A DNA stretch of 64,000 bases from Oleiharenicola lentus (GTDB lineage: Bacteria > Verrucomicrobiota > Verrucomicrobiia > Opitutales > Opitutaceae). Shown here piece by piece: positions 1 to 64,000 of the stretch. Positions within the stretch are counted from its first letter, which is position 1, and every line of letters starts with the position of its first letter. The position numbers and the translations under genes are program-made. The stretch covers positions 1,987,693-2,051,692 of the forward strand of contig NZ_SDHX01000001.1 of assembly GCF_004118375.1 (NCBI RefSeq). The letters run 5' to 3'. Under the pieces are notes generated by a model. It saw nothing but the letters and a program-made list of their open reading frames with translations. It was not told where the DNA came from and ran no database searches.

Positions 1-69
1 CTCGGGCTCTGGCTGCACGTGCGCTGGACCGCCCTCGGCGGGCGCACGGGCTACGTCGCCCCGGAGTGA
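1..69 (+). CDS. 3' end of an unidentified protein (partial)
   Basis: Frame 1 is open from the first base and ends at the TGA at 67-69. Only 22 codons are present, reading LGLWLHVRWTALGGRTGYVA and then PE. No family can be recognised from so short a tail. It lies 11 bases before the ATG of the ferritin-like gene on the same strand, so it is probably the upstream member of the same operon. The reading is inferred only from the open frame and the close spacing. Confidence 0.4.
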   Translation, partial: LGLWLHVRWTALGGRTGYVAPE

Positions 70-80
70 GGCTCCTTCCC

Positions 81-1514
81 ATGATCGACCCCGCCTACCA
101 ATCCTATCGCAACTTGCCGCCGGTGGCCGGCATCGCCTCCTTTGCCGAGGCGGCCCGTCCCGGCTTCTCCATCGATGAGTGCGTGGCCCGCCTGAAGCGG
201 CATCACTGGGCCTGGCGGCGCCTCCACGGCATCTTCATCGGCCGGCTCACCGCGGAGCCGGTCTATGAACTCAAGATGGGCTTCAGCCTGCACGCCCACT
301 ACTGCGCGGAGCACGCCGCCGCCTGGCGCCACCGTGTGGGCGAGATGCGCGAGCCGCCGCTGGGGCTCGATGTGGTGCCGCATCCCGCGCTGGAGGCGTT
401 CTTCGACGAGATCCTCGCCGCCCCGGACACCGGGGCGCTGCTCCTCGGCCTCTACGAGCAGGCGCTGCCCGCCCTGCGCGCGGCCCTCGCGCGCCATATC
501 GAGGAAACCAACCGCCTCGTCGACCATCCCTCGTTCCGCCTCTGCCGCTTCGCGCTGATCGAGGTGGACGAGATGCTCGCCTACGGGGCCCGGGCGGTGC
601 CCGCCATGCTGGATGCGGCGGGCCGCGCCGCGCTCCAGCCCTGGGTCGACCTGCTGCAGGCGTTGCTGGCCCAGGCCGGCGGGTTGGACGGCAGCCAGCC
701 GGAGGCGCCGGGCGAGCTGCACCGCCAGTTCGCCGGCGGCCCGGTCGCGCCCGATCGCTTCGTGCCGCGGCGCGACGAGCGCTTTCCCGACCCCTACAAC
801 ATGGGCGTACACGCCGAGGTGTTCCTCTACGACGAGGCCCTGCCGGTGCACGCGAAGCCGCTCATGCTCTACTACAAGCGCCTGCGGGAAATCGACGTGC
901 CGGAAATGATGGCGTCCATCATCGGCGAAACCACGGGCAAGCCGTGGGACTACACCGTGGACATGACGCGCCAGCTCTGGGACGAGGCGCGCCATGCGAT
1001 GATGGGCGAGATCGGCTTTCTGCAGGCGGGCATCGACTGGCGGCAGCTGGTGCGCATCAACTTCACGTGGTCGCTCGCCCTGAACACGCAGCTCCCGCCG
1101 CTGGAGCGGCATGCCGTGCTGTATTTCATCGAGCAGGGCCTGATGCCGCGGACCGGCAAGCGCTTCGAGTGGGAGGTGGGCCAGGCGGCCGGAGATGCGT
1201 TCGCGACCCTGATCCAGGACTACGACTGGGCGGACGAGGTCCTGCATGCGCGCATCGGCCGCGACTGGTATGTGAAGGCGATCGGCGACGCGAAACAGGC
1301 GGTCGAGTACGGCGACGCCTGTTGGTCGCGCGTGTTGATCGACTGGCGCAGCTACCGCGAGCGCGGCCTGACGCAGCACGAGAACTGGTGGCCGGCGCTG
1401 TATGCCGCCTGGTGCCGCCGGCACGGCCGCACGCCCGATCCGGCGGTCATGGCCTACGCCACCAGCTACGAGTCCGCCCGCGCGGACCTGCAGGGCATCA
1501 GTGCCTCGGGTTGA
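81..1514 (+). CDS. Ferritin-like (di-iron type) protein of unknown function
   Basis: 477 residues from the ATG at 81; a GTG at 66 is in frame but overlaps the previous stop, so 81 is preferred. No signal peptide or membrane segment is seen, so it is probably cytoplasmic. The clearest motif is in the middle of the protein: IIGETTGKPWDYT followed by LWDEARHAMMGE. A helical glutamate followed by a D-E-x-R-H helix is the pattern of carboxylate-bridged di-iron proteins of the ferritin-like superfamily. The rest is helix-rich and unassigned. It sits 19 bases upstream of an ABC exporter gene and reads into the same operon. An oxygenase or oxidase role is only inference; a structural role with no bound metal is possible. 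Confidence 0.6.
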   Translation: MIDPAYQSYRNLPPVAGIASFAEAARPGFSIDECVARLKRHHWAWRRLHGIFIGRLTAEPVYELKMGFSLHAHYCAEHAAAWRHRVGEMREPPLGLDVVPHPALEAFFDEILAAPDTGALLLGLYEQALPALRAALARHIEETNRLVDHPSFRLCRFALIEVDEMLAYGARAVPAMLDAAGRAALQPWVDLLQALLAQAGGLDGSQPEAPGELHRQFAGGPVAPDRFVPRRDERFPDPYNMGVHAEVFLYDEALPVHAKPLMLYYKRLREIDVPEMMASIIGETTGKPWDYTVDMTRQLWDEARHAMMGEIGFLQAGIDWRQLVRINFTWSLALNTQLPPLERHAVLYFIEQGLMPRTGKRFEWEVGQAAGDAFATLIQDYDWADEVLHARIGRDWYVKAIGDAKQAVEYGDACWSRVLIDWRSYRERGLTQHENWWPALYAAWCRRHGRTPDPAVMAYATSYESARADLQGISASG

Positions 1515-1533
1515 GCCCCCCCCGTTGACCGTC

Positions 1534-3286
<1,753 letters not shown>

Positions 3287-3297
<11 letters not shown>

Positions 3298-4534
3298 ATC
3301 CCAGCTTATCGGTAGCAGTGACCGCTTGCTCGCGGCGCGGGCGCTCCGCCCGTCGCATCACGGTTCCGTCGCCGGCCGGGCCCGCCCGCCCCTGCTCACC
3401 CGACGCGAGTTTTTCACCATGAGCGCCGCCGCCGTCGTCCTGCCCTTGGTCCCAGCCCTCGCCGCCGCGTTCGCGACGGAGACGGAGTTCTATCGCGACT
3501 GGCTCGGCACCACGCTCGTCGAGGGGCAGTACCACCTCACCGACCGGCCCAACCTGCTCGAGGGCGCCGAGCGGATGCTCGCGCTCGGCACGCGCGTCGG
3601 GAAGTTCTGGTTCGAGCCGCACCGCGCGGCCCGCGACTACCCGTGGAACAGTGCCTGGCCGGAAATGCGGACGCTCCGCGACCTCGCCGCATCCCCCTAC
3701 TGGCGTGAGGTCTTTGCGCTGCCGTTTCGAACAATGTTTCTCGAAACGCACAGTCCGGCCGAAGGCGGCTGGAACTCCGATCCCGGCCCCGCGCGGGAGG
3801 CGCGGATCCGCGCGGAATGGGAGGAACTGCTGGCGTTCCTGTATGCCGAGCACGGCGACCTGCCGCTCACGCTCGTGCTGCAGAACTGGGAGGGCGACTG
3901 GCAGCTTCGCGGCCTCGGCGTCCTGTGGGATGATCCGCCGGCCGACTGGCGCGAGCGGTGTGCGCGTTACGCCCGCCGGCTCGCGGCCCGGCAGGCCGCC
4001 GTCACCGCGATGCGCGCGGCGCATCCGGGGGCGCGCCTCCGCGTGCTCCACGCCGCCGAGGTGAATCGCGTGGCCGACCAGTGGCGCGGCATCCCCACGC
4101 TCACCGAGCACGTGCTCCCGCACGTCGAGTTGGACCTCGTTTCGTACAGTTGTTACGATGCCATGGATGACGGCGCGACGCTCACCCGTGCCATCGACAC
4201 CATCCGCCGCTTCGCCCGCACGGCGGGCCCGCTCGGCGCCGGGGCGGTGTGCCTCGGCGAGATCGGCATCCCCGAGATGGCGCGCCCGGAGCGCATCCCG
4301 GCCCGCTGGCGGGAACTGCTGGCGGCGGCCCGCGCCGCGCAGGTGCACTGGGTCGTGCAGTGGGCGCTCTATTGCAACGAGTCCGACAACCGCCACCAGC
4401 CCCAGCCCAAGCCCTCGGTGACCGACCCTGCGCGCCTGCAAGGGTTCTGGCTGCTGCGCCCCGACGGTTCGCTCAGTGAAACGGGCCGGGTGTTCAGCGC
4501 CCTGTGGCAAACCGGATCCTTTCCTCCGTCATGA
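3287..4534 (+). CDS. Tat-exported clan GH-A-like glycosidase (putative)
   Basis: 415 residues from the ATG at 3287, inside the end of the ABC gene (11-base overlap). Residues near 40-65 hold a twin-arginine signal: LLTRREFFTMSAAAVVLP, then a hydrophobic run ending in alanines. This supports 3287 over the internal ATG at 3419, which would remove the RR. The body resembles a (beta/alpha)8 barrel: FWFEPHRAARDYPW early, LHAAEVNRV in the middle, and CLGEIGIPE followed by VVQWALYCNE near the end. The two glutamates sit where clan GH-A enzymes carry acid/base and nucleophile, but I cannot name the GH family. It overlaps the esterase gene by ATGA. Activity on a host-derived or plant glycan is inference. 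Confidence 0.55.
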
Positions 4535-5181
4535 CCTCCTCCCAGCTCCCGATCGCAGCCGTCGTCCTCTTTCAGGGCGATTCGATCACCGACTGCCTGC
4601 GCGACCGCATGCGCCCGGGTCCGAACGACCCCGCCGCGCTCGGCGCCGGCTACGCCGGGCGCGTGGCGGGCGACCTGCTCGCCCATCCCGCGGCGGGGGG
4701 CTGGAAGTTCTACAACCGGGGCATCAGCGGCGACCGCATTGTGGACCTGCGGGGCCGCTGGCGGCGCGACGCGCTCGCGTTACTACCCGACCTCGTGAGC
4801 ATCCTCGTCGGCGTCAACGACACCTGGCACGAGCACCTCTTCGGCAACGGCGTGGGCGTCGAGCGCTACGCGGAGCTCTACCGGATGCTGTTGACGGACA
4901 CGCGGGCGGCGCGGCCGCACTGCCGCCTGGTGCTGGGCGAGCCCTTCGCGCTGCCCGGCGGCGACTTCCAGGCCGGCTGGATGCCCGAGTTGCGCGCGCG
5001 GGGCGCCGCGGTGCGGCAGATTGCGCAGGAGTTCGGCGCGGCCTTCGTGCCCTACCAGGCGATGTTTGACGCCGCGCAGCAGCAATACACCGCGGCCGAG
5101 CTTGCCGCCGATGGCGTGCACCCGTCTCCGCTGGGCCACCGGCTGATGGCCCAGGCTTGGCTCGCGGCCGTGCTGCCCTGA
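4531..5181 (+). CDS. SGNH/GDSL-type esterase
   Basis: 216 residues; the ATG at 4531 overlaps the upstream TGA as ATGA, which decides the start. SGNH blocks are clear: FQGDSITD (catalytic Ser) near the N-terminus, NRGISGDRI (oxyanion Gly), LVGVNDTW (block III Asn) and DGVHPSPLGH (catalytic Asp and His) near the C-terminus. No signal peptide is obvious from this start, so the protein may be cytoplasmic. Family members remove acetyl or other acyl groups from sugars and lipids. Next to two GH10 xylanases, deacetylation of xylo-oligosaccharides is a reasonable guess, but the substrate is not shown by the sequence. Confidence 0.85.
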   Translation: MTSSQLPIAAVVLFQGDSITDCLRDRMRPGPNDPAALGAGYAGRVAGDLLAHPAAGGWKFYNRGISGDRIVDLRGRWRRDALALLPDLVSILVGVNDTWHEHLFGNGVGVERYAELYRMLLTDTRAARPHCRLVLGEPFALPGGDFQAGWMPELRARGAAVRQIAQEFGAAFVPYQAMFDAAQQQYTAAELAADGVHPSPLGHRLMAQAWLAAVLP

Positions 5182-5215
5182 TTGCCGCTTCGCCCTTCCT
5201 TCAACTCCATCCCCC

Positions 5216-6340
5216 ATGATTACCGCCGCCCGATTGTCCGCCCTCACCGCGCTCGCGTGCGCGCTGGCCACGCCCGTCTGGTCCGCACCGCCGGCCACCC
5301 TCAAGCAAGCCTTTGAGGACGATTTCCTCGTCGGCGTCGCCCTCGGTCGCATGGAAAGCTTCGACGCGGCCGAGCGCGCGCTCCTCGTGCGCGAATTCAA
5401 TGTCGTCACGTCGGAAAACCAGCTCAAACCCGGTCGCGTGCAGCCACAGGAGGGTGTGTTCACCTTTGGCGATGGCGAGGCGCTGGTCTCGTTCGCGGAG
5501 CAGCACGGCCTGCCGATGATCGGCCATACGCTGGCCTGGCATCAGGTGACCCCCGACTGGTTCTTTCTCGACGGGGACAAGCCCGCGTCCCGCGAACTGG
5601 CGTTGCAGCGGCTGCGTGCCCACATCCACGCCGTTGTCGGGCACTTCAAGGGCCGGATCAAGGGCTGGGACGTCGTCAACGAGGGCATTGCGGACGAGCG
5701 CGACGAGCGCGAGTACCTGCGGCGCAACAAGTGGCAGCAGGTCGTCGGCGACGACTACATCGCTAAGGCGTTCGAGTATGCACACGAGGCCGATCCCGGC
5801 GCGGAACTCTACTTCAACGACTACGGCAACGAATACCCCCACAAGCGCGAGCGCACCATACGCCTGATCCGCGACCTCCAGGCGCGCGGCCTGCGGGTGG
5901 ACGGTATCGGCATGCAGCTGCATCTCCAGCTCGATCGCATTCCCTTCGACGAGATCGACCGCTCCCTCACCGCCTTCCGTGAACTCGGGGTCAAGGTGAT
6001 GATCACCGAACTCGACCTCGACCTGATCGAGCGCAAAGTCTGGGGCGCTGACACTGCGCAGCGAGAGGAGCCCACCGAATCGAACCTCGGCTGGGCCGTG
6101 GCCCCGCCGGACCTGCTCCAGCGCCAGGCTGACCAGTACGCGCGCCTGTTCGCCCTCCTGCGCAAGCACCGCGACATCGTCGACCGGGTGACCTTCTGGA
6201 ACCTCCACGACGGGAAGTCGTGGCTAAACAACTGGCCGGTGAAGGGCCGGATCAACCATCCACTGCTCTTCGACCGAGCGCTCCAGCCCAAGCCGGCCTT
6301 CCAGGCCGTTATGTCGCTTGCGCGCGAACCGCAACCCTGA
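5216..6340 (+). CDS. GH10 endo-beta-1,4-xylanase
   Basis: 374 residues from the ATG at 5216, with an N-terminal signal peptide (residues 1-23, ending VWSAPP), so it is exported. The rest is a single GH10 barrel with no carbohydrate-binding module. The acid/base glutamate is E156 in WDVVNEG and the nucleophile is E265 in MITELDLD. Other GH10 marks are GHTLAWHQVTPDWF, ELYFNDYG and the C-terminal WNLHDGKSWLNNWP. It cleaves internal beta-1,4 links of xylan backbones. Only 5 bases separate it from the next gene, a close paralogue, so the two form a duplicated operon pair. It starts 34 bases after the esterase gene and may share its transcript. Confidence 0.95.
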   Translation: MITAARLSALTALACALATPVWSAPPATLKQAFEDDFLVGVALGRMESFDAAERALLVREFNVVTSENQLKPGRVQPQEGVFTFGDGEALVSFAEQHGLPMIGHTLAWHQVTPDWFFLDGDKPASRELALQRLRAHIHAVVGHFKGRIKGWDVVNEGIADERDEREYLRRNKWQQVVGDDYIAKAFEYAHEADPGAELYFNDYGNEYPHKRERTIRLIRDLQARGLRVDGIGMQLHLQLDRIPFDEIDRSLTAFRELGVKVMITELDLDLIERKVWGADTAQREEPTESNLGWAVAPPDLLQRQADQYARLFALLRKHRDIVDRVTFWNLHDGKSWLNNWPVKGRINHPLLFDRALQPKPAFQAVMSLAREPQP

Positions 6341-6345
6341 CAGCC

Positions 6346-7455
6346 ATGCGTCCGCTCATACCGCTGTTCGCCGGCTGGCTCGCCGTGACGACCGGCTTCG
6401 GCCGGCTGGAGCCCTCGACTTTGAAGCAGGCCTTTGCGGATGACTTTGTCGTCGGCGTGGCCGTCGCCGGCCTGTCCAGCCTGACTGCGGCCGAACGGGA
6501 GCTGATCGTGCGGCATTTCGGCGTGATTACGCCGGGCACCCACTTCAAACCGGTACACCTCCAGCCGCAGGAGGGCCGCTTCACCTTCGAGCAGGCCGAC
6601 ACTCTGGTGGGTTTTGCGCAGGCCAATGGGCTCGCGGTGATAGGCCACACCCTGGTCTGGCACGACGCGACGCCGGACTGGTTTTTCCGCGACGGCGACC
6701 AGCCCGCCTCCCGCGAACTGCTCCTCCGGCGCCTGCGAGACCACATTCACGCGGTCGTCGGACACTTTCGCGGCCGTGTCAAGGGCTGGGACGTGGTCAA
6801 CGAGGGCATTTCCGACAAACCGGAGGAATACCTGCGCCCGAACAAGTGGCAGCAGATGATCGGCGACGATTACATCGCCAAGGCATTCGGGTACGCCCAC
6901 GAGGCCGATCCTGGCGCGGAGTTGTATTTCAACGACTACGGCGGCGAGCACTCTCTCAAGCGGGAGAAAACCATCCGGCTCATCCGCGAACTGCAGGCGC
7001 AGGGAGTCCGCGTGGACGGCATCGGCATCCAGTTGCACCTCCAGCTCGATCGCATGGCCTTCGCCGACATCGAGAAGTCCATCGCCGCCTTCCATGCGCT
7101 CGGCGCGAAAGTGATGATCACCGAACTCGACGTCGACCTGGTTGAGCGCAAGGTCTGGGGCGCGGACACAACCCAGCACGAAAACCCGACCGACAGCAAC
7201 CTCGGCTGGGCGGTCGCGCCGCCGGAGATGCTCCAGCGCCAGGCCGAGCAGTACGCCGAGTTGTTCCGGATCTTCCGGCGGCAGCACGCGGCCGTGGATC
7301 GCGTCACCGTCTGGCACCTCCACGACGGCAAGTCTTGGCTGAACAACTGGCCGGTGAAGGGCCGCACGAATCACCCGCTCCTGTTCGATCGCAGCCTCCA
7401 GCCGAAGCCGGCCTTCCACGCTATCTTGAGCGTCGCGCGCGAGCCGAAACCCTGA
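6346..7455 (+). CDS. GH10 endo-beta-1,4-xylanase, tandem paralogue
   Basis: 369 residues from the ATG at 6346; longer in-frame readings run into the previous gene and lack a signal sequence. A short hydrophobic N-terminus (PLIPLFAGWLAVTTGFG) should act as a signal peptide. The catalytic pair is retained: E153 in WDVVNEG and E260 in MITELDVD. Long blocks are identical to the upstream xylanase (KWQQ, DDYIAKAF, LGWAVAPP, DGKSWLNNWPVKGR). The first half has drifted more (VAVAGLSSLTAAERELIV against VALGRMESFDAAERALLV). This is a recent tandem duplication. The pair may differ in subsite preference, but no residue change that proves it was seen. A hairpin terminator follows at 7569. Confidence 0.95.
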   Translation: MRPLIPLFAGWLAVTTGFGRLEPSTLKQAFADDFVVGVAVAGLSSLTAAERELIVRHFGVITPGTHFKPVHLQPQEGRFTFEQADTLVGFAQANGLAVIGHTLVWHDATPDWFFRDGDQPASRELLLRRLRDHIHAVVGHFRGRVKGWDVVNEGISDKPEEYLRPNKWQQMIGDDYIAKAFGYAHEADPGAELYFNDYGGEHSLKREKTIRLIRELQAQGVRVDGIGIQLHLQLDRMAFADIEKSIAAFHALGAKVMITELDVDLVERKVWGADTTQHENPTDSNLGWAVAPPEMLQRQAEQYAELFRIFRRQHAAVDRVTVWHLHDGKSWLNNWPVKGRTNHPLLFDRSLQPKPAFHAILSVAREPKP

Positions 7456-7568
7456 GCCCCGGACGCTGGGCTGCGTTGCCTGAACTGTGAAGAGCGCCCG
7501 GAGTGGCGCCGGTCGGGCCGTGGGGGGATGCGCTGCGCTCGAAGTCCACCGCATAACCTGAACGCGGT

Positions 7569-7596
7569 GGTGCGGCCTGTGCCGCACCTCATTTTT
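7569..7596 (+). terminator. Rho-independent terminator after the GH10 pair
   Basis: GGTGCGGC, loop CTGT, GCCGCACC form a perfect 8-bp stem at 7569-7588, followed by TCATTTTT on the plus strand. It closes the plus-strand operon. On the minus strand it overlaps the restored stop of the broken gene at 7589, so it may serve both convergent units. Confidence 0.75.
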
Positions 7597-9687
7597 GTGC
7601 CGCCCGAATGCGAAGCCCGAGCAAGGCGGCAACGGCGATCACGAAAGGCCAGGACGGGGCTCCGCCACCACCACCGCTGGCCCCGGGGGCGCTGGTGTCG
7701 GTGTCGGCGAGGGAACCGGCGGAGGGGTGCCGCCGCCGGTGGAACTGGCGTTGAACGTCAGGCGATAGGTGAGCTGACCGGTCGCGTTGATGGTGACGAG
7801 GCGTCGCACGAGTCCGGTCGTGAGCACGCTCGTGCCCCCAGCGGTGAACGTCGCGCCTGAAGAGGTAACCTCGAGGAAGAAGCCGCTGCCGTTGGGGCGG
7901 CGCAACTCGAGGCGGTTGGCGGTCGTAATGACAGAAGCATCACTTGCATGCGCTAGGGGCAGCAGTTCCTGGAAACCGCCACTGTGCTCAACAGAGACGT
8001 CAATGCGGTCGGCGCCGAAGGTCAGCGTCTTTTGTCCGAGACGCGTGCCAGCGCTTTCCAGTGGGTAGGTTATGGTGCAGTCGCCCTCCGGAAGCGTGCG
8101 CGCGCCCACGGCCGGCGTCTGGACGAGGCCGGCGACGGTGGTGGTCGCGGTGAGGTTTGAGGTTTCGTAAGTGGCGCCGGACGTCACGCCCGCGCGCCGG
8201 GTCCCCCCAATCCAAGCCGCGGAGGCAAGCGGATCTGCGACCGATTGCACCGCCACGCCGAAGCGCGGATGCGAGAGCAGCCCGAGTCCGTATGCCTGGC
8301 GTGGCACGCGGATGCGTCCGGTGGCGGCCACGGCGTAGTAGCCGGGGCGTTGCAGCGCCGTGACGGTGAGCGGCAGCGCGTCGTGGAACTGGCGTGTGCG
8401 CGTGCCCGCGATGAGACTCGGCAGCGTGGCGTCGGCCGTCGTGCGTTGGGCTTCGGTCGGGTGCCAGACATTCAAGGGTTTAACGGCGTCGAACACGAAA
8501 CTGGGGATGTAACTGTAACCGTTCGGTACCGAGAGCGCGCCCCAGCGGCCGAATTCCGTTTGCACGGCGGTGCGGCGGGCGGCAAGCGCAGCCGTGTGCT
8601 CGGTGTCGGTGAGCGCGAAGCTGCGCGAGGGCTCGACCCACTCGGCCAGTGGGCGTGAGCGCGACGCCTGAAAGGCGTGCGAAGTGCGCGTGTTCAGTCC
8701 GGCGGCCGTGAGGAACACGCGCGGGGTCGTCTCGGGTTGCAGCACCATCGTCGCAGCGAGCCATTCGTTCCACGTGAGGTCTTCCTCGGCGACAAGGCCG
8801 AGGCGGGATATGCGCTGGCGCAGCCGCGGCAGCGCGATGCGCAGGTTGTTTTCGTGCACGGCGCTGTAGCCGAAATCAGGTCCGCCCTGTTCGTAGAAAA
8901 AGCCGGCAGGCGACTGGTCTTGGGCGGCGGAGTCCTCCAGTGCGCGATCAAATGCGGTCTCAAACTCGGCGTCGGGCCAGTGCTCGAGGTAGACCAGCGC
9001 GGCGTGGAAGGAGCCGCTGAACTGGTTGCTTCATTCGCGTGCATGCAGCCGCATCTCGGGGCACTTGAAGATAGCCATGAGCCCGCGGCGCAAGGCGACG
9101 CGTGCGGATTCGGCGACGATGGGATCGAACGGCAGCCCGGAGGTGCGCAGCAAATGAAGCGCCTCGGCAGCGTGCATCACGCCGAAAGATGTCGGGGCCA
9201 GGCTCCAATTCGTGGGGCTGTATTCGGAGAAAAGGCCGTCGAAGTCGCCATCGGCGGACCCCGGCTGGTTCTGAATGCGCGCCCAACGGTCGAGCATCGC
9301 CTCGAGCCGTACGCGCACGGCCGCATGACCACAGTAGGGGTTCCAGGGACGGTCGGCGGCGTAAAAATACGCCAGCGCGAGCTGGTTCTCCATGATGCGC
9401 GCGTTGTGCGGCTGGTTGTCCACCGGCTCGCGGTAGACCTGCAGGTTCAGGAACCCGCGGTTCGGACCCGATTCGACGACGGCATTGACGACCTGGGCAA
9501 AATGCCGCAGATGATACGGCACCTCGAGCTCGTGATCGGCGAACTGCGCGAGCGAAAGCGTTGAGTAATCCACCGGGGGAACGGCCGGCCAGGATTGCGC
9601 CGCAAGGCGCATGGCTCCGGCGAGAGCCAGCAGCACGGCCAGCGCGGCCCCGGGCGGAGGCGGGAGAAAGGCTAGGAGATGGAACAT
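7589..9687 (-). pseudogene. Broken secreted toroid-type lyase-like protein
   Basis: The reading starts at the ATG at 9687, which overlaps the end of the GH3 gene by 16 bases, with a signal peptide (AVLLALAGAMRLAAQSW). The frame is stopped by TGA at 9033-9031 but continues in the same frame with normal protein sequence (SNQFSGSFHAALVYLEHWPD) to the region of 7700. There a one-base shift in a CCCCCGGGG run leads to a premature stop at 7639. In the shifted frame a tail reads GASGGGGGAPSWPF, then a hydrophobic segment and LRIR, ending at 7589. The first part is helix-rich (GYSAVHENNLRIALPRLRQ) and the second beta-rich, as in alpha/alpha-toroid polysaccharide lyases. That family assignment is tentative. 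Two lesions argue for a pseudogene; sequencing error is the alternative. Confidence 0.6.
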
Positions 9688-11783
9688 GGGATTTGCTCTG
9701 GTTTGGGCACGCCCAGCTCGAGTGCGCGGGTGACAGGGGCCGCGAAGGTCGCAAGCAGTTCCCACGTTCCTGGCACGCGACGGAGCCGGCCGTCGTCGTC
9801 ATGCAGCGTCCAAGTCGCGGGCGGCAGCGAGAAGGCGAGGGTCCGCGCCTCTCCCGGGGCGCACTCGACGGTCGCGAAATCGACGAGGCTGGCAAGGGGT
9901 CCTCCCGCTCCAGCCGGCGGGCGGCAGTAGAGTTGCACCACCGTGCGGCCCGGGCGCGCTCCGGTGTTGCGGGCGGCCACGTGCAGCGCTTGCGGTTCAC
10001 CGCGCACATCGCGCTCGAGGTGCGCACCGGCCAGCGCCCAGGTCGTGTAGCCGATGCCGTAGCCGAAGGGGAACAGCGGCGCCTGTGTCGCGAAGCGGTA
10101 CGTGCGTCCGGCCATTGCATAATCCTCAAACGGCGGCAGGTCCGTCGTCGCGCGCGGCACCGTGATCGGGAGCCGGCCGCCCGGCTCGGCGTCGCCGAAC
10201 AATACCGCCGCCACCGCCCGGCCGCCCTCCGCGCCAGGGTACCAGGCCTGCAGGATAGCGTCGCACCATTCGGCCTCCTCCGGGCAGGCGATAGGGCCCC
10301 CGCCCATCAGGATGAGAATCGTGGGTTTGCCGTTGGTGCGAAGCTTCTCGAGGAACGCGCGCTGGCTGGCCGGCAGCTCGATGCGAGCCCGGTCGCCGGC
10401 CAGGGGGGAGCCGAAGGCGTCGCCTTCCTCGCCCTCGTGCGCCGGCAGCGTACCGAGGACCGCGATGGTAACGTCGGCCTGGCTGCACTCCCACACGGCG
10501 CCCGGGCCGGGTGGGACCCGATCGTCGTCGGCGAAGCAGCCGAGGCTGTAACCGAGGCGCAGGTCCGCCGGCGCGCGCTCGGCAAGTCCCTCGACGAGGG
10601 TGACGAGGCGCGGGCCGAGCCCGAAGTAATTGCCGAGCAGGGCGTCGACGCTCGCCGCGCCGGGGCCGACGACCATGGCGCTGCCCAACGACGGCGCGAG
10701 CGGCAGGACACCGTTGTTCTTCAGTAGTACGAGCGAGCGTACGGCGGCCTCGAAGGCGAGCGCGCGGTGCGACTCGCCCGCCACGACCTCCGCCGGGATG
10801 TCCGCAAACCGCTGCCGTTCCAGCGGATCGAACAGGCCGAGCCGGAAGCGCGTGCGCAGCACCCGGCGCAACGCCCGGTCGATATCCGGCTCGGTGACCA
10901 GACCGGCGCGCAGGGCGAGGGTCAGGTCGTTGTAGGTGCAGCCGCAGTTGAGATCCGTGCCGTGCCGGAGCGCGAGCGCGGCGGACTCGATGGAGCCGGG
11001 CGTGACGGCGTGGCCGCGGTGAAAGTCGTCGACCGCGCCGCAGTCGGACACAAAATGGCCGGCGAAGCCCCATTCCTCGCGCAGGATGCGCTGGAGCGCC
11101 GGGCTTGCGCAGCACGGTTCGCCGTTGGTGCGGTTGTAGGCGCCCATCACGGCCTCGACGCCGGCGCGCACGACACGTTCGAAATGCGGCAGGTAGCTCT
11201 CTCGCAAGTCGCGGATGCTGACACGCGCGTCGAAGCCGTGGCGCTGTGCTTCCGGCCCGCTGTGCACGGCGAAATGCTTGGCGCAGGCGGCCACCTTGAG
11301 ATGCTGCGGATCGTCGCCCTGGAGACCGCGCACCAGCGCGGCCCCGAGCTCGCCGGTCAGGCAGGGATCCTCACCGAACGTTTCCTGCCCGCGGCCCCAG
11401 CGCGGATCGCGGTAGAGATTGATGTTCGGTGTCCAGAACGTGAGGCCTTGGTACCAGCCGGAGTTGCCGTCGCCCCGCGCCCGGACAGCGGCATGGTGCT
11501 TGGCGCGCGCCTCCGTCGCGATGGCCTCACCGACTGCCTGCACGAGGTCTCGGTCGAAGGTCGCGCCGAGCCCGATGTTCTGCGGAAACACCGTGGCGCG
11601 CCCGCTGCGCCCGACCCCGTGGCAGCCCTCGTTCCACCAATTGTAGGCGGGCACGCCCAGGCGGGGGATCGCCGGGCTGTCATGCAGCAACTGGCCGATC
11701 TTCTCCGCGGGATCGAGCCGCGCGACGAGGTCGTCGACTCGTTCCCCGAGCGGCAGGTCGGGATTCCGATACGGCAGCATCAT
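9672..11783 (-). CDS. GH3 beta-glycosidase (beta-xylosidase/glucosidase type)
   Basis: 703 residues from the ATG at 11783 (a second ATG follows at once). No signal peptide is seen, so the enzyme is probably cytoplasmic and acts on imported oligosaccharides. The N-terminal GH3 barrel shows YNWWNEGCHGVGR, PRWGRGQETFGEDP, CAKHFAVHSGPE and the nucleophile D247 in FVSDCGAVDDF. The second GH3 domain follows (SLVLLKNNGVLPL, ILMGGGP), then an FN3-like C-terminal domain (PFGYGIGYTTWALAG). It lies 6 bases downstream of the symporter gene, so transport and hydrolysis are coupled. Removing xylose or glucose from the non-reducing end would fit the GH10 neighbours across the terminator; exact specificity cannot be read. 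Confidence 0.92.
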   Translation of the reverse strand: MMLPYRNPDLPLGERVDDLVARLDPAEKIGQLLHDSPAIPRLGVPAYNWWNEGCHGVGRSGRATVFPQNIGLGATFDRDLVQAVGEAIATEARAKHHAAVRARGDGNSGWYQGLTFWTPNINLYRDPRWGRGQETFGEDPCLTGELGAALVRGLQGDDPQHLKVAACAKHFAVHSGPEAQRHGFDARVSIRDLRESYLPHFERVVRAGVEAVMGAYNRTNGEPCCASPALQRILREEWGFAGHFVSDCGAVDDFHRGHAVTPGSIESAALALRHGTDLNCGCTYNDLTLALRAGLVTEPDIDRALRRVLRTRFRLGLFDPLERQRFADIPAEVVAGESHRALAFEAAVRSLVLLKNNGVLPLAPSLGSAMVVGPGAASVDALLGNYFGLGPRLVTLVEGLAERAPADLRLGYSLGCFADDDRVPPGPGAVWECSQADVTIAVLGTLPAHEGEEGDAFGSPLAGDRARIELPASQRAFLEKLRTNGKPTILILMGGGPIACPEEAEWCDAILQAWYPGAEGGRAVAAVLFGDAEPGGRLPITVPRATTDLPPFEDYAMAGRTYRFATQAPLFPFGYGIGYTTWALAGAHLERDVRGEPQALHVAARNTGARPGRTVVQLYCRPPAGAGGPLASLVDFATVECAPGEARTLAFSLPPATWTLHDDDGRLRRVPGTWELLATFAAPVTRALELGVPKPEQIPCSIS

Positions 11784-11789
11784 GGCGGC

Positions 11790-13532
11790 TCAGCCCGGCT
11801 GGCGGCGGAACCAAGCGCGGACGCTCAGCGCCCCGACGAAGGCGGCCGAGAAGGCGAGCGCCGCCGGAACCGGCTTGAGCAGAACGCTGTAGCCGATGCC
11901 GACGGTCGTGCCCAGGCAGAGGGCCACGCCGCCGGTGATGTCGAGGACCGTCCGCCACGTGAGGATGTCGGGCCGGTTCGCCGGCGCGGCCTCGCCGGCG
12001 ACCGGGCCCCACCAGCCGCCCGGGCGGGCGAGGGTGTGGAACGCAGCGAGGCGCTCGCGCGCGACCGGGCGCGTGAGCGCCGTCACGAGGGCACTCACAC
12101 CGAGCACGACGGCGGTGAAGAGCGCGAGCTTCAGCTCGAAGCGCCACTCGCCCCACGCCAGGCCGAAGATCGCGACGGTGGGCGCGAGCCAGGCGAGCAG
12201 GACGTTGCCAACGGCGCAGACTAGGCCGGTGGCGAGCGCGGAGAGTTCGGTCCACGCATTGATGCGCCACCAGAACCAGCGGATGACGCCGATCACGCCG
12301 CTGCCGGCAGTGAGCAGCGCGAGGAATTCCCACGCTTGGGTGATGGTGGTCAGCAGCGGGGTCAGCGCGATGCCCGTGACGGCGAGCCCCACGGTGGCGA
12401 TGCGGGACACCAGCACGATCTCACTCTCGGGCGCGCGCGGCCGCAGGAACCGGCAGTAGCCGTCGCGCACGAGGTAGGAGGCGCCCCAGTTGAGCTGCGT
12501 GGTGATCGTTGACATGAAGGCCGCGGCAAACGCCGTGATCAGCAGGCCCCGGAAACCGATGCCGAGAACCTGGTTCATCACCAGCGGGTAGGCGTGGGTG
12601 CTCGTGTGGGGTGCGGTGAGGACGGGAAACAACGCGATCGAGACCAGCGCCACCACGGCCCACAGCCAGGGGCGGATGGCTTGCCAGAGGGCGAAGAACA
12701 GCATGGCCTTGGCGGCGTCGCGCTCATTGCGGCAGGCGCTCATGCGCTGCGTCACGTAGCCGCCGGAATCGGTCCACCACAGCGCGATCAGGATGACGAA
12801 GCAGGCGAGGTCGAGGTTCGCGTGGTCGAACTGCGGCAGCAGGGAGATCGTGCGCTCGCCGTAACCCGGCGCGTTGCGCACGGCGTCGAGCACCGCTTGC
12901 ATCCCGCCGACCTGGGCGACACCGAGGATCGCGAGGACCAGCATGGCCACCACCGCTACACCGAACTGCAGGACGTCGGTGAGCACCGCGCTGAAGAAGC
13001 CGCCGCACATGGTATAAACCAGCGTGATGCCCATCGCGAGGCCGACGGCGGTCCACTTGTCCACCGGCATCGTCACGGTGATGATGCTGGCCATGCCGAG
13101 CGTGACCCAAGCGATCGTGATCAGGTTGGCCACCACCCCGCTCATGAAAGCGCGCACCACGCGCAACACGGCCGCGGCGCGGCCGTCGTAGCGCAATTCA
13201 CAGAACTCGGCGTCGGTCACGATCTCCAGCCGCCGCCAGAGCCTGGCGAAGAGATAAACGGCGACGACGAGCGCGAAGACGCCCGCGAACATCCACCAGA
13301 GGCGCTGCAGGCCGCGGTCGCGCACCATCTCGGTGACGACGAGGGGCGTGTCCGAGGCGAAGCTGGTGGCCGCGAGCGAGATGCCCCCGACCCACCACGG
13401 CATCGAGCGTCCGCCGAGGAAGTAGTTTTCGGTGCTGCGCCCGGCACGCCGGGTCATCGCGAGACCGATGGCCAGCGAGGCGATCAGGTAACTGGCGATG
13501 ATCGCGTAATCGATCCAATGAAGAGTCGGCAT
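11790..13532 (-). CDS. Sodium:solute symporter (SSS family)
   Basis: 580 residues from the ATG at 13532; the frame is open further upstream but that part is not protein-like. It opens directly into a membrane helix (IDYAIIASYLIASLAIGLAM), then RAGRSTENYFLGGRSMPWW, the usual SSS start, and has about 13-14 hydrophobic helices. It imports a solute with sodium across the inner membrane. Being first in an operon with a cytoplasmic GH3 gene, it most likely takes up an oligosaccharide or its sugar product. The 258 bases upstream (13533-13790) hold no gene and presumably the promoter; an AT-rich patch near 13710-13730 is the only candidate. Confidence 0.9.
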   Translation of the reverse strand: MPTLHWIDYAIIASYLIASLAIGLAMTRRAGRSTENYFLGGRSMPWWVGGISLAATSFASDTPLVVTEMVRDRGLQRLWWMFAGVFALVVAVYLFARLWRRLEIVTDAEFCELRYDGRAAAVLRVVRAFMSGVVANLITIAWVTLGMASIITVTMPVDKWTAVGLAMGITLVYTMCGGFFSAVLTDVLQFGVAVVAMLVLAILGVAQVGGMQAVLDAVRNAPGYGERTISLLPQFDHANLDLACFVILIALWWTDSGGYVTQRMSACRNERDAAKAMLFFALWQAIRPWLWAVVALVSIALFPVLTAPHTSTHAYPLVMNQVLGIGFRGLLITAFAAAFMSTITTQLNWGASYLVRDGYCRFLRPRAPESEIVLVSRIATVGLAVTGIALTPLLTTITQAWEFLALLTAGSGVIGVIRWFWWRINAWTELSALATGLVCAVGNVLLAWLAPTVAIFGLAWGEWRFELKLALFTAVVLGVSALVTALTRPVARERLAAFHTLARPGGWWGPVAGEAAPANRPDILTWRTVLDITGGVALCLGTTVGIGYSVLLKPVPAALAFSAAFVGALSVRAWFRRQPG

Positions 13533-13790
13533 GGCAGGAGGGGTGGGGAGACGTCTGAAACAGGGCCAGGCCCGGCGGGCTTCAACCCCATATTTGCCCT
13601 GTCCGGGCCGCCGGCCCGCCCGCGAGAGGGCGACCGGCCCTGGCCGGATCCCCGCTTGCGAGCGGGGCCTGCGCGGGGCGGAGGGCGGCATCTCCGTCCA
13701 GACCCTGATTGATAAAAGCAAATTTTCTGACGCGGCGGGGAGCATAACTCGGCTTGCGCAGCGCCAGGGTGGGCCGCGCTGCTGGACAGC

Positions 13791-14569
13791 ATGCCATTCC
13801 CGAGGTCGCCGATAATTCCGCGGGCCGCGGGCCGCTTCGCGACGGTGATTGGACTGGCGGCGGCATGGCTGACGGCCGCGGGCGACGGAGCGATGCGGTG
13901 GGAGCCCGGAGGCGAATTCAATATGGGCATGGACGGGGGGCGCTGGAACTCTGCGGGACGACGGACGCGGCGGCAGACGGCGGCCCTATGCGCCGTGTGC
14001 AGGTGAAGGGGTTCTGGATGGACTCAACGGAGGTGACCAACGAGGAGTTCGCGCGATTTGTCGCCGCGAGCGGTTATCTTACGCTAGCCGAGCGCCCGCT
14101 CCGGCCGGAGGATTTTCCCGGGGTGGACCCGCGGTTGCTGGTGCCGGGCTCGCTGGTTTTCACCCCTCCGTCCGGGCCGGTGCCGCTCGATGATGCCGGT
14201 CAATGGTGGCGCTATGTGCCGGGGGCGTGTTGGCGCCATCCGGAGGGGCCCGGCAGCACGCTCCGGGGTCGTGAGCGCCACCCGGTCGTGCACATTGCCT
14301 ATGAGGATGCGATGGCTTACGCGAAGTGGGCCGGCAAGCGGCTTCCCACGGAAGCGGAATGGGAATTCGCCGCGCGTAGCGGACGCGAGGGCGATCCCTT
14401 CCCTTGGGGCTCCGAGCTCCGGCCAGGCGCTGGATGGCCAATCTTTTCCAAGGGGAGTTTCCTCATCACAATACCGCGGCCGATGGCTTTGACGCGACTG
14501 CGCCGGTCGCCAGCTATCCGGCCAATGCTTTCGGAATCGACGACCCAGTGAGCAACGTCTGGGCATTGT
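13791..14569 (+). pseudogene. Formylglycine-generating enzyme/SUMF1-like remnant
   Basis: Three plus-strand frames have to be joined to read one FGE-sulfatase domain. The first, from ATG 13791, gives a signal-like N-terminus and [17 protein letters not shown] shift at or near the G6 run at 13935-13940 leads to [17 protein letters not shown] and [17 protein letters not shown] second shift near 14425 leads to [20 protein letters not shown] and [17 protein letters not shown]. After NVW the expected C-terminal part is missing and the sequence runs into a dehydrogenase fragment. FGEs oxidise a sulfatase cysteine to formylglycine; related proteins have other roles. With two shifts and a lost C-terminus this copy cannot be functional. 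No sulfatase gene is present in the window. Confidence 0.8.
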
Positions 14570-14878
14570 GCGCGCTTCGCGCTGCGCCACGCGTTCGACC
14601 TGGGCCGCCCCGGCGGGACGATTGTCCAGATCGGCACGCTGGGCACCGAGGACATCCCTCTTCCGGCCAATCAACTCATGGTGCGCGAGATCAACCTCAT
14701 CGGCTCCATGTGCTACGGGAACGTCTTCGACGAGGCGATCCGCCTCGTGATGTCGCGGCGGATCGACCTGCGCGGGCTCCTTAGCGGCGTCTTTCCCCTG
14801 TCCGAGGTGGACCAGGCAATGCGCCTGGCCTCGGGGAAGGACACGGCTCTGAAAGTGCAGCTGGATATTGCCCAATAG
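14570..14878 (+). pseudogene. C-terminal fragment of a zinc-type (MDR) polyol dehydrogenase
   Basis: About 100 codons in one frame, with no start, begin directly at the end of the FGE remnant: FALRHAFDLGRPGGTIVQIG, then LPANQLMVREINLIGSMCYG and FPLSEVDQAMRLASGKD, ending LKVQLDIAQ at the TAA. This is the last third of a medium-chain dehydrogenase, closest in style to L-idonate 5-dehydrogenase-like enzymes (from memory of the family). The zinc-binding domain and most of the Rossmann fold are absent. The join with the FGE remnant, near 14560-14572, looks like a deletion endpoint. An intact MDR gene lies at 50993-52036, but the two fragments are not obviously the same gene. Confidence 0.8.
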
Positions 14879-15068
14879 TAATTGGAACGGCGGCGAAGGG
14901 GGCGCCGCTGACGTGCCCGCCATACTCGAGAGTAGCAAAGCAGTGCGTCAACATCGCGTCCATCAGCGGTGTGGTCGCCGTGCGCGATCGCCTGACTCAC
15001 GCAGTCACCAAGAACGCCGTAGTAGGCTTGACCAAACCACAAAGAGCTCGATGCTGAAAATATGAGCA

Positions 15069-15449
15069 TTAGCTGAGTTCCAGCAGCGCAGCATGCTTTG
15101 CGGCAATGTATCGCTGTAGCCATGCCGACCACGACTTGCTTACGGGGAGCAGATCGTGTCGTTTCATGATTGCGTAGCTTTTTGAGGCCCACGCGAAAGA
15201 TATCCCGGCCGAACTCGCTAGGCTACGCAAGTTGGGGGGAGCTAGCGATAGCTCGACTATCATGCGCTCCACGGGGCAACAAACCCCAGCGGCCATGGCA
15301 TCTTCCATCGCTCGGAAGTCGTGTATTAACGACAGGGCGCGCGTGATCATCGCACGAGCAGTCCGTTTAGGAGCTGATCCGACGACGCGGGACGTCTTTC
15401 GCCGCCGCAATTGTGCCCAGGGCCTTCGCCTTGTCCGTGATCCGCTCAT
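15069..15449 (-). CDS. Small hypothetical protein, possible winged-helix fold
   Basis: 126 residues from the ATG at 15449; the first 33 residues are arginine-rich and an ATG at 15350 is an alternative start. The body (LSLIHDFRAMEDAMAAGVCC, then LRSLASSAGISFAWASKSYA) reads like a small helical protein with a possible helix-turn-helix. It ends in LQRYIAAKHAALLELS. It lies 37 bases downstream of the 122-residue gene on the same strand, so it may be the third gene of that cassette. The 190 bases between it and 14878 show no gene. No family is recognised and it could be a chance frame. Confidence 0.4.
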   Translation of the reverse strand: MSGSRTRRRPWAQLRRRKTSRVVGSAPKRTARAMITRALSLIHDFRAMEDAMAAGVCCPVERMIVELSLAPPNLRSLASSAGISFAWASKSYAIMKRHDLLPVSKSWSAWLQRYIAAKHAALLELS

Positions 15450-15486
15450 TGCGTTTTATGACGACCGGAAGGAGCCATTAGCCGTA

Positions 15487-15855
15487 TTACGTTGGTTCGA
15501 CTGCGATTTCTTCGTAGCGATAGATCGAATTCCGCGTGTGGAATTCTCCCTCGCCAGGAATCTTGATCACCTCGGTCGAGGTGAAAACGCCAGGCGTCAT
15601 CACCCCATTTCGGCAAACCCGCAATAGACGCACCTGCTCCCCGATGGCCGGCGGTAGCACCAGCCAGCCCATGAGCGTGTATTCCACTGGCATCGAGCCC
15701 GCATTGCCCGGGCGACCGTAGTAATAATCGCGTGCCGCGACTGCAGGAGAAAGGGGGGCTGCGACGTCCGCAACTTTGTAGACCACTACAAATTTCAAGG
15801 GCCATGTGACCTCCAGGGGCCGAGATCGCGAGAGTATTTGATTATCCGAGCTCAT
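15487..15855 (-). CDS. Hypothetical protein, partner of metallophosphoesterase
   Basis: 122 residues from the ATG at 15855, which overlaps the TGA of the upstream metallophosphoesterase as ATGA, so the two are translationally coupled. There is no signal peptide. The sequence is beta-rich (VEYTLMGWLVLPPAIGEQVR, then FTSTEVIKIPGEGEFHTRNS) and looks like a small all-beta domain. I do not recognise the family. The tight coupling suggests that the two products work together. Base composition here is clearly more AT-rich than in the polysaccharide genes on either side, in line with acquisition by transfer. Confidence 0.6.
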   Translation of the reverse strand: MSSDNQILSRSRPLEVTWPLKFVVVYKVADVAAPLSPAVAARDYYYGRPGNAGSMPVEYTLMGWLVLPPAIGEQVRLLRVCRNGVMTPGVFTSTEVIKIPGEGEFHTRNSIYRYEEIAVEPT

Positions 15856-16478
15856 AGATCGACAACCATAGGTGCCCTCACCGGGCGATAGCTGTCATCA
15901 CAAATGGCCGCATTGACCATAATTGTGTTCTGCAAAGTCGTGCGCCCATATCCGGCATGGATGTGACCACAGAAATGGGCCTTTAGGCGCAAGGACTCGA
16001 TCCGCCTACGCAGGTCGACACAGCCTACTGCGACTCCGTCAAAGGTTCGATCGAGGATGCCGTGCGCGGGACAGTGCGTGATCAACACATCTGTCGCATC
16101 GGGAATCATTTCCCAATGTCTCGCGATCGCGGTTCCTCTGTCGCGATTGAAGGCCCAATTGAAGAATCGAGGAGATACCGGCGATCCCCAGATGTGAAGG
16201 TCACCCACTTGGCAGCCTTGATCATTCAAACAGGTGATTTCCTTCGGAATAAGCGCACTGACTAGATCCCAATGAGTCTCAAATAGCCGATCATGATTTC
16301 CGGGGACCAGTATTTTAGCTGCGAAGCCGCTCCGTGACCCAAACCACGATAGGAAGTCTTGGACTTCGGAAAGGGTGCTGTGCCCTGTAAAGTCTCCGGC
16401 ATGAACAAGCACATCGCCGGGAGGAACGTTGACGTGAGCGTGGAGACCGTGCGTGTCCGATATGACTACAAAGCGCAT
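15852..16478 (-). CDS. Calcineurin-like metallophosphoesterase
   Basis: 208 residues from ATG 16478 (MRFVVISDTHG); an in-frame ATG at 16499 would add seven residues. All motifs of the dinuclear metallophosphoesterase fold are present: SDTHG, HAGDFTG, VPGNHDRLF, LITHCPAHG and CGHIHAGYG. It has no signal peptide and should be cytoplasmic. The compact form resembles MPPED-like or UPF0046-type proteins, which hydrolyse phosphoesters such as cyclic nucleotides; the substrate here is unknown. It is the first gene of a coupled cassette with the 122-residue protein. The 170 bases to 16648 form a divergent promoter region shared with the HTH protein. Confidence 0.85.
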   Translation of the reverse strand: MRFVVISDTHGLHAHVNVPPGDVLVHAGDFTGHSTLSEVQDFLSWFGSRSGFAAKILVPGNHDRLFETHWDLVSALIPKEITCLNDQGCQVGDLHIWGSPVSPRFFNWAFNRDRGTAIARHWEMIPDATDVLITHCPAHGILDRTFDGVAVGCVDLRRRIESLRLKAHFCGHIHAGYGRTTLQNTIMVNAAICDDSYRPVRAPMVVDL

Positions 16479-16622
16479 AGGTTGCAGTCTTATCACCACA
16501 CATCGCCGAAAGCCGGCGAAGACTTTCTTCTTTTTAGCGACGGATCACAGAGGAAAAGATGCGAGCGGGGTATTCGGCGTTGTGCGGTGAGATATACTGA
16601 CCTAAAGTAAACATTGATAAAA

Positions 16623-16642
16623 TAGGTTCCATTAGGTTCCAT
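16623..16642. repeat. Perfect tandem 10-bp direct repeat
   Basis: TAGGTTCCAT occurs twice in direct succession, ending 6 bases before the ATG of the HTH protein at 16649. It could be an operator or a pair of iteron-like sites. Only two copies are present. Confidence 0.8.
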
Positions 16643-16648
16643 ACCGGG

Positions 16649-17386
16649 ATGCTGGTTCCACTGCCAAAACCCGCCCCTCTCACCCGAGTACTGACGCAGA
16701 TGCGTCTCTATCAAGCATCACATGGGATGCAGTGGCCAAGTCTCCGGGCTTTGGCGCGCGCCGCGCAAGTAAGTCATACCCATGCACGAAGATTGATTAA
16801 GAAGGCCGTTGGGCTCGGCCTTGCGCAGCCGGTTTACAATGAAACCTCCCGCGGAAAGCAGCTGGTAAGCTGCCAAGTCGTTTTGGACCGGAACGTTGAT
16901 CGCGGACTGGCATGGGCCCACGAAGTCACATGCGCTTGGACGATGCCCCTCGTATTTAAGCAGCAGGTCGGCGTCGGGGTTTGGCTCGACCGGGCACTGT
17001 TCAGCCTGCGTCACTATCAAGGCAAGCGGACGAAGAGCGATCCGATGCCGTTAATCGGACGACCCGACGCTCAGGTTTGGGCAGTCAGGTTTGCTAGTCA
17101 CGAACTCGAGCAGCATCGCTCTGAATTGAATCTAGGGCCTTTGGACATCGCAGTTGTCCATTTGGTGCGACCGGCCGACGTTCCGAAGGCATCCTGGTGT
17201 CTTCTGGATTCCGAAACGAAACCGCGATGCGCCTATGTCACCAACACGCAATGGGGGCACAGGGCGCGCTGCACCTCTGACCCGAAGGGTGAAACGGAAA
17301 CCTTGAACCTCAGAAAGCACAGGTTCGTAGCCGTGATAGGACGGATCATCCGCGTCATGCCGATGCCCCGCAGACTCGCTGAGTAA
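16649..17386 (+). CDS. Hypothetical protein with N-terminal helix-turn-helix
   Basis: 245 residues from the ATG at 16649. Residues 28-60 form a likely winged helix (WPSLRALARAAQVSHTHARR, then LIKKAVGLGLAQPVYNET), the pattern of a DNA-binding domain that separates recognition helix and wing. The C-terminal 180 residues are not recognised (LGPLDIAVVHLVRPADVPK) and contain several Cys and Trp. The gene lies directly behind a perfect tandem 10-bp repeat, which may be its binding site. Only 3 bases follow it before a transposase remnant begins. A regulator or a replication-type DNA-binding protein are both possible; neither is shown. Confidence 0.6.
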   Translation: MLVPLPKPAPLTRVLTQMRLYQASHGMQWPSLRALARAAQVSHTHARRLIKKAVGLGLAQPVYNETSRGKQLVSCQVVLDRNVDRGLAWAHEVTCAWTMPLVFKQQVGVGVWLDRALFSLRHYQGKRTKSDPMPLIGRPDAQVWAVRFASHELEQHRSELNLGPLDIAVVHLVRPADVPKASWCLLDSETKPRCAYVTNTQWGHRARCTSDPKGETETLNLRKHRFVAVIGRIIRVMPMPRRLAE

Positions 17387-17389
17387 ACC

Positions 17390-17632
17390 TATCCTGCCCG
17401 GTTACACCTACCGGGTCTTCGTGACCAGTTCAGCCGCCGCCCCGGATGTGATCTGGCGAGACTACAACCAGCGTGCCACCCTCGAACAACGCATCGACGA
17501 ACTCAAAGCGGAACTCGGGCCGACTACTTTTTCCGCCGGGAGTTTTACGCTACTGAGGAGGCGATTCGGGCCGTGATCGTGCTCTTCAACCTACTCGGCC
17601 TGTGGCTGCGCGCGGCCCGGCCAGCTTCCTAA
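17390..17632 (+). mobile_element. Transposase C-terminal remnant (IS1380/IS4-like)
   Basis: The frame from 17397 reads PGYTYRVFVTSSAAAPDVIW, then RDYNQRATLEQRIDELKAEL. It loses sense near 17515 and continues in another frame as ADYFFRREFYATEEAIRAVI, then VLFNLLGLWLRAARPAS and TAA at 17630-17632. The Y-N-x-R-A...E-x-R-I-x-E-L-K block is the C-terminal catalytic region of DDE transposases of the IS4 superfamily, most like IS1380. The N-terminal two thirds are gone and a frameshift is present, so it is dead. No terminal inverted repeats were identified. It marks the right edge of the AT-richer segment. Confidence 0.7.
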
Positions 17633-17785
17633 ACCACTGTTGCTTCAGTTCAAGTTTGCCGCCGACCGGGGTAGTATTTTCTCCGGTTCGCGACACTGCC
17701 GTTTCCTAATCAGCGGTGACACTGGCGTGGGCTATCGGCAACCAACTTCAAGCAGGCTGAAAATCGAGAATAATCGACGAGTGTT

Positions 17786-19945
17786 TTATTGGTTGCCTAT
17801 AGCATCCACGGGCAAGGCAAAGGCTGCGTAGGAGTCGCCCTCTTTGGTGTTCATTTTGCCGCCGCCGGTCGCGGCGATCACAACGAACTGCCGTCCGCCC
17901 GCCTCGTATACGGTGGGCGGGGCGTAGCCCCCGAAGGGCAGTTGCGCCGACCAGAGCTCTTCGCCGGTGTCGGCATCGAACGCTCGGATCATTTCGTCGC
18001 GTGTTCCGGCCACGAAAACGAGCCCGCCGGCCGTCACGGTAGGACCGCCGAAGTTCTGCGTGCCGGTCGGGGGCAGGCCTTGCGCGAGCAGTTCGGGATA
18101 AACGCCGAGAGGCTTGCGCCAGAGGATGCGGCCGGTGTTGAGGTCGAGACACTGTAGCTGACCCCAGGGTGGCTTGGAGCCGGGGTACCCCTCGTGATCG
18201 GTGACAAACTTGTAGCCGACCGCAAAATACCGCGTGGTCCGCCGCGCGGTGGGGGCTGGGGGCGGCTGATTGCGGCGCATCAGGAAATCCAGCAGCGCGG
18301 CGCGTTCGGCCGGCTCCAGCAGCGGAAACGCGGGCATGCCGTTGCCGCCGAGGCGGAGCAATTCAGTAACGCTCGCATCATTGCGGCGATGGCGCAGCCC
18401 GACGAGCGACGGCACCATGCCGAGGCCCTGGCGTTTGTCGCCATGGCACGCTGCGCAGAGCTGCTGAAAGACAGTCTCGCCACTCGAGGGCGGCAAAGCG
18501 GGGTCGCGATCCTGTTCGTCCGAAAGGTGCACCGTTGCCTGGCCGAGCAGGTGATTCGTGCTAACATACAGCCGGCCTGTCGGGACGTCGACGGCGGCGC
18601 CGGTCCATTCAGGTCCGCCCCGCGAGCTGCGGTAGAGCATGGGCACGCCCAGTCGCGGTGGCTCGAACCATCCATAGGTCGAGCGTTCCACCTGCCGCAG
18701 CACGAAGGCATGCGCCTCAGGTGACCGGTCGGTGATATCTTCGAGCCTCACCTCCGGGCTGGAAAGGGGCTCGGGCAGTTCCGGGAAGGGCTGATAGGGG
18801 GCGGTCTGCTCGCCAGGCAGTGTGGAAGCCGGCGCACGACGCAGACGGAAGGGGAACAGGGGCTCGCCCGTGACCCGATCGAGTAGCAGGGTGCCGCCTT
18901 CCTTGGTCAGGCAGGCTACGGCGTCGACGCGCCGGCCTTCGCGCTCGACGGTGACAAGATTGGGCGGAGCCGGATTGTCGAGATCCCAGATGTCGTGCCG
19001 CACATGCTGGAAATGCCAGAGCCTGCTCCCGGTGCGCGCATCCAGCGCCACCAGACAGTTGGAGAATAGGTTATCCCCGAGCCGGTCCACGCCGATGAAG
19101 TCCGGCCGGGCGGCGCCGACCGCAATGTAGGCGATCCCGCGGTGTTCATCGAGCGCCATGCCTCCCCATGGATGAGCGCCGTCGCGCACGGGACCACGCC
19201 AGGTATCGGCGCCGAATTCGCCATCCCGGGGGATGGTGTGAAACCGCCACAGTTGACGGCCGGTGACGAGGTCGAAGCTGAAAACGTCGCCCCATAGGCC
19301 GGGCACGATGTAGGTGTCGGCGAAGATGGTCCCGACCGCGGTGCCGCCGGTCGGAAGCGGGACGCGCCCGCCCTCGCCGAACGAGGCAAGCGGCTCGCCG
19401 GTGGCGGGATCGAGGGCGTAAAGCCAGCGGCCGCTCGCGAACACCAGGCGCGGTGGAATGCCGTCGCGCCCGGGCCAGTAGACGAGTCCGCGGCGCGCGG
19501 GAGCGTCTTCAAGTCCGAGCTGCGCGGGAGCCTCGACTTGGTAGCGCCAGCGCTCGCTGCCGGTCGCGGCATCCAACGCGACGATCGCGCGGCCGGCGGT
19601 CGGGCCGTAGAGCACGCCGTCTACCACGATCGGATTGGCTTGGACGTTACGGGCGCCGTCGCCTGACCGGTAGATCCACGCCGGCTGCAGCCGGTGCACG
19701 TTTTCCCGATTGATCTGTCTAAGCGCGGAGTAGCGGCGCGCACCGGGGTCACCGTGCGAGGCCGTCCATGTGCGAAACTTTGCGGGATCCGGCCCGCCAT
19801 CGGTCGGAGTGAGTGCTGAGGCCGGCGCGGCCGGAATGACCTGATAGAGTGGTAGGGCGGCGCGAGCCGTCGGGTCGTCCGCGCCCTGCAGCACCGCGAC
19901 GGAGGCGAGCAGCAGTGAAGGAATGAGTGGGTTGCGCCGCGCCAT
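17786..19945 (-). CDS. PQQ-dependent dehydrogenase with inserted heme c domain
   Basis: 719 residues from the ATG at 19945, with a signal peptide (PLIPSLLLASVAVLQGAD), so it is periplasmic. The beta-propeller shows repeated PQQ blades: LDAATGSERW, LDPATGEPL, DLVTGRQLW, LDARTGSRLW, LDLNTGRILW and DADTGEELW. Between the fifth and sixth of these lies a cytochrome c domain with CAACH at residues 497-501 and a distal methionine candidate in GNGMPAFPLL. Electrons from sugar or alcohol oxidation can therefore pass from PQQ to heme in the same chain. It resembles the glucose dehydrogenase-like branch of quinoproteins but has no membrane domain. It is the last gene of the GH31 operon, 9 bases after the isomerase gene. 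The substrate is unknown. Confidence 0.9.
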   Translation of the reverse strand: MARRNPLIPSLLLASVAVLQGADDPTARAALPLYQVIPAAPASALTPTDGGPDPAKFRTWTASHGDPGARRYSALRQINRENVHRLQPAWIYRSGDGARNVQANPIVVDGVLYGPTAGRAIVALDAATGSERWRYQVEAPAQLGLEDAPARRGLVYWPGRDGIPPRLVFASGRWLYALDPATGEPLASFGEGGRVPLPTGGTAVGTIFADTYIVPGLWGDVFSFDLVTGRQLWRFHTIPRDGEFGADTWRGPVRDGAHPWGGMALDEHRGIAYIAVGAARPDFIGVDRLGDNLFSNCLVALDARTGSRLWHFQHVRHDIWDLDNPAPPNLVTVEREGRRVDAVACLTKEGGTLLLDRVTGEPLFPFRLRRAPASTLPGEQTAPYQPFPELPEPLSSPEVRLEDITDRSPEAHAFVLRQVERSTYGWFEPPRLGVPMLYRSSRGGPEWTGAAVDVPTGRLYVSTNHLLGQATVHLSDEQDRDPALPPSSGETVFQQLCAACHGDKRQGLGMVPSLVGLRHRRNDASVTELLRLGGNGMPAFPLLEPAERAALLDFLMRRNQPPPAPTARRTTRYFAVGYKFVTDHEGYPGSKPPWGQLQCLDLNTGRILWRKPLGVYPELLAQGLPPTGTQNFGGPTVTAGGLVFVAGTRDEMIRAFDADTGEELWSAQLPFGGYAPPTVYEAGGRQFVVIAATGGGKMNTKEGDSYAAFALPVDAIGNQ

Positions 19946-19954
19946 CGGACTTGT

Positions 19955-20923
19955 TCAGCCGCCCACGCGGTCGAGTCCGCGCAGCAAGGATGTCAGGGTA
20001 TCCAACTCGCGCCGAAGGCCGCCGACAAGTTCGGTCCGCAGTTGGGGGGAGACGGCGGCGGGTGCGGGTTCGAAGGGTTCGAACTCCAAGTGCAGGGAGC
20101 ACGTGACCGGCTGCGACAGCCGGGCGACGCGCCGCACGAATCCGGCGAGGTCGCAAATGCCGTCGCCTAGGGGAACATCTTCGATCCGCTGTTCGCCCGG
20201 GTGTTGGAGCCAGCGGAAATCCTTGAGCACGATGGAATGGACCCACGGTGCGAGCAGGTCGAAAGTTGTGCCCCAGGAGGTGGCGCCGATGGCGGTCGCA
20301 TGGCGGATATCGAACTGGCAACCGAGCCACCGCGGGTCATGATCGCGCACGAGCTCGTGCAGGTCCCAGCCCGCCGCGCCGACCCGACCGTTTCCACTAT
20401 GGTTCTGGATGGCGCCGTGAATGCCGATCTCCGCATTGAGCGTCGCAAGGGCCTCCAGTTGGGGCTTCAGCCGCTGCAGGGTCGCCCAAGGTCCGACCGA
20501 GGCGTCGAAAGTGAAGTGGCCGAGCCGATACACGCGGATGCCCGCGTCACGCGCGGCGGTGAGCAAACGACGGGCTTCGGGGGTGGCCGCCACGATATCG
20601 CTGCTGATCGTGGCGGTGCGCAGGCCGGCGGCGCGGGCGGCTGCTACGGCCCGTGGGAGATCCTCGCTCGCGCGCGCAGGTTCGACGTGCCCGCCGCGGC
20701 GCACCGCGAAATCGATGCCCGTCCCGCCGGCCTCCGCAATCAAGGCCGAGGCGGAGGCATAATCAAGCGCGCGAAACGGTTTCGCGAATACGTGCACGGC
20801 ATCGATGTCGAAATCATGCGCCTGATCGGTCAACCCGTTCGCCGCGCGAACAGACAGGCGCGCGGCCGCAAGCGCGGCGCCCGCGGCGAGCGTTTCGAGG
20901 AAACGGCGGCGGGACCAGTCCAT
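19955..20923 (-). CDS. Secreted sugar phosphate isomerase/epimerase-like protein
   Basis: 322 residues from the ATG at 20923, which overlaps the upstream stop as TGATG. The N-terminus carries a clear twin-arginine signal, WSRRRFLETLAAGAALAAA, so the folded protein is exported, which is unusual for a sugar isomerase. The remainder is an AP-endonuclease-2-type TIM barrel (ASALIAEAGGTGIDFAVRRG early, then EIGIHGAIQNHSG, LGCQFDIRHATAIG and VLKDFRW). Verrucomicrobiota and Planctomycetota carry many such exported members with unknown substrates. Its position between a lyase/uronidase fusion and a quinoprotein suggests a role in extracytoplasmic handling of released sugars (inference). Confidence 0.85.
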   Translation of the reverse strand: MDWSRRRFLETLAAGAALAAARLSVRAANGLTDQAHDFDIDAVHVFAKPFRALDYASASALIAEAGGTGIDFAVRRGGHVEPARASEDLPRAVAAARAAGLRTATISSDIVAATPEARRLLTAARDAGIRVYRLGHFTFDASVGPWATLQRLKPQLEALATLNAEIGIHGAIQNHSGNGRVGAAGWDLHELVRDHDPRWLGCQFDIRHATAIGATSWGTTFDLLAPWVHSIVLKDFRWLQHPGEQRIEDVPLGDGICDLAGFVRRVARLSQPVTCSLHLEFEPFEPAPAAVSPQLRTELVGGLRRELDTLTSLLRGLDRVGG

Positions 20924-23553
20924 CACTTGAGCCTCGCGCGGGCGCGGATCAGGGCCTCGAGAAAATAGTAGTCGCCGTAGATGAGGGGCGCGTCGACCTC
21001 CAAGTGTGAACGATAGGAGCCGGTGCCATGGGCGAGCAGGAAACCGTAGTTAGATCCCACCGGGGCGAGGTAGGCGGGGGAGGTGAGGCTGCGCAGGATG
21101 GCCTCCGCCCACGCCGCGTAGCGCGCGCTGTCCGGACCGGAGTAGTCGGCCAGTTCGTAGAGAGCGGACGCCATCACCGCGGCGGCCGAACTGTCGCGTG
21201 CGGTGGCGGGAATCTGCGGAGCGTTGAAATCCCAGTAGGGCACCATGTCCTCCGGCAGATTCGGATGATTAAGAACATAGTCAGCACAGGCGCGGGCTTG
21301 TTGCAGGTAGCGAGGCTCCCGGGTGAACCGATACATCATGGTGTAGCCGTAAATCGCCCACGCCTGGCCGCGGGACCAGGTGGAGTCGTCGGCGGCACCT
21401 TGATGGGTGAACTTCTGCTTCACTTGCCCCGTCGCAGAGTCGAACTCGACGACATGGAACTGGCTGCCGTCCGGTCGGATGATCTCGCGCAGCGTCGAAT
21501 CGGCATGCTTGAGCGCGATCTCCCGGTAGCGCGGGTCGGTTTGCGCCGCCCACAGCAACAGCTCAAGGTTCATCATGTTGTCGATGATAACGGGAAAGTC
21601 CCAACGGCCGGGCCGGTCCCAGGACTTGATCGCACCGACGACCGGGCTGAAGCGCGTGGCCAGCGAGGCCGCGCCGGTCAGCAGCACACGGCGATAGGTA
21701 TCATCCCCGGTGAGTCGCAGACCGTTGCCATAGCCGCAGTAGAGCACGAAGCCGACATCGTGCGTGCCGCGGTTGTGCTGGAACGACTCGGTCCGCGCGG
21801 TGTAACGTTGCGCGGCGTCCCGCCATCGGACGTCGCCGGTTGCTTCAAACAGGTACCACAGCGCGCCCGGGAAAAAACCGATGGTCCAGTCGCGCTCGGA
21901 CATTTTGCGGGCGCTGCCATCGACCGACCGCGGCAGTCCGGGCTGGCCCTCGATTTCCCGCAACATGAACTCGTACTGCCGGGTGGCCTGTTGCAAGGCA
22001 CCGTCGATCACCTGAGCCAGCGGTGCGGGTGGACCCGGCCGATTGCGGAGCTGGGCAAAGTAGAGGCTCCGTGGCGCGACGGGCTGTCCGAGGGATTCCC
22101 AATGACCCTGGGGCCGGGGGAATGCGCCGGGGCGTCGTTCCCCCACGTGACCGAAGGAGAAGTTCTGCGCCGTCGGTGGCTGTTGGACGGTCAGAGCACC
22201 GCGGGTGTTCCACGCAACGTAGTTCGCCCCTGACCAGCCGTGGCCGCTGCCCATGGAGCTGCGGTCCTGGAACGCGATGTCGGACTCGACATTGTCATAG
22301 AGGCCGCCGGTGGACCAGCGATGATGCGGTTCGCTGTGGCCGAACTCGTTGCGGGAAACGCCGAAAACGAAGGCGTTCGGCCCCGGGACGCGGGATCCGA
22401 CCACGAAAGCGTGCCGCGCATCCTCGGAGTAGCAGCGGAGAACGAGGCTGAGCTGGCCGGAGAGGTCGAAGGGGTAGCGCCGGCCGCCGGTGATCCGGGA
22501 AACGGGCGCGAGGCTGCGGGAATCCTGCACGGTGATCCATTTGGCTCCGGGATGAACCTTTGACACGCCATGATAGAAATGGAGGGCCGTGAGGTTGCGC
22601 GCCCAGCAGTTTTTGGCGTGGTTGAAGCTGACCGCATGCAACGCGTGCGCTTCGTCGGCGGCGTAGTTGAATCGGCCCCGGTAGCTTTCCTGCACGGCGG
22701 GGTCGAAGGCGGAAACGGCCCGGAGGTTCTCGACCCCGGAGTTCGTGATGCGCGCGGCATCGGTGTAAGGCACGACCTGTCCGCCGCCCCAGCGCTCGTC
22801 GATCGAGCACGCCAGGGGAGCGTCGACGGTGACCCGGTTGCCGTCCACGGCGGTGATCACGCGGTCAAAGGCCAGGGTGAACGGCGACCACGGCGTGGAG
22901 GGGGTGCCGTCAGCGTCCGGTGGAATGCGGTCCATGCCAAGCTCGGCGATCCAGGCGGCGTTTCCGATGCGATCCACAAACACCGTTGCGCCGGCTTTCA
23001 ACCCGGAGGCGTCCGCCACGGTGAAGCTGCGCGCGCCGACCGGCACGTAGGCGTCGGTGATCCGCACTGCACGGCGAACGTCGCGTTCGGCGGGGGCCGC
23101 CCCGGCGATTTCCACGAGCACCCGCTGCTTCGTGCCGCTGGCGATGACGCGCGTGTCGTTCTCGCCCTGACCCTCGCCACGCAGCACGACGCCGCTGGCG
23201 CCGATCCGCAGCGTGCCCTCCACGCGATAGACGCCGCGTTCCAGGATTACCGCGCCGCGCAGGCCGTCGGGCCCGAGCGGGAGGCGGGCGACATCGTCGA
23301 GCGCCGCCTGGATGCGGGCGGTGTCGTCGCCGGACTCCGCCGGCCGCAGCCGGACTTGCTCGAAGGCGTCAGGCAGGGGCACTCCGCCCCCTCCGTAGCC
23401 GCAATGGGAAAAGTCGAGGATCGTGTCGCCGGCTGCGTTGTATGGGGCATAGCCCAGCCGTCCATCGGGGCGGGCGTTTACGAGGGCGGGCGCTGCGGAA
23501 CAGGCGACCGCAGCGATGGCGGAGAACACGGACAGGAGAGAGGGCAGTTTCAT
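20923..23553 (-). CDS. Pectate-lyase-like beta-helix fused to GH88 unsaturated uronidase
   Basis: 876 residues; the ATG at 23553 overlaps the GH31 stop as ATGA. A signal peptide (LLSVFSAIAAVACSAAPA) is followed by a parallel beta-helix of about residues 30-530 of the pectin-lyase type (TARIQAALDDVARLPLG, VILERGVYRVEG and repeated short strands, LHAVSFNHAKNCWARNLTAL). From about residue 540 a GH88 alpha/alpha barrel follows, with D599 in THDVGF and D658 in IIDNMMNLELLLW. These match the two catalytic aspartates of unsaturated glucuronyl hydrolases in identity and approximate spacing. The signature DDSTWSRGQAWAIYGY is also present. A lyase would create a 4,5-unsaturated uronic end that GH88 removes. 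The lyase activity of the first domain is inferred only from its fold. Confidence 0.85.
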   Translation of the reverse strand: MKLPSLLSVFSAIAAVACSAAPALVNARPDGRLGYAPYNAAGDTILDFSHCGYGGGGVPLPDAFEQVRLRPAESGDDTARIQAALDDVARLPLGPDGLRGAVILERGVYRVEGTLRIGASGVVLRGEGQGENDTRVIASGTKQRVLVEIAGAAPAERDVRRAVRITDAYVPVGARSFTVADASGLKAGATVFVDRIGNAAWIAELGMDRIPPDADGTPSTPWSPFTLAFDRVITAVDGNRVTVDAPLACSIDERWGGGQVVPYTDAARITNSGVENLRAVSAFDPAVQESYRGRFNYAADEAHALHAVSFNHAKNCWARNLTALHFYHGVSKVHPGAKWITVQDSRSLAPVSRITGGRRYPFDLSGQLSLVLRCYSEDARHAFVVGSRVPGPNAFVFGVSRNEFGHSEPHHRWSTGGLYDNVESDIAFQDRSSMGSGHGWSGANYVAWNTRGALTVQQPPTAQNFSFGHVGERRPGAFPRPQGHWESLGQPVAPRSLYFAQLRNRPGPPAPLAQVIDGALQQATRQYEFMLREIEGQPGLPRSVDGSARKMSERDWTIGFFPGALWYLFEATGDVRWRDAAQRYTARTESFQHNRGTHDVGFVLYCGYGNGLRLTGDDTYRRVLLTGAASLATRFSPVVGAIKSWDRPGRWDFPVIIDNMMNLELLLWAAQTDPRYREIALKHADSTLREIIRPDGSQFHVVEFDSATGQVKQKFTHQGAADDSTWSRGQAWAIYGYTMMYRFTREPRYLQQARACADYVLNHPNLPEDMVPYWDFNAPQIPATARDSSAAAVMASALYELADYSGPDSARYAAWAEAILRSLTSPAYLAPVGSNYGFLLAHGTGSYRSHLEVDAPLIYGDYYFLEALIRARARLK

Positions 23554-25799
23554 GGGGTGATAAAGAACCAGCGGGGGTCTGAGTAGCTCCAGGTCTGGGT
23601 GCCGGCCACGGTAATCGCGGTGCCATGCCAGGTGCCGTCGGGAGATCGTTCGGCGCGCAGGTCGGTCCAGCTCACGTTGCCGCGCTCGTAGGCGAAAGTC
23701 TCGCCGTCGTCGTCGTAGAGACGAAGCGCGCCGGGTTTCTCGCCGTAGTGCCACAGCTCAAGCCTGGGAAGCTCCCCGGTGCGCGGGGCTCGCAGCGGCT
23801 CGCCGGCCAGGCGGGGGATGATGGCGCCGTCGCGCACGAAGAGCGGCAGCTGGTCCGCGGGCGGCGTCACGTAGATGGTCGTGTCCTCGCCGGCGAGTCG
23901 CCCGGTGTAAAAGTCGTACCAGCGGCCCGGCGGCAGCACGACCGGGCGTGAGGCGGCGTCCGGGGCAAGCAGCGCCACCAGCAGGGAATCGCCCAGCAGG
24001 TACTGGTCCTTGATCTCCTTGAGGGCGGCCGGCGCCTCGTACGGATTGGTGGTGGCGTCCAGCGCGGGCTGGCCGCCTGGCCCCGCCGTCGTGGCGGCCG
24101 CCGACGTGACGAGCTGGAGCGGACGGATGACGGGGAGACCGTCGAGGTGGTACTGCGCGAAGGTGTGGTAGAGGTAGGGCAGCAACTGCAGTCGCAGGCG
24201 CAGCGCCGCCCGGATGCCCGGCAGCGCCGAGGGGTGGGTCCAGAGCTTCTGGGGGGACGCCCAACCGTTATACAGGGCGAGGGGCGAGAGGCACACGGCC
24301 TGAATGCGCCGGAGCATGTCTTCGGGATTGTCGCTGCCGCGGACCTCGGGCGACCAGAGCACGCCGGCAAAACCGCTGTTGACCACGGCCGTGATGTATT
24401 CGCCGAAGTCGTAGTTGTCGTTGTAGATCACGAACGGGAAGGACGAGGCGCCGGCGTTGGTGCCGCGCACCTGGCCAAACGTTCGGCGATCGAGGGCGCG
24501 AAACTCCTCGAGCAACACGCGCTGGACCAGCAGTCCGTAAGTTTGGCGAAGCTGCTCCGCGTGGTGACCGGACGGGAAGGTTGCGGTTTCGGGCCAGAGA
24601 TAGCGATCGTACCCATCCACCTCGTCCACCTTGAAGCCGCCGACGGCTCGCGGGTGCAGCCGGAGGACTTCGTCGCGGAGGTGTCCCGCGAGGGTGGCGC
24701 GCGCCTCGGGCAGGGTGTAGTCGGGGACCAGGCCGTTCCAGACCAGGTGAGAGCCCGCGAAAGGCAGCATGCGGCCGTAAAGCTTGCCGTGCGGCGGACC
24801 GATGTAGGGATTGAACCACAGGTTTGCGCGCACGCCGAGCCGGTCGAGTTCACCCAGGAGGCCGGCTGGGTCGGGGAAGCGGGTGGGGTCCCATTCGAGC
24901 GAGCACGGGTAGGCGTGGCTCATCCAACCGGGTTCGAGGCCGATCATGTCGAGCGGCAGGCCGTGTTCGCGGAACGCGGCCACATCGGCGAGCACGTCGG
25001 CGGCCGTCGCTTTGGTCGGGAGGCGCGTCAGAAACCCGAGGCCCCATTTGGGCGGCAGGGAGCCGCCGCCGCAAAACAGGTTGTAGCGCCGCAGCGCATC
25101 CATGGGTGAGGGACCGGCGAAGACGTAGACATCGAACCCCGGGGCATTGGCCAGAACTTCGATCGAATCCGAGGGGAGCGCCGAGATCCACGGCGCCGGA
25201 ATCGGTGCGGTGCCCGGTGTGGCGGGACGGATCGTGCGGGTGGTGCGGTCGACGACCGGAGGCTTTTGTTTGGCCGCTAGGCGGACACCGTGTCCCACCG
25301 AGACCTTGAGATAGCGGGCGCTGTCGAACAAGACCGCGAAGCCCCGGCTCGAGATGTAGAGGGGGACCGGCGCATGCGTGCGACCCGGCGTCGGGGCCCG
25401 CCGGTTCCAGTGGTCCACGTGGAGTTCGAAGATCTGGCCGTTGCGCCTCACGGTGCTGAAGTCCACGCCGAGGCCGTAAATGTCCTCGTTGGCGGCGAGC
25501 GGAAGGCGAAGCGCAACCTTCCAATCCATCTGGCGTACCTCGATCTCCGCTGCGTCCAACGGGAACGCCGCCGCGGGGAGGGAGGCCAGTCGCGTCAGTG
25601 CGGGCTGGACGCCCGCCGCGGAGAGCAGGCTGAGATCCTCGGGCTGGCCAAGCGATGCCTTCCACACTCCGGGCGCCACCTGTTGCCAGGAGGGGTTAAC
25701 GGCCTGGGGTGCGGACTGCGCCCCTGACGCCAGGGCAGACAGGAGCAGAGCGGCTGCACCCAATCTCGCGACGGCCCTGTTAAGTAAAACGATATGCAT
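23550..25799 (-). CDS. GH31 alpha-glycosidase (alpha-xylosidase/glucosidase type)
   Basis: 749 residues from the ATG at 25799, with a signal peptide (LGAAALLLSALASGAQSA). The order is the GH31 N-terminal beta domain (NEDIYGLGVDFSTVRRNGQ), the barrel with LPPKWGLGFLTR, DMIGLEPGWM and the likely nucleophile D392 in GGFKVDEVDGYD, GVLWSPEVRGSDNPEDML, then C-terminal beta domains (QYLLGDSLLVALL, LPPGRWYDFYTG). Retaining alpha-glucosidases, alpha-xylosidases and alpha-galactosidases belong here; specificity cannot be fixed from sequence. It heads the operon GH31, lyase-GH88, isomerase, quinoprotein. The ATG lies inside a putative operator (25790-25807), so either the transcript is leaderless and blocked at its start or the true start is slightly downstream. 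Confidence 0.92.
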   Translation of the reverse strand: MHIVLLNRAVARLGAAALLLSALASGAQSAPQAVNPSWQQVAPGVWKASLGQPEDLSLLSAAGVQPALTRLASLPAAAFPLDAAEIEVRQMDWKVALRLPLAANEDIYGLGVDFSTVRRNGQIFELHVDHWNRRAPTPGRTHAPVPLYISSRGFAVLFDSARYLKVSVGHGVRLAAKQKPPVVDRTTRTIRPATPGTAPIPAPWISALPSDSIEVLANAPGFDVYVFAGPSPMDALRRYNLFCGGGSLPPKWGLGFLTRLPTKATAADVLADVAAFREHGLPLDMIGLEPGWMSHAYPCSLEWDPTRFPDPAGLLGELDRLGVRANLWFNPYIGPPHGKLYGRMLPFAGSHLVWNGLVPDYTLPEARATLAGHLRDEVLRLHPRAVGGFKVDEVDGYDRYLWPETATFPSGHHAEQLRQTYGLLVQRVLLEEFRALDRRTFGQVRGTNAGASSFPFVIYNDNYDFGEYITAVVNSGFAGVLWSPEVRGSDNPEDMLRRIQAVCLSPLALYNGWASPQKLWTHPSALPGIRAALRLRLQLLPYLYHTFAQYHLDGLPVIRPLQLVTSAAATTAGPGGQPALDATTNPYEAPAALKEIKDQYLLGDSLLVALLAPDAASRPVVLPPGRWYDFYTGRLAGEDTTIYVTPPADQLPLFVRDGAIIPRLAGEPLRAPRTGELPRLELWHYGEKPGALRLYDDDGETFAYERGNVSWTDLRAERSPDGTWHGTAITVAGTQTWSYSDPRWFFITP

Positions 25800-25807
25800 A
25801 CCGGTAT
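25790..25807. promoter_or_regulatory. Putative operator E (ACCGRTATAYAT family)
   Basis: The minus strand reads ACCGGTATGCAT at 25805-25794, and the perfect palindrome ATACCGGTAT lies at 25798-25807. It matches operator B (ACCGGTATACAT) at 11 of 12 positions. It sits between the divergent GH31 and ConA-like/GH29 operons and overlaps the GH31 start codon. Confidence 0.5.
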
Positions 25808-25882
25808 AGTGCTCGACATTGCCCGGTCGGCAAGCATAGGTTGTGTACGCGCGTCAATTGTCGCCGCTTCACCTCGATCCCC

Positions 25883-26644
25883 ATGTTGCCTCGCAGCCAC
25901 CGTTCGCTTGCCCTGTTGTTTCTCGCCCAAGCCGGCAGCTGGCTCACGCCGTTGGCGGCGCAAGTGGGCGAGGGATGGGTCGAGTATCGCCCCGAGAGGA
26001 AGATTCACCTGGTGGATTTCGAGAACAAGGCGCTGCGGAAGGGCATGAGTTCCCTCGATTGGCGGCCGGCGGCGGCGGTGGGTGGGCCTACGCCGGCCTC
26101 GAGCTATGCGAGCGACGCGACGAGTGAAGTCGAGACCTTCATCCTGCATGACCACCGGGCGAATCGCGCAGAAATCCGGCTGCTCAACGAATATGGCCAA
26201 GGGGCCCGGCAGTTCGAGGGCTACGTGACGTTTTATGCGCCGACGGACGACCAGTCCGTGTTTCAGGTGTGGGGCAGCGACGAGGGGGCGACCCAGTTGA
26301 TGCTGCGTGCCTTCGCGGCAAATGGGGGCGAACTGCGGGTGGCCAACCGGCCGGTCAAGGGCATGCCGGTTGTGGCCTCGGGCGTCAGGGGCCGGGAGGT
26401 GCGCGTGAACATCATCCATCTCCAGGAAGACGCGGGCAACCGGTTCCTCGTCTACGTCGATGGCGCGCTGCGGCTGGAGTTTCCCGACGACGAGTGGGCC
26501 ACGAATCACGACGGGCGCAATTACCACAAATACGGCGTTTACGGGACGCTCCGCGGCGAAAGCGCGCGGGTGCAGTGGCGCCGGGTCCGCCATTTTCGGG
26601 ACGGGCGCCCGCCGGCGGCGCCGCCCCCATCAACTTCGCCATGA
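25883..26644 (+). CDS. Secreted concanavalin A-like (jelly-roll) protein
   Basis: 253 residues from the ATG at 25883; an in-frame ATG at 25841 would add 14 residues before the signal. The signal peptide is HRSLALLFLAQAGSWLTPLAAQ. The mature part has the jelly-roll pattern of short alternating strands found in LamG and PL7/PL20-like proteins: VETFILHDHRANRAEIRLLN, ARQFEGYVTFYAPTDDQSVF, REVRVNIIHL, RFLVYVDGALRLEF and HKYGVYGTLRGESARVQW. It may be a polysaccharide lyase or a glycan-binding protein; I cannot place it in a numbered family. It overlaps the GH29 gene by ATGA and starts the plus operon divergent from GH31. Confidence 0.65.
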   Translation: MLPRSHRSLALLFLAQAGSWLTPLAAQVGEGWVEYRPERKIHLVDFENKALRKGMSSLDWRPAAAVGGPTPASSYASDATSEVETFILHDHRANRAEIRLLNEYGQGARQFEGYVTFYAPTDDQSVFQVWGSDEGATQLMLRAFAANGGELRVANRPVKGMPVVASGVRGREVRVNIIHLQEDAGNRFLVYVDGALRLEFPDDEWATNHDGRNYHKYGVYGTLRGESARVQWRRVRHFRDGRPPAAPPPSTSP

Positions 26645-28155
26645 AATCACTCCTACGCCCCCTCCTGCGCGCCGTCGCCTTGCTGTCCTTCCTGGGCAGC
26701 ACCCGGGCGGAGACGGCGCCATTCACTCCCGAGTGGGAGTCGCTGCAACGCTACGAGTGCCCTGAGTGGTTTCGCGACGCCAAGTTCGGAATCTGGTCGC
26801 ATTGGGGGCCGCAGGCGGTTCCCGGCCAGGGCGACTGGTATGCGCGCAAAATGTACATTGAGGGCGAGAAGGCCTACGAGTGGCACGTCGCGCACTACGG
26901 GCACCCGTCGGTCTTCGGCTACAAGGACATCATCCCGTTGTGGAAGGCGGAAAAGTTCGATCCGGACGCGCTGATGGCGCGCTACGTCAAAGCCGGCGCG
27001 AAGTATTTCGTCTCGATGGGCGTGCATCACGACAACTTCGACCTGTGGAACTCGAAGCACCATCGCTGGAACGCCGTGCAAATGGGACCGAAGAAAGACA
27101 TCGTCGGCCTGTGGGCCGCGGCCGCGCGCAAGCATGGGCTGAGGTTTGGCGTCAGCGAGCACCTCGAGCGCAGCTACAATTGGTTCAACACGAACAAGGG
27201 CGCCGACCAGTCGGGGCCCAAGGCGGGGGTGCCCTACGACGGCAACGATCCGCGCTTCGTCGATCTCTATCATCCTCCGCACGACGACACCGGGTTCCAA
27301 TACCCGAAAAACGCGCCCGAATGGTGGATGCAACAGTGGCAGCGGCGCATGGTCGACCTGCTGGACAGCTACGAACCCGACTTGTTCTATACCGACGGGG
27401 GCGTGCCGTTTGGTCGTTACGGCCGCGAACTCATGGCGCATTACTACAATGTCGGCCTCCGCCTTCACGACGGCCGGCAGGAGGTTGTCTACACGGTGAA
27501 ACGTCGCACCGGCGGGACCCACGGCGAGTTTGTCGACGGCACGGCCGTCGAAAACTTGGAGCGCGGGACAATGACGGAGATCGCGACGGAACCCTGGCAG
27601 TGCGACACGACGGTCGCCGACTGGTTTCCCAGCCCCTCCTACCGCTACAAGACAGCGGCGGAGGTCATCCACCTGCTCTGCGACGTCGTGAGCAAGAACG
27701 GCAATCTGCTGCTCAACTTCACGCAGTATGCCGACGGCACGCTCGAGCCCAAGGCGTCGGAGATCCTCGACGAACTCGCCGCCTGGATGCCCGTCAACAG
27801 CGAGGCGATTTTCGGCACCCGGCCCTGGCGCGTGTTCGGCGAAGGCCCGGGACAGGTCGCAGGTGGTCACTTCAATGAAAAGAACACGCACTTCGACGCG
27901 CGCGACATCCGCTACACGCGCAAAGGCGACACGCTCTACGCGATCCTGCTTGGCTGGCCCGGCGCGAAGGCCGAGATCACGCTGACCGCGCTCGCGCCGG
28001 CCCAGTGGTCCGGCCAGGTGCAAACCGTGACGCTCCTCGGGCAGGACGGCGCGCTCGCCATGAAACAGACCTCAGCCGGCCTGCAGGTCACCTTGCCCGC
28101 GCAGGCCCCGACGCGCCATGCCGTGGTGCTGCGCATCCAAGCCCGAAACCTCTGA
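26641..28155 (+). CDS. GH29 alpha-L-fucosidase
   Basis: 504 residues; the ATG at 26641 overlaps the upstream TGA (ATGA). It has a signal peptide (RPLLRAVALLSFLGSTRAE). The GH29 barrel shows WFRDAKFGIWSHWGPQAVPG, MGVHHDNFDLWNSKHHRWN and the nucleophile D252 in PDLFYTDGGVPFG, followed by DVVSKNGNLLLNF and a C-terminal beta domain. GH29 enzymes release alpha-linked L-fucose with retention. The C-terminal block RYTRKGDTLYAILLGWPG is shared almost unchanged with the next gene, so the two are paralogues. As the second gene of the ConA/GH29/GH29/GH28 operon it should act on the same side chains as its neighbours. Linkage preference is unknown. Confidence 0.93.
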   Translation: MKSLLRPLLRAVALLSFLGSTRAETAPFTPEWESLQRYECPEWFRDAKFGIWSHWGPQAVPGQGDWYARKMYIEGEKAYEWHVAHYGHPSVFGYKDIIPLWKAEKFDPDALMARYVKAGAKYFVSMGVHHDNFDLWNSKHHRWNAVQMGPKKDIVGLWAAAARKHGLRFGVSEHLERSYNWFNTNKGADQSGPKAGVPYDGNDPRFVDLYHPPHDDTGFQYPKNAPEWWMQQWQRRMVDLLDSYEPDLFYTDGGVPFGRYGRELMAHYYNVGLRLHDGRQEVVYTVKRRTGGTHGEFVDGTAVENLERGTMTEIATEPWQCDTTVADWFPSPSYRYKTAAEVIHLLCDVVSKNGNLLLNFTQYADGTLEPKASEILDELAAWMPVNSEAIFGTRPWRVFGEGPGQVAGGHFNEKNTHFDARDIRYTRKGDTLYAILLGWPGAKAEITLTALAPAQWSGQVQTVTLLGQDGALAMKQTSAGLQVTLPAQAPTRHAVVLRIQARNL

Positions 28156-28168
28156 TGCCCCCGTCATC

Positions 28169-29743
28169 ATGAGCCTGCGCTTCCTCCCTGTTCCTGCTCG
28201 CCTGCTGCTGCTGACCTCCGCGGTCAGCCTGTTTGCCGCGGAGCCGAAGCAAACCGACGCCGCCGACACGATCGAGGCCAGCGATGAGCGAAATGCCGGC
28301 CGCGTTCGCGTCGAGGCGCTGACGCCCGGTCCCTTTGCGCCCAACTGGGAATCGCTGGCCGCCTACGAGACGCCGGACTGGTTTCGTGACGCGAAATTCG
28401 GCATTTTCATGCACTGGGGCATCCCCGCGGTGACCGACGAAACGCGACCGTTCGGCACGGGCCACTATGCGCGCGGCATGTACTGCCAGCACGGCCGGGG
28501 CGCGCCGCCGCACTGCAAGGACATCTACGACTGGCACGTGCAGCGCTACGGGCACCCGTCGCAGTTCGGCTACAAGGACCTCATCCCCCTCTGGCGGGCA
28601 GAACGATTCGACGCCGACGCGCTCGTCGCGTTCTACAAGGAGATCGGCGCGCGCTACATCGTGCCGGTGGCGGTCCATCACGACAATTTCGACGTCTACG
28701 ACTCCTCCTTCACGCGCTGGGATGCGAAGGACATGGGACCGAAGCGCGACATTCTGGGCGAGTGGCGACAGGCCGCGCTCCTGCACGGTCTGCGCTTTGG
28801 CACGTCCTCGCACCTCGACCGCGCGCCCAGTTTCCTCGAGATGTCGCACCGGGCGGACACGGACGGCCCGATGGCGGGCGTGCCCTACGACGGGGCCGAT
28901 GACCGCTACGCGGATTTCTACCTCAAGGGAGTGACGCCCGAGCAATGGCAGCAGCATTGGTACCAGCGGACGCGCGAGATCGTGACGAAGTACCAGCCGG
29001 ACCTGCTTTATTTCGACGGCGCGCTACCGTTCGGCGACTACGGGCTCAACATTGCGGCGGAACTCTACAACAGGAGCATCGCGCGCCACGGCCGCAACGA
29101 AGCGGTTCTGAACCTGAAACGCGGCCCGAACCCCAAGGCCTTCGTTCTCGACATCGAGCGGGGCCAGTCGGACAAGATGCTGGAGCACGCGTGGCAGACA
29201 GACACGACGCTGATCAGCGGCTGGTTCTACCATCGGGCGGAGCTCGAGATAACCACGCCGGTGGTGATCGCCAACCTGGCCGACATCGTGAGCAAGAACG
29301 GCAACCTCCTGCTTAACATCGGCCTCAAGCCCGACGGCACGATTCCCGACAACCAGCGCCAGACCCTGGTCGGGGTGGGGCGCTGGCTTAAGCTGAACGG
29401 TGAGGCAATCTACGGCACGCGACCCTGGAAAGTGTACGGCGAGGGCCCGACCCAGGTGAAGGCCGGACACTTCAACGAACCGAAGTCCGCCTACACCGCG
29501 CAGGACATCCGGTTCACCCGCAAGGGCGACACCCTGTACGCGATCCTGCTTGGCTGGCCGGGGAACGACGCCGAGGCGGCCATCAGCTCCCTGCGCGCCG
29601 GCGAGACCGCGCGCCCGGTGACGAGCGTGGAAATGCTCGCGACGTCGGAAAAGCTGGCCTTCCGCCAAACTGAAGGTGCGCTACGGGTGATCCTTCCCCG
29701 AGCACAGGAGGGTGAGCATGCCTACGTCCTGCGCATCCGCTGA
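28169..29743 (+). CDS. GH29 alpha-L-fucosidase, second copy
   Basis: 524 residues from the ATG at 28169, 13 bases after the previous gene, with a signal peptide (VPARLLLLTSAVSLFAAE). It shows WFRDAKFGIFMHWGIPAVTD, VAVHHDNFDVYDSSFTRWD and the nucleophile D283 in PDLLYFDGALPFGDYG. An insertion relative to the first copy lies around YARGMYCQHGRGAPPHCKD and adds two cysteines. The C-terminal half parallels the upstream enzyme (IVSKNGNLLLNIGL, RFTRKGDTLYAILLGWPG). Different active-site loops suggest a different acceptor or linkage preference from its neighbour (inference). Confidence 0.93.
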   Translation: MSLRFLPVPARLLLLTSAVSLFAAEPKQTDAADTIEASDERNAGRVRVEALTPGPFAPNWESLAAYETPDWFRDAKFGIFMHWGIPAVTDETRPFGTGHYARGMYCQHGRGAPPHCKDIYDWHVQRYGHPSQFGYKDLIPLWRAERFDADALVAFYKEIGARYIVPVAVHHDNFDVYDSSFTRWDAKDMGPKRDILGEWRQAALLHGLRFGTSSHLDRAPSFLEMSHRADTDGPMAGVPYDGADDRYADFYLKGVTPEQWQQHWYQRTREIVTKYQPDLLYFDGALPFGDYGLNIAAELYNRSIARHGRNEAVLNLKRGPNPKAFVLDIERGQSDKMLEHAWQTDTTLISGWFYHRAELEITTPVVIANLADIVSKNGNLLLNIGLKPDGTIPDNQRQTLVGVGRWLKLNGEAIYGTRPWKVYGEGPTQVKAGHFNEPKSAYTAQDIRFTRKGDTLYAILLGWPGNDAEAAISSLRAGETARPVTSVEMLATSEKLAFRQTEGALRVILPRAQEGEHAYVLRIR

Positions 29744-29750
29744 ATTCTCC

Positions 29751-31217
29751 ATGATCGCACCGCCAGTCCTCGTGCGCGTGTCAGGGCGGGTGATGGCTGC
29801 GGCGGGCCGCGGCCGGCCGGCCCGGTCCCTCCTGGCAATCCTCGCGTTGGCGAGCATGCGCCTGCTCGGGGCCGACGCCCCGGCCGAGGGGTGGGCGGCG
29901 CGGGATGCCGTGCTCGCGCGCATTGTGGCGCCCACGTTCCCGGCGCGGGACTTCGACGTGAAGACGTTTGGTGCGAGCCCGCTGGGGCGTTTCGACGCGC
30001 GCGAGGCGTTTGCCAAGGCCATCGCGGCCTGCACCGCGGCCGGCGGCGGACGCGTGGTCGTGCCGGCACCGGGAGTCTACTATGTGGAGGGGCCGATTCA
30101 CCTCGCGAGTAACGTCAACCTGCACATCGAGCGCGGGGCCACGATCGTGTTTGGCGTGCTTCCGCAGTCCTACCTGCCTGTCGTGCTCACCCGGTTCGAG
30201 GGTACGATGCTGATGGGGCACTCGCCCCGGATCTATGCGCGCGGGGCGCGGAATGTGGCGATCACAGGAGGCGGCACGATCGACGGGAATGGGCGCGACT
30301 CCCTGGTCGTGATGCGTGACGCGCCGGGGCGCGCGGGGTCGGGGACCCTGCGCCAAATGGGGTCGGAGGGGGTGCCGGTGGCCGGGCGCGTTTTCGGCGA
30401 GGGACGTTGGCTGCGTTCCAGCATGATCCAGTTCCTCGAATGCGAACAGGTGTTGATCGAAGGCGTGAAGGTCGTCGATTCGCCGTTTTGGGTGATCCAC
30501 CCGGTCCTCTGCCGCAACGTGACCGTGCGCGGCGTGACGGTGGAAAGCTGGAACGGCAACAATGACGGCTGCGATCCCGATTCGAGCTCGGATGTGCTGA
30601 TTGAGGACTGCATTTTCCGCACGGGCGACGATTCCATAGCGATCAAGTCCGGGCGCGATCAGGACGGATGGGCCGTGGGCCGACCGTCCGAAAACATCGT
30701 CATCCGCAACGTGGTGATGGGCTCGCGGCATGCGGGGGTGTGCATCGGCAGCGAGATGTCCGGTGGCGTGCGCAACGTGTGGGTCGAGAATTGCACCGTG
30801 GAATCGGCCAGTTCGGCCTTCTACTTCAAGGCCAACCTTGATCGCGGCGGGGTCGTGGAGAATTTTCATGCGCGTGACATCACGGTGCAGAAGGCGCGCG
30901 AGGCGGTGATTCGCTTTGGCACGACCTACCATGGCTATCGGGGCGGAAACTTTCCGCCCGTGTTCCGCCGGTTCGAGATCACGGACCTCCTGTGCCGCGA
31001 GTCGGAGAAGCTGGGGGTGAGTCTCGACGGCCAACCCGCCGCGCCGATTGAGGACGTCCGGCTGCGGCGCGTGAAGATCGAGCGGGCCGGCGAGCCGCTT
31101 TGGTTGCGTCACACGCGGGGCGTGCGTTTCGACGACGTCGAAATCAATGGCCAGCGGCTGCCCGCGGAGCCGGTCGATACGCCGGCGGTGCAGGCCCGGC
31201 CCGAGATCAGTGCGTGA
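29751..31217 (+). CDS. GH28 polygalacturonase-family enzyme
   Basis: 488 residues from the ATG at 29751, 7 bases after the GH29 stop. A signal sequence is present (ARSLLAILALASMRLLGAD). The beta-helix begins with DFDVKTFGASPLGRFDAREA and AAGGGRVVVPAPGVYYVEG. Catalytic aspartates are in NGNNDGCDPDSS and TGDDSIAIKSG. The usual G-H-G loop reads SRHAGVCIGSEMSGGVRNVW, keeping only the histidine, and FYFKANLDRGG replaces the R-I-K block. Such changes occur in exo-acting or rhamnogalacturonan-type members, so attack on pectic or similar galacturonan-containing chains is likely, but the exact backbone is open. It is the last gene of the operon and converges with the dehydrogenase gene at 31275. Confidence 0.9.
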   Translation: MIAPPVLVRVSGRVMAAAGRGRPARSLLAILALASMRLLGADAPAEGWAARDAVLARIVAPTFPARDFDVKTFGASPLGRFDAREAFAKAIAACTAAGGGRVVVPAPGVYYVEGPIHLASNVNLHIERGATIVFGVLPQSYLPVVLTRFEGTMLMGHSPRIYARGARNVAITGGGTIDGNGRDSLVVMRDAPGRAGSGTLRQMGSEGVPVAGRVFGEGRWLRSSMIQFLECEQVLIEGVKVVDSPFWVIHPVLCRNVTVRGVTVESWNGNNDGCDPDSSSDVLIEDCIFRTGDDSIAIKSGRDQDGWAVGRPSENIVIRNVVMGSRHAGVCIGSEMSGGVRNVWVENCTVESASSAFYFKANLDRGGVVENFHARDITVQKAREAVIRFGTTYHGYRGGNFPPVFRRFEITDLLCRESEKLGVSLDGQPAAPIEDVRLRRVKIERAGEPLWLRHTRGVRFDDVEINGQRLPAEPVDTPAVQARPEISA

Positions 31218-31274
31218 CCGGTGCGGCGTGCCGTGAGGTTGGCTTCCGCGACGCAGGCGGCGGTCCGCAGGTGC

Positions 31275-32696
31275 TTAGCCGGCTGGGGCGGGGGTGAGTC
31301 GAACAATGCGCCGCGGCAGAAGCACGTAGAGCGCGCCATCGGGGCCGCTGATCACGTGGCGGATGCGACCGACCCCCTTGAAGAGGATTTCCTGGTCCAC
31401 CACTTCACCGTCCTTGAGCTCCAGCCGCCTCAGTTCCTCGCCCGAGAGCGAGGCAAAGAAGAGGTGATGACGCCAGAGGGGGAAGCGATCACCCGTGTAG
31501 AAGTTCAGGCCGCAGACGCCGAGCGAGGGTGTCCAGTAGGCCACCGGCTGCTCCATCCCCTCGCGATGCGTCGACTCGGCGATGGGAGCGCCGCTGTATT
31601 CGATGCCGTAGGTGATTACGGGCCAGCCGTAGTTGGCCCCGCGCCGCACGCGGTTCAGTTCGTCGCCCCCCCGCGGGCCGTGCTCGAGATCGTAGAGTTC
31701 ATCGGACTGCGGCTCGAAGGCGAGGCCCTGCGGGTTGCGGTGTCCGTAGCTCCAGATGCTGGGCACGGCCCCCGGGTGGTTGACGAAAGGATTGTCGGCC
31801 GGGATGCGGCCGTCGTCGTGCAGGCGGTGCACCTTGCCGTTGGGCCGGGTGAGGTCCTGGGCGTGGTCGCGCTGGCCGCGCTCGCCGATGGTGAAATAGA
31901 GAAAACCCGCGCGGTCAAAGGCCAGGCGGCCGCCGAAGTGGGCGCGCCCCTTGAGGTATTGGTCCGCCCGGGCGGCGAAGACGGTCTGTTGGTCCACGAG
32001 CGCGTCGTCGCGCAGGCGGGCGCGCATCACGCGGGTCATGCTGCCCGCGTCCGTCAGCTCGGCGAACGCGAAGTAGAGCCAGCCGTTTTGGAGGTAGGCC
32101 GGGTGAGGGACGACATCATACAGGCCGCCCTGGCCGTTGGACTCGATGTTGCCGGGCAAGCCCTCGAGGGGCCGGCTGGCACGCCTCCCGTCTTCGATCA
32201 GCCAGGCACGGCCGCGTTTCTCGGTGACGATCGCCCGGTTGCCCGGGCCGGGCAGGAAGGTGAGGGACCAGGGCTCGTCCAGCCCGTCCAGCCACGTGTT
32301 GAAGCGATAGGCGTGGTGCTTGGTGGCGACGGTGAAATCGTCCTGGGGTGCCGCGGGCGGGACTTGGTTGTAACGGTGCCGGGCGCGGACCTCGCGGATG
32401 TAATTCACGAGGGCCCGGGCCTCCTTCTCGGAAAACAGCGTGCTCCAGGCCGGCATGCTGTTTTCGGGATAGCCCTGTAAAATGCTGCGCACGAGACTGG
32501 CGTCATCCCCGCCGTGCAGCCACTCGTCGTCCAGCATTGACGGAGCGGATCCGCCCTCGAGATTCAGGCCGTGGCAGCTCGCACAGTGCTGGGTGTAGAG
32601 TTCGGCGACCTGGCCCGTGCGCCATTGCTGGGCGGGACTGGAAGCGAGGGAGCTGAGGGCGAAGGCGAGAAAGGCGAGGCGGCGGGGCGGAGGCAT
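31275..32696 (-). CDS. Heme c-PQQ soluble aldose dehydrogenase (Asd/YliI-type)
   Basis: 473 residues from the ATG at 32696, directly after the MFS stop. A signal peptide (LAFLAFALSSLASSPAQQ) is followed by a cytochrome c domain with CASCH at residues 38-42 and a distal Met candidate in PENSMPAWSTLF. The rest is a six-bladed soluble quinoprotein propeller: LDEPWSLTFLPGPGNRAIVT, GQGGLYDVVPHPAY, IWSYGHRNPQGLAFEP and DLEHGPRGGDELN, the signatures of aldose sugar dehydrogenases. It should oxidise free sugars at C1 in the periplasm and pass electrons to its own heme. It is last in the FucU/AKR/MFS operon, so the sugar may be the one that operon serves. Confidence 0.9.
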   Translation of the reverse strand: MPPPRRLAFLAFALSSLASSPAQQWRTGQVAELYTQHCASCHGLNLEGGSAPSMLDDEWLHGGDDASLVRSILQGYPENSMPAWSTLFSEKEARALVNYIREVRARHRYNQVPPAAPQDDFTVATKHHAYRFNTWLDGLDEPWSLTFLPGPGNRAIVTEKRGRAWLIEDGRRASRPLEGLPGNIESNGQGGLYDVVPHPAYLQNGWLYFAFAELTDAGSMTRVMRARLRDDALVDQQTVFAARADQYLKGRAHFGGRLAFDRAGFLYFTIGERGQRDHAQDLTRPNGKVHRLHDDGRIPADNPFVNHPGAVPSIWSYGHRNPQGLAFEPQSDELYDLEHGPRGGDELNRVRRGANYGWPVITYGIEYSGAPIAESTHREGMEQPVAYWTPSLGVCGLNFYTGDRFPLWRHHLFFASLSGEELRRLELKDGEVVDQEILFKGVGRIRHVISGPDGALYVLLPRRIVRLTPAPAG

Positions 32697-33974
32697 TCAG
32701 GGCGTGGAGGCTGAGGCGGAGAAGCGCGGGTGGGGGCGAAGCGGACCGAGGCCCCAGAGCACGAGGGCCAGCGCGATCAGCGGGAAAATCCCGTAACCGA
32801 TGAACACGGGCGTGTAGCCGACGCGCTGGACCAGATAGCCGGACAGGTAGCTGAAGAGCATGCCGCCGAGCCCGGAGCCGACGGAGGCCAGGCCCCAAGC
32901 GGAGGCAATGGCCGATTTCGGAAACACCTCCGGAGGGAACGCGAGGGTGTTGGCCGTGTAACCGGCGTAGCCAAACGCCGCCAAGGACACGAGCGCGATG
33001 GCGAGCCCGAGATGCGAAGTGAGGATGGCCGGAATCATGCCGACCATCAGCAACGCGAAGAGCGCCGCCCCGGCCTTGCGGGCGTGGTTGACGGGCAGGC
33101 CGCGGCGGATGAGCTGGCCGGTGGCAGCTCCGCCGGCGACGTTGCCCACCGCGGCCGCGATGAAGGGGATCATGGCCTTCCAGCCCATATCCTGCATCGT
33201 GAACCGCACGCCATGCACTTCGCTGAGGAAGGACGGGAACCAAAAGGCGATGAAATACCATACCGGATCCATGAAGAACTTCGACAGCGTGAAGGTCAGC
33301 ATGAAGCGCGTGCGGAGCAACTGGCCGGCCGGGATGCGCGGTTCGCGCGGGCCGGCGTCAGCGCCGGCGGGTGAACGATAGACGAGCCACCAAGCGGCGG
33401 CCCAGACCAGCCCGAGGCCGCCCATGACGACGAACGCACTGCGCCAACCCCAGGAGTTGACCATCCACACGATGAGCAGGGGGGAAAGAATCGCGCCGAT
33501 GGAGGCACCGCTGTTGAAGATGCCCGAGGCCAGGGCGCGTTCGTGCGAGGGGAACCACTCGCCCACCAGCTTGGCGGCGGCGGGCCAGTTGCCGGCCTCG
33601 CCGAGACCGAGGGCCACGCGGCAGGCACCGAGTGACCAAGGACCGCGGGCGAAGATGTGGGCGATGCCCGCCAAGGACCACCACACCATGCAGGCCGCGT
33701 AACCGATCTTGGTCCCGACCCGGTCGATCAAGGGGCCGGAAAGGCCGTTCGCGAGCGCGTAGGCGCCCATGAAGCAAGCGTTGAGGATGCCGAACAACTC
33801 GTCCGACACCGGCACGGCCTGTTGAAACTCCGGCGACGCCTTGACGAAGGACAGAATCTGCCGGTCGAGATAGTTCAGCACGGTGGCGCTGAAGGCGAAG
33901 GATATCATGATCCAACGCAGGCGCAGGGATGCGGAGATGGCGGGCGTGGAGGACAAGAGCGAGGGCTTTACCAC
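32697..33974 (-). CDS. MFS transporter, ACS/hexuronate-type
   Basis: 425 residues from a GTG at 33974 that overlaps the aldo/keto reductase stop; an ATG at 33908 (MISFAFSATVLNYLDRQILS) is the alternative and would lose the segment before helix 1. Twelve hydrophobic helices are visible in two bundles with a central loop (RSPAGADAGPREPRIPAGQ). The N-terminal signature FSATVLNYLDRQ and GLGEAGNWPAAAKLVGEWFP are typical of the anion:cation symporter family, which includes hexuronate and galactonate importers. Uptake of a sugar acid or uronate fits the neighbouring lyase/GH88, GH28 and sugar dehydrogenases. It is translationally coupled to the reductase. Confidence 0.88.
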   Translation of the reverse strand: MVKPSLLSSTPAISASLRLRWIMISFAFSATVLNYLDRQILSFVKASPEFQQAVPVSDELFGILNACFMGAYALANGLSGPLIDRVGTKIGYAACMVWWSLAGIAHIFARGPWSLGACRVALGLGEAGNWPAAAKLVGEWFPSHERALASGIFNSGASIGAILSPLLIVWMVNSWGWRSAFVVMGGLGLVWAAAWWLVYRSPAGADAGPREPRIPAGQLLRTRFMLTFTLSKFFMDPVWYFIAFWFPSFLSEVHGVRFTMQDMGWKAMIPFIAAAVGNVAGGAATGQLIRRGLPVNHARKAGAALFALLMVGMIPAILTSHLGLAIALVSLAAFGYAGYTANTLAFPPEVFPKSAIASAWGLASVGSGLGGMLFSYLSGYLVQRVGYTPVFIGYGIFPLIALALVLWGLGPLRPHPRFSASASTP

Positions 33975-35035
33975 GAGCGCGACTCGGACGCCGCCTGGTA
34001 ATAGTCGGGATTGGTCCCAAGCAGGTGGAGAACCGGTGCGGTCGCAGTGTTGAGCTGCCTGAGGGTGTGAGGAGTGAGGGTGCGCTGGACGGCACGCGCG
34101 TTTTCCTCGAGCTGGGCCAGCGTGCGACACCCGGCGAGCACGCAACTGATGTCCTGATTGTGCAGGGCCCAAGCGATCGCCACGTCCGCCAGCGGGAGCT
34201 GGGCCTCGCGGGCAATTTGACGCACCTTTTCGATGGCCAGCCATGTCTCCGCCTCGCAGCCGGGCTCGCCGTGACGGGAGCCGGGGCGGCGACCGGTGAA
34301 GTGGCGGGTGCGCGTCCGCATGGCGGGCAGCGCGTCGAAACTCTCGAATTCGCCGGCCAGCACGCCCTGCATGAGAGTCATGTAGCCGATGATGCCGATG
34401 CCCTGCTGGCGGCAATAGGGCACGATCTCCGGCTCAATGGCCCGCATGAGCAGGTTGTAGGGCAGTTCATTGACGGCGAGCCGGACCCCGAGCCCACGGA
34501 CCTCCTCCATCTGGCGCACGCCATAGTTGCTGACGCCAATGTGCCGGATCTTCCCCTCGGCCTGCAGCCGGGCGAGGGTCTGGAAGGCTTCGGCGACACT
34601 CGGGGGATGAGCGATCAATTCGGGGTCATCGGTGAAGTGGCGGATCGAATTGGCATGGATCGGCCAATGGACCATGTAGAGGTCGAGATGGTCGGTCCCG
34701 AGCCGGCGAAGACTCGCCTCGCAGCACGCGCGGAGCGTGCTTGGACGGGTGTTGCTGGGGCTTATCTTGCTGCCGATGATGGCCCGGTCGCGCCGGCCGC
34801 GCAATGCGACGCCCAGCGACGTTTCGCTGGTGCCCGCATTATACATTTCGGCCGTGTCGAAATAGTTGATTCCCAGATCGAGCGCCCGCGCGACGACCTC
34901 GTCCACATCATGCTGGTCTTGCGGGCCCCAGTAGGTTCCGCCGCCAAAGGCCCAAGTGCCAAGCCCGAGCAGGGGCAACTGCAGCCCGCTCAGCCCGCAC
35001 GGCCGCGCGGCCAGGGAAAGCTCCGACGTCGTCAT
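33968..35035 (-). CDS. Aldo/keto reductase (aldose dehydrogenase-like)
   Basis: 355 residues from the ATG at 35035, cytoplasmic. The AKR barrel has the catalytic tetrad in the expected places: Asp and Tyr in NYFDTAEMYN, Lys in IIGSKISPSN and His in LYMVHWPIHA. NADPH-site features follow (IRHIGVSNYG, VLAGCRTLAQLEENARAV). The substrate side is not diagnostic; D-threo-aldose/L-fucose dehydrogenases and other sugar reductases are in this superfamily. It lies 3 bases downstream of a FucU/RbsD-like gene, which would supply the right anomer of a 6-deoxy sugar or similar aldose, so oxidation of L-fucose is a plausible role (inference). Confidence 0.88.
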   Translation of the reverse strand: MTTSELSLAARPCGLSGLQLPLLGLGTWAFGGGTYWGPQDQHDVDEVVARALDLGINYFDTAEMYNAGTSETSLGVALRGRRDRAIIGSKISPSNTRPSTLRACCEASLRRLGTDHLDLYMVHWPIHANSIRHFTDDPELIAHPPSVAEAFQTLARLQAEGKIRHIGVSNYGVRQMEEVRGLGVRLAVNELPYNLLMRAIEPEIVPYCRQQGIGIIGYMTLMQGVLAGEFESFDALPAMRTRTRHFTGRRPGSRHGEPGCEAETWLAIEKVRQIAREAQLPLADVAIAWALHNQDISCVLAGCRTLAQLEENARAVQRTLTPHTLRQLNTATAPVLHLLGTNPDYYQAASESRSW

Positions 35036-35038
35036 GGC

Positions 35039-35473
35039 TCAGGAGTGATCGTCCGGCAGTCGCACGACACCGATGGTCAGCAGCAGATTGGCAAAGCGCC
35101 GCTGCTCGCCGGTGGCGATCGCCAGCGCGGTGTCAACAGACCGGGCCTCAGTGTAGAAATCGTGGCGCGGCTTGAAGGTGAGGGTAACGCCGGGGCCAAG
35201 CAGCTGGGCAAACTCGCCGTGGATCGGCGCGGCCAGACCGTCCCGGGTCTGCATGCCCAGCGCCGACTCGATCGGCAGGACGGTGGTGAGCGTGGCCAGG
35301 ACCTCGGTGAGGGTGACGCAGCCCGGTCGCAGGTTCAGGTAGACCCGGCTGGCGGTCGCCGGTGTGGCCGTGCTCAGCGGATAGTTGCCATCCGCGATGA
35401 GGACGCGCGAGCCGTGGCCGGCCGCGGCCAGCGCGCGGAGGATCTCGGGGTGGAGGAGGGGAGTTCTGAGCAT
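35039..35473 (-). CDS. RbsD/FucU-family sugar mutarotase
   Basis: 144 residues from the ATG at 35473. The N-terminal block LHPEILRALAAAGHGSRVLI followed by ADGNYPL is the hallmark of the RbsD/FucU family, whose members interconvert pyranose anomers of fucose, ribose or related sugars. The length matches FucU (about 140). The C-terminus (FANLLLTIGVVRLPDDHS) is also family-like. With three GH29 and two GH95 fucosidases in the region, an L-fucose mutarotase role is attractive, but ribose-type specificity cannot be excluded, so no gene symbol is given. It heads the minus operon FucU, AKR, MFS, PQQ dehydrogenase, and its upstream region holds operator A. Confidence 0.85.
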   Translation of the reverse strand: MLRTPLLHPEILRALAAAGHGSRVLIADGNYPLSTATPATASRVYLNLRPGCVTLTEVLATLTTVLPIESALGMQTRDGLAAPIHGEFAQLLGPGVTLTFKPRHDFYTEARSVDTALAIATGEQRRFANLLLTIGVVRLPDDHS

Positions 35474-35475
35474 CT

Positions 35476-35510
35476 GATATACACACCGATATACATAATA
35501 TATATCGGGT
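35476..35510. promoter_or_regulatory. Putative operator A (ACCGRTATAYAT family)
   Basis: ACCGATATACAT lies at 35485-35496, and CCGATATA at 35486-35493 is mirrored by TATATCGG at 35501-35508, a perfect 8-bp inverted repeat with a 7-base spacer. GATATACA is also repeated at 35476-35483 and 35488-35495. The site sits directly upstream of the FucU/AKR operon. Confidence 0.6.
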
Positions 35511-35586
35511 CAAGCCATTTATCGTGCCGCTCCGGGCGCGGGTTTCCGTCCGTGTTGGAATGTTGCCTTGAGTGCCGGGTGCGCGC

Positions 35587-35602
35587 ACCGGTATACATCG
35601 GT
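35587..35602. promoter_or_regulatory. Putative operator B, autoregulatory (ACCGRTATAYAT family)
   Basis: ACCGGTATACATCGGT is a near-palindrome (ACCG...CGGT around GTATAC) ending 2 bases before the regulator's ATG at 35605. It shares 11 of 12 bases with operator A. The position, in place of a ribosome binding site, suggests autorepression. Confidence 0.6.
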
Positions 35603-35604
35603 CC

Positions 35605-36705
35605 ATGAAGGCCGCTCAACCCGAGAAGACCGCGAAAAAGCACCATCTGATTTCCGCCCAGCTGCGGGAGCGTATCCTCTCCGGGGCATATGCCGACCAG
35701 ATTCCGGGCCAGCGGGTCCTGGCGGAGGAATTCGGCGTGAATTTCCTGACCATTCGCAAGGCGGTGGCCACGCTGGTCAAGGAGGGTATGTTGGACAAGC
35801 AGAGCGGGCGCGGAACCTTCGTTACCCGGCTCAAGCGCACGCGCACGCGGAACATCGCAGCGGTGCTCGGCGGGCTCAGCTATGGTTTTGGCGGCCAGCA
35901 CCCGAAGCTGGTCGAGGGGATTCAGGCGGAGGCGGCCAAGTTCGAGCATGACGTGATCCTGCGGCCGCACCTGGGTGATCCCCAACTCGAGCGCCAGGCC
36001 ATCGAGGACCTTATCACCCAGCGCAAGTGTGACGGCATCCTCGTGTGGCCGACCCGCAACGAGGGATCACAGGCGGTCGATCTGCTGAAAGCCCACGGGG
36101 TGCCCTTCGTGATCGTGATGCGCGTAGACGCGCGCTACCGTCAGGATGTCAGCTACGTCGTGGACGACGATTTCGAGGGCGGGTATATCGCGACGAAGCA
36201 CCTCCTTGCCCTCGGGCACCGCAAACTCGGATTCGTGGGCCGGTCGGCCAAGAGCGAGGGGGCGGACAGCTTCGAGGAGGAGCGTTGGCTGGGTTTTATC
36301 AAGGCGCACAACGAGGCGGGACTGGCCCCCGGCCCCCGTGTTCAGGCCGACTGGTTGGCCCGACCGGAGGATCGTCCCGCCCCGATCTCAAAAACCTTTC
36401 TCCGGCGCATTGGCGGCCTGACGGGCTTGGTTTGCGTCAATGACCGGGTGGCGCTGCACCTGCTCAGCCTGCCCAAATACACCTCGCTCACGATCCCCGA
36501 GAGCCTGTCGATTGTCGGCTACGATGACTTGGAGGCTGCCGGGCTCTTCAATCTCACCACGGTGCATCAGCCGCTGGCCGAGATCGGGGCGGAGGCGGTC
36601 CGGTTGCTGATTGACGAGATTGAAGGGCGGAGGTCCGGCGCCGCGCAGCGCAAACTCGCCCCGCGCCTCGTCGTGCGCGACACCACCGCCGCGCGACCGG
36701 CCTAA
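35605..36705 (+). CDS. GntR-HTH/LacI-sensor hybrid transcriptional regulator
   Basis: 366 residues from the ATG at 35605. Residues about 12-80 are a GntR-type winged helix (LISAQLRERILSGAYADQIP, VLAEEFGVNFLTIRKAVATL, DKQSGRGTFVTRL). From about residue 90 the protein is a LacI/PBP1 sugar-sensing domain (IAAVLGGLSYGFGGQHPKLV, DGILVWPTRNEG, YIATKHLLALGHRKLGFVGR, LSIVGYDDLEAAGLFNLTTV). This is the AraR-like architecture: a small sugar releases it from DNA. It is divergent from the FucU/AKR operon and next to the receptor operon, and the ACCGRTATAYAT sites in front of both and of itself are its likely targets. No ribosome binding site is seen because operator B takes that place. Confidence 0.88.
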   Translation: MKAAQPEKTAKKHHLISAQLRERILSGAYADQIPGQRVLAEEFGVNFLTIRKAVATLVKEGMLDKQSGRGTFVTRLKRTRTRNIAAVLGGLSYGFGGQHPKLVEGIQAEAAKFEHDVILRPHLGDPQLERQAIEDLITQRKCDGILVWPTRNEGSQAVDLLKAHGVPFVIVMRVDARYRQDVSYVVDDDFEGGYIATKHLLALGHRKLGFVGRSAKSEGADSFEEERWLGFIKAHNEAGLAPGPRVQADWLARPEDRPAPISKTFLRRIGGLTGLVCVNDRVALHLLSLPKYTSLTIPESLSIVGYDDLEAAGLFNLTTVHQPLAEIGAEAVRLLIDEIEGRRSGAAQRKLAPRLVVRDTTAARPA

Positions 36706-36795
36706 GCCGGAGGCTGCGGCCGCCCCTGCGGTTCACTTCCCTCCCGACCCGGGAGCGGGCGGAGCCATGGCCGTTTTTGAAAAAATGGCTTGAAT

Positions 36796-36819
36796 AGTAT
36801 ATCAGAATATATATCGGTC
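36796..36819. promoter_or_regulatory. Putative operator C (ACCGRTATAYAT family)
   Basis: The minus strand reads ACCGATATATAT at 36819-36808; the other half (TAGTATAT at 36796) is degenerate. It lies about 155 bases before the start of the first TonB-dependent receptor gene, in the 269-base gap after the regulator. The rest of that gap shows no gene. Confidence 0.5.
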
Positions 36820-36974
36820 TATTAACACCCAACGGGTCAAGGGTGCCGATCTTCTCCGCGACCAAGCCGCAAAGGGGGAAGATCGGTCCCCCGGACCCGT
36901 TTTCCGCCCCACCCCTGAACCTCCCTTCGGCCTGCGCTCCGGTTAGCACCCGGTTCCCGGGCCGACCCAGAAGT

Positions 36975-39917
36975 ATGCTTCGCGACCACGCATCCTCCCG
37001 CCGTTTTCTGCGCGCTTCCTTTCTCCTGCCCTTTGCCGCCGCTCTCGCGGGATGGCCCGACCTCGTCGGCCAGACTTCCCGCCCGGCCTCTTCCCCGGCG
37101 AGTCCCGCACCGGGGGAGGAGGTCGTTCAACTAAGCCCCTTCACGGTTACGGCGGACGGCAGCGACAGCTACACGGCGCTGAACACCAACTCCGTGACCC
37201 GCTTCCGCTCGGAACTAGCCAAGCTGCCGGTCTCCGCCGACGTCTTCACGGAAAAATTCATGGAAGACATCGCGGCGCTTTCCATTGAGGACATGGTGGT
37301 GGAGTATGGCACGGGCACGGGTATCGGCGGCGCCAACCCGTCGGGCACCGCGGAGGCCAACCGCCCCGGCGATCGCGCGGCGAACGTCAATATCAAGATC
37401 CGCGGCCTCGATTCCGGCCAGATGCGCGTGAACTCATTCGGCGCCGGTGGCATCGACGACACGTTCGCGGTCGAGCGGGTCGACGTGGTGCGGGGCCCGC
37501 AATCGCTGCTCAACGGCGGAGTGGGCGGTGGCGGTGTCACTAACTCTGTCACCAAGCGGGCGCGCTTCGAGTCGCGCCTGGCGCGCTTCCAAATCCGGAC
37601 GGACGACAACGGTTCGCTGCGCGGCGTGGCCGACTATGGCTTCGGCACGAAGCGCTTTGCCATCCGGCTCGCGGCACTCAACGAGGACATGCGCTACTCG
37701 CGCACGCTGCTGAGCACGCGCTCGGAGGGTTATTACGGCCAGATCGCGGTGCTTGCGACCCCCGCGACCACGCTTCGCGTGGAGGCGGCGATGAAGAAGT
37801 CGGACACGGTGAATTCCAGCACCGGCACGACGCTCAACGCTCCGGCGGCCACCATCAACGGCGTGCGCCTGCCCGCCGACCCGCGGAACGGCCAGCGCCT
37901 CCGGCTCCTGATCGCCCAGGGCCAGGTGAGCGATATCCTCGGGGGCAACGTTACTTGGGACAACGCCGACAGCTTCCGGGGCGTGTATTTCGGCCAGGAT
38001 CGCGACAACGTCCGCTACGAGGGTTCCGTCGAGCATCGCTTCGGCAGTTGGGGCACCCTCGAGCTGGCGGCCATGATGGACCTTAGCTCCATGGATCGCG
38101 GTGAGACCAATGACTTCACGAATCTCGTCGCGCCGCTGCGGAACAACAATCCCCACAACGCGTGGGCGATCGGCTACACCCCGGCCAACACCCACGAAAG
38201 TTTCCGGCGCCGCGGCTACCGCGGCAACTTTGTCGCCGAGTTCGAGCTGTTCGACGGCAAGGCCAAGACCCAGGCGATCTTGGGTGCGCAGTATGAGACC
38301 GTCTACAACCGCCGCCGCCAGCAGACCTACTTCCTGGCGGACGCCAGCGGCGCCATCATCGTCAACCAGGCCCAGATCAACAACGCCAACGTCGGCCGCA
38401 CCATTATCCCCGTGCAGTGGTTTGCCCTGACCGATGGTCCGCAGGCGACGATGCCGTTTCCGCGCCGGGCCCCCGAGATCGCGCTGGCCAACGGACAGAA
38501 ATACATCCTGGCCGAACGCGTCTTCCTGGGCGAACTGCCGCAGACCCAGAACAACCCGCTCGGCGTGCGCGGCACGGGTTCGTTCTGGGACCAGTATAAT
38601 TACACGGACTCCTATTTCGCCGCGTTCTCGACCGACTGGTTTGGCGACCGCTTCACCAGCCTGCTGGGCTACCGGCGCAACAACGTCGAGAACAAGCGCT
38701 ACGAGCGCACGGATTTCAAACGCTCGGTCAACAACCCCGGTTCGATCAACCTGGGGTTCAATTTCAAGCTGAACGAGAGCCTGCGGCCGTATTACGGCTA
38801 TTCCAACGCCTACAATCCGCCCGACATTGTGCAGTTTGGCCCCGACGGAGAAGTCACGCGCACATCAAAAAGCGTGGGGCATGAACTCGGCGTGAAATTC
38901 ACCCCGCCGTCCGGCTGGTTTTCCGGCTCGTTCAGCCTTTACTCCGTCGACTCCCAAGATGAGCAGGTGTCGATCCCGACCGATGTGCGGCAGGATGTTA
39001 ATCCCCCTGGGATCAACGGCGAAAATCAGCCGACCCAGAACTGGATCAACGTCGACCGCACCTCGCGCGGCGCCGAGCTCATCCTCACCGCCAAGCCAGC
39101 GCGGAACTGGGACTCGCGCCTGACACTGTCCTACACCGACGGCACCGTCGGCTCGGACAAATCGTATCCGATTTTCTACAATGACCAGTTCCACACGAAC
39201 GGCAGCGGTGGCGTGACCTATTCGGATGGTTCCCCGCTTCTGGTCACGCTGGACCCGTCGCAGCAGGCCAATGCGACCGCCCCGCGCACGCAGCTGACGA
39301 TCGCGATGATGAACGACCCGGCGAACCCGTATTTCGCCGTGCTTGATCCCGATAGCGGCCGGATCACCAATGCCGCCGCCCTCCGCCTCAACACGACCAA
39401 TGCGGCCGGCGCCACGGTCGGCACCGGGCGCACCGGCCTGTCTCTCAGCGCGCACCAGCTCCGTTTCACTGATCCGAACGGCAACGGGGGCGTGCTCGTG
39501 GTGGCCAAGGCCGGTGAGCCGACCTCAGGCTACGCCCAATACTCGGCCAACCTGAGCAACAGCTACCGTTTCGCCGAAGGGCCGCTACGCGGGCTTACGG
39601 TCGGCGGCAGCGCCCTGTTCCGCGCCGGCGATCGCACATACGCTTACACGCAGGTGATCCGCGACGCCGCCGGGGTTGCGACCGGCACCGAGCGGCGCAT
39701 GCTCTCGCTGGGTGACTCCTTCCGGGTGAACGCCTTTGTTTCCTACCGGATCAAGCTCGGCAAGCGCTACGAGTGGGTCACGCAGCTAAACGTCAGCAAT
39801 GTGCTGGATGACCACGGCATCGTGATCCTCCCGAACGAGAACACGGGCGATCCGCGCACGGCCCGTTATCTTACGGAACCGCGCAGCTGGGCGTGGACCA
39901 ACACCCTGTCGTTCTGA
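36975..39917 (+). CDS. TonB-dependent outer-membrane receptor 1
   Basis: 980 residues from the ATG at 36975; longer in-frame starts lack a signal. The signal peptide (LRASFLLPFAAALAGWPDLV) is followed by GEEVVQLSPFTVTA, the segment typical of verrucomicrobial receptors. The plug domain has VNIKIRGLDSGQMRVN and VERVDVVRGPQSLLNGGVGG, then a long beta-barrel with alternating short strands, ending in the outer-membrane-type aromatic C-terminus WAWTNTLSF. It should import an oligosaccharide fragment across the outer membrane using TonB energy. No SusD-like gene is beside it; instead two jelly-roll proteins follow with overlapping genes. Operator C lies upstream. Confidence 0.93.
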   Translation: MLRDHASSRRFLRASFLLPFAAALAGWPDLVGQTSRPASSPASPAPGEEVVQLSPFTVTADGSDSYTALNTNSVTRFRSELAKLPVSADVFTEKFMEDIAALSIEDMVVEYGTGTGIGGANPSGTAEANRPGDRAANVNIKIRGLDSGQMRVNSFGAGGIDDTFAVERVDVVRGPQSLLNGGVGGGGVTNSVTKRARFESRLARFQIRTDDNGSLRGVADYGFGTKRFAIRLAALNEDMRYSRTLLSTRSEGYYGQIAVLATPATTLRVEAAMKKSDTVNSSTGTTLNAPAATINGVRLPADPRNGQRLRLLIAQGQVSDILGGNVTWDNADSFRGVYFGQDRDNVRYEGSVEHRFGSWGTLELAAMMDLSSMDRGETNDFTNLVAPLRNNNPHNAWAIGYTPANTHESFRRRGYRGNFVAEFELFDGKAKTQAILGAQYETVYNRRRQQTYFLADASGAIIVNQAQINNANVGRTIIPVQWFALTDGPQATMPFPRRAPEIALANGQKYILAERVFLGELPQTQNNPLGVRGTGSFWDQYNYTDSYFAAFSTDWFGDRFTSLLGYRRNNVENKRYERTDFKRSVNNPGSINLGFNFKLNESLRPYYGYSNAYNPPDIVQFGPDGEVTRTSKSVGHELGVKFTPPSGWFSGSFSLYSVDSQDEQVSIPTDVRQDVNPPGINGENQPTQNWINVDRTSRGAELILTAKPARNWDSRLTLSYTDGTVGSDKSYPIFYNDQFHTNGSGGVTYSDGSPLLVTLDPSQQANATAPRTQLTIAMMNDPANPYFAVLDPDSGRITNAAALRLNTTNAAGATVGTGRTGLSLSAHQLRFTDPNGNGGVLVVAKAGEPTSGYAQYSANLSNSYRFAEGPLRGLTVGGSALFRAGDRTYAYTQVIRDAAGVATGTERRMLSLGDSFRVNAFVSYRIKLGKRYEWVTQLNVSNVLDDHGIVILPNENTGDPRTARYLTEPRSWAWTNTLSF

Positions 39918-40621
39918 TGACGCGGTCCCGGTTCAAACTTCCCTTGGTCGCGGCGCTCGCCCTCGCGGGCGCCGCCGGTCTCCTGCGCGGCCAGGGGGCC
40001 GCACCGGGCGAGCTGATCCTGCAGGAGGATTTCTCCCGCCACGCCGTCTACACGAAGGAGCCGCTGCCCCTGCAACCCGGCTGGAGCGCGCGAGTGGCTC
40101 ACGGAACCTGGACCCGCACGGCCGAAGGCGTGCAGAGCACATGGGAAAAGGGACACAGTCCGGTCCTCGTGCTGGAGGGCGAGTTTGGGGACTGCATCAT
40201 CGAGGTGGATTTCCGCTATCGGGCCGAGCCGGGGAAATGGGCGGCGTGCCGCGTGTCGGCGACCAACCCCGTCCTGTTCCCCCGCGGCTACGCGGCGTCG
40301 GCGTGGGCCAACGTGGACTTCAAGTCCCGGGGACGCGGCCTCGTGCTGGAAAACGACGTCTGGAGCGGGCCCATTGCCCGCGTGGCCTACAAGAAGGCGG
40401 AGTTCGCCCCGGATGTCTGGCACACCCTGCAACTCCGGCTGATCGGGCGGAAGGGCTCGGCCGCTTGCAATGGCGTGCGCGTTTCCGGTTCCCACGACCG
40501 CTTCGATCTGCCGAAGACGACCATCTGGCTCGGCACGGGCCAGAGCCCGCACGAATTGCGCAACCTGCGCGTCTATGCGGTGCGCCCGATCCCCTCGGCG
40601 CCGGCGGCCACCACGCCATGA
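39917..40621 (+). CDS. Secreted ConA-like (DUF1080/LamG-type) protein 1
   Basis: 234 residues; the ATG at 39917 overlaps the receptor stop (TGATG). It has a signal peptide (LPLVAALALAGAAGLLRGQ). The mature part is a single jelly-roll: ELILQEDFSRH, GWSARVAHGTWTRTAEGVQS, IIEVDFRYRAEPGKWAACRV, VWHTLQLRLIGRKGSAACNG and TIWLGTGQSPHELRNLRVYA. The fold is that of LamG/3-keto-disaccharide hydrolase domains (DUF1080). No catalytic residues are evident. Being locked between two receptors and duplicated, it is a good candidate for a surface or periplasmic glycan-binding protein that hands substrate to the receptors (inference). Confidence 0.75.
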   Translation: MTRSRFKLPLVAALALAGAAGLLRGQGAAPGELILQEDFSRHAVYTKEPLPLQPGWSARVAHGTWTRTAEGVQSTWEKGHSPVLVLEGEFGDCIIEVDFRYRAEPGKWAACRVSATNPVLFPRGYAASAWANVDFKSRGRGLVLENDVWSGPIARVAYKKAEFAPDVWHTLQLRLIGRKGSAACNGVRVSGSHDRFDLPKTTIWLGTGQSPHELRNLRVYAVRPIPSAPAATTP

Positions 40622-41469
40622 GCCCTTCCCTATCTCCTTTTGCGAAGACGCTCCGCCTCGCCTCGTGGCTGGGGGCAGGCCTCTGCCTCGTGCCGAGCGC
40701 AATGCCCCAGGCGGTCGAGCCCGGCGAACTGCTGCTCGCCGAGGACTTCCGCCGCCACGATTCTTACACCAGGGAGCGGCTTCCGCTGAACCGCGGCTGG
40801 CAGGCGCGCGTCGCCCACGGGATTTGGACGCGGACGCCCGACGGCGTGCAGAGCCTCGAGACGCCGGGACACCAGCCCGTGCTGGTAGTCGAGGGATCAT
40901 TCGGTGACGTCGTCGTCGAGTTGGAGTTCCGCTATCGCGCCGAACCCGGCAAATGGGCCGCCTGCCGCGTGTCCGCCACGCATACCGAGCTCCAGCCTCG
41001 CTCGTATGCGGCGTCGGTGTGGGCGAACGTCGACTACCACTCGCGCGCCGTGGGCCTCGTTCTCGAACATGACCAGTGGTCCGGCACGGTCACGCAGGTG
41101 GCGCGCACGATGACGGAGATCACGCCGGACACCTGGCACAAATTACGTTTCACGATCGTCGGCGACCGCGCCACCGCTTCCCTCGACGGCAAGGAGATCA
41201 AGGGCAGCTTCCCGACTTTCGCCGGCCCAAAAAACTCCCTCTGGCTGGCCACCGGACTCAGCGCGCATGAGTTGCGTCGGCTCCGCGTTTATGCCGCGCG
41301 ACCCGCGGCCGGATCGGCGGCCGCGCACCCGCTCAACGGCATAAGCGGTGCCGGCCTTCCCCACTCGGAATTGCCCGTCACGGTGGCCGTGACCCGATCG
41401 CCGGCTTCGGATTCCTTGGCCGCGCCGCCGCAGTCAGCGGCCCATTTCCAACCCCAAACGAAACCATGA
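40618..41469 (+). CDS. Secreted ConA-like (DUF1080/LamG-type) protein 2
   Basis: 283 residues; ATG 40618 overlaps the previous TGA as ATGA. The signal peptide is TLRLASWLGAGLCLVPSAMP. The core closely follows its neighbour (ELLLAEDFRRHDSYTRERLP, GWQARVAHGIWTRTPDGVQS, FRYRAEPGKWAACRVSATH, WLATGLSAHELRRLRVYAAR), so it is a tandem paralogue. It differs by a C-terminal tail of about 50 low-complexity residues (SAAAHPLNGISGAGLPHSEL onward) that may be a linker or an unstructured anchor. The gene ends inside the start of the second receptor gene (ATGA), so all four genes here are translationally coupled. Function as for protein 1. Confidence 0.75.
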   Translation: MSPSLSPFAKTLRLASWLGAGLCLVPSAMPQAVEPGELLLAEDFRRHDSYTRERLPLNRGWQARVAHGIWTRTPDGVQSLETPGHQPVLVVEGSFGDVVVELEFRYRAEPGKWAACRVSATHTELQPRSYAASVWANVDYHSRAVGLVLEHDQWSGTVTQVARTMTEITPDTWHKLRFTIVGDRATASLDGKEIKGSFPTFAGPKNSLWLATGLSAHELRRLRVYAARPAAGSAAAHPLNGISGAGLPHSELPVTVAVTRSPASDSLAAPPQSAAHFQPQTKP

Positions 41470-44315
41470 ATACGTATCGTCAAATCACACGCAGCCATCG
41501 CCCTCTCGGGCTGGGCCTGTTGCTCATGCTGGGCACATCGCTGACTGCCCAAACCTCCAACGCTCCGGCTCCCGCGGGTTCGACGCCCGATGACGAAGTC
41601 GTGCAGCTCTCCCCCTTCGTGGTCGAGGCGGAATCGGGCTGGTCTGCCAATGAGACGCTCTCCGCCACCCGCACGAAGCAGGCCCTGAAGGATGTGCCGA
41701 TCAACATCGACGCCATCACCGCCGACTTCATGGAGGACCTGAACATCGGACGGGCGGACGAGGTGATCAGCTTCATCGCCGGCGTTTTCGTCCCCGGCTT
41801 GATGGAAAATGACAATCAGCAGGACAACCTGGCCTTTCGCGGTCTGGCGCAACGCGGCAATCTCAGTCGCAACTATTTTCGCTGGTATGCGCCGTCAGAC
41901 ACTTACAACGTGGAACGTATCGACTTCGGCAAGGGTTCCAACTCGCTGATTTTCGGCGAAGGCGAGCCCGGTGGCCAGGGCACCGTCTTCACGAAACGCG
42001 CTCAATTCCGCAATTTCGGCAAGCTGTTCATGCAGGTGAACGACGAGGGCGCCTATCGCGTGCAGCTGGACGTCAACCGCAAGCTGCGCGACAACCTCGC
42101 AGTCCGGTTCAACGCGGTGGAGCGCATCGAGAAAACCTTCCAGGATGCCTCTGAGTTCGGCCTCAGTGGCATGACGGGCACCGTCACCTGGGAACCGTTC
42201 AAGGACACGCAGATCCGCGTCGAGTATGAGAAGGGCGACTTCGAGAGTTCCCGTGGTTACGCCGGCGTGAGCATCCGTGAAATCTCCGGCCGCTCCCGCG
42301 CCTTTCAGGGCGGCGTGACCTACACCTCGGACAACGAATACTTCTACTCGGCCGCCACGTCGCGCCCGCTGGTGCCCAACACCGACTTCACGCACCCGGC
42401 CGTGAATGGCGTGACGGTCTATCGCCTGCGCTCCTCCAACCCGGATCTCGCCTCGGGCAATCGTCCGTCCGGCGCGACCCTGTCGCTGCTCGAGGGGAGC
42501 TACATCGATGTCATCATGCGGAATGCGGCCGGCCAAAACGTGGGCGTGAAGCGCTTCGACGGCCTGCCGAAGCACTACAACATCCGTGGTGCCTTCGACC
42601 GGCAAGGCCGGCCGTTCACCGCCTTTACCACGACGATCGAACAAAAGATCGGCGACGTCGCCCTGGAACTCGCCTACAACCGCCAGGCGCAGCAGCAGGA
42701 ACGCACGGACAACGTCTTCTCCAACACCATCGGCGTGGAGGTGAACGGGCGTCCGTTCATCGAATCAACGCTGGACAACAAGACTTTCGAGACCCTGACG
42801 CACGCGTTCCGCGCGACGGCGGTCTATAACTGGGATCACTTCAAGAATTTCCAGCAGCTGATCGTGGTTTCCGCCGAGTATCTGGAGGACAACGTCCTCA
42901 ACAACCGCTGGATCTACGCCAACACCGCATTCGTCGATCAGGGGCTGGCGACCGATCTTAGCAGTCTGGATCGTGCCCGTATCCGCCTGTATCTTGACGA
43001 CCCGCAGTTCTACTCGCGCGAACTCTTCGACCGTCTCAAGGCCCCCGTGATGCCCACGCTCCCGGGCCTGGTCACGATCAAGCCCATCCGCCGGCAGGAC
43101 TTCATCTCCGCGGACGCCCGCTCCGGTGATGGCACGCGCTGGCGCCAGGCGTCTGCCGCGTCGGTTTCCATGTCCGGCAATTACTTCGGCGGGAAGCTTC
43201 AGTCGCTGGTCGGCCTGCGCCGCGACTTCAACCGCGTGTGGGATTGGAAATCGCCCCGCCGCGAAGGACCGTATCGGGAGGACGTCTTCACCGTGGTGAA
43301 GAACAAGGCCGAAGCCGGAGACTACGTGGAAAACAAGAACCTCCGCACTGCGACCACGAGCATCTCCACGGGCCTCACGTATCGTCTCACACGCAACATC
43401 AACCTCTACGGCACGTATTCGGAATCGTTCCTGTTTCAGGATGCATTCACCTTCGACAAGGTGCGCATCGGACCCGCGCAGGGCGAGACCAAGGAGATCG
43501 GCATCAAGGGTAACCTCTGGGACGACCGTTTGGCCGTCACCTTCGGCATGTTTGAGATCGACCGCGTCAACTCCATCAAGAGCTTCGATGGCGTTGGTCC
43601 CGACCTGAATGCCGACGAGTTGGAGGATCTAATGAATCCCAACAACCTCCTTCCGACGGATCCCCAATGGAAGGGCGCGATGCGCGACCGCAACAGCGCC
43701 TCGCGCAACTATCTCTCCACGGAGAGCTCGAAGGGCTTCGACGTCACCCTGATGGCGCGGCCGTTGGACGGCCTGCAGCTTCGCCTCACGCTGGCCATGG
43801 CTGACGTGAAAGGTGTGCCGGATCTGGGCTCGCTGCGGGGCTACTACGATGCCGCCGTGACCCGGGGCAACGAAAGCCCGGTGCTGCTCGCGGACGTCAA
43901 GCAGTTGCTCGAAATGATCGACCTGCCGAATCGCCCGACGGGCGCGCGCGCGGCCAAGTGGTCTGCCTCGTGGGTGGCCGACTATTCATTCTCGCGCGAC
44001 GCCGGCCGGATATTGCGGGGCGTGCGTGTCGGCGTGAATGGTTCTTGGCGGGACAACTACCTGCTCGGCCGCACCGCCAGCGGTCTCGACGTCGAGGGTG
44101 GCCAGACCCACCTCGTCAATGCCTACATCATGCGCGACCAGAAGCTCTGGGGCCAGAAGGTGCGCGTGCGCCTGGGCGTCAAGAACCTGACCGACCTCGA
44201 AAACGGCGACTACCGCAAGACCAGCTTCGGCACGCTGAGCAACGGCGATGTGGCGTACCGCTTCTCGTACGTGATGCCACCCATGTACGACCTCTCGGTC
44301 ACGTGGGATTTCTAA
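41466..44315 (+). CDS. TonB-dependent outer-membrane receptor 2
   Basis: 949 residues from the ATG at 41466 (ATGA overlap). The signal peptide (GLGLLLMLGTSLTAQTSN) is followed by DDEVVQLSPFVVEAESGW, then a plug with DVPINIDAITADFMEDLNIG, LAFRGLAQRGN and VERIDFGKGSNSLIFGEGEP, and a beta-barrel ending MYDLSVTWDF, with the C-terminal phenylalanine of outer-membrane barrels. It is only distantly like receptor 1, so the pair may import different fragments of one polysaccharide. It is the last gene of the receptor operon; a hairpin with a T-rich tail lies about 110 bases downstream. Confidence 0.93.
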   Translation: MNTYRQITRSHRPLGLGLLLMLGTSLTAQTSNAPAPAGSTPDDEVVQLSPFVVEAESGWSANETLSATRTKQALKDVPINIDAITADFMEDLNIGRADEVISFIAGVFVPGLMENDNQQDNLAFRGLAQRGNLSRNYFRWYAPSDTYNVERIDFGKGSNSLIFGEGEPGGQGTVFTKRAQFRNFGKLFMQVNDEGAYRVQLDVNRKLRDNLAVRFNAVERIEKTFQDASEFGLSGMTGTVTWEPFKDTQIRVEYEKGDFESSRGYAGVSIREISGRSRAFQGGVTYTSDNEYFYSAATSRPLVPNTDFTHPAVNGVTVYRLRSSNPDLASGNRPSGATLSLLEGSYIDVIMRNAAGQNVGVKRFDGLPKHYNIRGAFDRQGRPFTAFTTTIEQKIGDVALELAYNRQAQQQERTDNVFSNTIGVEVNGRPFIESTLDNKTFETLTHAFRATAVYNWDHFKNFQQLIVVSAEYLEDNVLNNRWIYANTAFVDQGLATDLSSLDRARIRLYLDDPQFYSRELFDRLKAPVMPTLPGLVTIKPIRRQDFISADARSGDGTRWRQASAASVSMSGNYFGGKLQSLVGLRRDFNRVWDWKSPRREGPYREDVFTVVKNKAEAGDYVENKNLRTATTSISTGLTYRLTRNINLYGTYSESFLFQDAFTFDKVRIGPAQGETKEIGIKGNLWDDRLAVTFGMFEIDRVNSIKSFDGVGPDLNADELEDLMNPNNLLPTDPQWKGAMRDRNSASRNYLSTESSKGFDVTLMARPLDGLQLRLTLAMADVKGVPDLGSLRGYYDAAVTRGNESPVLLADVKQLLEMIDLPNRPTGARAAKWSASWVADYSFSRDAGRILRGVRVGVNGSWRDNYLLGRTASGLDVEGGQTHLVNAYIMRDQKLWGQKVRVRLGVKNLTDLENGDYRKTSFGTLSNGDVAYRFSYVMPPMYDLSVTWDF

Positions 44316-44425
44316 TCCGCATAAATTCCGCCGCCCGGTTGAGCTGACCGGGCCGCGAATCTGACCACAATTGCGATCCGGATGGTCCTATTATACAGGG
44401 TAGCGCCGCCCAGGATCGTTTGGGG

Positions 44426-44475
44426 GAGGGGAGGAGTGGCAGCCGAAAGGCCTGCTGCGCCTCCCCTCTTCCTTG
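44426..44475 (+). terminator. Probable terminator of the receptor operon
   Basis: GAGGGGAGG at 44426-44434 pairs with CCTCCCCTC at 44460-44468, with a nested GCAG/CTGC stem in the loop, followed by TTCCTTGTTT. The rest of the 416-base gap 44316-44731 holds no gene, only a separate palindrome at 44497 and presumably the promoter of the phosphatase gene. Confidence 0.55.
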
Positions 44476-44496
44476 TTTCTGGACCGGCGTATCGGG

Positions 44497-44513
44497 GCGA
44501 GGGTATACCTCGC
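44497..44513. promoter_or_regulatory. Palindrome upstream of phosphatase gene
   Basis: GCGAGG, spacer GTATA, CCTCGC: perfect 6-bp arms about 220 bases before the ATG at 44732. It has the size of a LacI-type operator but does not match the ACCGRTATAYAT motif. A regulator-binding function is a guess. Confidence 0.35.
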
Positions 44514-44731
44514 GTCGCATCGGAGCGGAGTTGCCGCAATGCGGCCTACAGGGGGACGGCAACACCTTCGCCGACGCTGACCTTGGGATTCGAGGGCTGC
44601 TTTACGTTCGCGGGTGCCACGGTTTTCGGCGTACCACGATTTACAGCGATGAATATCAGCACGGGAGCGCCGCGAGGCTTTCGTGACCTGCCACCAGCTT
44701 GGTTTGCTGAATCGCACGACGACTGCTCCCC

Positions 44732-46093
44732 ATGAAATTGCTCGCTTCTTCTCTGCTCGGAATAGCGTCGGTCACGGCTGGCTTCGCCCACAACACTCCC
44801 GCGTCCGAACCGTGGCGGCCCACGGCTTACGCTGACCGGCTGACCCACGCGCCGCGGCCGCTCCCGGATCGGATCGTGCTGACGTGGCGTCAGGACCCCG
44901 CGACCACGCAGGCCGTCACGTGGCGCACCGATGCTTCGGTAGTCCAAGGCGTGGCTGAAATCGCTCTGGCCAACGAACAGGGGCGCGAGCTTCGGGCGCG
45001 CGCGGTGCCGGCGGTCACGACGGAATTCGAATCCAATCTCGGTCCGGCGAATTTCCACACCGCGGAATTCACCGACCTCACGCCCGACACGCTGTATGCC
45101 TATCGCGTGGGCGACGGCGCCAACTGGAGCGAGTGGTTTCAGTTTCGCACCGCGAGTCGGACGGCCCGGCCCTTCAGTTTCATTTACTTCGGCGACGCGC
45201 AGAATGACATCAAGACGCATTGGTCGCGCGTCTTCCGCGAGGCCTTTCGCGAGGCGCCGCGGGCCGCGTTCACCCTCCACGCCGGCGATCTGGTCAGCGA
45301 AGGCAACAATGACGAGCAATGGGGCGAATGGTTCGGGGCCCCCGCCTGGGTCAACGCGACGATTCCCGTCGTTGCCACCCCGGGTAATCACGAATACCGC
45401 CGTGCCGATGAACGGGATGAGAAGTCCCCGCGGGTCCTCAGCCGGCACTGGCGTCCGCAGTTTGCCCTGCCGGAGAATGGCCCGGCCGGCGTGCCCGAGT
45501 TAATTGAGACGACCTACTTCTTCGATTACCAGGGCGCGCGCATCATTTCGCTCAATTCAAACACCCGCCAGGCCGAGCAGCAGGCCTGGCTGCGGGAAGT
45601 GCTGAGCCAGAATCCCCAGCGCTGGACGATCGTGACTTTCCACCATCCGATCTTTTCGCCGGCACGCGACCGCGACCACGCCAACCTCCGGGCGGCGTGG
45701 AAGCCCCTCTTCGATGAGTTCAAGGTGGATCTCGTCCTGACCGGGCACGATCACACCTACGCACGCAGTGGCGACCTCGGTGACCGCATCCCAGTCGGCA
45801 CGGTTAACGCCAAGCCGGGTTACCAGCAGATCTACGATCCCGCCATCGGCACAGTTTACGTGGTGTCGGTCAGCGGGCCCAAGATGTATAAGCTAACCGG
45901 GGGGGAGTGGGCGGTGCGAACCGCCGAGAACACGCAGTTGTTCCAAGTCGTCACGGTCAACGGCGATGAACTCCGGTTTGAGGCGCGCACCGCCGTCAAC
46001 CGCCTGCACGATGCCTTCACCCTGCGAAAGCGCCCCGGCCAGGCAAACGAGCTGATCGAGCATCTGCCGCCACAATCCGATCGCTCACCTTGA
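44732..46093 (+). CDS. Purple acid phosphatase-like metallophosphoesterase
   Basis: 453 residues from the ATG at 44732, with a signal peptide (LLASSLLGIASVTAGFAH), so it is secreted. An N-terminal FN3-like domain (DRIVLTWRQDPATTQAVTWR, FTDLTPDTLYAYRVGDG) precedes the catalytic domain, as in purple acid phosphatases. Metal ligands are in IYFGDAQ, LHAGDLVSEG, ATPGNHEYRR, VTFHHPIF and LTGHDHTYAR. It should hydrolyse phosphomonoesters outside the cytoplasm. It follows the receptor operon after 416 bases with its own putative terminator/palindrome region, so it may be regulated separately. It converges with the GH29 gene, leaving only 12 bases between the two stop codons. Confidence 0.88.
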   Translation: MKLLASSLLGIASVTAGFAHNTPASEPWRPTAYADRLTHAPRPLPDRIVLTWRQDPATTQAVTWRTDASVVQGVAEIALANEQGRELRARAVPAVTTEFESNLGPANFHTAEFTDLTPDTLYAYRVGDGANWSEWFQFRTASRTARPFSFIYFGDAQNDIKTHWSRVFREAFREAPRAAFTLHAGDLVSEGNNDEQWGEWFGAPAWVNATIPVVATPGNHEYRRADERDEKSPRVLSRHWRPQFALPENGPAGVPELIETTYFFDYQGARIISLNSNTRQAEQQAWLREVLSQNPQRWTIVTFHHPIFSPARDRDHANLRAAWKPLFDEFKVDLVLTGHDHTYARSGDLGDRIPVGTVNAKPGYQQIYDPAIGTVYVVSVSGPKMYKLTGGEWAVRTAENTQLFQVVTVNGDELRFEARTAVNRLHDAFTLRKRPGQANELIEHLPPQSDRSP

Positions 46094-46105
46094 GCGCGCG
46101 TTGGT

Positions 46106-47611
46106 TTATTCGGAGGGGCTCTGACTCTGCGTTTCGATGCGCAACACGTGGGCGAGCGCATCGTCCAGCGCCGGTAGTTCGAGGGTGAGGACCCCTTTCT
46201 CGTTTCGCCACTCCAGCGGCTCTGCTCGGCCGAACAAGGTGATCTTCGACCCAGGTTTGGCGGCGACCGAGGTCAGCTGGAAGCTGGCGCTGTCAGGTTT
46301 TCGCAGGAGAATGGCATACACGTGGCGGCCGTCGCGTGAGGTGGTGAAGCGCACGTGTTCCCCCTCCTTCCAGAGGTCGCCGCGGCGTATGTCGGTGTCC
46401 CAAATGGCTTCACCGTTTACCTTCAGCCAGGCGCCGACCTCCTCAAGCTGGCGGATGGCCTCGGGGTGAAACTCGCCGGCGCCGTTGGGGCCGATGCCCA
46501 CCATGAAGTTGCCGCCCTTCGCGACGGAGTCGACCAGGTTGTCCACGACCCATTTGGCACCTTTGTGTTGGGCGGCGTCGCCTTCCCACGAGAAGTTGCG
46601 GCCGAGCGGGTAGATGACCATCCAAGGCAGTCCGGTGGCCTGCTCGGACGGCACGGTGCGCTCAGGGGTGTAGTAGTCGCCGTAGTTGCCGATGCCGCGA
46701 TTGCGGATCATCACATCGGGCTGCCACTGGCGCACGAGCTTGATGGTTTCCCGCAACTGTGGCCAGACCTCGCCGCCGAGTTGGATGTCGAGGCAGAGCA
46801 TGTCGATCTTGCCATACTGCGTCAGCAACTCGTGCAACTGCTCACGGTGGCGCGCCATCATGTGCGTGATCTCATCCGGTGTGGGGTCAGGGAAAAGCAC
46901 GGCCGGACGCTTTTGTCGCTCCTCGAGCGATTTCACGCTCTTGGAACTCACGTTTTGAATCGGGTGCCGTCCATAGGGGCGGAACGAGACGTCATACCAG
47001 TCGGAGTGGGAGAAATAGAGGTTGATCTTCAGCCCGTGCCGGCGGCCGGCGTCGGTGAGTTCGCGGATGATGTCCCGCTTGAAAGGCGTCTCCATCACGC
47101 TGTAGGCCACATCGCAGTCTTCTATGAAAGGTTTCCCCGGGATGCTGAAATTCGGCCGTTGTTTCACGCGGGTCTTGGTGTCCCAGAGCGAGAAGCCCTC
47201 GTGGTGTTTCGTCGTGATGGCGAAACACTGGAAGCCGGCGCGCTGGAAGAATTCCATCCAGCCGTTGGCGTCGAACTTCGTGGGGTTCCAGTGCTGGTGG
47301 GACTCGAGCCACTTCTGCCGCTCCTCGTCGGATTGCTCGAGGAAGGTCCACGATTCGCGCGCGTGGGGCAGCAGGGAGTAAAGGCCCCAGTGGATGCGCA
47401 CGCCGTATTTCATGTTGCGAAACTCCTGGTGGGCCGCGGCGGACGCGTGGCGGTAATCCGACTGGGGCACCTCTTCGACGTAGGAAGCATTTCCCTGGCG
47501 CACGCTCTCGGGTAACCGCAGAGTGCTTTCACGGTCGGCGGAGGCAGCGGAGGCGGTGAGGCTGGCGGCCAGCAGGGCCGTCACGAGGAGGGGGGCGTGA
47601 GGGGATTGCAT
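46106..47611 (-). CDS. GH29 alpha-L-fucosidase, third copy
   Basis: 501 residues from the ATG at 47611, with a signal peptide (APLLVTALLAASLTASAASA). It shows FRNMKYGVRIHWGLYSLLPH, AITTKHHEGFSLWDTKTR, INLYFSHSDWYDVSFRPYGR and the probable nucleophile D275 in IDMLCLDIQLGGEVWP. It then has SVAKGGNFMVGIGPNGAGEF and a beta C-terminal domain. It is clearly diverged from the pair at 26641-29743 and keeps the more classical KHHEGF-type motif, so it probably belongs to another GH29 subgroup with a different linkage preference. It is the last gene of the operon Zn-dehydrogenase, SDR, GH95, GH29. Confidence 0.92.
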   Translation of the reverse strand: MQSPHAPLLVTALLAASLTASAASADRESTLRLPESVRQGNASYVEEVPQSDYRHASAAAHQEFRNMKYGVRIHWGLYSLLPHARESWTFLEQSDEERQKWLESHQHWNPTKFDANGWMEFFQRAGFQCFAITTKHHEGFSLWDTKTRVKQRPNFSIPGKPFIEDCDVAYSVMETPFKRDIIRELTDAGRRHGLKINLYFSHSDWYDVSFRPYGRHPIQNVSSKSVKSLEERQKRPAVLFPDPTPDEITHMMARHREQLHELLTQYGKIDMLCLDIQLGGEVWPQLRETIKLVRQWQPDVMIRNRGIGNYGDYYTPERTVPSEQATGLPWMVIYPLGRNFSWEGDAAQHKGAKWVVDNLVDSVAKGGNFMVGIGPNGAGEFHPEAIRQLEEVGAWLKVNGEAIWDTDIRRGDLWKEGEHVRFTTSRDGRHVYAILLRKPDSASFQLTSVAAKPGSKITLFGRAEPLEWRNEKGVLTLELPALDDALAHVLRIETQSQSPSE

Positions 47612-47622
47612 GGGGAAACGAG

Positions 47623-50190
47623 TCAGTTGTGCGGCGAGACGGAATAGCTGGCGCCCGCGGCGACGTCGAACTCGATGACCCCGGCGGCGATCGCGCGCGT
47701 GGTGACCGGCTCGCCGTCGTTGCGGATGATGACGGGCTGGGGTGTCCGCAGGCGGCAAACGCCGTCGCGGGACGCCCGGATTTCCGCGGAGGCCAGGCGG
47801 CCGTCGCGCCAGGCGACGTCCACGCCATAACCGCCGCGGGCGCGGAGGCCGCGGAGCGAGCCGGTGGCCCAGGCGCGGGGCAGCGCGGGGAGCAGTTCGA
47901 TCTCGCCCGCGTGCGACTGCATGATCATCTCGACCATGCCGGCCGCGATGCCTTGGATGGCCTGGTTGCCTTCCATGGAGGGCACGCGATCGCTGTCCTC
48001 CGGGGCGGGGTGCTTCGAAATGCTGGTCTGGAGGTGGCGGATAAGTTCGTAACAACGCTCGGCGTCGCCGAGGCGGGCGTGCAGGTTGATCTTCCACGCG
48101 CCGGTCCAGCCGGCGGGGTCGTCGCGGATCACGAGCGTTTTCCGCACGGCCTCGGCCAGCTCGGGTGTGCCGCGTCGGGTGATCTGGTTGCTGGGGTAGA
48201 AGGCATAGAGGTGCGACACATGGCGATGCTTTGGGTCGAACTCCTTCCAGGGCTTGAGCCATTCCATGAGCGTTCCGTCGGCGCGCACCAGGTGCGGGGG
48301 GAGGCGCGGCAGGGCGGCGTTGAGCTCGGCCTGGAGGGCATCGTCCACCTGCAGCTCCCGCGCGGCGGCGAGGGTCCAGGTGAAGACATCACGCAGCAAC
48401 TGGTTGTCGATGGCACAGCCCATCGTGATGGAGTTGCGCACGCCCTCCTTTGGATTCGGCAGGCCGTCGTGCAGCAGCGCGCGTCCGTCCACGAGCACAA
48501 AGCCGTTTTCCGGGGAGCCGGACGGCGAGGGGACGAGCCAGCGGTGGGTCGGCTCCTCGACCAGCATGTCCAAGCCGAATTCTGCCGCGCCCTTCAGCAG
48601 CGGGTAGATGCGCCGCAGGGTGGCGGGATCCGGGTTATAGAGGTAGTGCTCCCAGAGGTGTTGCGTCAGCCAGACGCCCATCAGGGGCGCCATGCCATGG
48701 AAGACGCGGTCGGTCATGGCGGTGTTCATCCAGACGTCGGTGCCGTGGTGGGCCGTCCAGCCGCGGGCGCCATAGTTGCCCCGGGCGGTGCGCGCACCGC
48801 TGGCCGCCAGGTCCTCGATAAAACTGAAGAGGGACTCGACCGTGCTGGGCAGGCCCGTGGTTTCGGCGGGCCAGTAGCATTCCTGGATGTTGATGTTGAG
48901 CGTCCAGCGGCCGCGCCAGCGGCCCTTGAGGTCATCGAGCCAGATGTTGTGGTTGTTGAACGCCATTGTGCCGGGCCGGGAATCCGCGATCAGCAGGTAG
49001 CGGGCGAACTGGAAGTATTGGGCGGTATAAAGCGGATCGGCCGCGCCGGCGCGGATGCGGTCCATGCGCGTGGTCGTGTCGTCCTGCGCGGCCGCGGTTC
49101 CACCGAGGTCGAGGCGGCAGGCGCGGAAAAGTGGCTGATAGTCCAGGATGTGCCGTTGCTTCAATTCGGCGAACGACCGCCGGGCGGCGTCGCGGATGTA
49201 GCCGGCGCAGCGGGCGTCGGGGTCGGCCGAGATATCATTCCAATTTACGTAATTGGTGGCGCCGGCGAGGATGAGGGTGACGGCATCGGCTTGCTCGACC
49301 CGCACGCTTGTCCCGCTGGCATCTCGCACGATGCGCGTGGTTCCGCCGTCTGCGATCACGCGCAGCCGGCCCTGCCAGCGCATGCGGCTGGGAACCTCGG
49401 GATTCGGCTCCGAGACGCCGCCTTGGATGAGGATCGTGTCTTCACCCAGTGCGCTCTCGGTCGTGGAGGTATGGAGGCTGCTGAGCCCGGCCGTGAAGGT
49501 CAGGCTTCCGGGCTGGTCCGCGCTGAGGCGCATCACCACGACCTGGTCGGGGTAGCTCGCGAAAGCCTCCCGACGGTAGGTGGTGCCGCCGATGCGGTAG
49601 GTGACGCGGGCCACGGCCTCGTCGAGATCGAGGTCGCGCCGGTAATCGCTGGCTTCGTCGTGGCCGTCGAAGCGCAGGTGCAGCCGGCCCATCGCTTGGT
49701 AAGTCTGCACAAAGGGCAGGGGATGGCTCAACAGGTTGGCCGCCAGCTCGGCCGCCTCTCCGAACTTCTCCTCGGCGATCAGCTTCCGGATCTCGGGCAG
49801 CGAGGGGAGGGCCTTCGGGTTCACCGCGTCGTAGGGTGAGCCGGTCCAGAGGGTCTCGTCGTTAAAGGGAATGATCTCGTCCTTCACTCGTCCGTAGAGC
49901 ATCGCCCCAAAGCGGCCCGTGGCGATGGGCACGCCCTCCCAGAAGCGGGTGGCGGGGGTGCGATACCACCAGCTCATCAGTTGCGCCGGCGGCGTGGCCT
50001 GGCCGCTCAGCCGCGCATCTCCGGGCAAGTTTTCCGGGTTGCCGTGGGCGATGGCGCGGGCGACCAGTTGCTCCTCGGTGGGCGTCGCATTCTGGGCGGC
50101 GGCCGGGGGCAGCAGGGTGGCGAGGGCGCAGGCGGCGAGGCTCCAGGAGAGCGCACTCCGCCGGAGGAGGGCAGGGGCAGGCGGCATCAT
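47623..50190 (-). CDS. GH95-family enzyme with altered catalytic base
   Basis: 855 residues from the ATG at 50190, with a signal peptide (SLAACALATLLPPAAAQ). The order is the N-terminal beta domain (WEGVPIATGRFGAMLYG, FNDETLWTGSPYD), linker, and alpha/alpha barrel with LNINIQECYWPAETTG (N432, N434), LMEWLKPW (E643) and [16 protein letters not shown]. Where fucosidases such as AfcA have D in F-Q-I-D-G-N-F-G, this protein reads PSMEGNQAIQG, with E740 and three extra residues. GH95 members act on alpha-1,2-L-fucosides or alpha-L-galactosides by inversion; the changed base may go with another substrate. It lies 11 bases before the GH29 gene. Confidence 0.88.
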   Translation of the reverse strand: MMPPAPALLRRSALSWSLAACALATLLPPAAAQNATPTEEQLVARAIAHGNPENLPGDARLSGQATPPAQLMSWWYRTPATRFWEGVPIATGRFGAMLYGRVKDEIIPFNDETLWTGSPYDAVNPKALPSLPEIRKLIAEEKFGEAAELAANLLSHPLPFVQTYQAMGRLHLRFDGHDEASDYRRDLDLDEAVARVTYRIGGTTYRREAFASYPDQVVVMRLSADQPGSLTFTAGLSSLHTSTTESALGEDTILIQGGVSEPNPEVPSRMRWQGRLRVIADGGTTRIVRDASGTSVRVEQADAVTLILAGATNYVNWNDISADPDARCAGYIRDAARRSFAELKQRHILDYQPLFRACRLDLGGTAAAQDDTTTRMDRIRAGAADPLYTAQYFQFARYLLIADSRPGTMAFNNHNIWLDDLKGRWRGRWTLNINIQECYWPAETTGLPSTVESLFSFIEDLAASGARTARGNYGARGWTAHHGTDVWMNTAMTDRVFHGMAPLMGVWLTQHLWEHYLYNPDPATLRRIYPLLKGAAEFGLDMLVEEPTHRWLVPSPSGSPENGFVLVDGRALLHDGLPNPKEGVRNSITMGCAIDNQLLRDVFTWTLAAARELQVDDALQAELNAALPRLPPHLVRADGTLMEWLKPWKEFDPKHRHVSHLYAFYPSNQITRRGTPELAEAVRKTLVIRDDPAGWTGAWKINLHARLGDAERCYELIRHLQTSISKHPAPEDSDRVPSMEGNQAIQGIAAGMVEMIMQSHAGEIELLPALPRAWATGSLRGLRARGGYGVDVAWRDGRLASAEIRASRDGVCRLRTPQPVIIRNDGEPVTTRAIAAGVIEFDVAAGASYSVSPHN

Positions 50191-50204
50191 GGCGGGGAAA
50201 TGGG

Positions 50205-50996
50205 TCAGGATTTGCGCGGTAGGGCGCGGGTTGCGCCGCCGGAAATGCCGCCGTCCACGAGCAGCGTTTGGGCGGTGATGTAGGCGCTGGCGTCGGAGGC
50301 AAGAAACACGACGGCGCCGTCGAGGTCGGCGGGCTGGCCGGGGCGCTTGAGCGGGATCCGATCACAGAGGTAATCCACCCACTCCTGATTTTCATACATC
50401 ACCGCGTTTTGCGCCGTCTTGAACCAGCCGGGAGCGAGGCAGTTGACGGTGATTCCATGCGGGCCCCAGTCGTCGGCCAGGCTCATGGTGAGCTGCTTCA
50501 CGCCGCCGCGGCTCGCGCCGTAGGGGGCGAGACCGGCGTAGCCCGCCACGCAGGTCACGGACCCGATGTTTATGATCCGGCCGTATCGCCGCGTAATCAT
50601 GTGGCGCGCGACGGCCTGCGCCACGAAGAAGGTGCCGCGCAGGTTGGTGTCGAGGATGGTGTTCCAGTCGTCCCAAGTGACGTGGAGCGCGGGCTTGCGG
50701 ATATTGCAGCCGGCGTTGTTCACCAGAATATCAATCCGGCCAAAGTGGGCGACGGCGGCATCGGCCATGGCCGTGATGCTGCGGGGATCGCGCACATCCA
50801 GCGCCAGCGGCAGGACGCGGCGGCCCAAAGGCGCCAGTTCGCTGATGAACGGCGCCAGTTTGGCCGCGTCGCGACCCGTGAGCACGAGATCGGCCCCGGC
50901 GCGGGCGAGCGCCCGGGCGAAATACTGGCCGAGGCCGCGGGTGGCGCCCGTGACGAGCGCAACCTTGCCGGTGAGGTCGAACAGGGGGGAGTTCAT
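50205..50996 (-). CDS. Short-chain dehydrogenase/reductase with YxxxR motif
   Basis: 263 residues; the ATG at 50996 overlaps the stop of the upstream dehydrogenase as ATGA. The classical SDR layout is present: cofactor loop VTGATRGLG, ILVNNAGCN, catalytic Ser in INIGSVTCVAG, and Tyr159 in APYGASRGGVKQ. The lysine of the YxxxK pair is replaced by Arg163; the next lysine is K167. The C-terminus (DGAVVFLASDASAYITAQTL followed by LVDGGISGG) is typical of gluconate 5-dehydrogenase-like enzymes. It is probably cytoplasmic, working on a sugar or sugar acid with the Zn-dehydrogenase encoded just upstream. Whether the Arg variant is active is open. Confidence 0.88.
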   Translation of the reverse strand: MNSPLFDLTGKVALVTGATRGLGQYFARALARAGADLVLTGRDAAKLAPFISELAPLGRRVLPLALDVRDPRSITAMADAAVAHFGRIDILVNNAGCNIRKPALHVTWDDWNTILDTNLRGTFFVAQAVARHMITRRYGRIINIGSVTCVAGYAGLAPYGASRGGVKQLTMSLADDWGPHGITVNCLAPGWFKTAQNAVMYENQEWVDYLCDRIPLKRPGQPADLDGAVVFLASDASAYITAQTLLVDGGISGGATRALPRKS

Positions 50997-52036
50997 GAGG
51001 CAGCGTCGGGGGTGAGAATCACCTTCAGCAGGCCGGGTTCGCGCCGATAGAGCCGGTCGAACCACGCGGGGCCCTCGCGCAACGGGGCGACCGCGCTGAG
51101 CAGCGGCTTGGCGGAAATCTTGCCGCGTGCCATCATGTCGAGGCACGCCGGATATTCGCCGGCCGAGGCGCAACTACCGTAGATCGAGAGCTCGCGCGTG
51201 ACCACCACCTGCAGCGGCAACGGCACTTGAGGCGTGACATTGCCGACCAGCGTGACGCCGCCGCCCTTGCGGGCCGCGCGCAGCGCCAGGTCGACTGTCG
51301 CGGCCACGCCGACCGCCTCGAAGACATGATCGAAACCGCGGCCGCCGGTCAGCTTAAGCAGAACGTCAAGCGAGTGGCCGTCGGCGGAATTCACCGCGTC
51401 GTCCACCCCGAGGTTCCTGGCTTGCTGCAACCGGTCGTGGGCCGTGTCGACCGCGACGATGCGACCATAGCCCGCCAGGCGGGCGGTTTGCAGGAGGGCC
51501 AGCCCGATCATGCCGCAGCCGATGATGAGGGCGGAGTCGTTGAGCTGCGCCGCGTGGCGGCGCACCGCGTGGAAGGCGATAGTGAACGGCTCGATCAGCG
51601 CCGCTTCCGCGAAGGACAGATTCTCCGGCAGGCGGTACAGGATGCGCTCGGGGACGACGACGTAGTCGGCGAACGCGCCCGGCTGGCGGTAATCCTCACA
51701 CGAGACGCCCAGCACGCGGCGATGGTGGCACAGGTTCACCTCGCCCCGGCGGCAGTGCTCACACTGCCCGCAGTAGATCGTGGAGTCGAAAGTCACGCGC
51801 TCGTCCGCCTGCCAAGCGGTGACGCCCGGGCCCACGGCCGCAATGGTGCCGGCGGCCTCATGCCCCATCACGATCGGCGGCCGGCGCCGGCCGGTGGAGC
51901 CGTCCATGCCGTGGACATCGCTGCCGCAGATGCCGCAGGCCTTGATGGCCACGAGCACCTCACCCGGGCCGGGTTTCGGCGTGGGGATATCCTCCAGATT
52001 GAACCTCATCGCGTCGGTCAGGATCAAAGCTTGCAT
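50993..52036 (-). CDS. Zinc-dependent medium-chain polyol/sugar dehydrogenase
   Basis: 347 residues from the ATG at 52036; the longer frame to 52207 runs through operator D and is not protein-like. Motifs: catalytic zinc at KACGICGSDVHG and VMGHEAAGTI, structural zinc cysteines in IYCGQCEHCRRGEVNLCHH, and the NAD-binding loop ALIIGCGMIGLALLQ. It belongs to the sorbitol/threonine dehydrogenase group of MDR enzymes, oxidising a polyol or sugar at a secondary alcohol. With the adjacent SDR it could oxidise L-fucose or another released monosaccharide (inference). It heads the operon that ends with GH95 and GH29 and is divergent from a second GH95 gene. Confidence 0.9.
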   Translation of the reverse strand: MQALILTDAMRFNLEDIPTPKPGPGEVLVAIKACGICGSDVHGMDGSTGRRRPPIVMGHEAAGTIAAVGPGVTAWQADERVTFDSTIYCGQCEHCRRGEVNLCHHRRVLGVSCEDYRQPGAFADYVVVPERILYRLPENLSFAEAALIEPFTIAFHAVRRHAAQLNDSALIIGCGMIGLALLQTARLAGYGRIVAVDTAHDRLQQARNLGVDDAVNSADGHSLDVLLKLTGGRGFDHVFEAVGVAATVDLALRAARKGGGVTLVGNVTPQVPLPLQVVVTRELSIYGSCASAGEYPACLDMMARGKISAKPLLSAVAPLREGPAWFDRLYRREPGLLKVILTPDAAS

Positions 52037-52086
52037 CGGGTGAATCGTGGGTGGCAGGCCGAAGGGCACATCAAGGGTTGACGACA

Positions 52087-52110
52087 ACCGATATATCAAG
52101 CGATATATAG
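52087..52110. promoter_or_regulatory. Putative operator D (ACCGRTATAYAT family)
   Basis: ACCGATATATCA at 52087-52098 is followed by GCGATATATAG to 52110, giving two CGATATATA-like half sites in direct order. It lies between the divergent Zn-dehydrogenase (52036) and GH95 (52148) genes, 38 bases from the latter's ATG. Confidence 0.5.
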
Positions 52111-52147
52111 TCAATGGGAATCGATTCGATTTAGCTAATTTCGAGTC

Positions 52148-54892
52148 ATGACGACCAATCTCTCTCACCGCAGGCGCATGCGCCTTGTGCCCAAATTTCC
52201 CGGTCACATCGCGATTGTGGCCTGGGTGCGCGCGCTGGCCTTGGGGTGGGGTGCGGGGCTACCCGCAGCGGATGCGGTCGAACCGCCCGGGACGCCGGGC
52301 GCCACGCTCTGGTACACGGCGCCCGCCGAGAATTGGACGGACGCGCTGCCGCTCGGGAACGGCCGGTTCGCGGCGATGGTGTTTGGTCAGCCAAGATCGG
52401 AGCGGGTGGCTCTGAATGAGGACACGCTTACCTCGGGCGAGCCGCCCACCGACTACCGGGCGATCGATATCCGGCCCCGGCTCGCCGAGGTCCGGGAAAT
52501 GCTGGCAACGGGTCGGAATGCGGAGGCGGACACGCTGATCTCCAAGCACTGGCTCGGCCGAAACCAGCCCTGCTACCAACCCATGGGCGACCTGAGGCTC
52601 GATTTTCCCGCGGCGGGCGATCCGATCGGATATCGCCGCTGGCTCGATCTAGCTACGGCCACAACGCATGTGGTGTTCGAGTGCGACGGGGTGCGGCAGG
52701 AACGCGAGGCGTTCATCAGTTATCCGGACCGGGCGTTCGTGATGCGCCTCCGGGTCAGCCGGCCGGGCACGCTCGAATTCGGTGTGCGGTTCACGTCGCC
52801 ACACCCGACGGCCCGGAGCGTTGTCGATGGGGCACGGCTCGTCCTGCGGGGTCAGCTGCCCGGCTACGTGGGTCGCCGCCCGCTCGAGACCGTTGAAGCC
52901 TGGGGTGACCAGGCCAAGTACCCGGAGAACTTCACGCCGGACGGCCGGCGCAAGCCGGACGCCGCGCAGGTGCTTTATGGCGCGCCGGTCGAGGGGCGCG
53001 GAATGTTTTTCGAGGCCGCGCTCGTCGTGGAGACCGACGGCCGGCTCGCCGCCACGCCGGAGGGCGGCTGGCGCGTTACGGGTGCCACCCAAGCCGTGCT
53101 GCGGATCGCGGCCGCCAGCAGTTTCAATGGCTACGATCGCAGCCCCAGCCGCGATGGTGTCGACCCGTCCCGGCGGGTGGAAGAGGACTTGGCGTTGGGG
53201 CAGGGCCGGAGCTTCGAGGCGTTGCGGGAGCGGCACGTGGCGGATTATCGAGTCCTATTTGACCGGGTCGCACTGCGTCTGGACGGTTCACCGGAGAAGG
53301 CCTCTTTGCCCACCGATGCGCGGGTCGCGGCCTTTCGCGAATCGGAGGACCCGGGTTTGGCGGCGCTGCTGTTCGACTACGGCCGGTACCTTATGATCGC
53401 CGGTTCGCGACCCGGCTCGCAGCCGCTCAATCTGCAGGGCAAGTGGAACGATCAGGTGATTCCCCCGTGGGCGAGCAGCTACACCGTGAACATCAACACG
53501 GAGATGAACTATTGGCCGGCTGAGGTCACGGGCCTGTCCGAACTGCAGGACCCGCTCTTCGCCATGATGCGCGAGCTCGCGGTCACCGGCGCCACCGCGG
53601 CGCGGGACATGTATGGCCACCGCGGCTGGGTCGTGCACCACAACACGTCGCTGTGGCGGGACAGCTTTCCGGTCGACGGCGTGGCTCGCACCTCCTTCTG
53701 GAACGGCACGGCGGCCTGGTTGTGCAGCCACCTCTGGGAGCGCTGGCTCTTCACGGGCGACGAAACCTTCCTGCGCGAGACAGCGTATCCGCTGATGCGC
53801 GGCGCCGCGCAGTTCTACGCGGACTGGCTCGTGCCTGATGCCGACGGGATGCTAGTCACGCCGGTCAGCACCTCACCGGAGAATGCCTTCATCGCGCTCG
53901 ATGGTCGCGTCGCGTCGGTCTCCCTGGGATGCACCATGGATCTCGCGCTGATTCGCGAGTTGTTTTCCCGGACCGTGGAGGCGGCGGAGCGGCTGGGTGT
54001 GGACCAGGCCTTGACCGCCGAACTGAAGGAAAAGCTGGCGCGGCTCGCCGGCTACCGCATTGGCGCGCGCGGCCAACTGCAGGAATGGCGCGAGGATTAT
54101 CGTGAGGCTGAACCCGAGCACCGGCACGTGTCGCATCTCTACGGTTTGCACCCGGGCAACCAGATCAACCCCCACGACGCGCCGGCGCTGTACGCCGCCG
54201 CCGCCCGCTCGCTCGACCTCCGCGGCGACGAGGCCACGGGCTGGTCAATGGGGTGGAAGATCAACCTCTGGGCGCGGTTGCTCGACGGCGACCGCTCGTA
54301 CCGGATCATTCGGGGTTTCTTCCATCTAGTCGACCCGGCTGCGGCGGGCATGCGCGGCGGCGGGTTGTATCGCAATCTTTTCGATGCGCACCCGCCATTT
54401 CAGATCGATGGCAACTTCGGCTACACGGCCGGCGTAGCCGAAATGCTCCTGCAGAGCCACGCCGGTTTTGTACATCTCCTGCCGGCGCTCCCATCGGCCT
54501 GGCCTGGGGGAGAGGTGCGCGGGTTGCGGTCGCGCGGCGGTTTTGTGGTCGATCTGGTTTGGCAGGGTGGGTCCCTCTCGCGGGCTCGCATCCGCTCGAC
54601 CCTCGGAGGAAACCTTCGCCTGCGTTTGCCTTCGCCCGTCCGCTTGGCGGTGGCGGGATCACAAGTTGCGTCCGGGCTCAATCGCAATCCGCTTTTCCGG
54701 ACCACGGCGGCAGGCGTCGGTGAAGGGATGTTGGCCGTTCCTCCGACGGTGCCGACCAGTCCTGAATCCTTCACCTTGGATGTGCCCACCGCGCCGGGCG
54801 ACAGCTTCGAGGTGACGCTCGTGGATGGTCTCGGACTTCAATTTTCATCGGGGAAAGGCGTAAGCTCGGTGATGGCCCCTGTGGGGCTCTGA
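52148..54892 (+). CDS. GH95 alpha-L-fucosidase, canonical active site
   Basis: 914 residues from the ATG at 52148; the N-terminus is basic, then hydrophobic ([20 protein letters not shown]), a probable signal peptide. It has the full GH95 set: N448 and N450 in [15 protein letters not shown]646 in [12 protein letters not shown] and D754 in [12 protein letters not shown]. These correspond to the Asn, Asn, Glu and Asp used by the bifidobacterial alpha-1,2-fucosidase AfcA. The N-terminal beta domain ([30 protein letters not shown]) is also typical. It should remove alpha-1,2-linked L-fucose, or L-galactose, from side chains. It is transcribed alone, divergent from the dehydrogenase/GH95/GH29 operon, with operator D between them and a hairpin terminator downstream. 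Confidence 0.94.
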
Positions 54893-55009
54893 GGCTTCAA
54901 CTCATCTGGCCCCGTGATTATCGGCCGTTTGTTGGTGAAAGACGCCCGAAGGGCCGCGTGCCGTCGAGTCAGCGCATCCTTTTAGCCCGGATTCCGTCAT
55001 TGCACTCGC

Positions 55010-55033
55010 GTCCCGCTGTGGGGACAGCGGGAC
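55010..55033 (+). terminator. Strong hairpin after the GH95 gene
   Basis: GTCCCGCTGT, loop GGGG, ACAGCGGGAC form a perfect 10-bp stem, followed by TTTCG. It lies 117 bases after the GH95 stop in the 310-base gap 54893-55202, which otherwise shows no gene. There is no long T-run, so termination strength is uncertain. Confidence 0.55.
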
Positions 55034-55202
55034 TTTCGCGTGCAAGCGGCGATTTATGGCACGGGCGAAAGTCGTCTGCCTTCCGTGATCAACTCGGTAA
55101 TGCGCGCAGATGACACGACCTTTTCCAGTTGAAGAGGCCTACCTAATGCGAATTCATAGGCTCAGAAAGGCGAGCATGTCTGGTCTTGGCAAAGTCAGTT
55201 GA

Positions 55203-57407
55203 ATGCGGTGCGCTTTTCGTCTTCTGATGTCGTTTTCCTTCCTATCCGTCCATGGCCGCACCTTCTGCGGACTGATGGCAGGATTGTCCTTACCTCTGCT
55301 GCTCACGGCGGTCGCAGGTTGCCTACGAGCTGAGCGGCCTTTGGCGAGCCTTGAGGTCGCCCAGGCTGTCGCCCAGACCTCGCAGTCCTGTCGCGAATGC
55401 CACTTGGAGATCCACGCGGCCTGGTCGCCCACCGATCACGCGCAAGCCAACCGGTCGATCGATCCCGTCCGCGACGCCGAGGCGCTGCGGTTGTTCGCGC
55501 TCGCGGCGCCTGACTCGGCGCGGCCGGAGTTGGTGCTGGGCCAGAAGCCCTCGTGGCAGCCGCTGGTGTCCGCTCCCGGCGGCCGGTGGCAGCCGCATGA
55601 GCAGGCCTTCGATCCGGCGAAGCGCGAATTCTTCAACGTTTTCGGCGAGGAGAACCGCCGCGCTGGCGAGTGGGGTCATTGGACCGGCCGGGGCATGAAC
55701 TGGAACTCGATGTGTGCGCACTGCCACATGACGGGTTATCAGCGCCGCTATGATCCCGCCACCGACTCCTACGCCTCCACCTGGGTCGAGCACGGCGTAG
55801 GCTGCATCCAGTGTCACGGCCCGACCGCGCCCGGCCACGGCGACAAGAACAAGCCGCCGCCTGCCGGTCCCAAGCCGCCGTTTCACGGCGACCGGACGAA
55901 GATGATGCAGACCTGCGCGCCGTGCCATGCGCGCAACGAGAAGCTGACCGAGGACTTCCAACCCGGGGACAATTATCATGACCACTACCGGGTGACGCTG
56001 CCGGTCGAGCCGGGAATCTATTATCCCGACGGGCAGCAGCGGGACGAGGACTTCAACTGGACCTCCGTGCTCCTCAGCCGCATGGGCCACGCCGGAGTCA
56101 CCTGTCTCGACTGTCATGATCCGCACACGACGAAGACGATCCTGCCGACTTCTGACAACCAGTTGTGCCAGCAGTGCCACACTCCGCCGGGGCGGGTGAT
56201 GACTGGTGGCATTCGGGCTACGCCGATCGATCCGCTGGCGCACTCCCGACACCAGCCCGGGAGCGCGGGTAACAGCTGCGTGGCCTGCCACATGCCGGTC
56301 ACGACCTACATGCAGCGTTCGCCGCGCCACGATCACGGCTGGCTGAAGCCCGATCCGCTGCTGACGAAGGAGCTCGGCATTCCGAACGCCTGCAGCAAGT
56401 GCCATGAAAAGGAGGGGCTGGACTGGGTCATCGCCAAGGCGGACGAATGGCATGGCCCGAAGCTCGACTCCCGGCAGCGGGCGCGGGCGCGGGCCGTCGC
56501 CGCCGCCCAAGCGGGGAATACTGAGGCGGCCGAGCGCCTGCTGGCCTTGTTGCACGACGAGGACATCCCCGTCTGGCGGGCGACCTACCTTTCCCTGCTG
56601 CCTGGGCTCCCAGACGCGACCGCGGCGCTTCCGGTGGCCGAAGCCGCCTTGAGCGCGGCTGATCCTATGGAACGCGCGGCGGCGGTCCGGTTCTTTTCCG
56701 GCCAGGCCGAGGCCTCGCGGCGGTTGACGCCACTGCTCGCCGATCCGGTGCGGTTGGTCCGACTCGATGCAGCCTGGGCCTTGTCGGGCGAATTGCCCCC
56801 TGGCTCTGCCATCCGCCGGGAGCTCGACGGCTATCTGAAGCTAACGCTCGATCAACCTGCCGGACGTCTGCGTCTGGGACAGGATCTCGCCAATCGCGGT
56901 GATCTGACCGGTGCGGAGAGGGAGATTACTCGGGCGGTGGAATGGGATCCTTATTCGGCCGGCATCCGCGACTCGCAGGGGATGGTGCTGGCCGGTCTGG
57001 GCCGGCTCACGGAGGCGGGGAATGCCTTCTACCGCGCCGCGGAACTGGCGGGCTCCGGGCCGGGAGCTCCTATGGCCCTGCGCGCCGGACTGGCCTTTGC
57101 CGAGGGCAGCCGTCTGGCTGAGGCGGAGAGCGGGTTCCGGCTGGCGATACGGCTGGATCCGCAGGCTCATCGCGCACGCTACAATCTAGGCCTGCTGCTG
57201 GCCCAGGCAAACCGTCTACCGGAAGCCGCGTTGGAGTTGCGCTCAGCCGCGGACACCGCTCCTGGCGAAGCCGACTATCCGTTTGCGCTGGCGACGGTGC
57301 TGCTGCGGCAGGGCGACCGGCAGGGAGCCAGCACCGCCGCCGAACGGACGCTGCGGATCGACCCGGCGCATGCCGGTGCCCGGCAGGTGATACAGGAGGT
57401 GCGCTAA
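55203..57407 (+). CDS. Octaheme c-type cytochrome with HEAT and TPR repeats, lipoprotein
   Basis: 734 residues from the ATG at 55203; ATG 55227 is an equally good start, giving a signal with a lipobox AVAGC at Cys40 of the long form, so the protein is probably membrane-anchored. Eight CxxCH heme motifs lie between residues 63 and 401 (CRECH, CAHCH, CIQCH, CAPCH, CLDCH, CQQCH, CVACH, CSKCH). After that come HEAT-like helices (about 425-545), then TPR repeats to the C-terminus (GLGRLTEAGNAFYRAAELAG, RARYNLGLLLAQANRLPEAA). Proteins of this plan occur in Planctomycetota/Verrucomicrobiota as electron carriers or multiheme reductases of unknown substrate. It may take electrons from the two heme-PQQ sugar dehydrogenases (inference). 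Confidence 0.88.
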   Translation: MRCAFRLLMSFSFLSVHGRTFCGLMAGLSLPLLLTAVAGCLRAERPLASLEVAQAVAQTSQSCRECHLEIHAAWSPTDHAQANRSIDPVRDAEALRLFALAAPDSARPELVLGQKPSWQPLVSAPGGRWQPHEQAFDPAKREFFNVFGEENRRAGEWGHWTGRGMNWNSMCAHCHMTGYQRRYDPATDSYASTWVEHGVGCIQCHGPTAPGHGDKNKPPPAGPKPPFHGDRTKMMQTCAPCHARNEKLTEDFQPGDNYHDHYRVTLPVEPGIYYPDGQQRDEDFNWTSVLLSRMGHAGVTCLDCHDPHTTKTILPTSDNQLCQQCHTPPGRVMTGGIRATPIDPLAHSRHQPGSAGNSCVACHMPVTTYMQRSPRHDHGWLKPDPLLTKELGIPNACSKCHEKEGLDWVIAKADEWHGPKLDSRQRARARAVAAAQAGNTEAAERLLALLHDEDIPVWRATYLSLLPGLPDATAALPVAEAALSAADPMERAAAVRFFSGQAEASRRLTPLLADPVRLVRLDAAWALSGELPPGSAIRRELDGYLKLTLDQPAGRLRLGQDLANRGDLTGAEREITRAVEWDPYSAGIRDSQGMVLAGLGRLTEAGNAFYRAAELAGSGPGAPMALRAGLAFAEGSRLAEAESGFRLAIRLDPQAHRARYNLGLLLAQANRLPEAALELRSAADTAPGEADYPFALATVLLRQGDRQGASTAAERTLRIDPAHAGARQVIQEVR

Positions 57408-57952
57408 TGTCCGGTCGTTCGGAGTCGTGGTGGTATGCTTGGCTGTGCCCAGACCAGCCTCAGTTTCAGAGACCTGGCCAGCGACTGAGGCCCGGAATAG
57501 TTTGAAAATTCATGGATGCCATAACGCATTGGATGAGAAATTTGAGTAAGAGCCACTAACACGCGCGGGACATAATACTTCTCTTCCACGAATGGGAGTA
57601 GCACGCCTGACTATGCATTCTGATATCGCAAGGTGACTTGACCCTCTGGATTTATCACCACTCTGCTCGAATCCTGTTGTCCAGGGTATGTGAGTAAACA
57701 CTCTGATGAACGATTAGGTGACATCCAGGTCGCACTCCCCATCGCAATTTCACGCGCGCACTTTCTACCCAAGGGTCATGTTTATGCGTTTGTGAAGATT
57801 CCGATTAAGCCATTCGAGCGCCCTTGCTTAAGACCCGAAATCAAATGCATGCGCGTGCACTGCTGGAGTATATCGACGACCTTGCGTCTACAGGCTACTT
57901 CTCAACAAGGAGGCGCACGGGTAGCGTGAGATTGAACTCTTAAATACTATAC
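57408..57952. other. 545-base gap without a convincing gene
   Basis: This stretch is more AT-rich than the genes before it. A weak inverted repeat, GCCTCAGT at 57457-57464 and ACTGAGGC at 57484-57491, may end the cytochrome transcript. Short open frames inside it have no start site or recognisable protein style. The last part should hold the promoter of the LacI gene, but no clear -35/-10 pair was seen. Confidence 0.5.
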
Positions 57953-58984
57953 ATGAGTAACCAGAAAGACATAGCTTCAATCGCCAAGGTCTCACAGATG
58001 ACTGTGTCACTGGCTCTGCGTGACTCGCCAATCATTTCGGAACACACCAAACAGAGAATCCTGGCGGTGGCACGGCAGCTGGAATACCGACCCGATCCGC
58101 TTGTTTCGGCCCTGATGAGGCAACGCCGCAGGAAGAATCTGCTTAAAGCGCGGGCGAAGATCGCTTTTCTGCACGACAATCCCAAAGACCCCACCCGTTG
58201 GGTCAGCGCAAACTACACAACCGGCTGCTTCAGCGGAGCGCAACAGGTTGCCTACAACCGGGGCTATCTTTTTGAAGCGGTAAACATTTTTGAGAAAGGA
58301 CTGTCAGGCCGCCGCCTCAGTCAGATACTTTGGACTCAAAACGTGCAGGGCGTCCTCATCGCGCCAATGCCGCTGAGCCCTACGTTGGATTTAGATTGGG
58401 AGAAGTTTGCCGTAGTGAGCCTTGATTATTCGCATGCGGCGTTGAATGTCCATCGGGTGATTGACGACCATGCCGCTGGCATTACGGCGATGATGGCGCA
58501 ACTGGACAGACTGAAATATCAACGGCCCGCGCTGGTAATGCGGGAGTCGGTCGATGATCGGACAAACCACCAACGGTTGGGTGCGTTTCTCGCTCAGCGG
58601 ACCCGGAAACCGTCATTCGCGGAAATCCCGCCACTGTTCTTCGACGACAACACTTTGACCGAAGAGAAGTTCCTGCGCTGGCTCCGCCGCTACAAGCCGG
58701 ATGTAATTGTCACCGGAGACTATCAGGTCGTGATCGCCTTGGATAAATGCGGGTTGGCGAATCGCAACAAGATCGGCGTGGCACTCTATTCCAAAGACTC
58801 GCGAACGAAATCCTTTAGCGGTCTGCAGATTGATGCGGTTACGGTGGGCGAGGTCGCTGCTCGCCAGCTGATCAGCATGGTGGAGCACAATGAGCGAGGC
58901 TTACCTGCCAAACCGACCACCACCTATGTGGATGCCGCGGCCTGGACCGCCGGTAATTCAATGCGGGAGCGCCCTCCCGCCTAA
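57953..58984 (+). CDS. LacI-family transcriptional regulator
   Basis: 343 residues from the ATG at 57953. The N-terminal HTH is NQKDIASIAKVSQMTVSLAL, with the hinge helix RQLEYRPDPLVSALMRQRR. A periplasmic-binding-protein-like sensor domain follows (GVLIAPMPLSPTLDLDWEKF, VIDDHAAGITAMMAQLDRLK, PDVIVTGDYQVVIALDKCGL, GLQIDAVTVGEVAARQLISM). The LSALMRQRR-type hinge is common in Verrucomicrobiota. It precedes an isomerase, a Gfo/Idh dehydrogenase and a symporter in the same direction, so it most likely controls that catabolic set in response to a sugar or cyclitol. Its codon and base use is less GC-rich than in the 17-55 kb genes. Confidence 0.92.
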   Translation: MSNQKDIASIAKVSQMTVSLALRDSPIISEHTKQRILAVARQLEYRPDPLVSALMRQRRRKNLLKARAKIAFLHDNPKDPTRWVSANYTTGCFSGAQQVAYNRGYLFEAVNIFEKGLSGRRLSQILWTQNVQGVLIAPMPLSPTLDLDWEKFAVVSLDYSHAALNVHRVIDDHAAGITAMMAQLDRLKYQRPALVMRESVDDRTNHQRLGAFLAQRTRKPSFAEIPPLFFDDNTLTEEKFLRWLRRYKPDVIVTGDYQVVIALDKCGLANRNKIGVALYSKDSRTKSFSGLQIDAVTVGEVAARQLISMVEHNERGLPAKPTTTYVDAAAWTAGNSMRERPPA

Positions 58985-59175
58985 GACGCGGCGCAGATTT
59001 GGAAAACCTGACGAGCACACCCAGCTTTTCAATAAAATGGTCCGTGGCATTGCGGACACTATGTTCGCACCCACGCTATCCCTCAACGGCGCGAACCTAT
59101 TGGTGTCTCCGCTGTTCCCCTTAACCCCGCTTGCTAACAACCGCATCTTCGCGGCGTCTCATTTACCGTTGCTCT

Positions 59176-59973
59176 ATGAAACTAGGACTTGTCTGTGGCC
59201 CTGACTCCATCCGGATTGCCCAAAAGCTAAAAGTGGACGGAGTATCCTTCAATGCCAGCGATCTGGCGGCTGAAGGTGGTCAGGAAAAGCTGAGAGCCCT
59301 GCGTTCCGTCCAACTCGAACCCTGCCAGATTGCCGCGTATGGCTTCAATCCGTTGCTCACCGATGCGGCGGAGCGATCGAATCAGGAGAAGATACTCGCG
59401 GCCGCTATTCCGTTGGTGGCGGCCACAGGCTGCCGCGATCTCGTGATCAACGGTGGCAATCGGCATCCCTCGGGCTATGCGGGCAGCCATCCGGACAATT
59501 TCACCGAATCCGTCCTGGACGAGATCGCCGTCAAGTTGGAGCCATGGGTGGCCCTCTGCGAGGCAGCGGGCGTGAACCTCACGATCGAGCCGCATGTGCA
59601 ATGCGCGATCAACACCCCGGAGCGGTTCCTGCAGTTGAAGAGCCGGCTCTGCTCGAAGCGACTGATGGTCACGCTCGATCTGTGCAATTTCCTGGCGTTC
59701 TCGGAATTGTGGCATCCGACGGCCCGGCTGCTGCGAATCTGTGAGCAGCTGCAGGGGCATTACGAGTCGGTGCATCTCAAGAACCTGGGTGCGCAGCCCG
59801 GCACGCACATCCATGTGAACGAAGTCCCGTTTCTGGAGGGACACGTTGATTGGGCCCCGGTGTTGAAGGTCATCAAACAGAACTGCCCCCAAGCCTATTT
59901 GATTCTCGAGAAGGTGAAAACTGAGTCGGAAGCCGAAATCGGCATCGCCGCGATCCGGCGCATGATTGCCTGA
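59176..59973 (+). CDS. Sugar phosphate isomerase/epimerase (AP endonuclease 2 fold)
   Basis: 265 residues from the ATG at 59176 (MKLGLVCGPDSIRIAQKLK); no signal peptide, so cytoplasmic. The TIM-barrel metal-site segments are recognisable: RDLVINGGNRHPSG, GVNLTIEPHVQCAINTPERF, LMVTLDLCNFLAFSELWHPT, YESVHLKNLGAQPGTHIHVN and AYLILEKVKTESEAEIGIAA. The family includes inosose dehydratases and ketose epimerases. It is followed after 23 bases by a Gfo/Idh/MocA dehydrogenase, the common pairing for inositol-like or keto-sugar breakdown. The exact substrate is unknown. The 191 bases upstream show no gene. Confidence 0.88.
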   Translation: MKLGLVCGPDSIRIAQKLKVDGVSFNASDLAAEGGQEKLRALRSVQLEPCQIAAYGFNPLLTDAAERSNQEKILAAAIPLVAATGCRDLVINGGNRHPSGYAGSHPDNFTESVLDEIAVKLEPWVALCEAAGVNLTIEPHVQCAINTPERFLQLKSRLCSKRLMVTLDLCNFLAFSELWHPTARLLRICEQLQGHYESVHLKNLGAQPGTHIHVNEVPFLEGHVDWAPVLKVIKQNCPQAYLILEKVKTESEAEIGIAAIRRMIA

Positions 59974-59996
59974 ACCCAGCCCTGCATCCCAATCCC

Positions 59997-61001
59997 ATGA
60001 AAATCGCCTTACAAGTTGGTACCGCGGGATGGGCTTCCTCATGGGTTCCTTTCTATGAGAAATCGGGGGCCTGGAAACTGGGCGGGGTGGTCAGTCGCTC
60101 GCAGGAGGCATTGGACGCTTTCCATCTCAAGCATGGACGGGCGATGCAGAGCTACACCAACTATGCGGAAGCCCTCAAAGGCGATTACGACGCCGTCATC
60201 ATCTCGGCACCGCACCAAGTTCACGTTCCGTTGGCGATTCAGGCGCTGCGGGCGGGCAAGCGAGTGCTGGTCGAGAAACCGCTTTCGGACAGCTACACCG
60301 CAGCCCTGGAATTGGCCAAGGTCGCGCGCGAGACCTCCGGCATGGTCATGGTGTCGCAGAACTTCCGCTACCGGGAACCACTCTGGCAGTTGCGGGCTAC
60401 CTGCCGCGATTTGGGGCCCATCTCCGCCATGCGGGTGGAGATGATCCAAGAATACGCCGATTATTTGAACAAAGTGGCCAAGAACAACCGGGTGAGTTGC
60501 CTGTTGGAAGAGGTGTTTATTCATCAGGCGGACCAAGCGCGGTTCATTGTCGGCGCGAACCCGACCCAGGTATTCACCTCGGCGTGGGCCGATCGTTGGG
60601 ATGAAAGCGGCCAGGCCAACAACGCCGATGTGCTCGTGGAGTTCTCCAATGGCACCCGCTTCAATTATCATGGATCCTGGTCGACCCGCGGATTCAAAAC
60701 GACTTGGGCCGGCAGTTGGCGGGTTCGCGCGGAACACGGCACCATCGACTGGGATGGCAGCGAGCAGGGCGGGGTAACCCTCCACCCCCGCAAGGATGCG
60801 AGCATCAGCTTGCAGGCTCCGGTCGGTTTTCCTGGCTTCGACCGGATCGGCATCCTACGGGAGCTTGCCGCCGCGATTGATGAGCGGCGCCCGCCTGCCT
60901 GCAGTCTCGAAGACAACCTCTGGAGTTTTCGCATCGTGACGGCCGCGGTCATGTCACATGAGCAACGACGGCCGATCGAGATAGCGGAACTGCTCAAATG
61001 A
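59997..61001 (+). CDS. Gfo/Idh/MocA-family oxidoreductase
   Basis: 334 residues from the ATG at 59997, cytoplasmic. The N-terminus MKIALQVGTAGWASSWVPFY is an unusual form of the Rossmann loop (no clear GxGxxG; GTAGWAS instead). The family block VIISAPHQVHVPLAIQALRA followed by GKRVLVEKPLSD is standard, with the EKP lysine. The C-terminal domain has LLEEVFIHQADQARFIVGAN and TRFNYHGSWSTRGFKTTWAG. Members oxidise or reduce sugars, inositols or their phosphates with NAD(P). It works with the isomerase encoded 23 bases upstream, and the symporter downstream presumably brings in the substrate. Confidence 0.9.
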   Translation: MKIALQVGTAGWASSWVPFYEKSGAWKLGGVVSRSQEALDAFHLKHGRAMQSYTNYAEALKGDYDAVIISAPHQVHVPLAIQALRAGKRVLVEKPLSDSYTAALELAKVARETSGMVMVSQNFRYREPLWQLRATCRDLGPISAMRVEMIQEYADYLNKVAKNNRVSCLLEEVFIHQADQARFIVGANPTQVFTSAWADRWDESGQANNADVLVEFSNGTRFNYHGSWSTRGFKTTWAGSWRVRAEHGTIDWDGSEQGGVTLHPRKDASISLQAPVGFPGFDRIGILRELAAAIDERRPPACSLEDNLWSFRIVTAAVMSHEQRRPIEIAELLK

Positions 61002-61154
61002 CGGGTGCTCGCCAGATTCGCGCATCACGGAGCCGAAACTTATGGGTCGATCGCACTGTTGCATACAATCCCGGAATCGACAGCCGGGTCGGAGCTTAGT
61101 GACCTCTGGTGCAAAAAGCGGGCTCCGGAGCATTTCCTAAAAACCCAATATTCC

Positions 61155-63356
61155 ATGCTTACTTACACCTACTGGGGCCTGTCGTTGTTCGATATGGCGA
61201 TGATCATCGTGTATTTTGCCTTGGTCGTTGTCATCGCGGTCCGGACGGCCCGAAAGATGAACAGCCGCGAAGACTACTTCATGGGCGGAAGAAGTTTCGG
61301 TAAGTTGATTCAGACTTTTGCAGCCTTCGGCCAAGCCACCTCGGTCGAGCATGTTTCCACAACCACCACCATGGTTAACACCAATGGGGCCTCGGGGATC
61401 TGGGCGATGTTGGCCGGAGGATTGATGAACCTGCCGGTGTTTTGGATGACCTCGATTTGGTACCGGCGTTTAAGACTGCTCACGCTGGGGGACTTCTTTG
61501 AGGAGCGATATGGTTCCAAGCGGATGGCGGCCTTCTATGCGGCCTGCCAGTCAATCTACTTTGTATTGATCGCGGCCATCGGGTTTATGGCTATGGCCAA
61601 AACCGTTTCGGCCATCGCATCCAAGCCCGTCGCGGAACTGACCTCAATCGAACGCGTGGAGTATGAAATGGCGGTGGAGCGGGAGTCCCTGGAGGCGGGG
61701 GATTTTTCTTTGCTGACCGGAGAGCAAAAGGCGCGGCTGCAGGAGCTACAGACGTTGAACCCGAAGAAGGAATACTCCCATTTCAACCAAAACTGGCTCA
61801 TCATCATCGTGGCGGTGGCGTCCTTCATCTATGCGAGCAAAGGTGGGCTGACGGCCGCCTTCATGGTCGATCTCGTGCAGGGGATCTTCATCATCATTCT
61901 GTCGCTGATGCTGATACCCTTCGCGATGGCGAAGATAAACTTGCTCTTCGGGGGCAACGGGATTCTCGGCGCGTTTGCGACGATGCACCAGGTGTTGCCG
62001 GATTCGTTCATGCAGATTTGGGGTTCACCAAGCCTGATTGAGTTTTCCTGGTTCTGGATTGCGGGCTTTTCCATCATGATTGTCATCACCACCGCGGTTC
62101 AGGCCAACCAGATGACGGCCTGCGGCTCGGCGAAAAGCGATTACGTCGCCCGCTACGGGTTTGTGGCCGGCGTGCTGCTCAAGCGCTACTCGAATGTCAT
62201 GTGGGGGGTCGTCGCGCTGATGACCGTCGTGCTCTACGGAAATTCCATCTCCGACCCTGATTACGCGTGGGGGCTGGCGACCCGTGACTTGCTGGGCCCG
62301 GTGAACCTGGGGCTGGTCGGCTTGATGATCGCCTGCCTGATCGCCGCATTGATGTCCTCGGTTTCGGCTTTCATGCTGACGGCGGCGGCGCTGATCACGA
62401 ACAACCTTTACCGCCCGTTTCGGCCGCGGTGTTCCGAAGATCACTATGTTTGGGTCGGCAGGATTTTCAGCGCCGTGTACATGTTGGTTTCCGTTTACGT
62501 CGCCGCGCAATCCAAGGGGCTGTTCGAACTCTTCAAGATGACGATGATGTTCAATAGTATCCTCGCGGCGGCCTTTTGGATGGGGATGCTCTGGCGTCGG
62601 TCCAACCGCGCGGGTGCCTGGGCCTCGATGGTGTTCATGTTTGTCGCCACGGTCGTTCTGCCTTTCGGCCTGCCGTTGCTGCCGGGAATCCGCGATTCGG
62701 CGTATCTGAGCAAGACCACGCAGGCCCTGACCGTCACCCGGACCTATACGGCCCGGGCCATGGATGTCAGTGAACGTGATCGCGCGATTGCCTCGTGGGA
62801 TAAGGCCAAGGCCAGCGGTCAGGCGAAGGGCGAACGGCCCGCCATGCTGCGCGCCGGGGAAAAGTATGAGAAGAGCGTCCTGTTGCCCAAGAAGTCGGTT
62901 TTCTGGAGCGATGGGCTTTCTGTCTCTGAAGGTAAGGTTTCCGGGCGAGGGTATCTGAAAGTCGAACTGGTGGTGTTAAACCGCCTCGGCTGGGACCTGG
63001 GCCGCAATTCGTATTCGCTGAACGAAACACTGACCTTCGTTTTTCGCATCATCCCGCCCTTCCTGATTCTCATGCTGGTCGCCTACCTGACGACGCCCGA
63101 GGCCAAGGAGCTGCTGGACCAGTTTTATGGCAAAATGCGCACTCCGGTGCTCGGGCACTCACCGGAGGAGGATGAACAGGCGATGGAGCTCACCCGGGCG
63201 GATCCGAACCGCTTCAATCACCTGAAGATGTTTCCAAATTCGAATTGGGAATTCCGTCGGTGGAACCGCGAGGACTGGACCGGCGTGCTCGGTTCAATCG
63301 GCGCCGCGGTGAGCGTGGTGCTCTTGTTGATGTTTGTGGTGAGCCTTGGCCGCTAG
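61155..63356 (+). CDS. Sodium:solute symporter, extended form
   Basis: 733 residues from the ATG at 61155 (MLTYTYWGLSLFDMAMIIVY); the frame is open to 61005 but that part is not membrane- or signal-like. It has the SSS marks RTARKMNSREDYFMGGRSFG and LMNLPVFWMTSIWYRRLRLL and many hydrophobic helices. It is longer than usual SSS proteins (about 500-600) because of two hydrophilic insertions, about residues 158-210 (SIERVEYEMAVERESLEAGD) and 515-620 (AMDVSERDRAIASWDKAKAS), and a C-terminal tail (EAKELLDQFYGKMRTPVLGH). Such long forms are common in Verrucomicrobiota and Planctomycetota. It closes the LacI-controlled operon and is followed at once by a perfect hairpin. Confidence 0.9.
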   Translation: MLTYTYWGLSLFDMAMIIVYFALVVVIAVRTARKMNSREDYFMGGRSFGKLIQTFAAFGQATSVEHVSTTTTMVNTNGASGIWAMLAGGLMNLPVFWMTSIWYRRLRLLTLGDFFEERYGSKRMAAFYAACQSIYFVLIAAIGFMAMAKTVSAIASKPVAELTSIERVEYEMAVERESLEAGDFSLLTGEQKARLQELQTLNPKKEYSHFNQNWLIIIVAVASFIYASKGGLTAAFMVDLVQGIFIIILSLMLIPFAMAKINLLFGGNGILGAFATMHQVLPDSFMQIWGSPSLIEFSWFWIAGFSIMIVITTAVQANQMTACGSAKSDYVARYGFVAGVLLKRYSNVMWGVVALMTVVLYGNSISDPDYAWGLATRDLLGPVNLGLVGLMIACLIAALMSSVSAFMLTAAALITNNLYRPFRPRCSEDHYVWVGRIFSAVYMLVSVYVAAQSKGLFELFKMTMMFNSILAAAFWMGMLWRRSNRAGAWASMVFMFVATVVLPFGLPLLPGIRDSAYLSKTTQALTVTRTYTARAMDVSERDRAIASWDKAKASGQAKGERPAMLRAGEKYEKSVLLPKKSVFWSDGLSVSEGKVSGRGYLKVELVVLNRLGWDLGRNSYSLNETLTFVFRIIPPFLILMLVAYLTTPEAKELLDQFYGKMRTPVLGHSPEEDEQAMELTRADPNRFNHLKMFPNSNWEFRRWNREDWTGVLGSIGAAVSVVLLLMFVVSLGR

Positions 63357-63359
63357 CCC

Positions 63360-63391
63360 GAACCTTTCACACCTGCTGGTGTGAAAGGTTC
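63360..63391. terminator. Perfect 14-bp hairpin between convergent genes
   Basis: GAACCTTTCACACC, loop TGCT, GGTGTGAAAGGTTC: a perfect 14-bp stem starting 3 bases after the symporter stop. It lies between the convergent symporter and isomerase genes and probably serves both. No T-run follows on either strand. Confidence 0.65.
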
Positions 63392-63479
63392 ACCCTGTCG
63401 GGCCGACTCTATCCGGGCTAGGGTGGGGCGCTGGCCAACCAAACCGATCGCCACCGGACAACGGCGCCGACCTTCGCAA

Positions 63480-64000
63480 TCAGGCGCGACCCCACTGGGC
63501 CAATCGGTCCACGCCGCGGCGTAAAGACTCGAACGGCTCATAGTTGAAGCGGTCCTGCTCCAGGATCAGCCATTCGGCTACAGCCACGGCATCGATCGCG
63601 GCAAACACCTTGGGGTAATCGACGGGACCATATCCAATCTCGGCCTCATCGCGCAGGTGAATGAGCGGGCATCGTGCACCCTGCTCCAGGAGAAAACGGG
63701 CGGGGTCGTAGCCTGCATGGTGGAGCCAATAGACGTCGGGCTCCATCGCCAGCAGGCGAGGGGGCGCGGCGCCGAGAATCCAGCTCAGAACCGACCGACC
63801 ATCGTGCACCGCCAGTTCCGCATCATGATTATGGAAACTGAACTGCAGTCCGACCGCCCGGAGATTGGCGCCGAATTCTGCCATGCGCAGGCCGATGCGT
63901 TCGCAGGCCGCAGCGGACACATAGTGCGTGCGGGGCCAGAAGGCGCAGGTCACATGCTTCGAGCCCAAGGTCAGCGCGTCATCGATGATCTGGTTGATTT
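63480..64000 (-). CDS. Sugar phosphate isomerase/epimerase (5' end beyond window)
   Basis: The frame runs from the window edge at 64000 to the stop at 63480; no start lies inside with confidence, as the frame is open to the edge (INQIIDDALTLGSKHVTCAF). The visible 173 codons are the C-terminal two thirds of an AP-endonuclease-2-type barrel: VGLQFSFHNHDAELAVHDGR, LLAMEPDVYWLHHAGYDPAR, PLIHLRDEAEIGYGPVDYPK and AEWLILEQDRFNYEPFESLR. The FHNHD and HLRDE segments hold metal-site residues of inosose-isomerase-like enzymes. It is a distinct paralogue of the gene at 59176. Confidence 0.85.
   Translation of the reverse strand, partial: INQIIDDALTLGSKHVTCAFWPRTHYVSAAACERIGLRMAEFGANLRAVGLQFSFHNHDAELAVHDGRSVLSWILGAAPPRLLAMEPDVYWLHHAGYDPARFLLEQGARCPLIHLRDEAEIGYGPVDYPKVFAAIDAVAVAEWLILEQDRFNYEPFESLRRGVDRLAQWGRA

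Follow-up and report, generated by a model that had tools for sequence, protein, structure and literature searches.

A doubled 12-bp box at the starts of a fucose locus in Oleiharenicola lentus, predicted to be the operator of a GntR/LacI hybrid regulator

What, if anything, places the genes of a large fucose locus of Oleiharenicola lentus under common control? The locus lies in the stretch of 64,000 nucleotides analysed here (the window). A first-pass annotation had reported the 12-bp motif ACCGRTATAYAT, or near variants of it, at five places. It had proposed that the hybrid regulator at 35605 controls them as a regulon, in which case nearly all genes from 17.8 to 54.9 kb would belong to one utilisation locus. 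The gene units across this region, as deduced from gene spacing, are listed together with the sites in Table 1, and their content points to fucose as the signal. For the FucU protein, NCBIfam gives D-ribose pyranase and L-fucose mutarotase as the top matches, neither of which reaches its cut-off. The ConA-like protein has no Pfam match and keeps its first-pass label, and the first 3-keto-disaccharide-hydrolase-like gene is assigned by BLAST resemblance only.

Table 1. Gene units, regulator and predicted sites of the locus, in window positions.
Feature	Position	Strand	Basis or context
GH31, GH88-like (below Pfam cut-off), TIM-barrel isomerase-like, PQQ dehydrogenase	17786..25799	-	Pfam; unit inferred from spacing
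Operator (predicted) ACCGGTATGCAT / ATCGTTTTACTT	25782..25805	-	between divergent GH31 unit and ConA-like/GH29/GH28 unit
ConA-like gene, two GH29 fucosidases, GH28	25883..31217	+	Pfam
Rest of FucU unit: aldo/keto reductase (AKR), MFS transporter, glucose/sorbosone-type dehydrogenase (GSDH) with cytochrome c domain	31275..35035	-	Pfam
FucU/RbsD mutarotase, first gene of FucU unit	35039..35473	-	PF05025
Operator (predicted) TCTGATATACAC / ACCGATATACAT	35473..35496	+	abuts FucU start codon (FucU/AKR/MFS/GSDH unit, minus)
Degenerate further box	35497..35510	.	completes inverted repeat of the first-pass annotation
Single box ACCGGTATACAT	35587..35598	+	exact motif, 18 bp before regulator ATG
Regulator, GntR winged helix (PF00392) and LacI-type sugar-binding domain (PF13377)	35605..36705	+	Pfam; AraR-type architecture
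Operator (predicted) ACCGATATATAT / TCTGATATACTA	36795..36818	-	upstream of TonB-receptor unit
Two TonB-dependent receptors, two 3-keto-disaccharide-hydrolase-like genes, purple acid phosphatase	36843..46093	+	Pfam; one unit by inference
Zn-dehydrogenase, SDR, GH95, GH29 unit	46106..52036	-	Pfam; unit inferred
Operator (predicted) ACCGATATATCA / AGCGATATATAG	52087..52110	+	between Zn-dehydrogenase/SDR/GH95/GH29 unit (minus) and second GH95 gene (plus)
Second GH95 fucosidase	52148..54892	+	PF22124
Promoter/start half-motif matches	25788/25794, 35485/35498, 35587/35591, 36807, 52087/52099		window search, at most 2 mismatches

The motif or a near variant is present at all five places, one minus-strand copy lying at 36818-36807 and not at 36819-36808 as first given. 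The two inverted repeats reported earlier were also found, 35486-35508 with perfect 8-bp arms and 35587-35602 with matches on both strands. The 4.71 Mb genome has three exact copies of the motif, every one of them in the window. With up to two mismatches there are 13 matches in the window against 2.74 expected, a number reached in none of 100 shuffles. Nine of these stand at the five promoter or start positions, and the other four (6549, 24264, 38495, 58276) are single and lie inside long open frames. Genome-wide, 15 matches have at most one mismatch, five of them in the window, and the backward control gives four. Among the ten outside the window only C1:909747 recurs in a search for the tandem pattern, at three mismatches.

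The predicted operator is longer than this 12-mer, which makes up one half of a 24-bp element with two 12-bp boxes. Four full copies of this element are found where the units spanning 17.8-54.9 kb begin. With up to two mismatches, the tandem pattern has four matches in the window, compared with a mean of 0.017 and a maximum of 1 in 60 dinucleotide shuffles. Another tandem match with two mismatches, G000:C2:8722, is absent from the matches of the R1 and R2 searches, in which at most 150 candidates per genome were scored.

The sites could be compared with those of two genomes from other genera, G013 and G140, that carry close orthologs of the regulator. At the FucU site, whose end lies 109 bp upstream of the regulator ATG, both have the element before FucU in matching position and orientation. 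In all three genomes the site abuts the start codon and is preceded at 10-11 bp by TTGACC or TTGACG, so that a -10 region would fall within the operator, as one would expect if a repressor bound there; over 16 sites an upstream TTGA is found at nine and absent at seven. No equivalent of the degenerate box was seen flanking the two orthologous FucU sites. The first ATG of the GH31 frame falls inside the GH31 site, which is nearly palindromic and therefore readable on either strand; a model trained on the sites of G013 and G140 recovered it on the plus strand. Its counterpart in G140 (C109:24534) is weaker, while that of the receptor site (C109:16613) lies upstream of a receptor 80% identical and that of the dehydrogenase site (C109:3619) is near-identical and upstream of a Zn-dehydrogenase. 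The copy at the start of the regulator matches the motif exactly, as first noted, but it is a single box: no more than 5 of the 9 core letters are found at +12 or -12. It has a counterpart at one of the two regulator orthologs, that of G140, where a box precedes the ATG by 17 bp, in a locus where the 15-site profile gives nothing above 9. This single box may be a weak autoregulatory site.

Are the two boxes read in the same direction? Most simply, the element is one word repeated, NCCGATATACAN-WCCGATATACTT. At seven of the eight half-motif sites, a second box in the same direction, offset by +12 or -12, matches 6 to 9 of the 9 core letters. The most serious alternative keeps the same regulator and regulon and takes the operator to be a palindrome, CGRTATRYATAYCG, with an adjoining extra half-site, the direct repeat being a by-product. 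When all offsets within 40 bp are searched, an inverted box is the best partner at four of the five sites named in the first pass. The highest means for single offsets over the eight sites are also inverted (6.25 at -5 and 6.0 at +3, against 5.75 for direct +12 alone), and these two offsets overlap the box itself. Column similarity reaches 0.95 and 0.91 for inverted pairs and 1.29 for a direct shift of 12. Further, the GH31 site and the one at the regulator itself come close to being palindromes, and the available text of one study reports weaker additional half-sites 7-12 nt away from palindromic GntR sites (PMC4494728). Against the palindrome, the best direct offset (+12 or -12) averages 7.5 of 9 core letters over the eight sites, compared with 6.5 for the best of the two strongest inverted offsets. 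In the alignment of 15 sites from the three genomes, TAT occupies columns 6-8 in 13 sites and columns 18-20 in 10, whereas the reverse half-site ATA at columns 11-13 is complete in just two; this 24-bp alignment of collected sites leans towards the direct repeat because the collection pattern fixed both TAT blocks and left columns 11-12 free. We consider the palindrome unlikely. With these reservations, the doubled same-direction box describes what the sites share better than an inverted repeat does, a direction of reading that is favoured but not settled.

The regulator joins a GntR winged helix (PF00392, E 2.6e-12, matching residues 27-84 of the ORF that begins at 35572) to a C-terminal GalR/LacI-type sensor (PF13377, E 2.7e-25), i.e. 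it has both domains of the AraR subfamily, and its second match in the PDB is the Bacillus subtilis AraR sensor, 3tb6. Close orthologs are present in 3 of 150 family genomes, its own included, and the other two are 75% (G013) and 82% (G140) identical. In the 12 other family genomes that match at E<=1e-25, the relatives are only 28-34% identical. A wider search of the order at E<=1e-45 gave a match in 2 of 372 genomes, G140 being evidently outside the sample. Among the matches listed from a GTDB scan, one is close (that of G140) and 14 are distant (13 actinobacterial, one from Clostridia), and relatives were absent from the viral contigs searched. The distant relatives (17 loci, 28-34% identity) were rejected as carriers of the same motif, as no site there scores above 10.8, and a clear common operator was not found in the 16 of 17 upstream regions read.

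The element co-occurs with the regulator across genomes, even where the two are unlinked. In G013 both the locus and its element are conserved. G140 has the regulator on contig C68 and the fucose cluster on C109, where elements stand at matching promoters. This 75-kb contig holds five of the 27 tandem matches of that genome at up to three mismatches (two overlapping) and encodes FucU (84%), receptors, GH95, dehydrogenases and others, with sites preceding the orthologous genes. Both genomes also have sites outside the cluster. Over the 150 genomes, the tandem pattern with at most one mismatch has 15 matches, seven in the three carriers and eight single ones in 8 of the 147 others (backward control, 5). 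FucU loci have strong sites (31-37) in all three genomes with the regulator, G140 being represented by the FucU on C109 and not by its second one on C60, and the element in none of 17 genomes without it, some of them incomplete, down to 80% (best score 10.9; training minimum 23.9). The model built from G013 and G140 finds four matches in the O. lentus genome at E<=10, exactly the four sites of the window (E 0.0065-0.24, the FucU site being the top match), and four in 19 genomes without the ortholog (best E 1.6), a test that is not fully independent, as its sites were collected with patterns partly built from the window sites. Since only three genomes carry both element and regulator, part of this association may stem from their being inherited together.

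These comparisons make it highly probable that the sites form a regulon under the hybrid regulator, and the first-pass proposal is the best-supported reading. Another regulator might read the motif instead, such as the LacI protein at 57953, to which the genome has 18 matches, itself included, or a protein encoded elsewhere; binding by the hybrid is likewise a prediction. However, the best relatives of the LacI protein are 35% (G013) and 45% (G140) identical, compared with 75% and 82% for the hybrid, the sites are missing where the hybrid is missing, and none of eight C109 frames scanned with Pfam belongs to a regulator family. We regard this as very unlikely. Still less credible is that the element is part of a promoter, with TATATC as a -10-like sequence for a special sigma factor: TATATC does lie within it, it stands at starts, and a promoter-like match overlaps the receptor site, but the element is doubled at fixed spacing, the region 35350-37050 has one promoter-like match against 0.4 expected, and the element is concentrated in genomes that carry the regulator. 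Chance matches in AT-rich intergenic DNA, which the four single matches in open frames might suggest, have a negligible probability given the shuffled counts and the conservation at orthologous promoters.

For the regulon under the hybrid we propose the following mechanism. The 24-bp operator would be a pair of 12-bp boxes in the same direction (NCCGRTATAYNN), recognised by the hybrid, dimers of which would bind over or just downstream of the fucose-locus promoters and repress them. L-fucose, or an oxidised product of it, generated by the fucosidases and dehydrogenases of the locus itself, would bind the LacI-type domain and cause the regulator to leave the DNA, and the single box may give it weaker self-control. 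Binding by the hybrid, repression rather than activation, and the inducer are all points that we infer. Taken as a whole, with direct-repeat operator, repressor and fucose-derived inducer, this explanation is moderately probable.

The analysis offers a testable regulon for an Opitutaceae fucose locus, supported across three genomes; in the open-licence literature we did not find an operator described for such a locus. Control of a whole cluster by one regulator is ordinary in principle, but a doubled same-direction word is unusual for a regulator of this kind. The available text of a study of Bacteroides places FucR (BT1272) of Bacteroides thetaiotaomicron among the GntR-family regulators, with fucose genes as its targets, and describes direct-repeat operators for SusR-like and hybrid two-component regulators of glycan loci (PMC3878776). 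Compared by description only, the FucR regulon is one catabolic operon, unlike the multi-unit locus here, and the other two groups are different protein families, with inter-site distances in that text of 21 (average), 67 or 77 bp and not 12.

AraR of Bacillus subtilis has the same architecture, a GntR winged helix being likewise joined to a LacI-type sensor. As far as the excerpted description goes, AraR controls a sugar regulon that includes its own promoter through several operators, some paired, which are palindromes with a consensus containing GTaCGTAc (PMC4218819). The sites here share the NCCGRTATAYNN boxes and lack the AraR-type palindrome as given there, GTACGTAC. In alignments made by hand to the AraR residues described, the recognition-helix arginine that contacts G (R41) is a phenylalanine in all three orthologs (GVNFLTIRKAV), and E30 is a glutamine in the regulator here. 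AraR serves arabinose genes and the locus here has fucose genes. The sensor of NanR of Escherichia coli is of the FadR type, unlike the LacI-type sensor here. NanR is a GntR-family repressor of a sugar locus that, in the portion of the report used here, acts on same-direction GGTATA repeats and needs at least two of them, closely spaced (PMC8012715). The boxes here contain GRTATA, and a 12-bp direct period is favoured in the 15 sites of the three genomes, where inverted partners also score well; NanR, as described, has an N-terminal extension of 32 residues and an operator with three repeats, and here there are two boxes with a 12-bp period. The locus offers a small natural case of a regulator that shares its architecture with a well-studied one but departs from it both in the form of the operator and at one helix residue. 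A tentative and somewhat doubtful idea is that this branch of AraR-type hybrids gave up palindromic operators for tandem same-direction ones through replacement of the recognition-helix arginine that reads the base, and would bind as neighbouring asymmetric dimers like NanR.

The 12-mer ACCGRTATAYAT, the half motif, has 13 matches in the window at up to two mismatches, against 2.74 expected, and none of 100 shuffles of the window gave as many. Nine of these matches fall at the five promoter or start-codon places where the first-pass annotation had put an operator motif, with coordinates correct to within one base, whereas the remaining four (6549, 24264, 38495, 58276) are single and lie inside long open frames. 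Our own genome (4.71 Mb, two contigs) holds three exact matches, all within the window, and 15 at one mismatch, five of them in the window, compared with four for the pattern read backward. We consider the motif real, and its earlier reading as the operator of one regulon under the GntR/LacI hybrid regulator is well supported.

When the sites were lined up, a second copy of the word was found 12 bp off in the same direction, giving a 24-bp full site of two boxes. Among eight sites found via the half motif alone, five in the window and three in G013 (a family genome with a close regulator ortholog), seven are accompanied, at +12 or -12, by a partner that shows 6-9 of the nine core letters; the sole exception, at 35587, has five. 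At up to two mismatches the window has four matches to the tandem pattern, where 60 shuffles averaged 0.017, and our own genome as a whole has five, including those four. The sites and other features are listed in the table.

Predicted full sites and other features. Gene families at the window's full sites are from Pfam, and its transcription units follow from gene spacing.
Feature	Location	Strand	First box	Second box	Genes
Full site	25805	minus	ACCGGTATGCAT	ATCGTTTTACTT	starts of divergent GH31 and ConA-like/GH29/GH28 units
Full site	35473	plus	TCTGATATACAC	ACCGATATACAT	start of FucU/aldo-keto reductase/MFS/sugar dehydrogenase unit
Full site	36818	minus	ACCGATATATAT	TCTGATATACTA	start of receptor unit
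Full site	52087	plus	ACCGATATATCA	AGCGATATATAG	starts of dehydrogenase/SDR/GH95/GH29 unit and second GH95 unit
Gene pair	39918-41469				3-keto-disaccharide-hydrolase-like
Gene	57953-58984				LacI-family regulator
Site in G013	L055:14862-14885				directly before DctP, DctM
Sites in G013 and G140	L090:9654-9777, L089:9536-9559				before GFO/IDH/MocA oxidoreductase

Judging from the sequences, the doubled site is more likely a direct repeat. In an alignment of 15 full sites from the three genomes, column similarity is 1.29 at a shift of 12, at most 0.11 at other shifts from 3 to 17, and 0.95 at best for inverted alignments. The main rival is a palindrome plus an extra half-site. At four of the five sites first listed the top-scoring partner within 40 bp is inverted, and in means over the eight sites the inverted offsets -5 (6.25) and +3 (6.0) exceed direct +12 alone (5.75). 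Both inverted offsets overlap the box, which itself has dyad symmetry. With the better of two offsets for each arrangement the direct one leads (7.5 against 6.5 of nine core letters). The forward TAT is complete in 13 and 10 of the 15 sites, the reverse half-site ATA (columns 11-13) in only two, although the sites were partly gathered with a pattern favouring the forward TAT columns over columns 11-13.

Close orthologs of the regulator are present in three of 150 family genomes, our own, G013 (75%) and G140 (82%); the six other genomes of the genus in this sample have no match to it. At up to one mismatch the tandem pattern gives 15 matches in the 150 genomes, against five for the backward control; seven lie in the three carriers and eight, all single, in eight of the 147 other genomes. 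At up to three mismatches the carriers give 33, 31 and 27 matches, but the backward controls give 11, 4 and 10, so most of the weaker matches are background. We also read 20 FucU loci of 30 matches listed, leaving out a second FucU of G140, with flanks up to about 1.5 kb per side. Sites score 31-37 at all three loci in genomes with the ortholog, and none of 17 in genomes without it, some of them incomplete, has a site above 10.9 within these flanks. When a profile was trained only with 11 sites from G013 and G140, its matches in our own genome were exactly the window's four sites (E 0.0065 to 0.24), and 19 genomes lacking the ortholog yielded four matches, the best with E 1.6. This is a consistency test and not a blind one, since the training sites were partly gathered by resemblance to the window. 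A 15-site profile gave, at E<=10 in the three carriers, nothing beyond its training sites except the other strand of 25782. In either profile search, no more than 150 candidates were scored for each genome.

The locus is conserved in G013, with the regulator beside FucU and with receptors, GH95, GH29, SDR and phosphatase present. Strong sites are found there in the gap between FucU and the regulator, upstream of one receptor, and upstream of a TRAP transporter that may stand in for the MFS transporter encoded in the FucU unit of the window. Weaker sites precede two further receptors. One of these lies at a distance of about 50 kb and shares 76% identity with the second receptor of the window. 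The regulator of G140 has ABC-transporter, MFS, TonB/sigma-type and unassigned genes as neighbours (nine frames sampled), and the sole relative of a window gene in the surrounding 57 kb is a GH29, 29% identical and 12 kb off. The fucose genes of G140 are on another contig, C109, which carries five of the 27 matches that G140 has when up to three mismatches are allowed. As in the window, sites precede FucU, a receptor and a Zn-dehydrogenase, and a weaker one lies between GH88-like and fucosidase genes.

Unlinked from the fucose cluster, a site also precedes a GFO/IDH/MocA oxidoreductase gene in both genomes (proteins 54% identical), with two sites 100 bp apart in G013. The gene is likely a further regulon member in G013 and G140. 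Its nearest relative in our own genome is 42% identical, and the profile searches, within the candidates scored, found no site near it.

Two other observations concern neighbouring genes. The window's 3-keto-disaccharide-hydrolase-like pair lies between two TonB receptors, and G013 and G140 likewise have two side-by-side BLAST matches to it. The LacI-family regulator has a 48% relative about 68 kb off in the same genome, and its position suggests that it may go with the oxidoreductase/symporter genes at 59-63 kb and not with the regulon.

The hybrid regulator's gene has one single box 18 bp before its ATG, and the FucU site stands 109 bp upstream of this ATG. The FucU start codon is abutted by the site in all three carriers, and a -35-like TTGACC or TTGACG is found 10-11 bp before the site (window 35480-35520), so the -10 region would fall inside the predicted operator. 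TTGA is present upstream in that orientation at nine of 16 sites and absent at seven, and TTGAA/TTGAC abuts the sites at 36795, 52087 and C109:3619 of G140. In the regulator a GntR winged helix is fused to a LacI-type sensor, and the usual mode of the family is repression lifted by a sugar. The promoter layout at the FucU site and the sensor argue for the same mode here: the regulator would repress the units until a sugar lifts the repression. Judged by the genes present, L-fucose or an oxidised product would be the most probable inducer.

All three orthologs share the recognition helix GVNFLTIRKAV. According to the table in PMC4494728, AraR and FadR have an Arg contacting G at a position that is Phe in all three. 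E30 of AraR, described as working together with the recognition-helix Arg (PMC4218819), is Gln in our hand alignment; the Arg that corresponds to Arg-35 of FadR is retained. The altered helix would fit an altered operator, and we make no causal claim. AraR has the same architecture as the regulator, but its boxes are palindromic. Among distant relatives of the regulator, three loci (L024, L029, L033) have AT-rich TGTATT/AATACA-type inverted repeats upstream, possibly ordinary palindromic operators, and L029 and L033 retain the usual SR helix.

Among the open-licence papers listed by our searches we found neither an AraR-type hybrid with a direct-repeat operator nor an Opitutaceae glycan locus with a described operator. 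Direct repeats are not new among GntR proteins, since NanR binds (GGTATA)3 as cooperating dimers and requires two or more closely spaced repeats (PMC8012715), and FarR, NagQ and MocR-type proteins are listed as further cases (PMC4494728). The detail worth having is that an AraR-type regulator whose recognition helix is altered is paired with a predicted operator that is doubled and probably same-direction.
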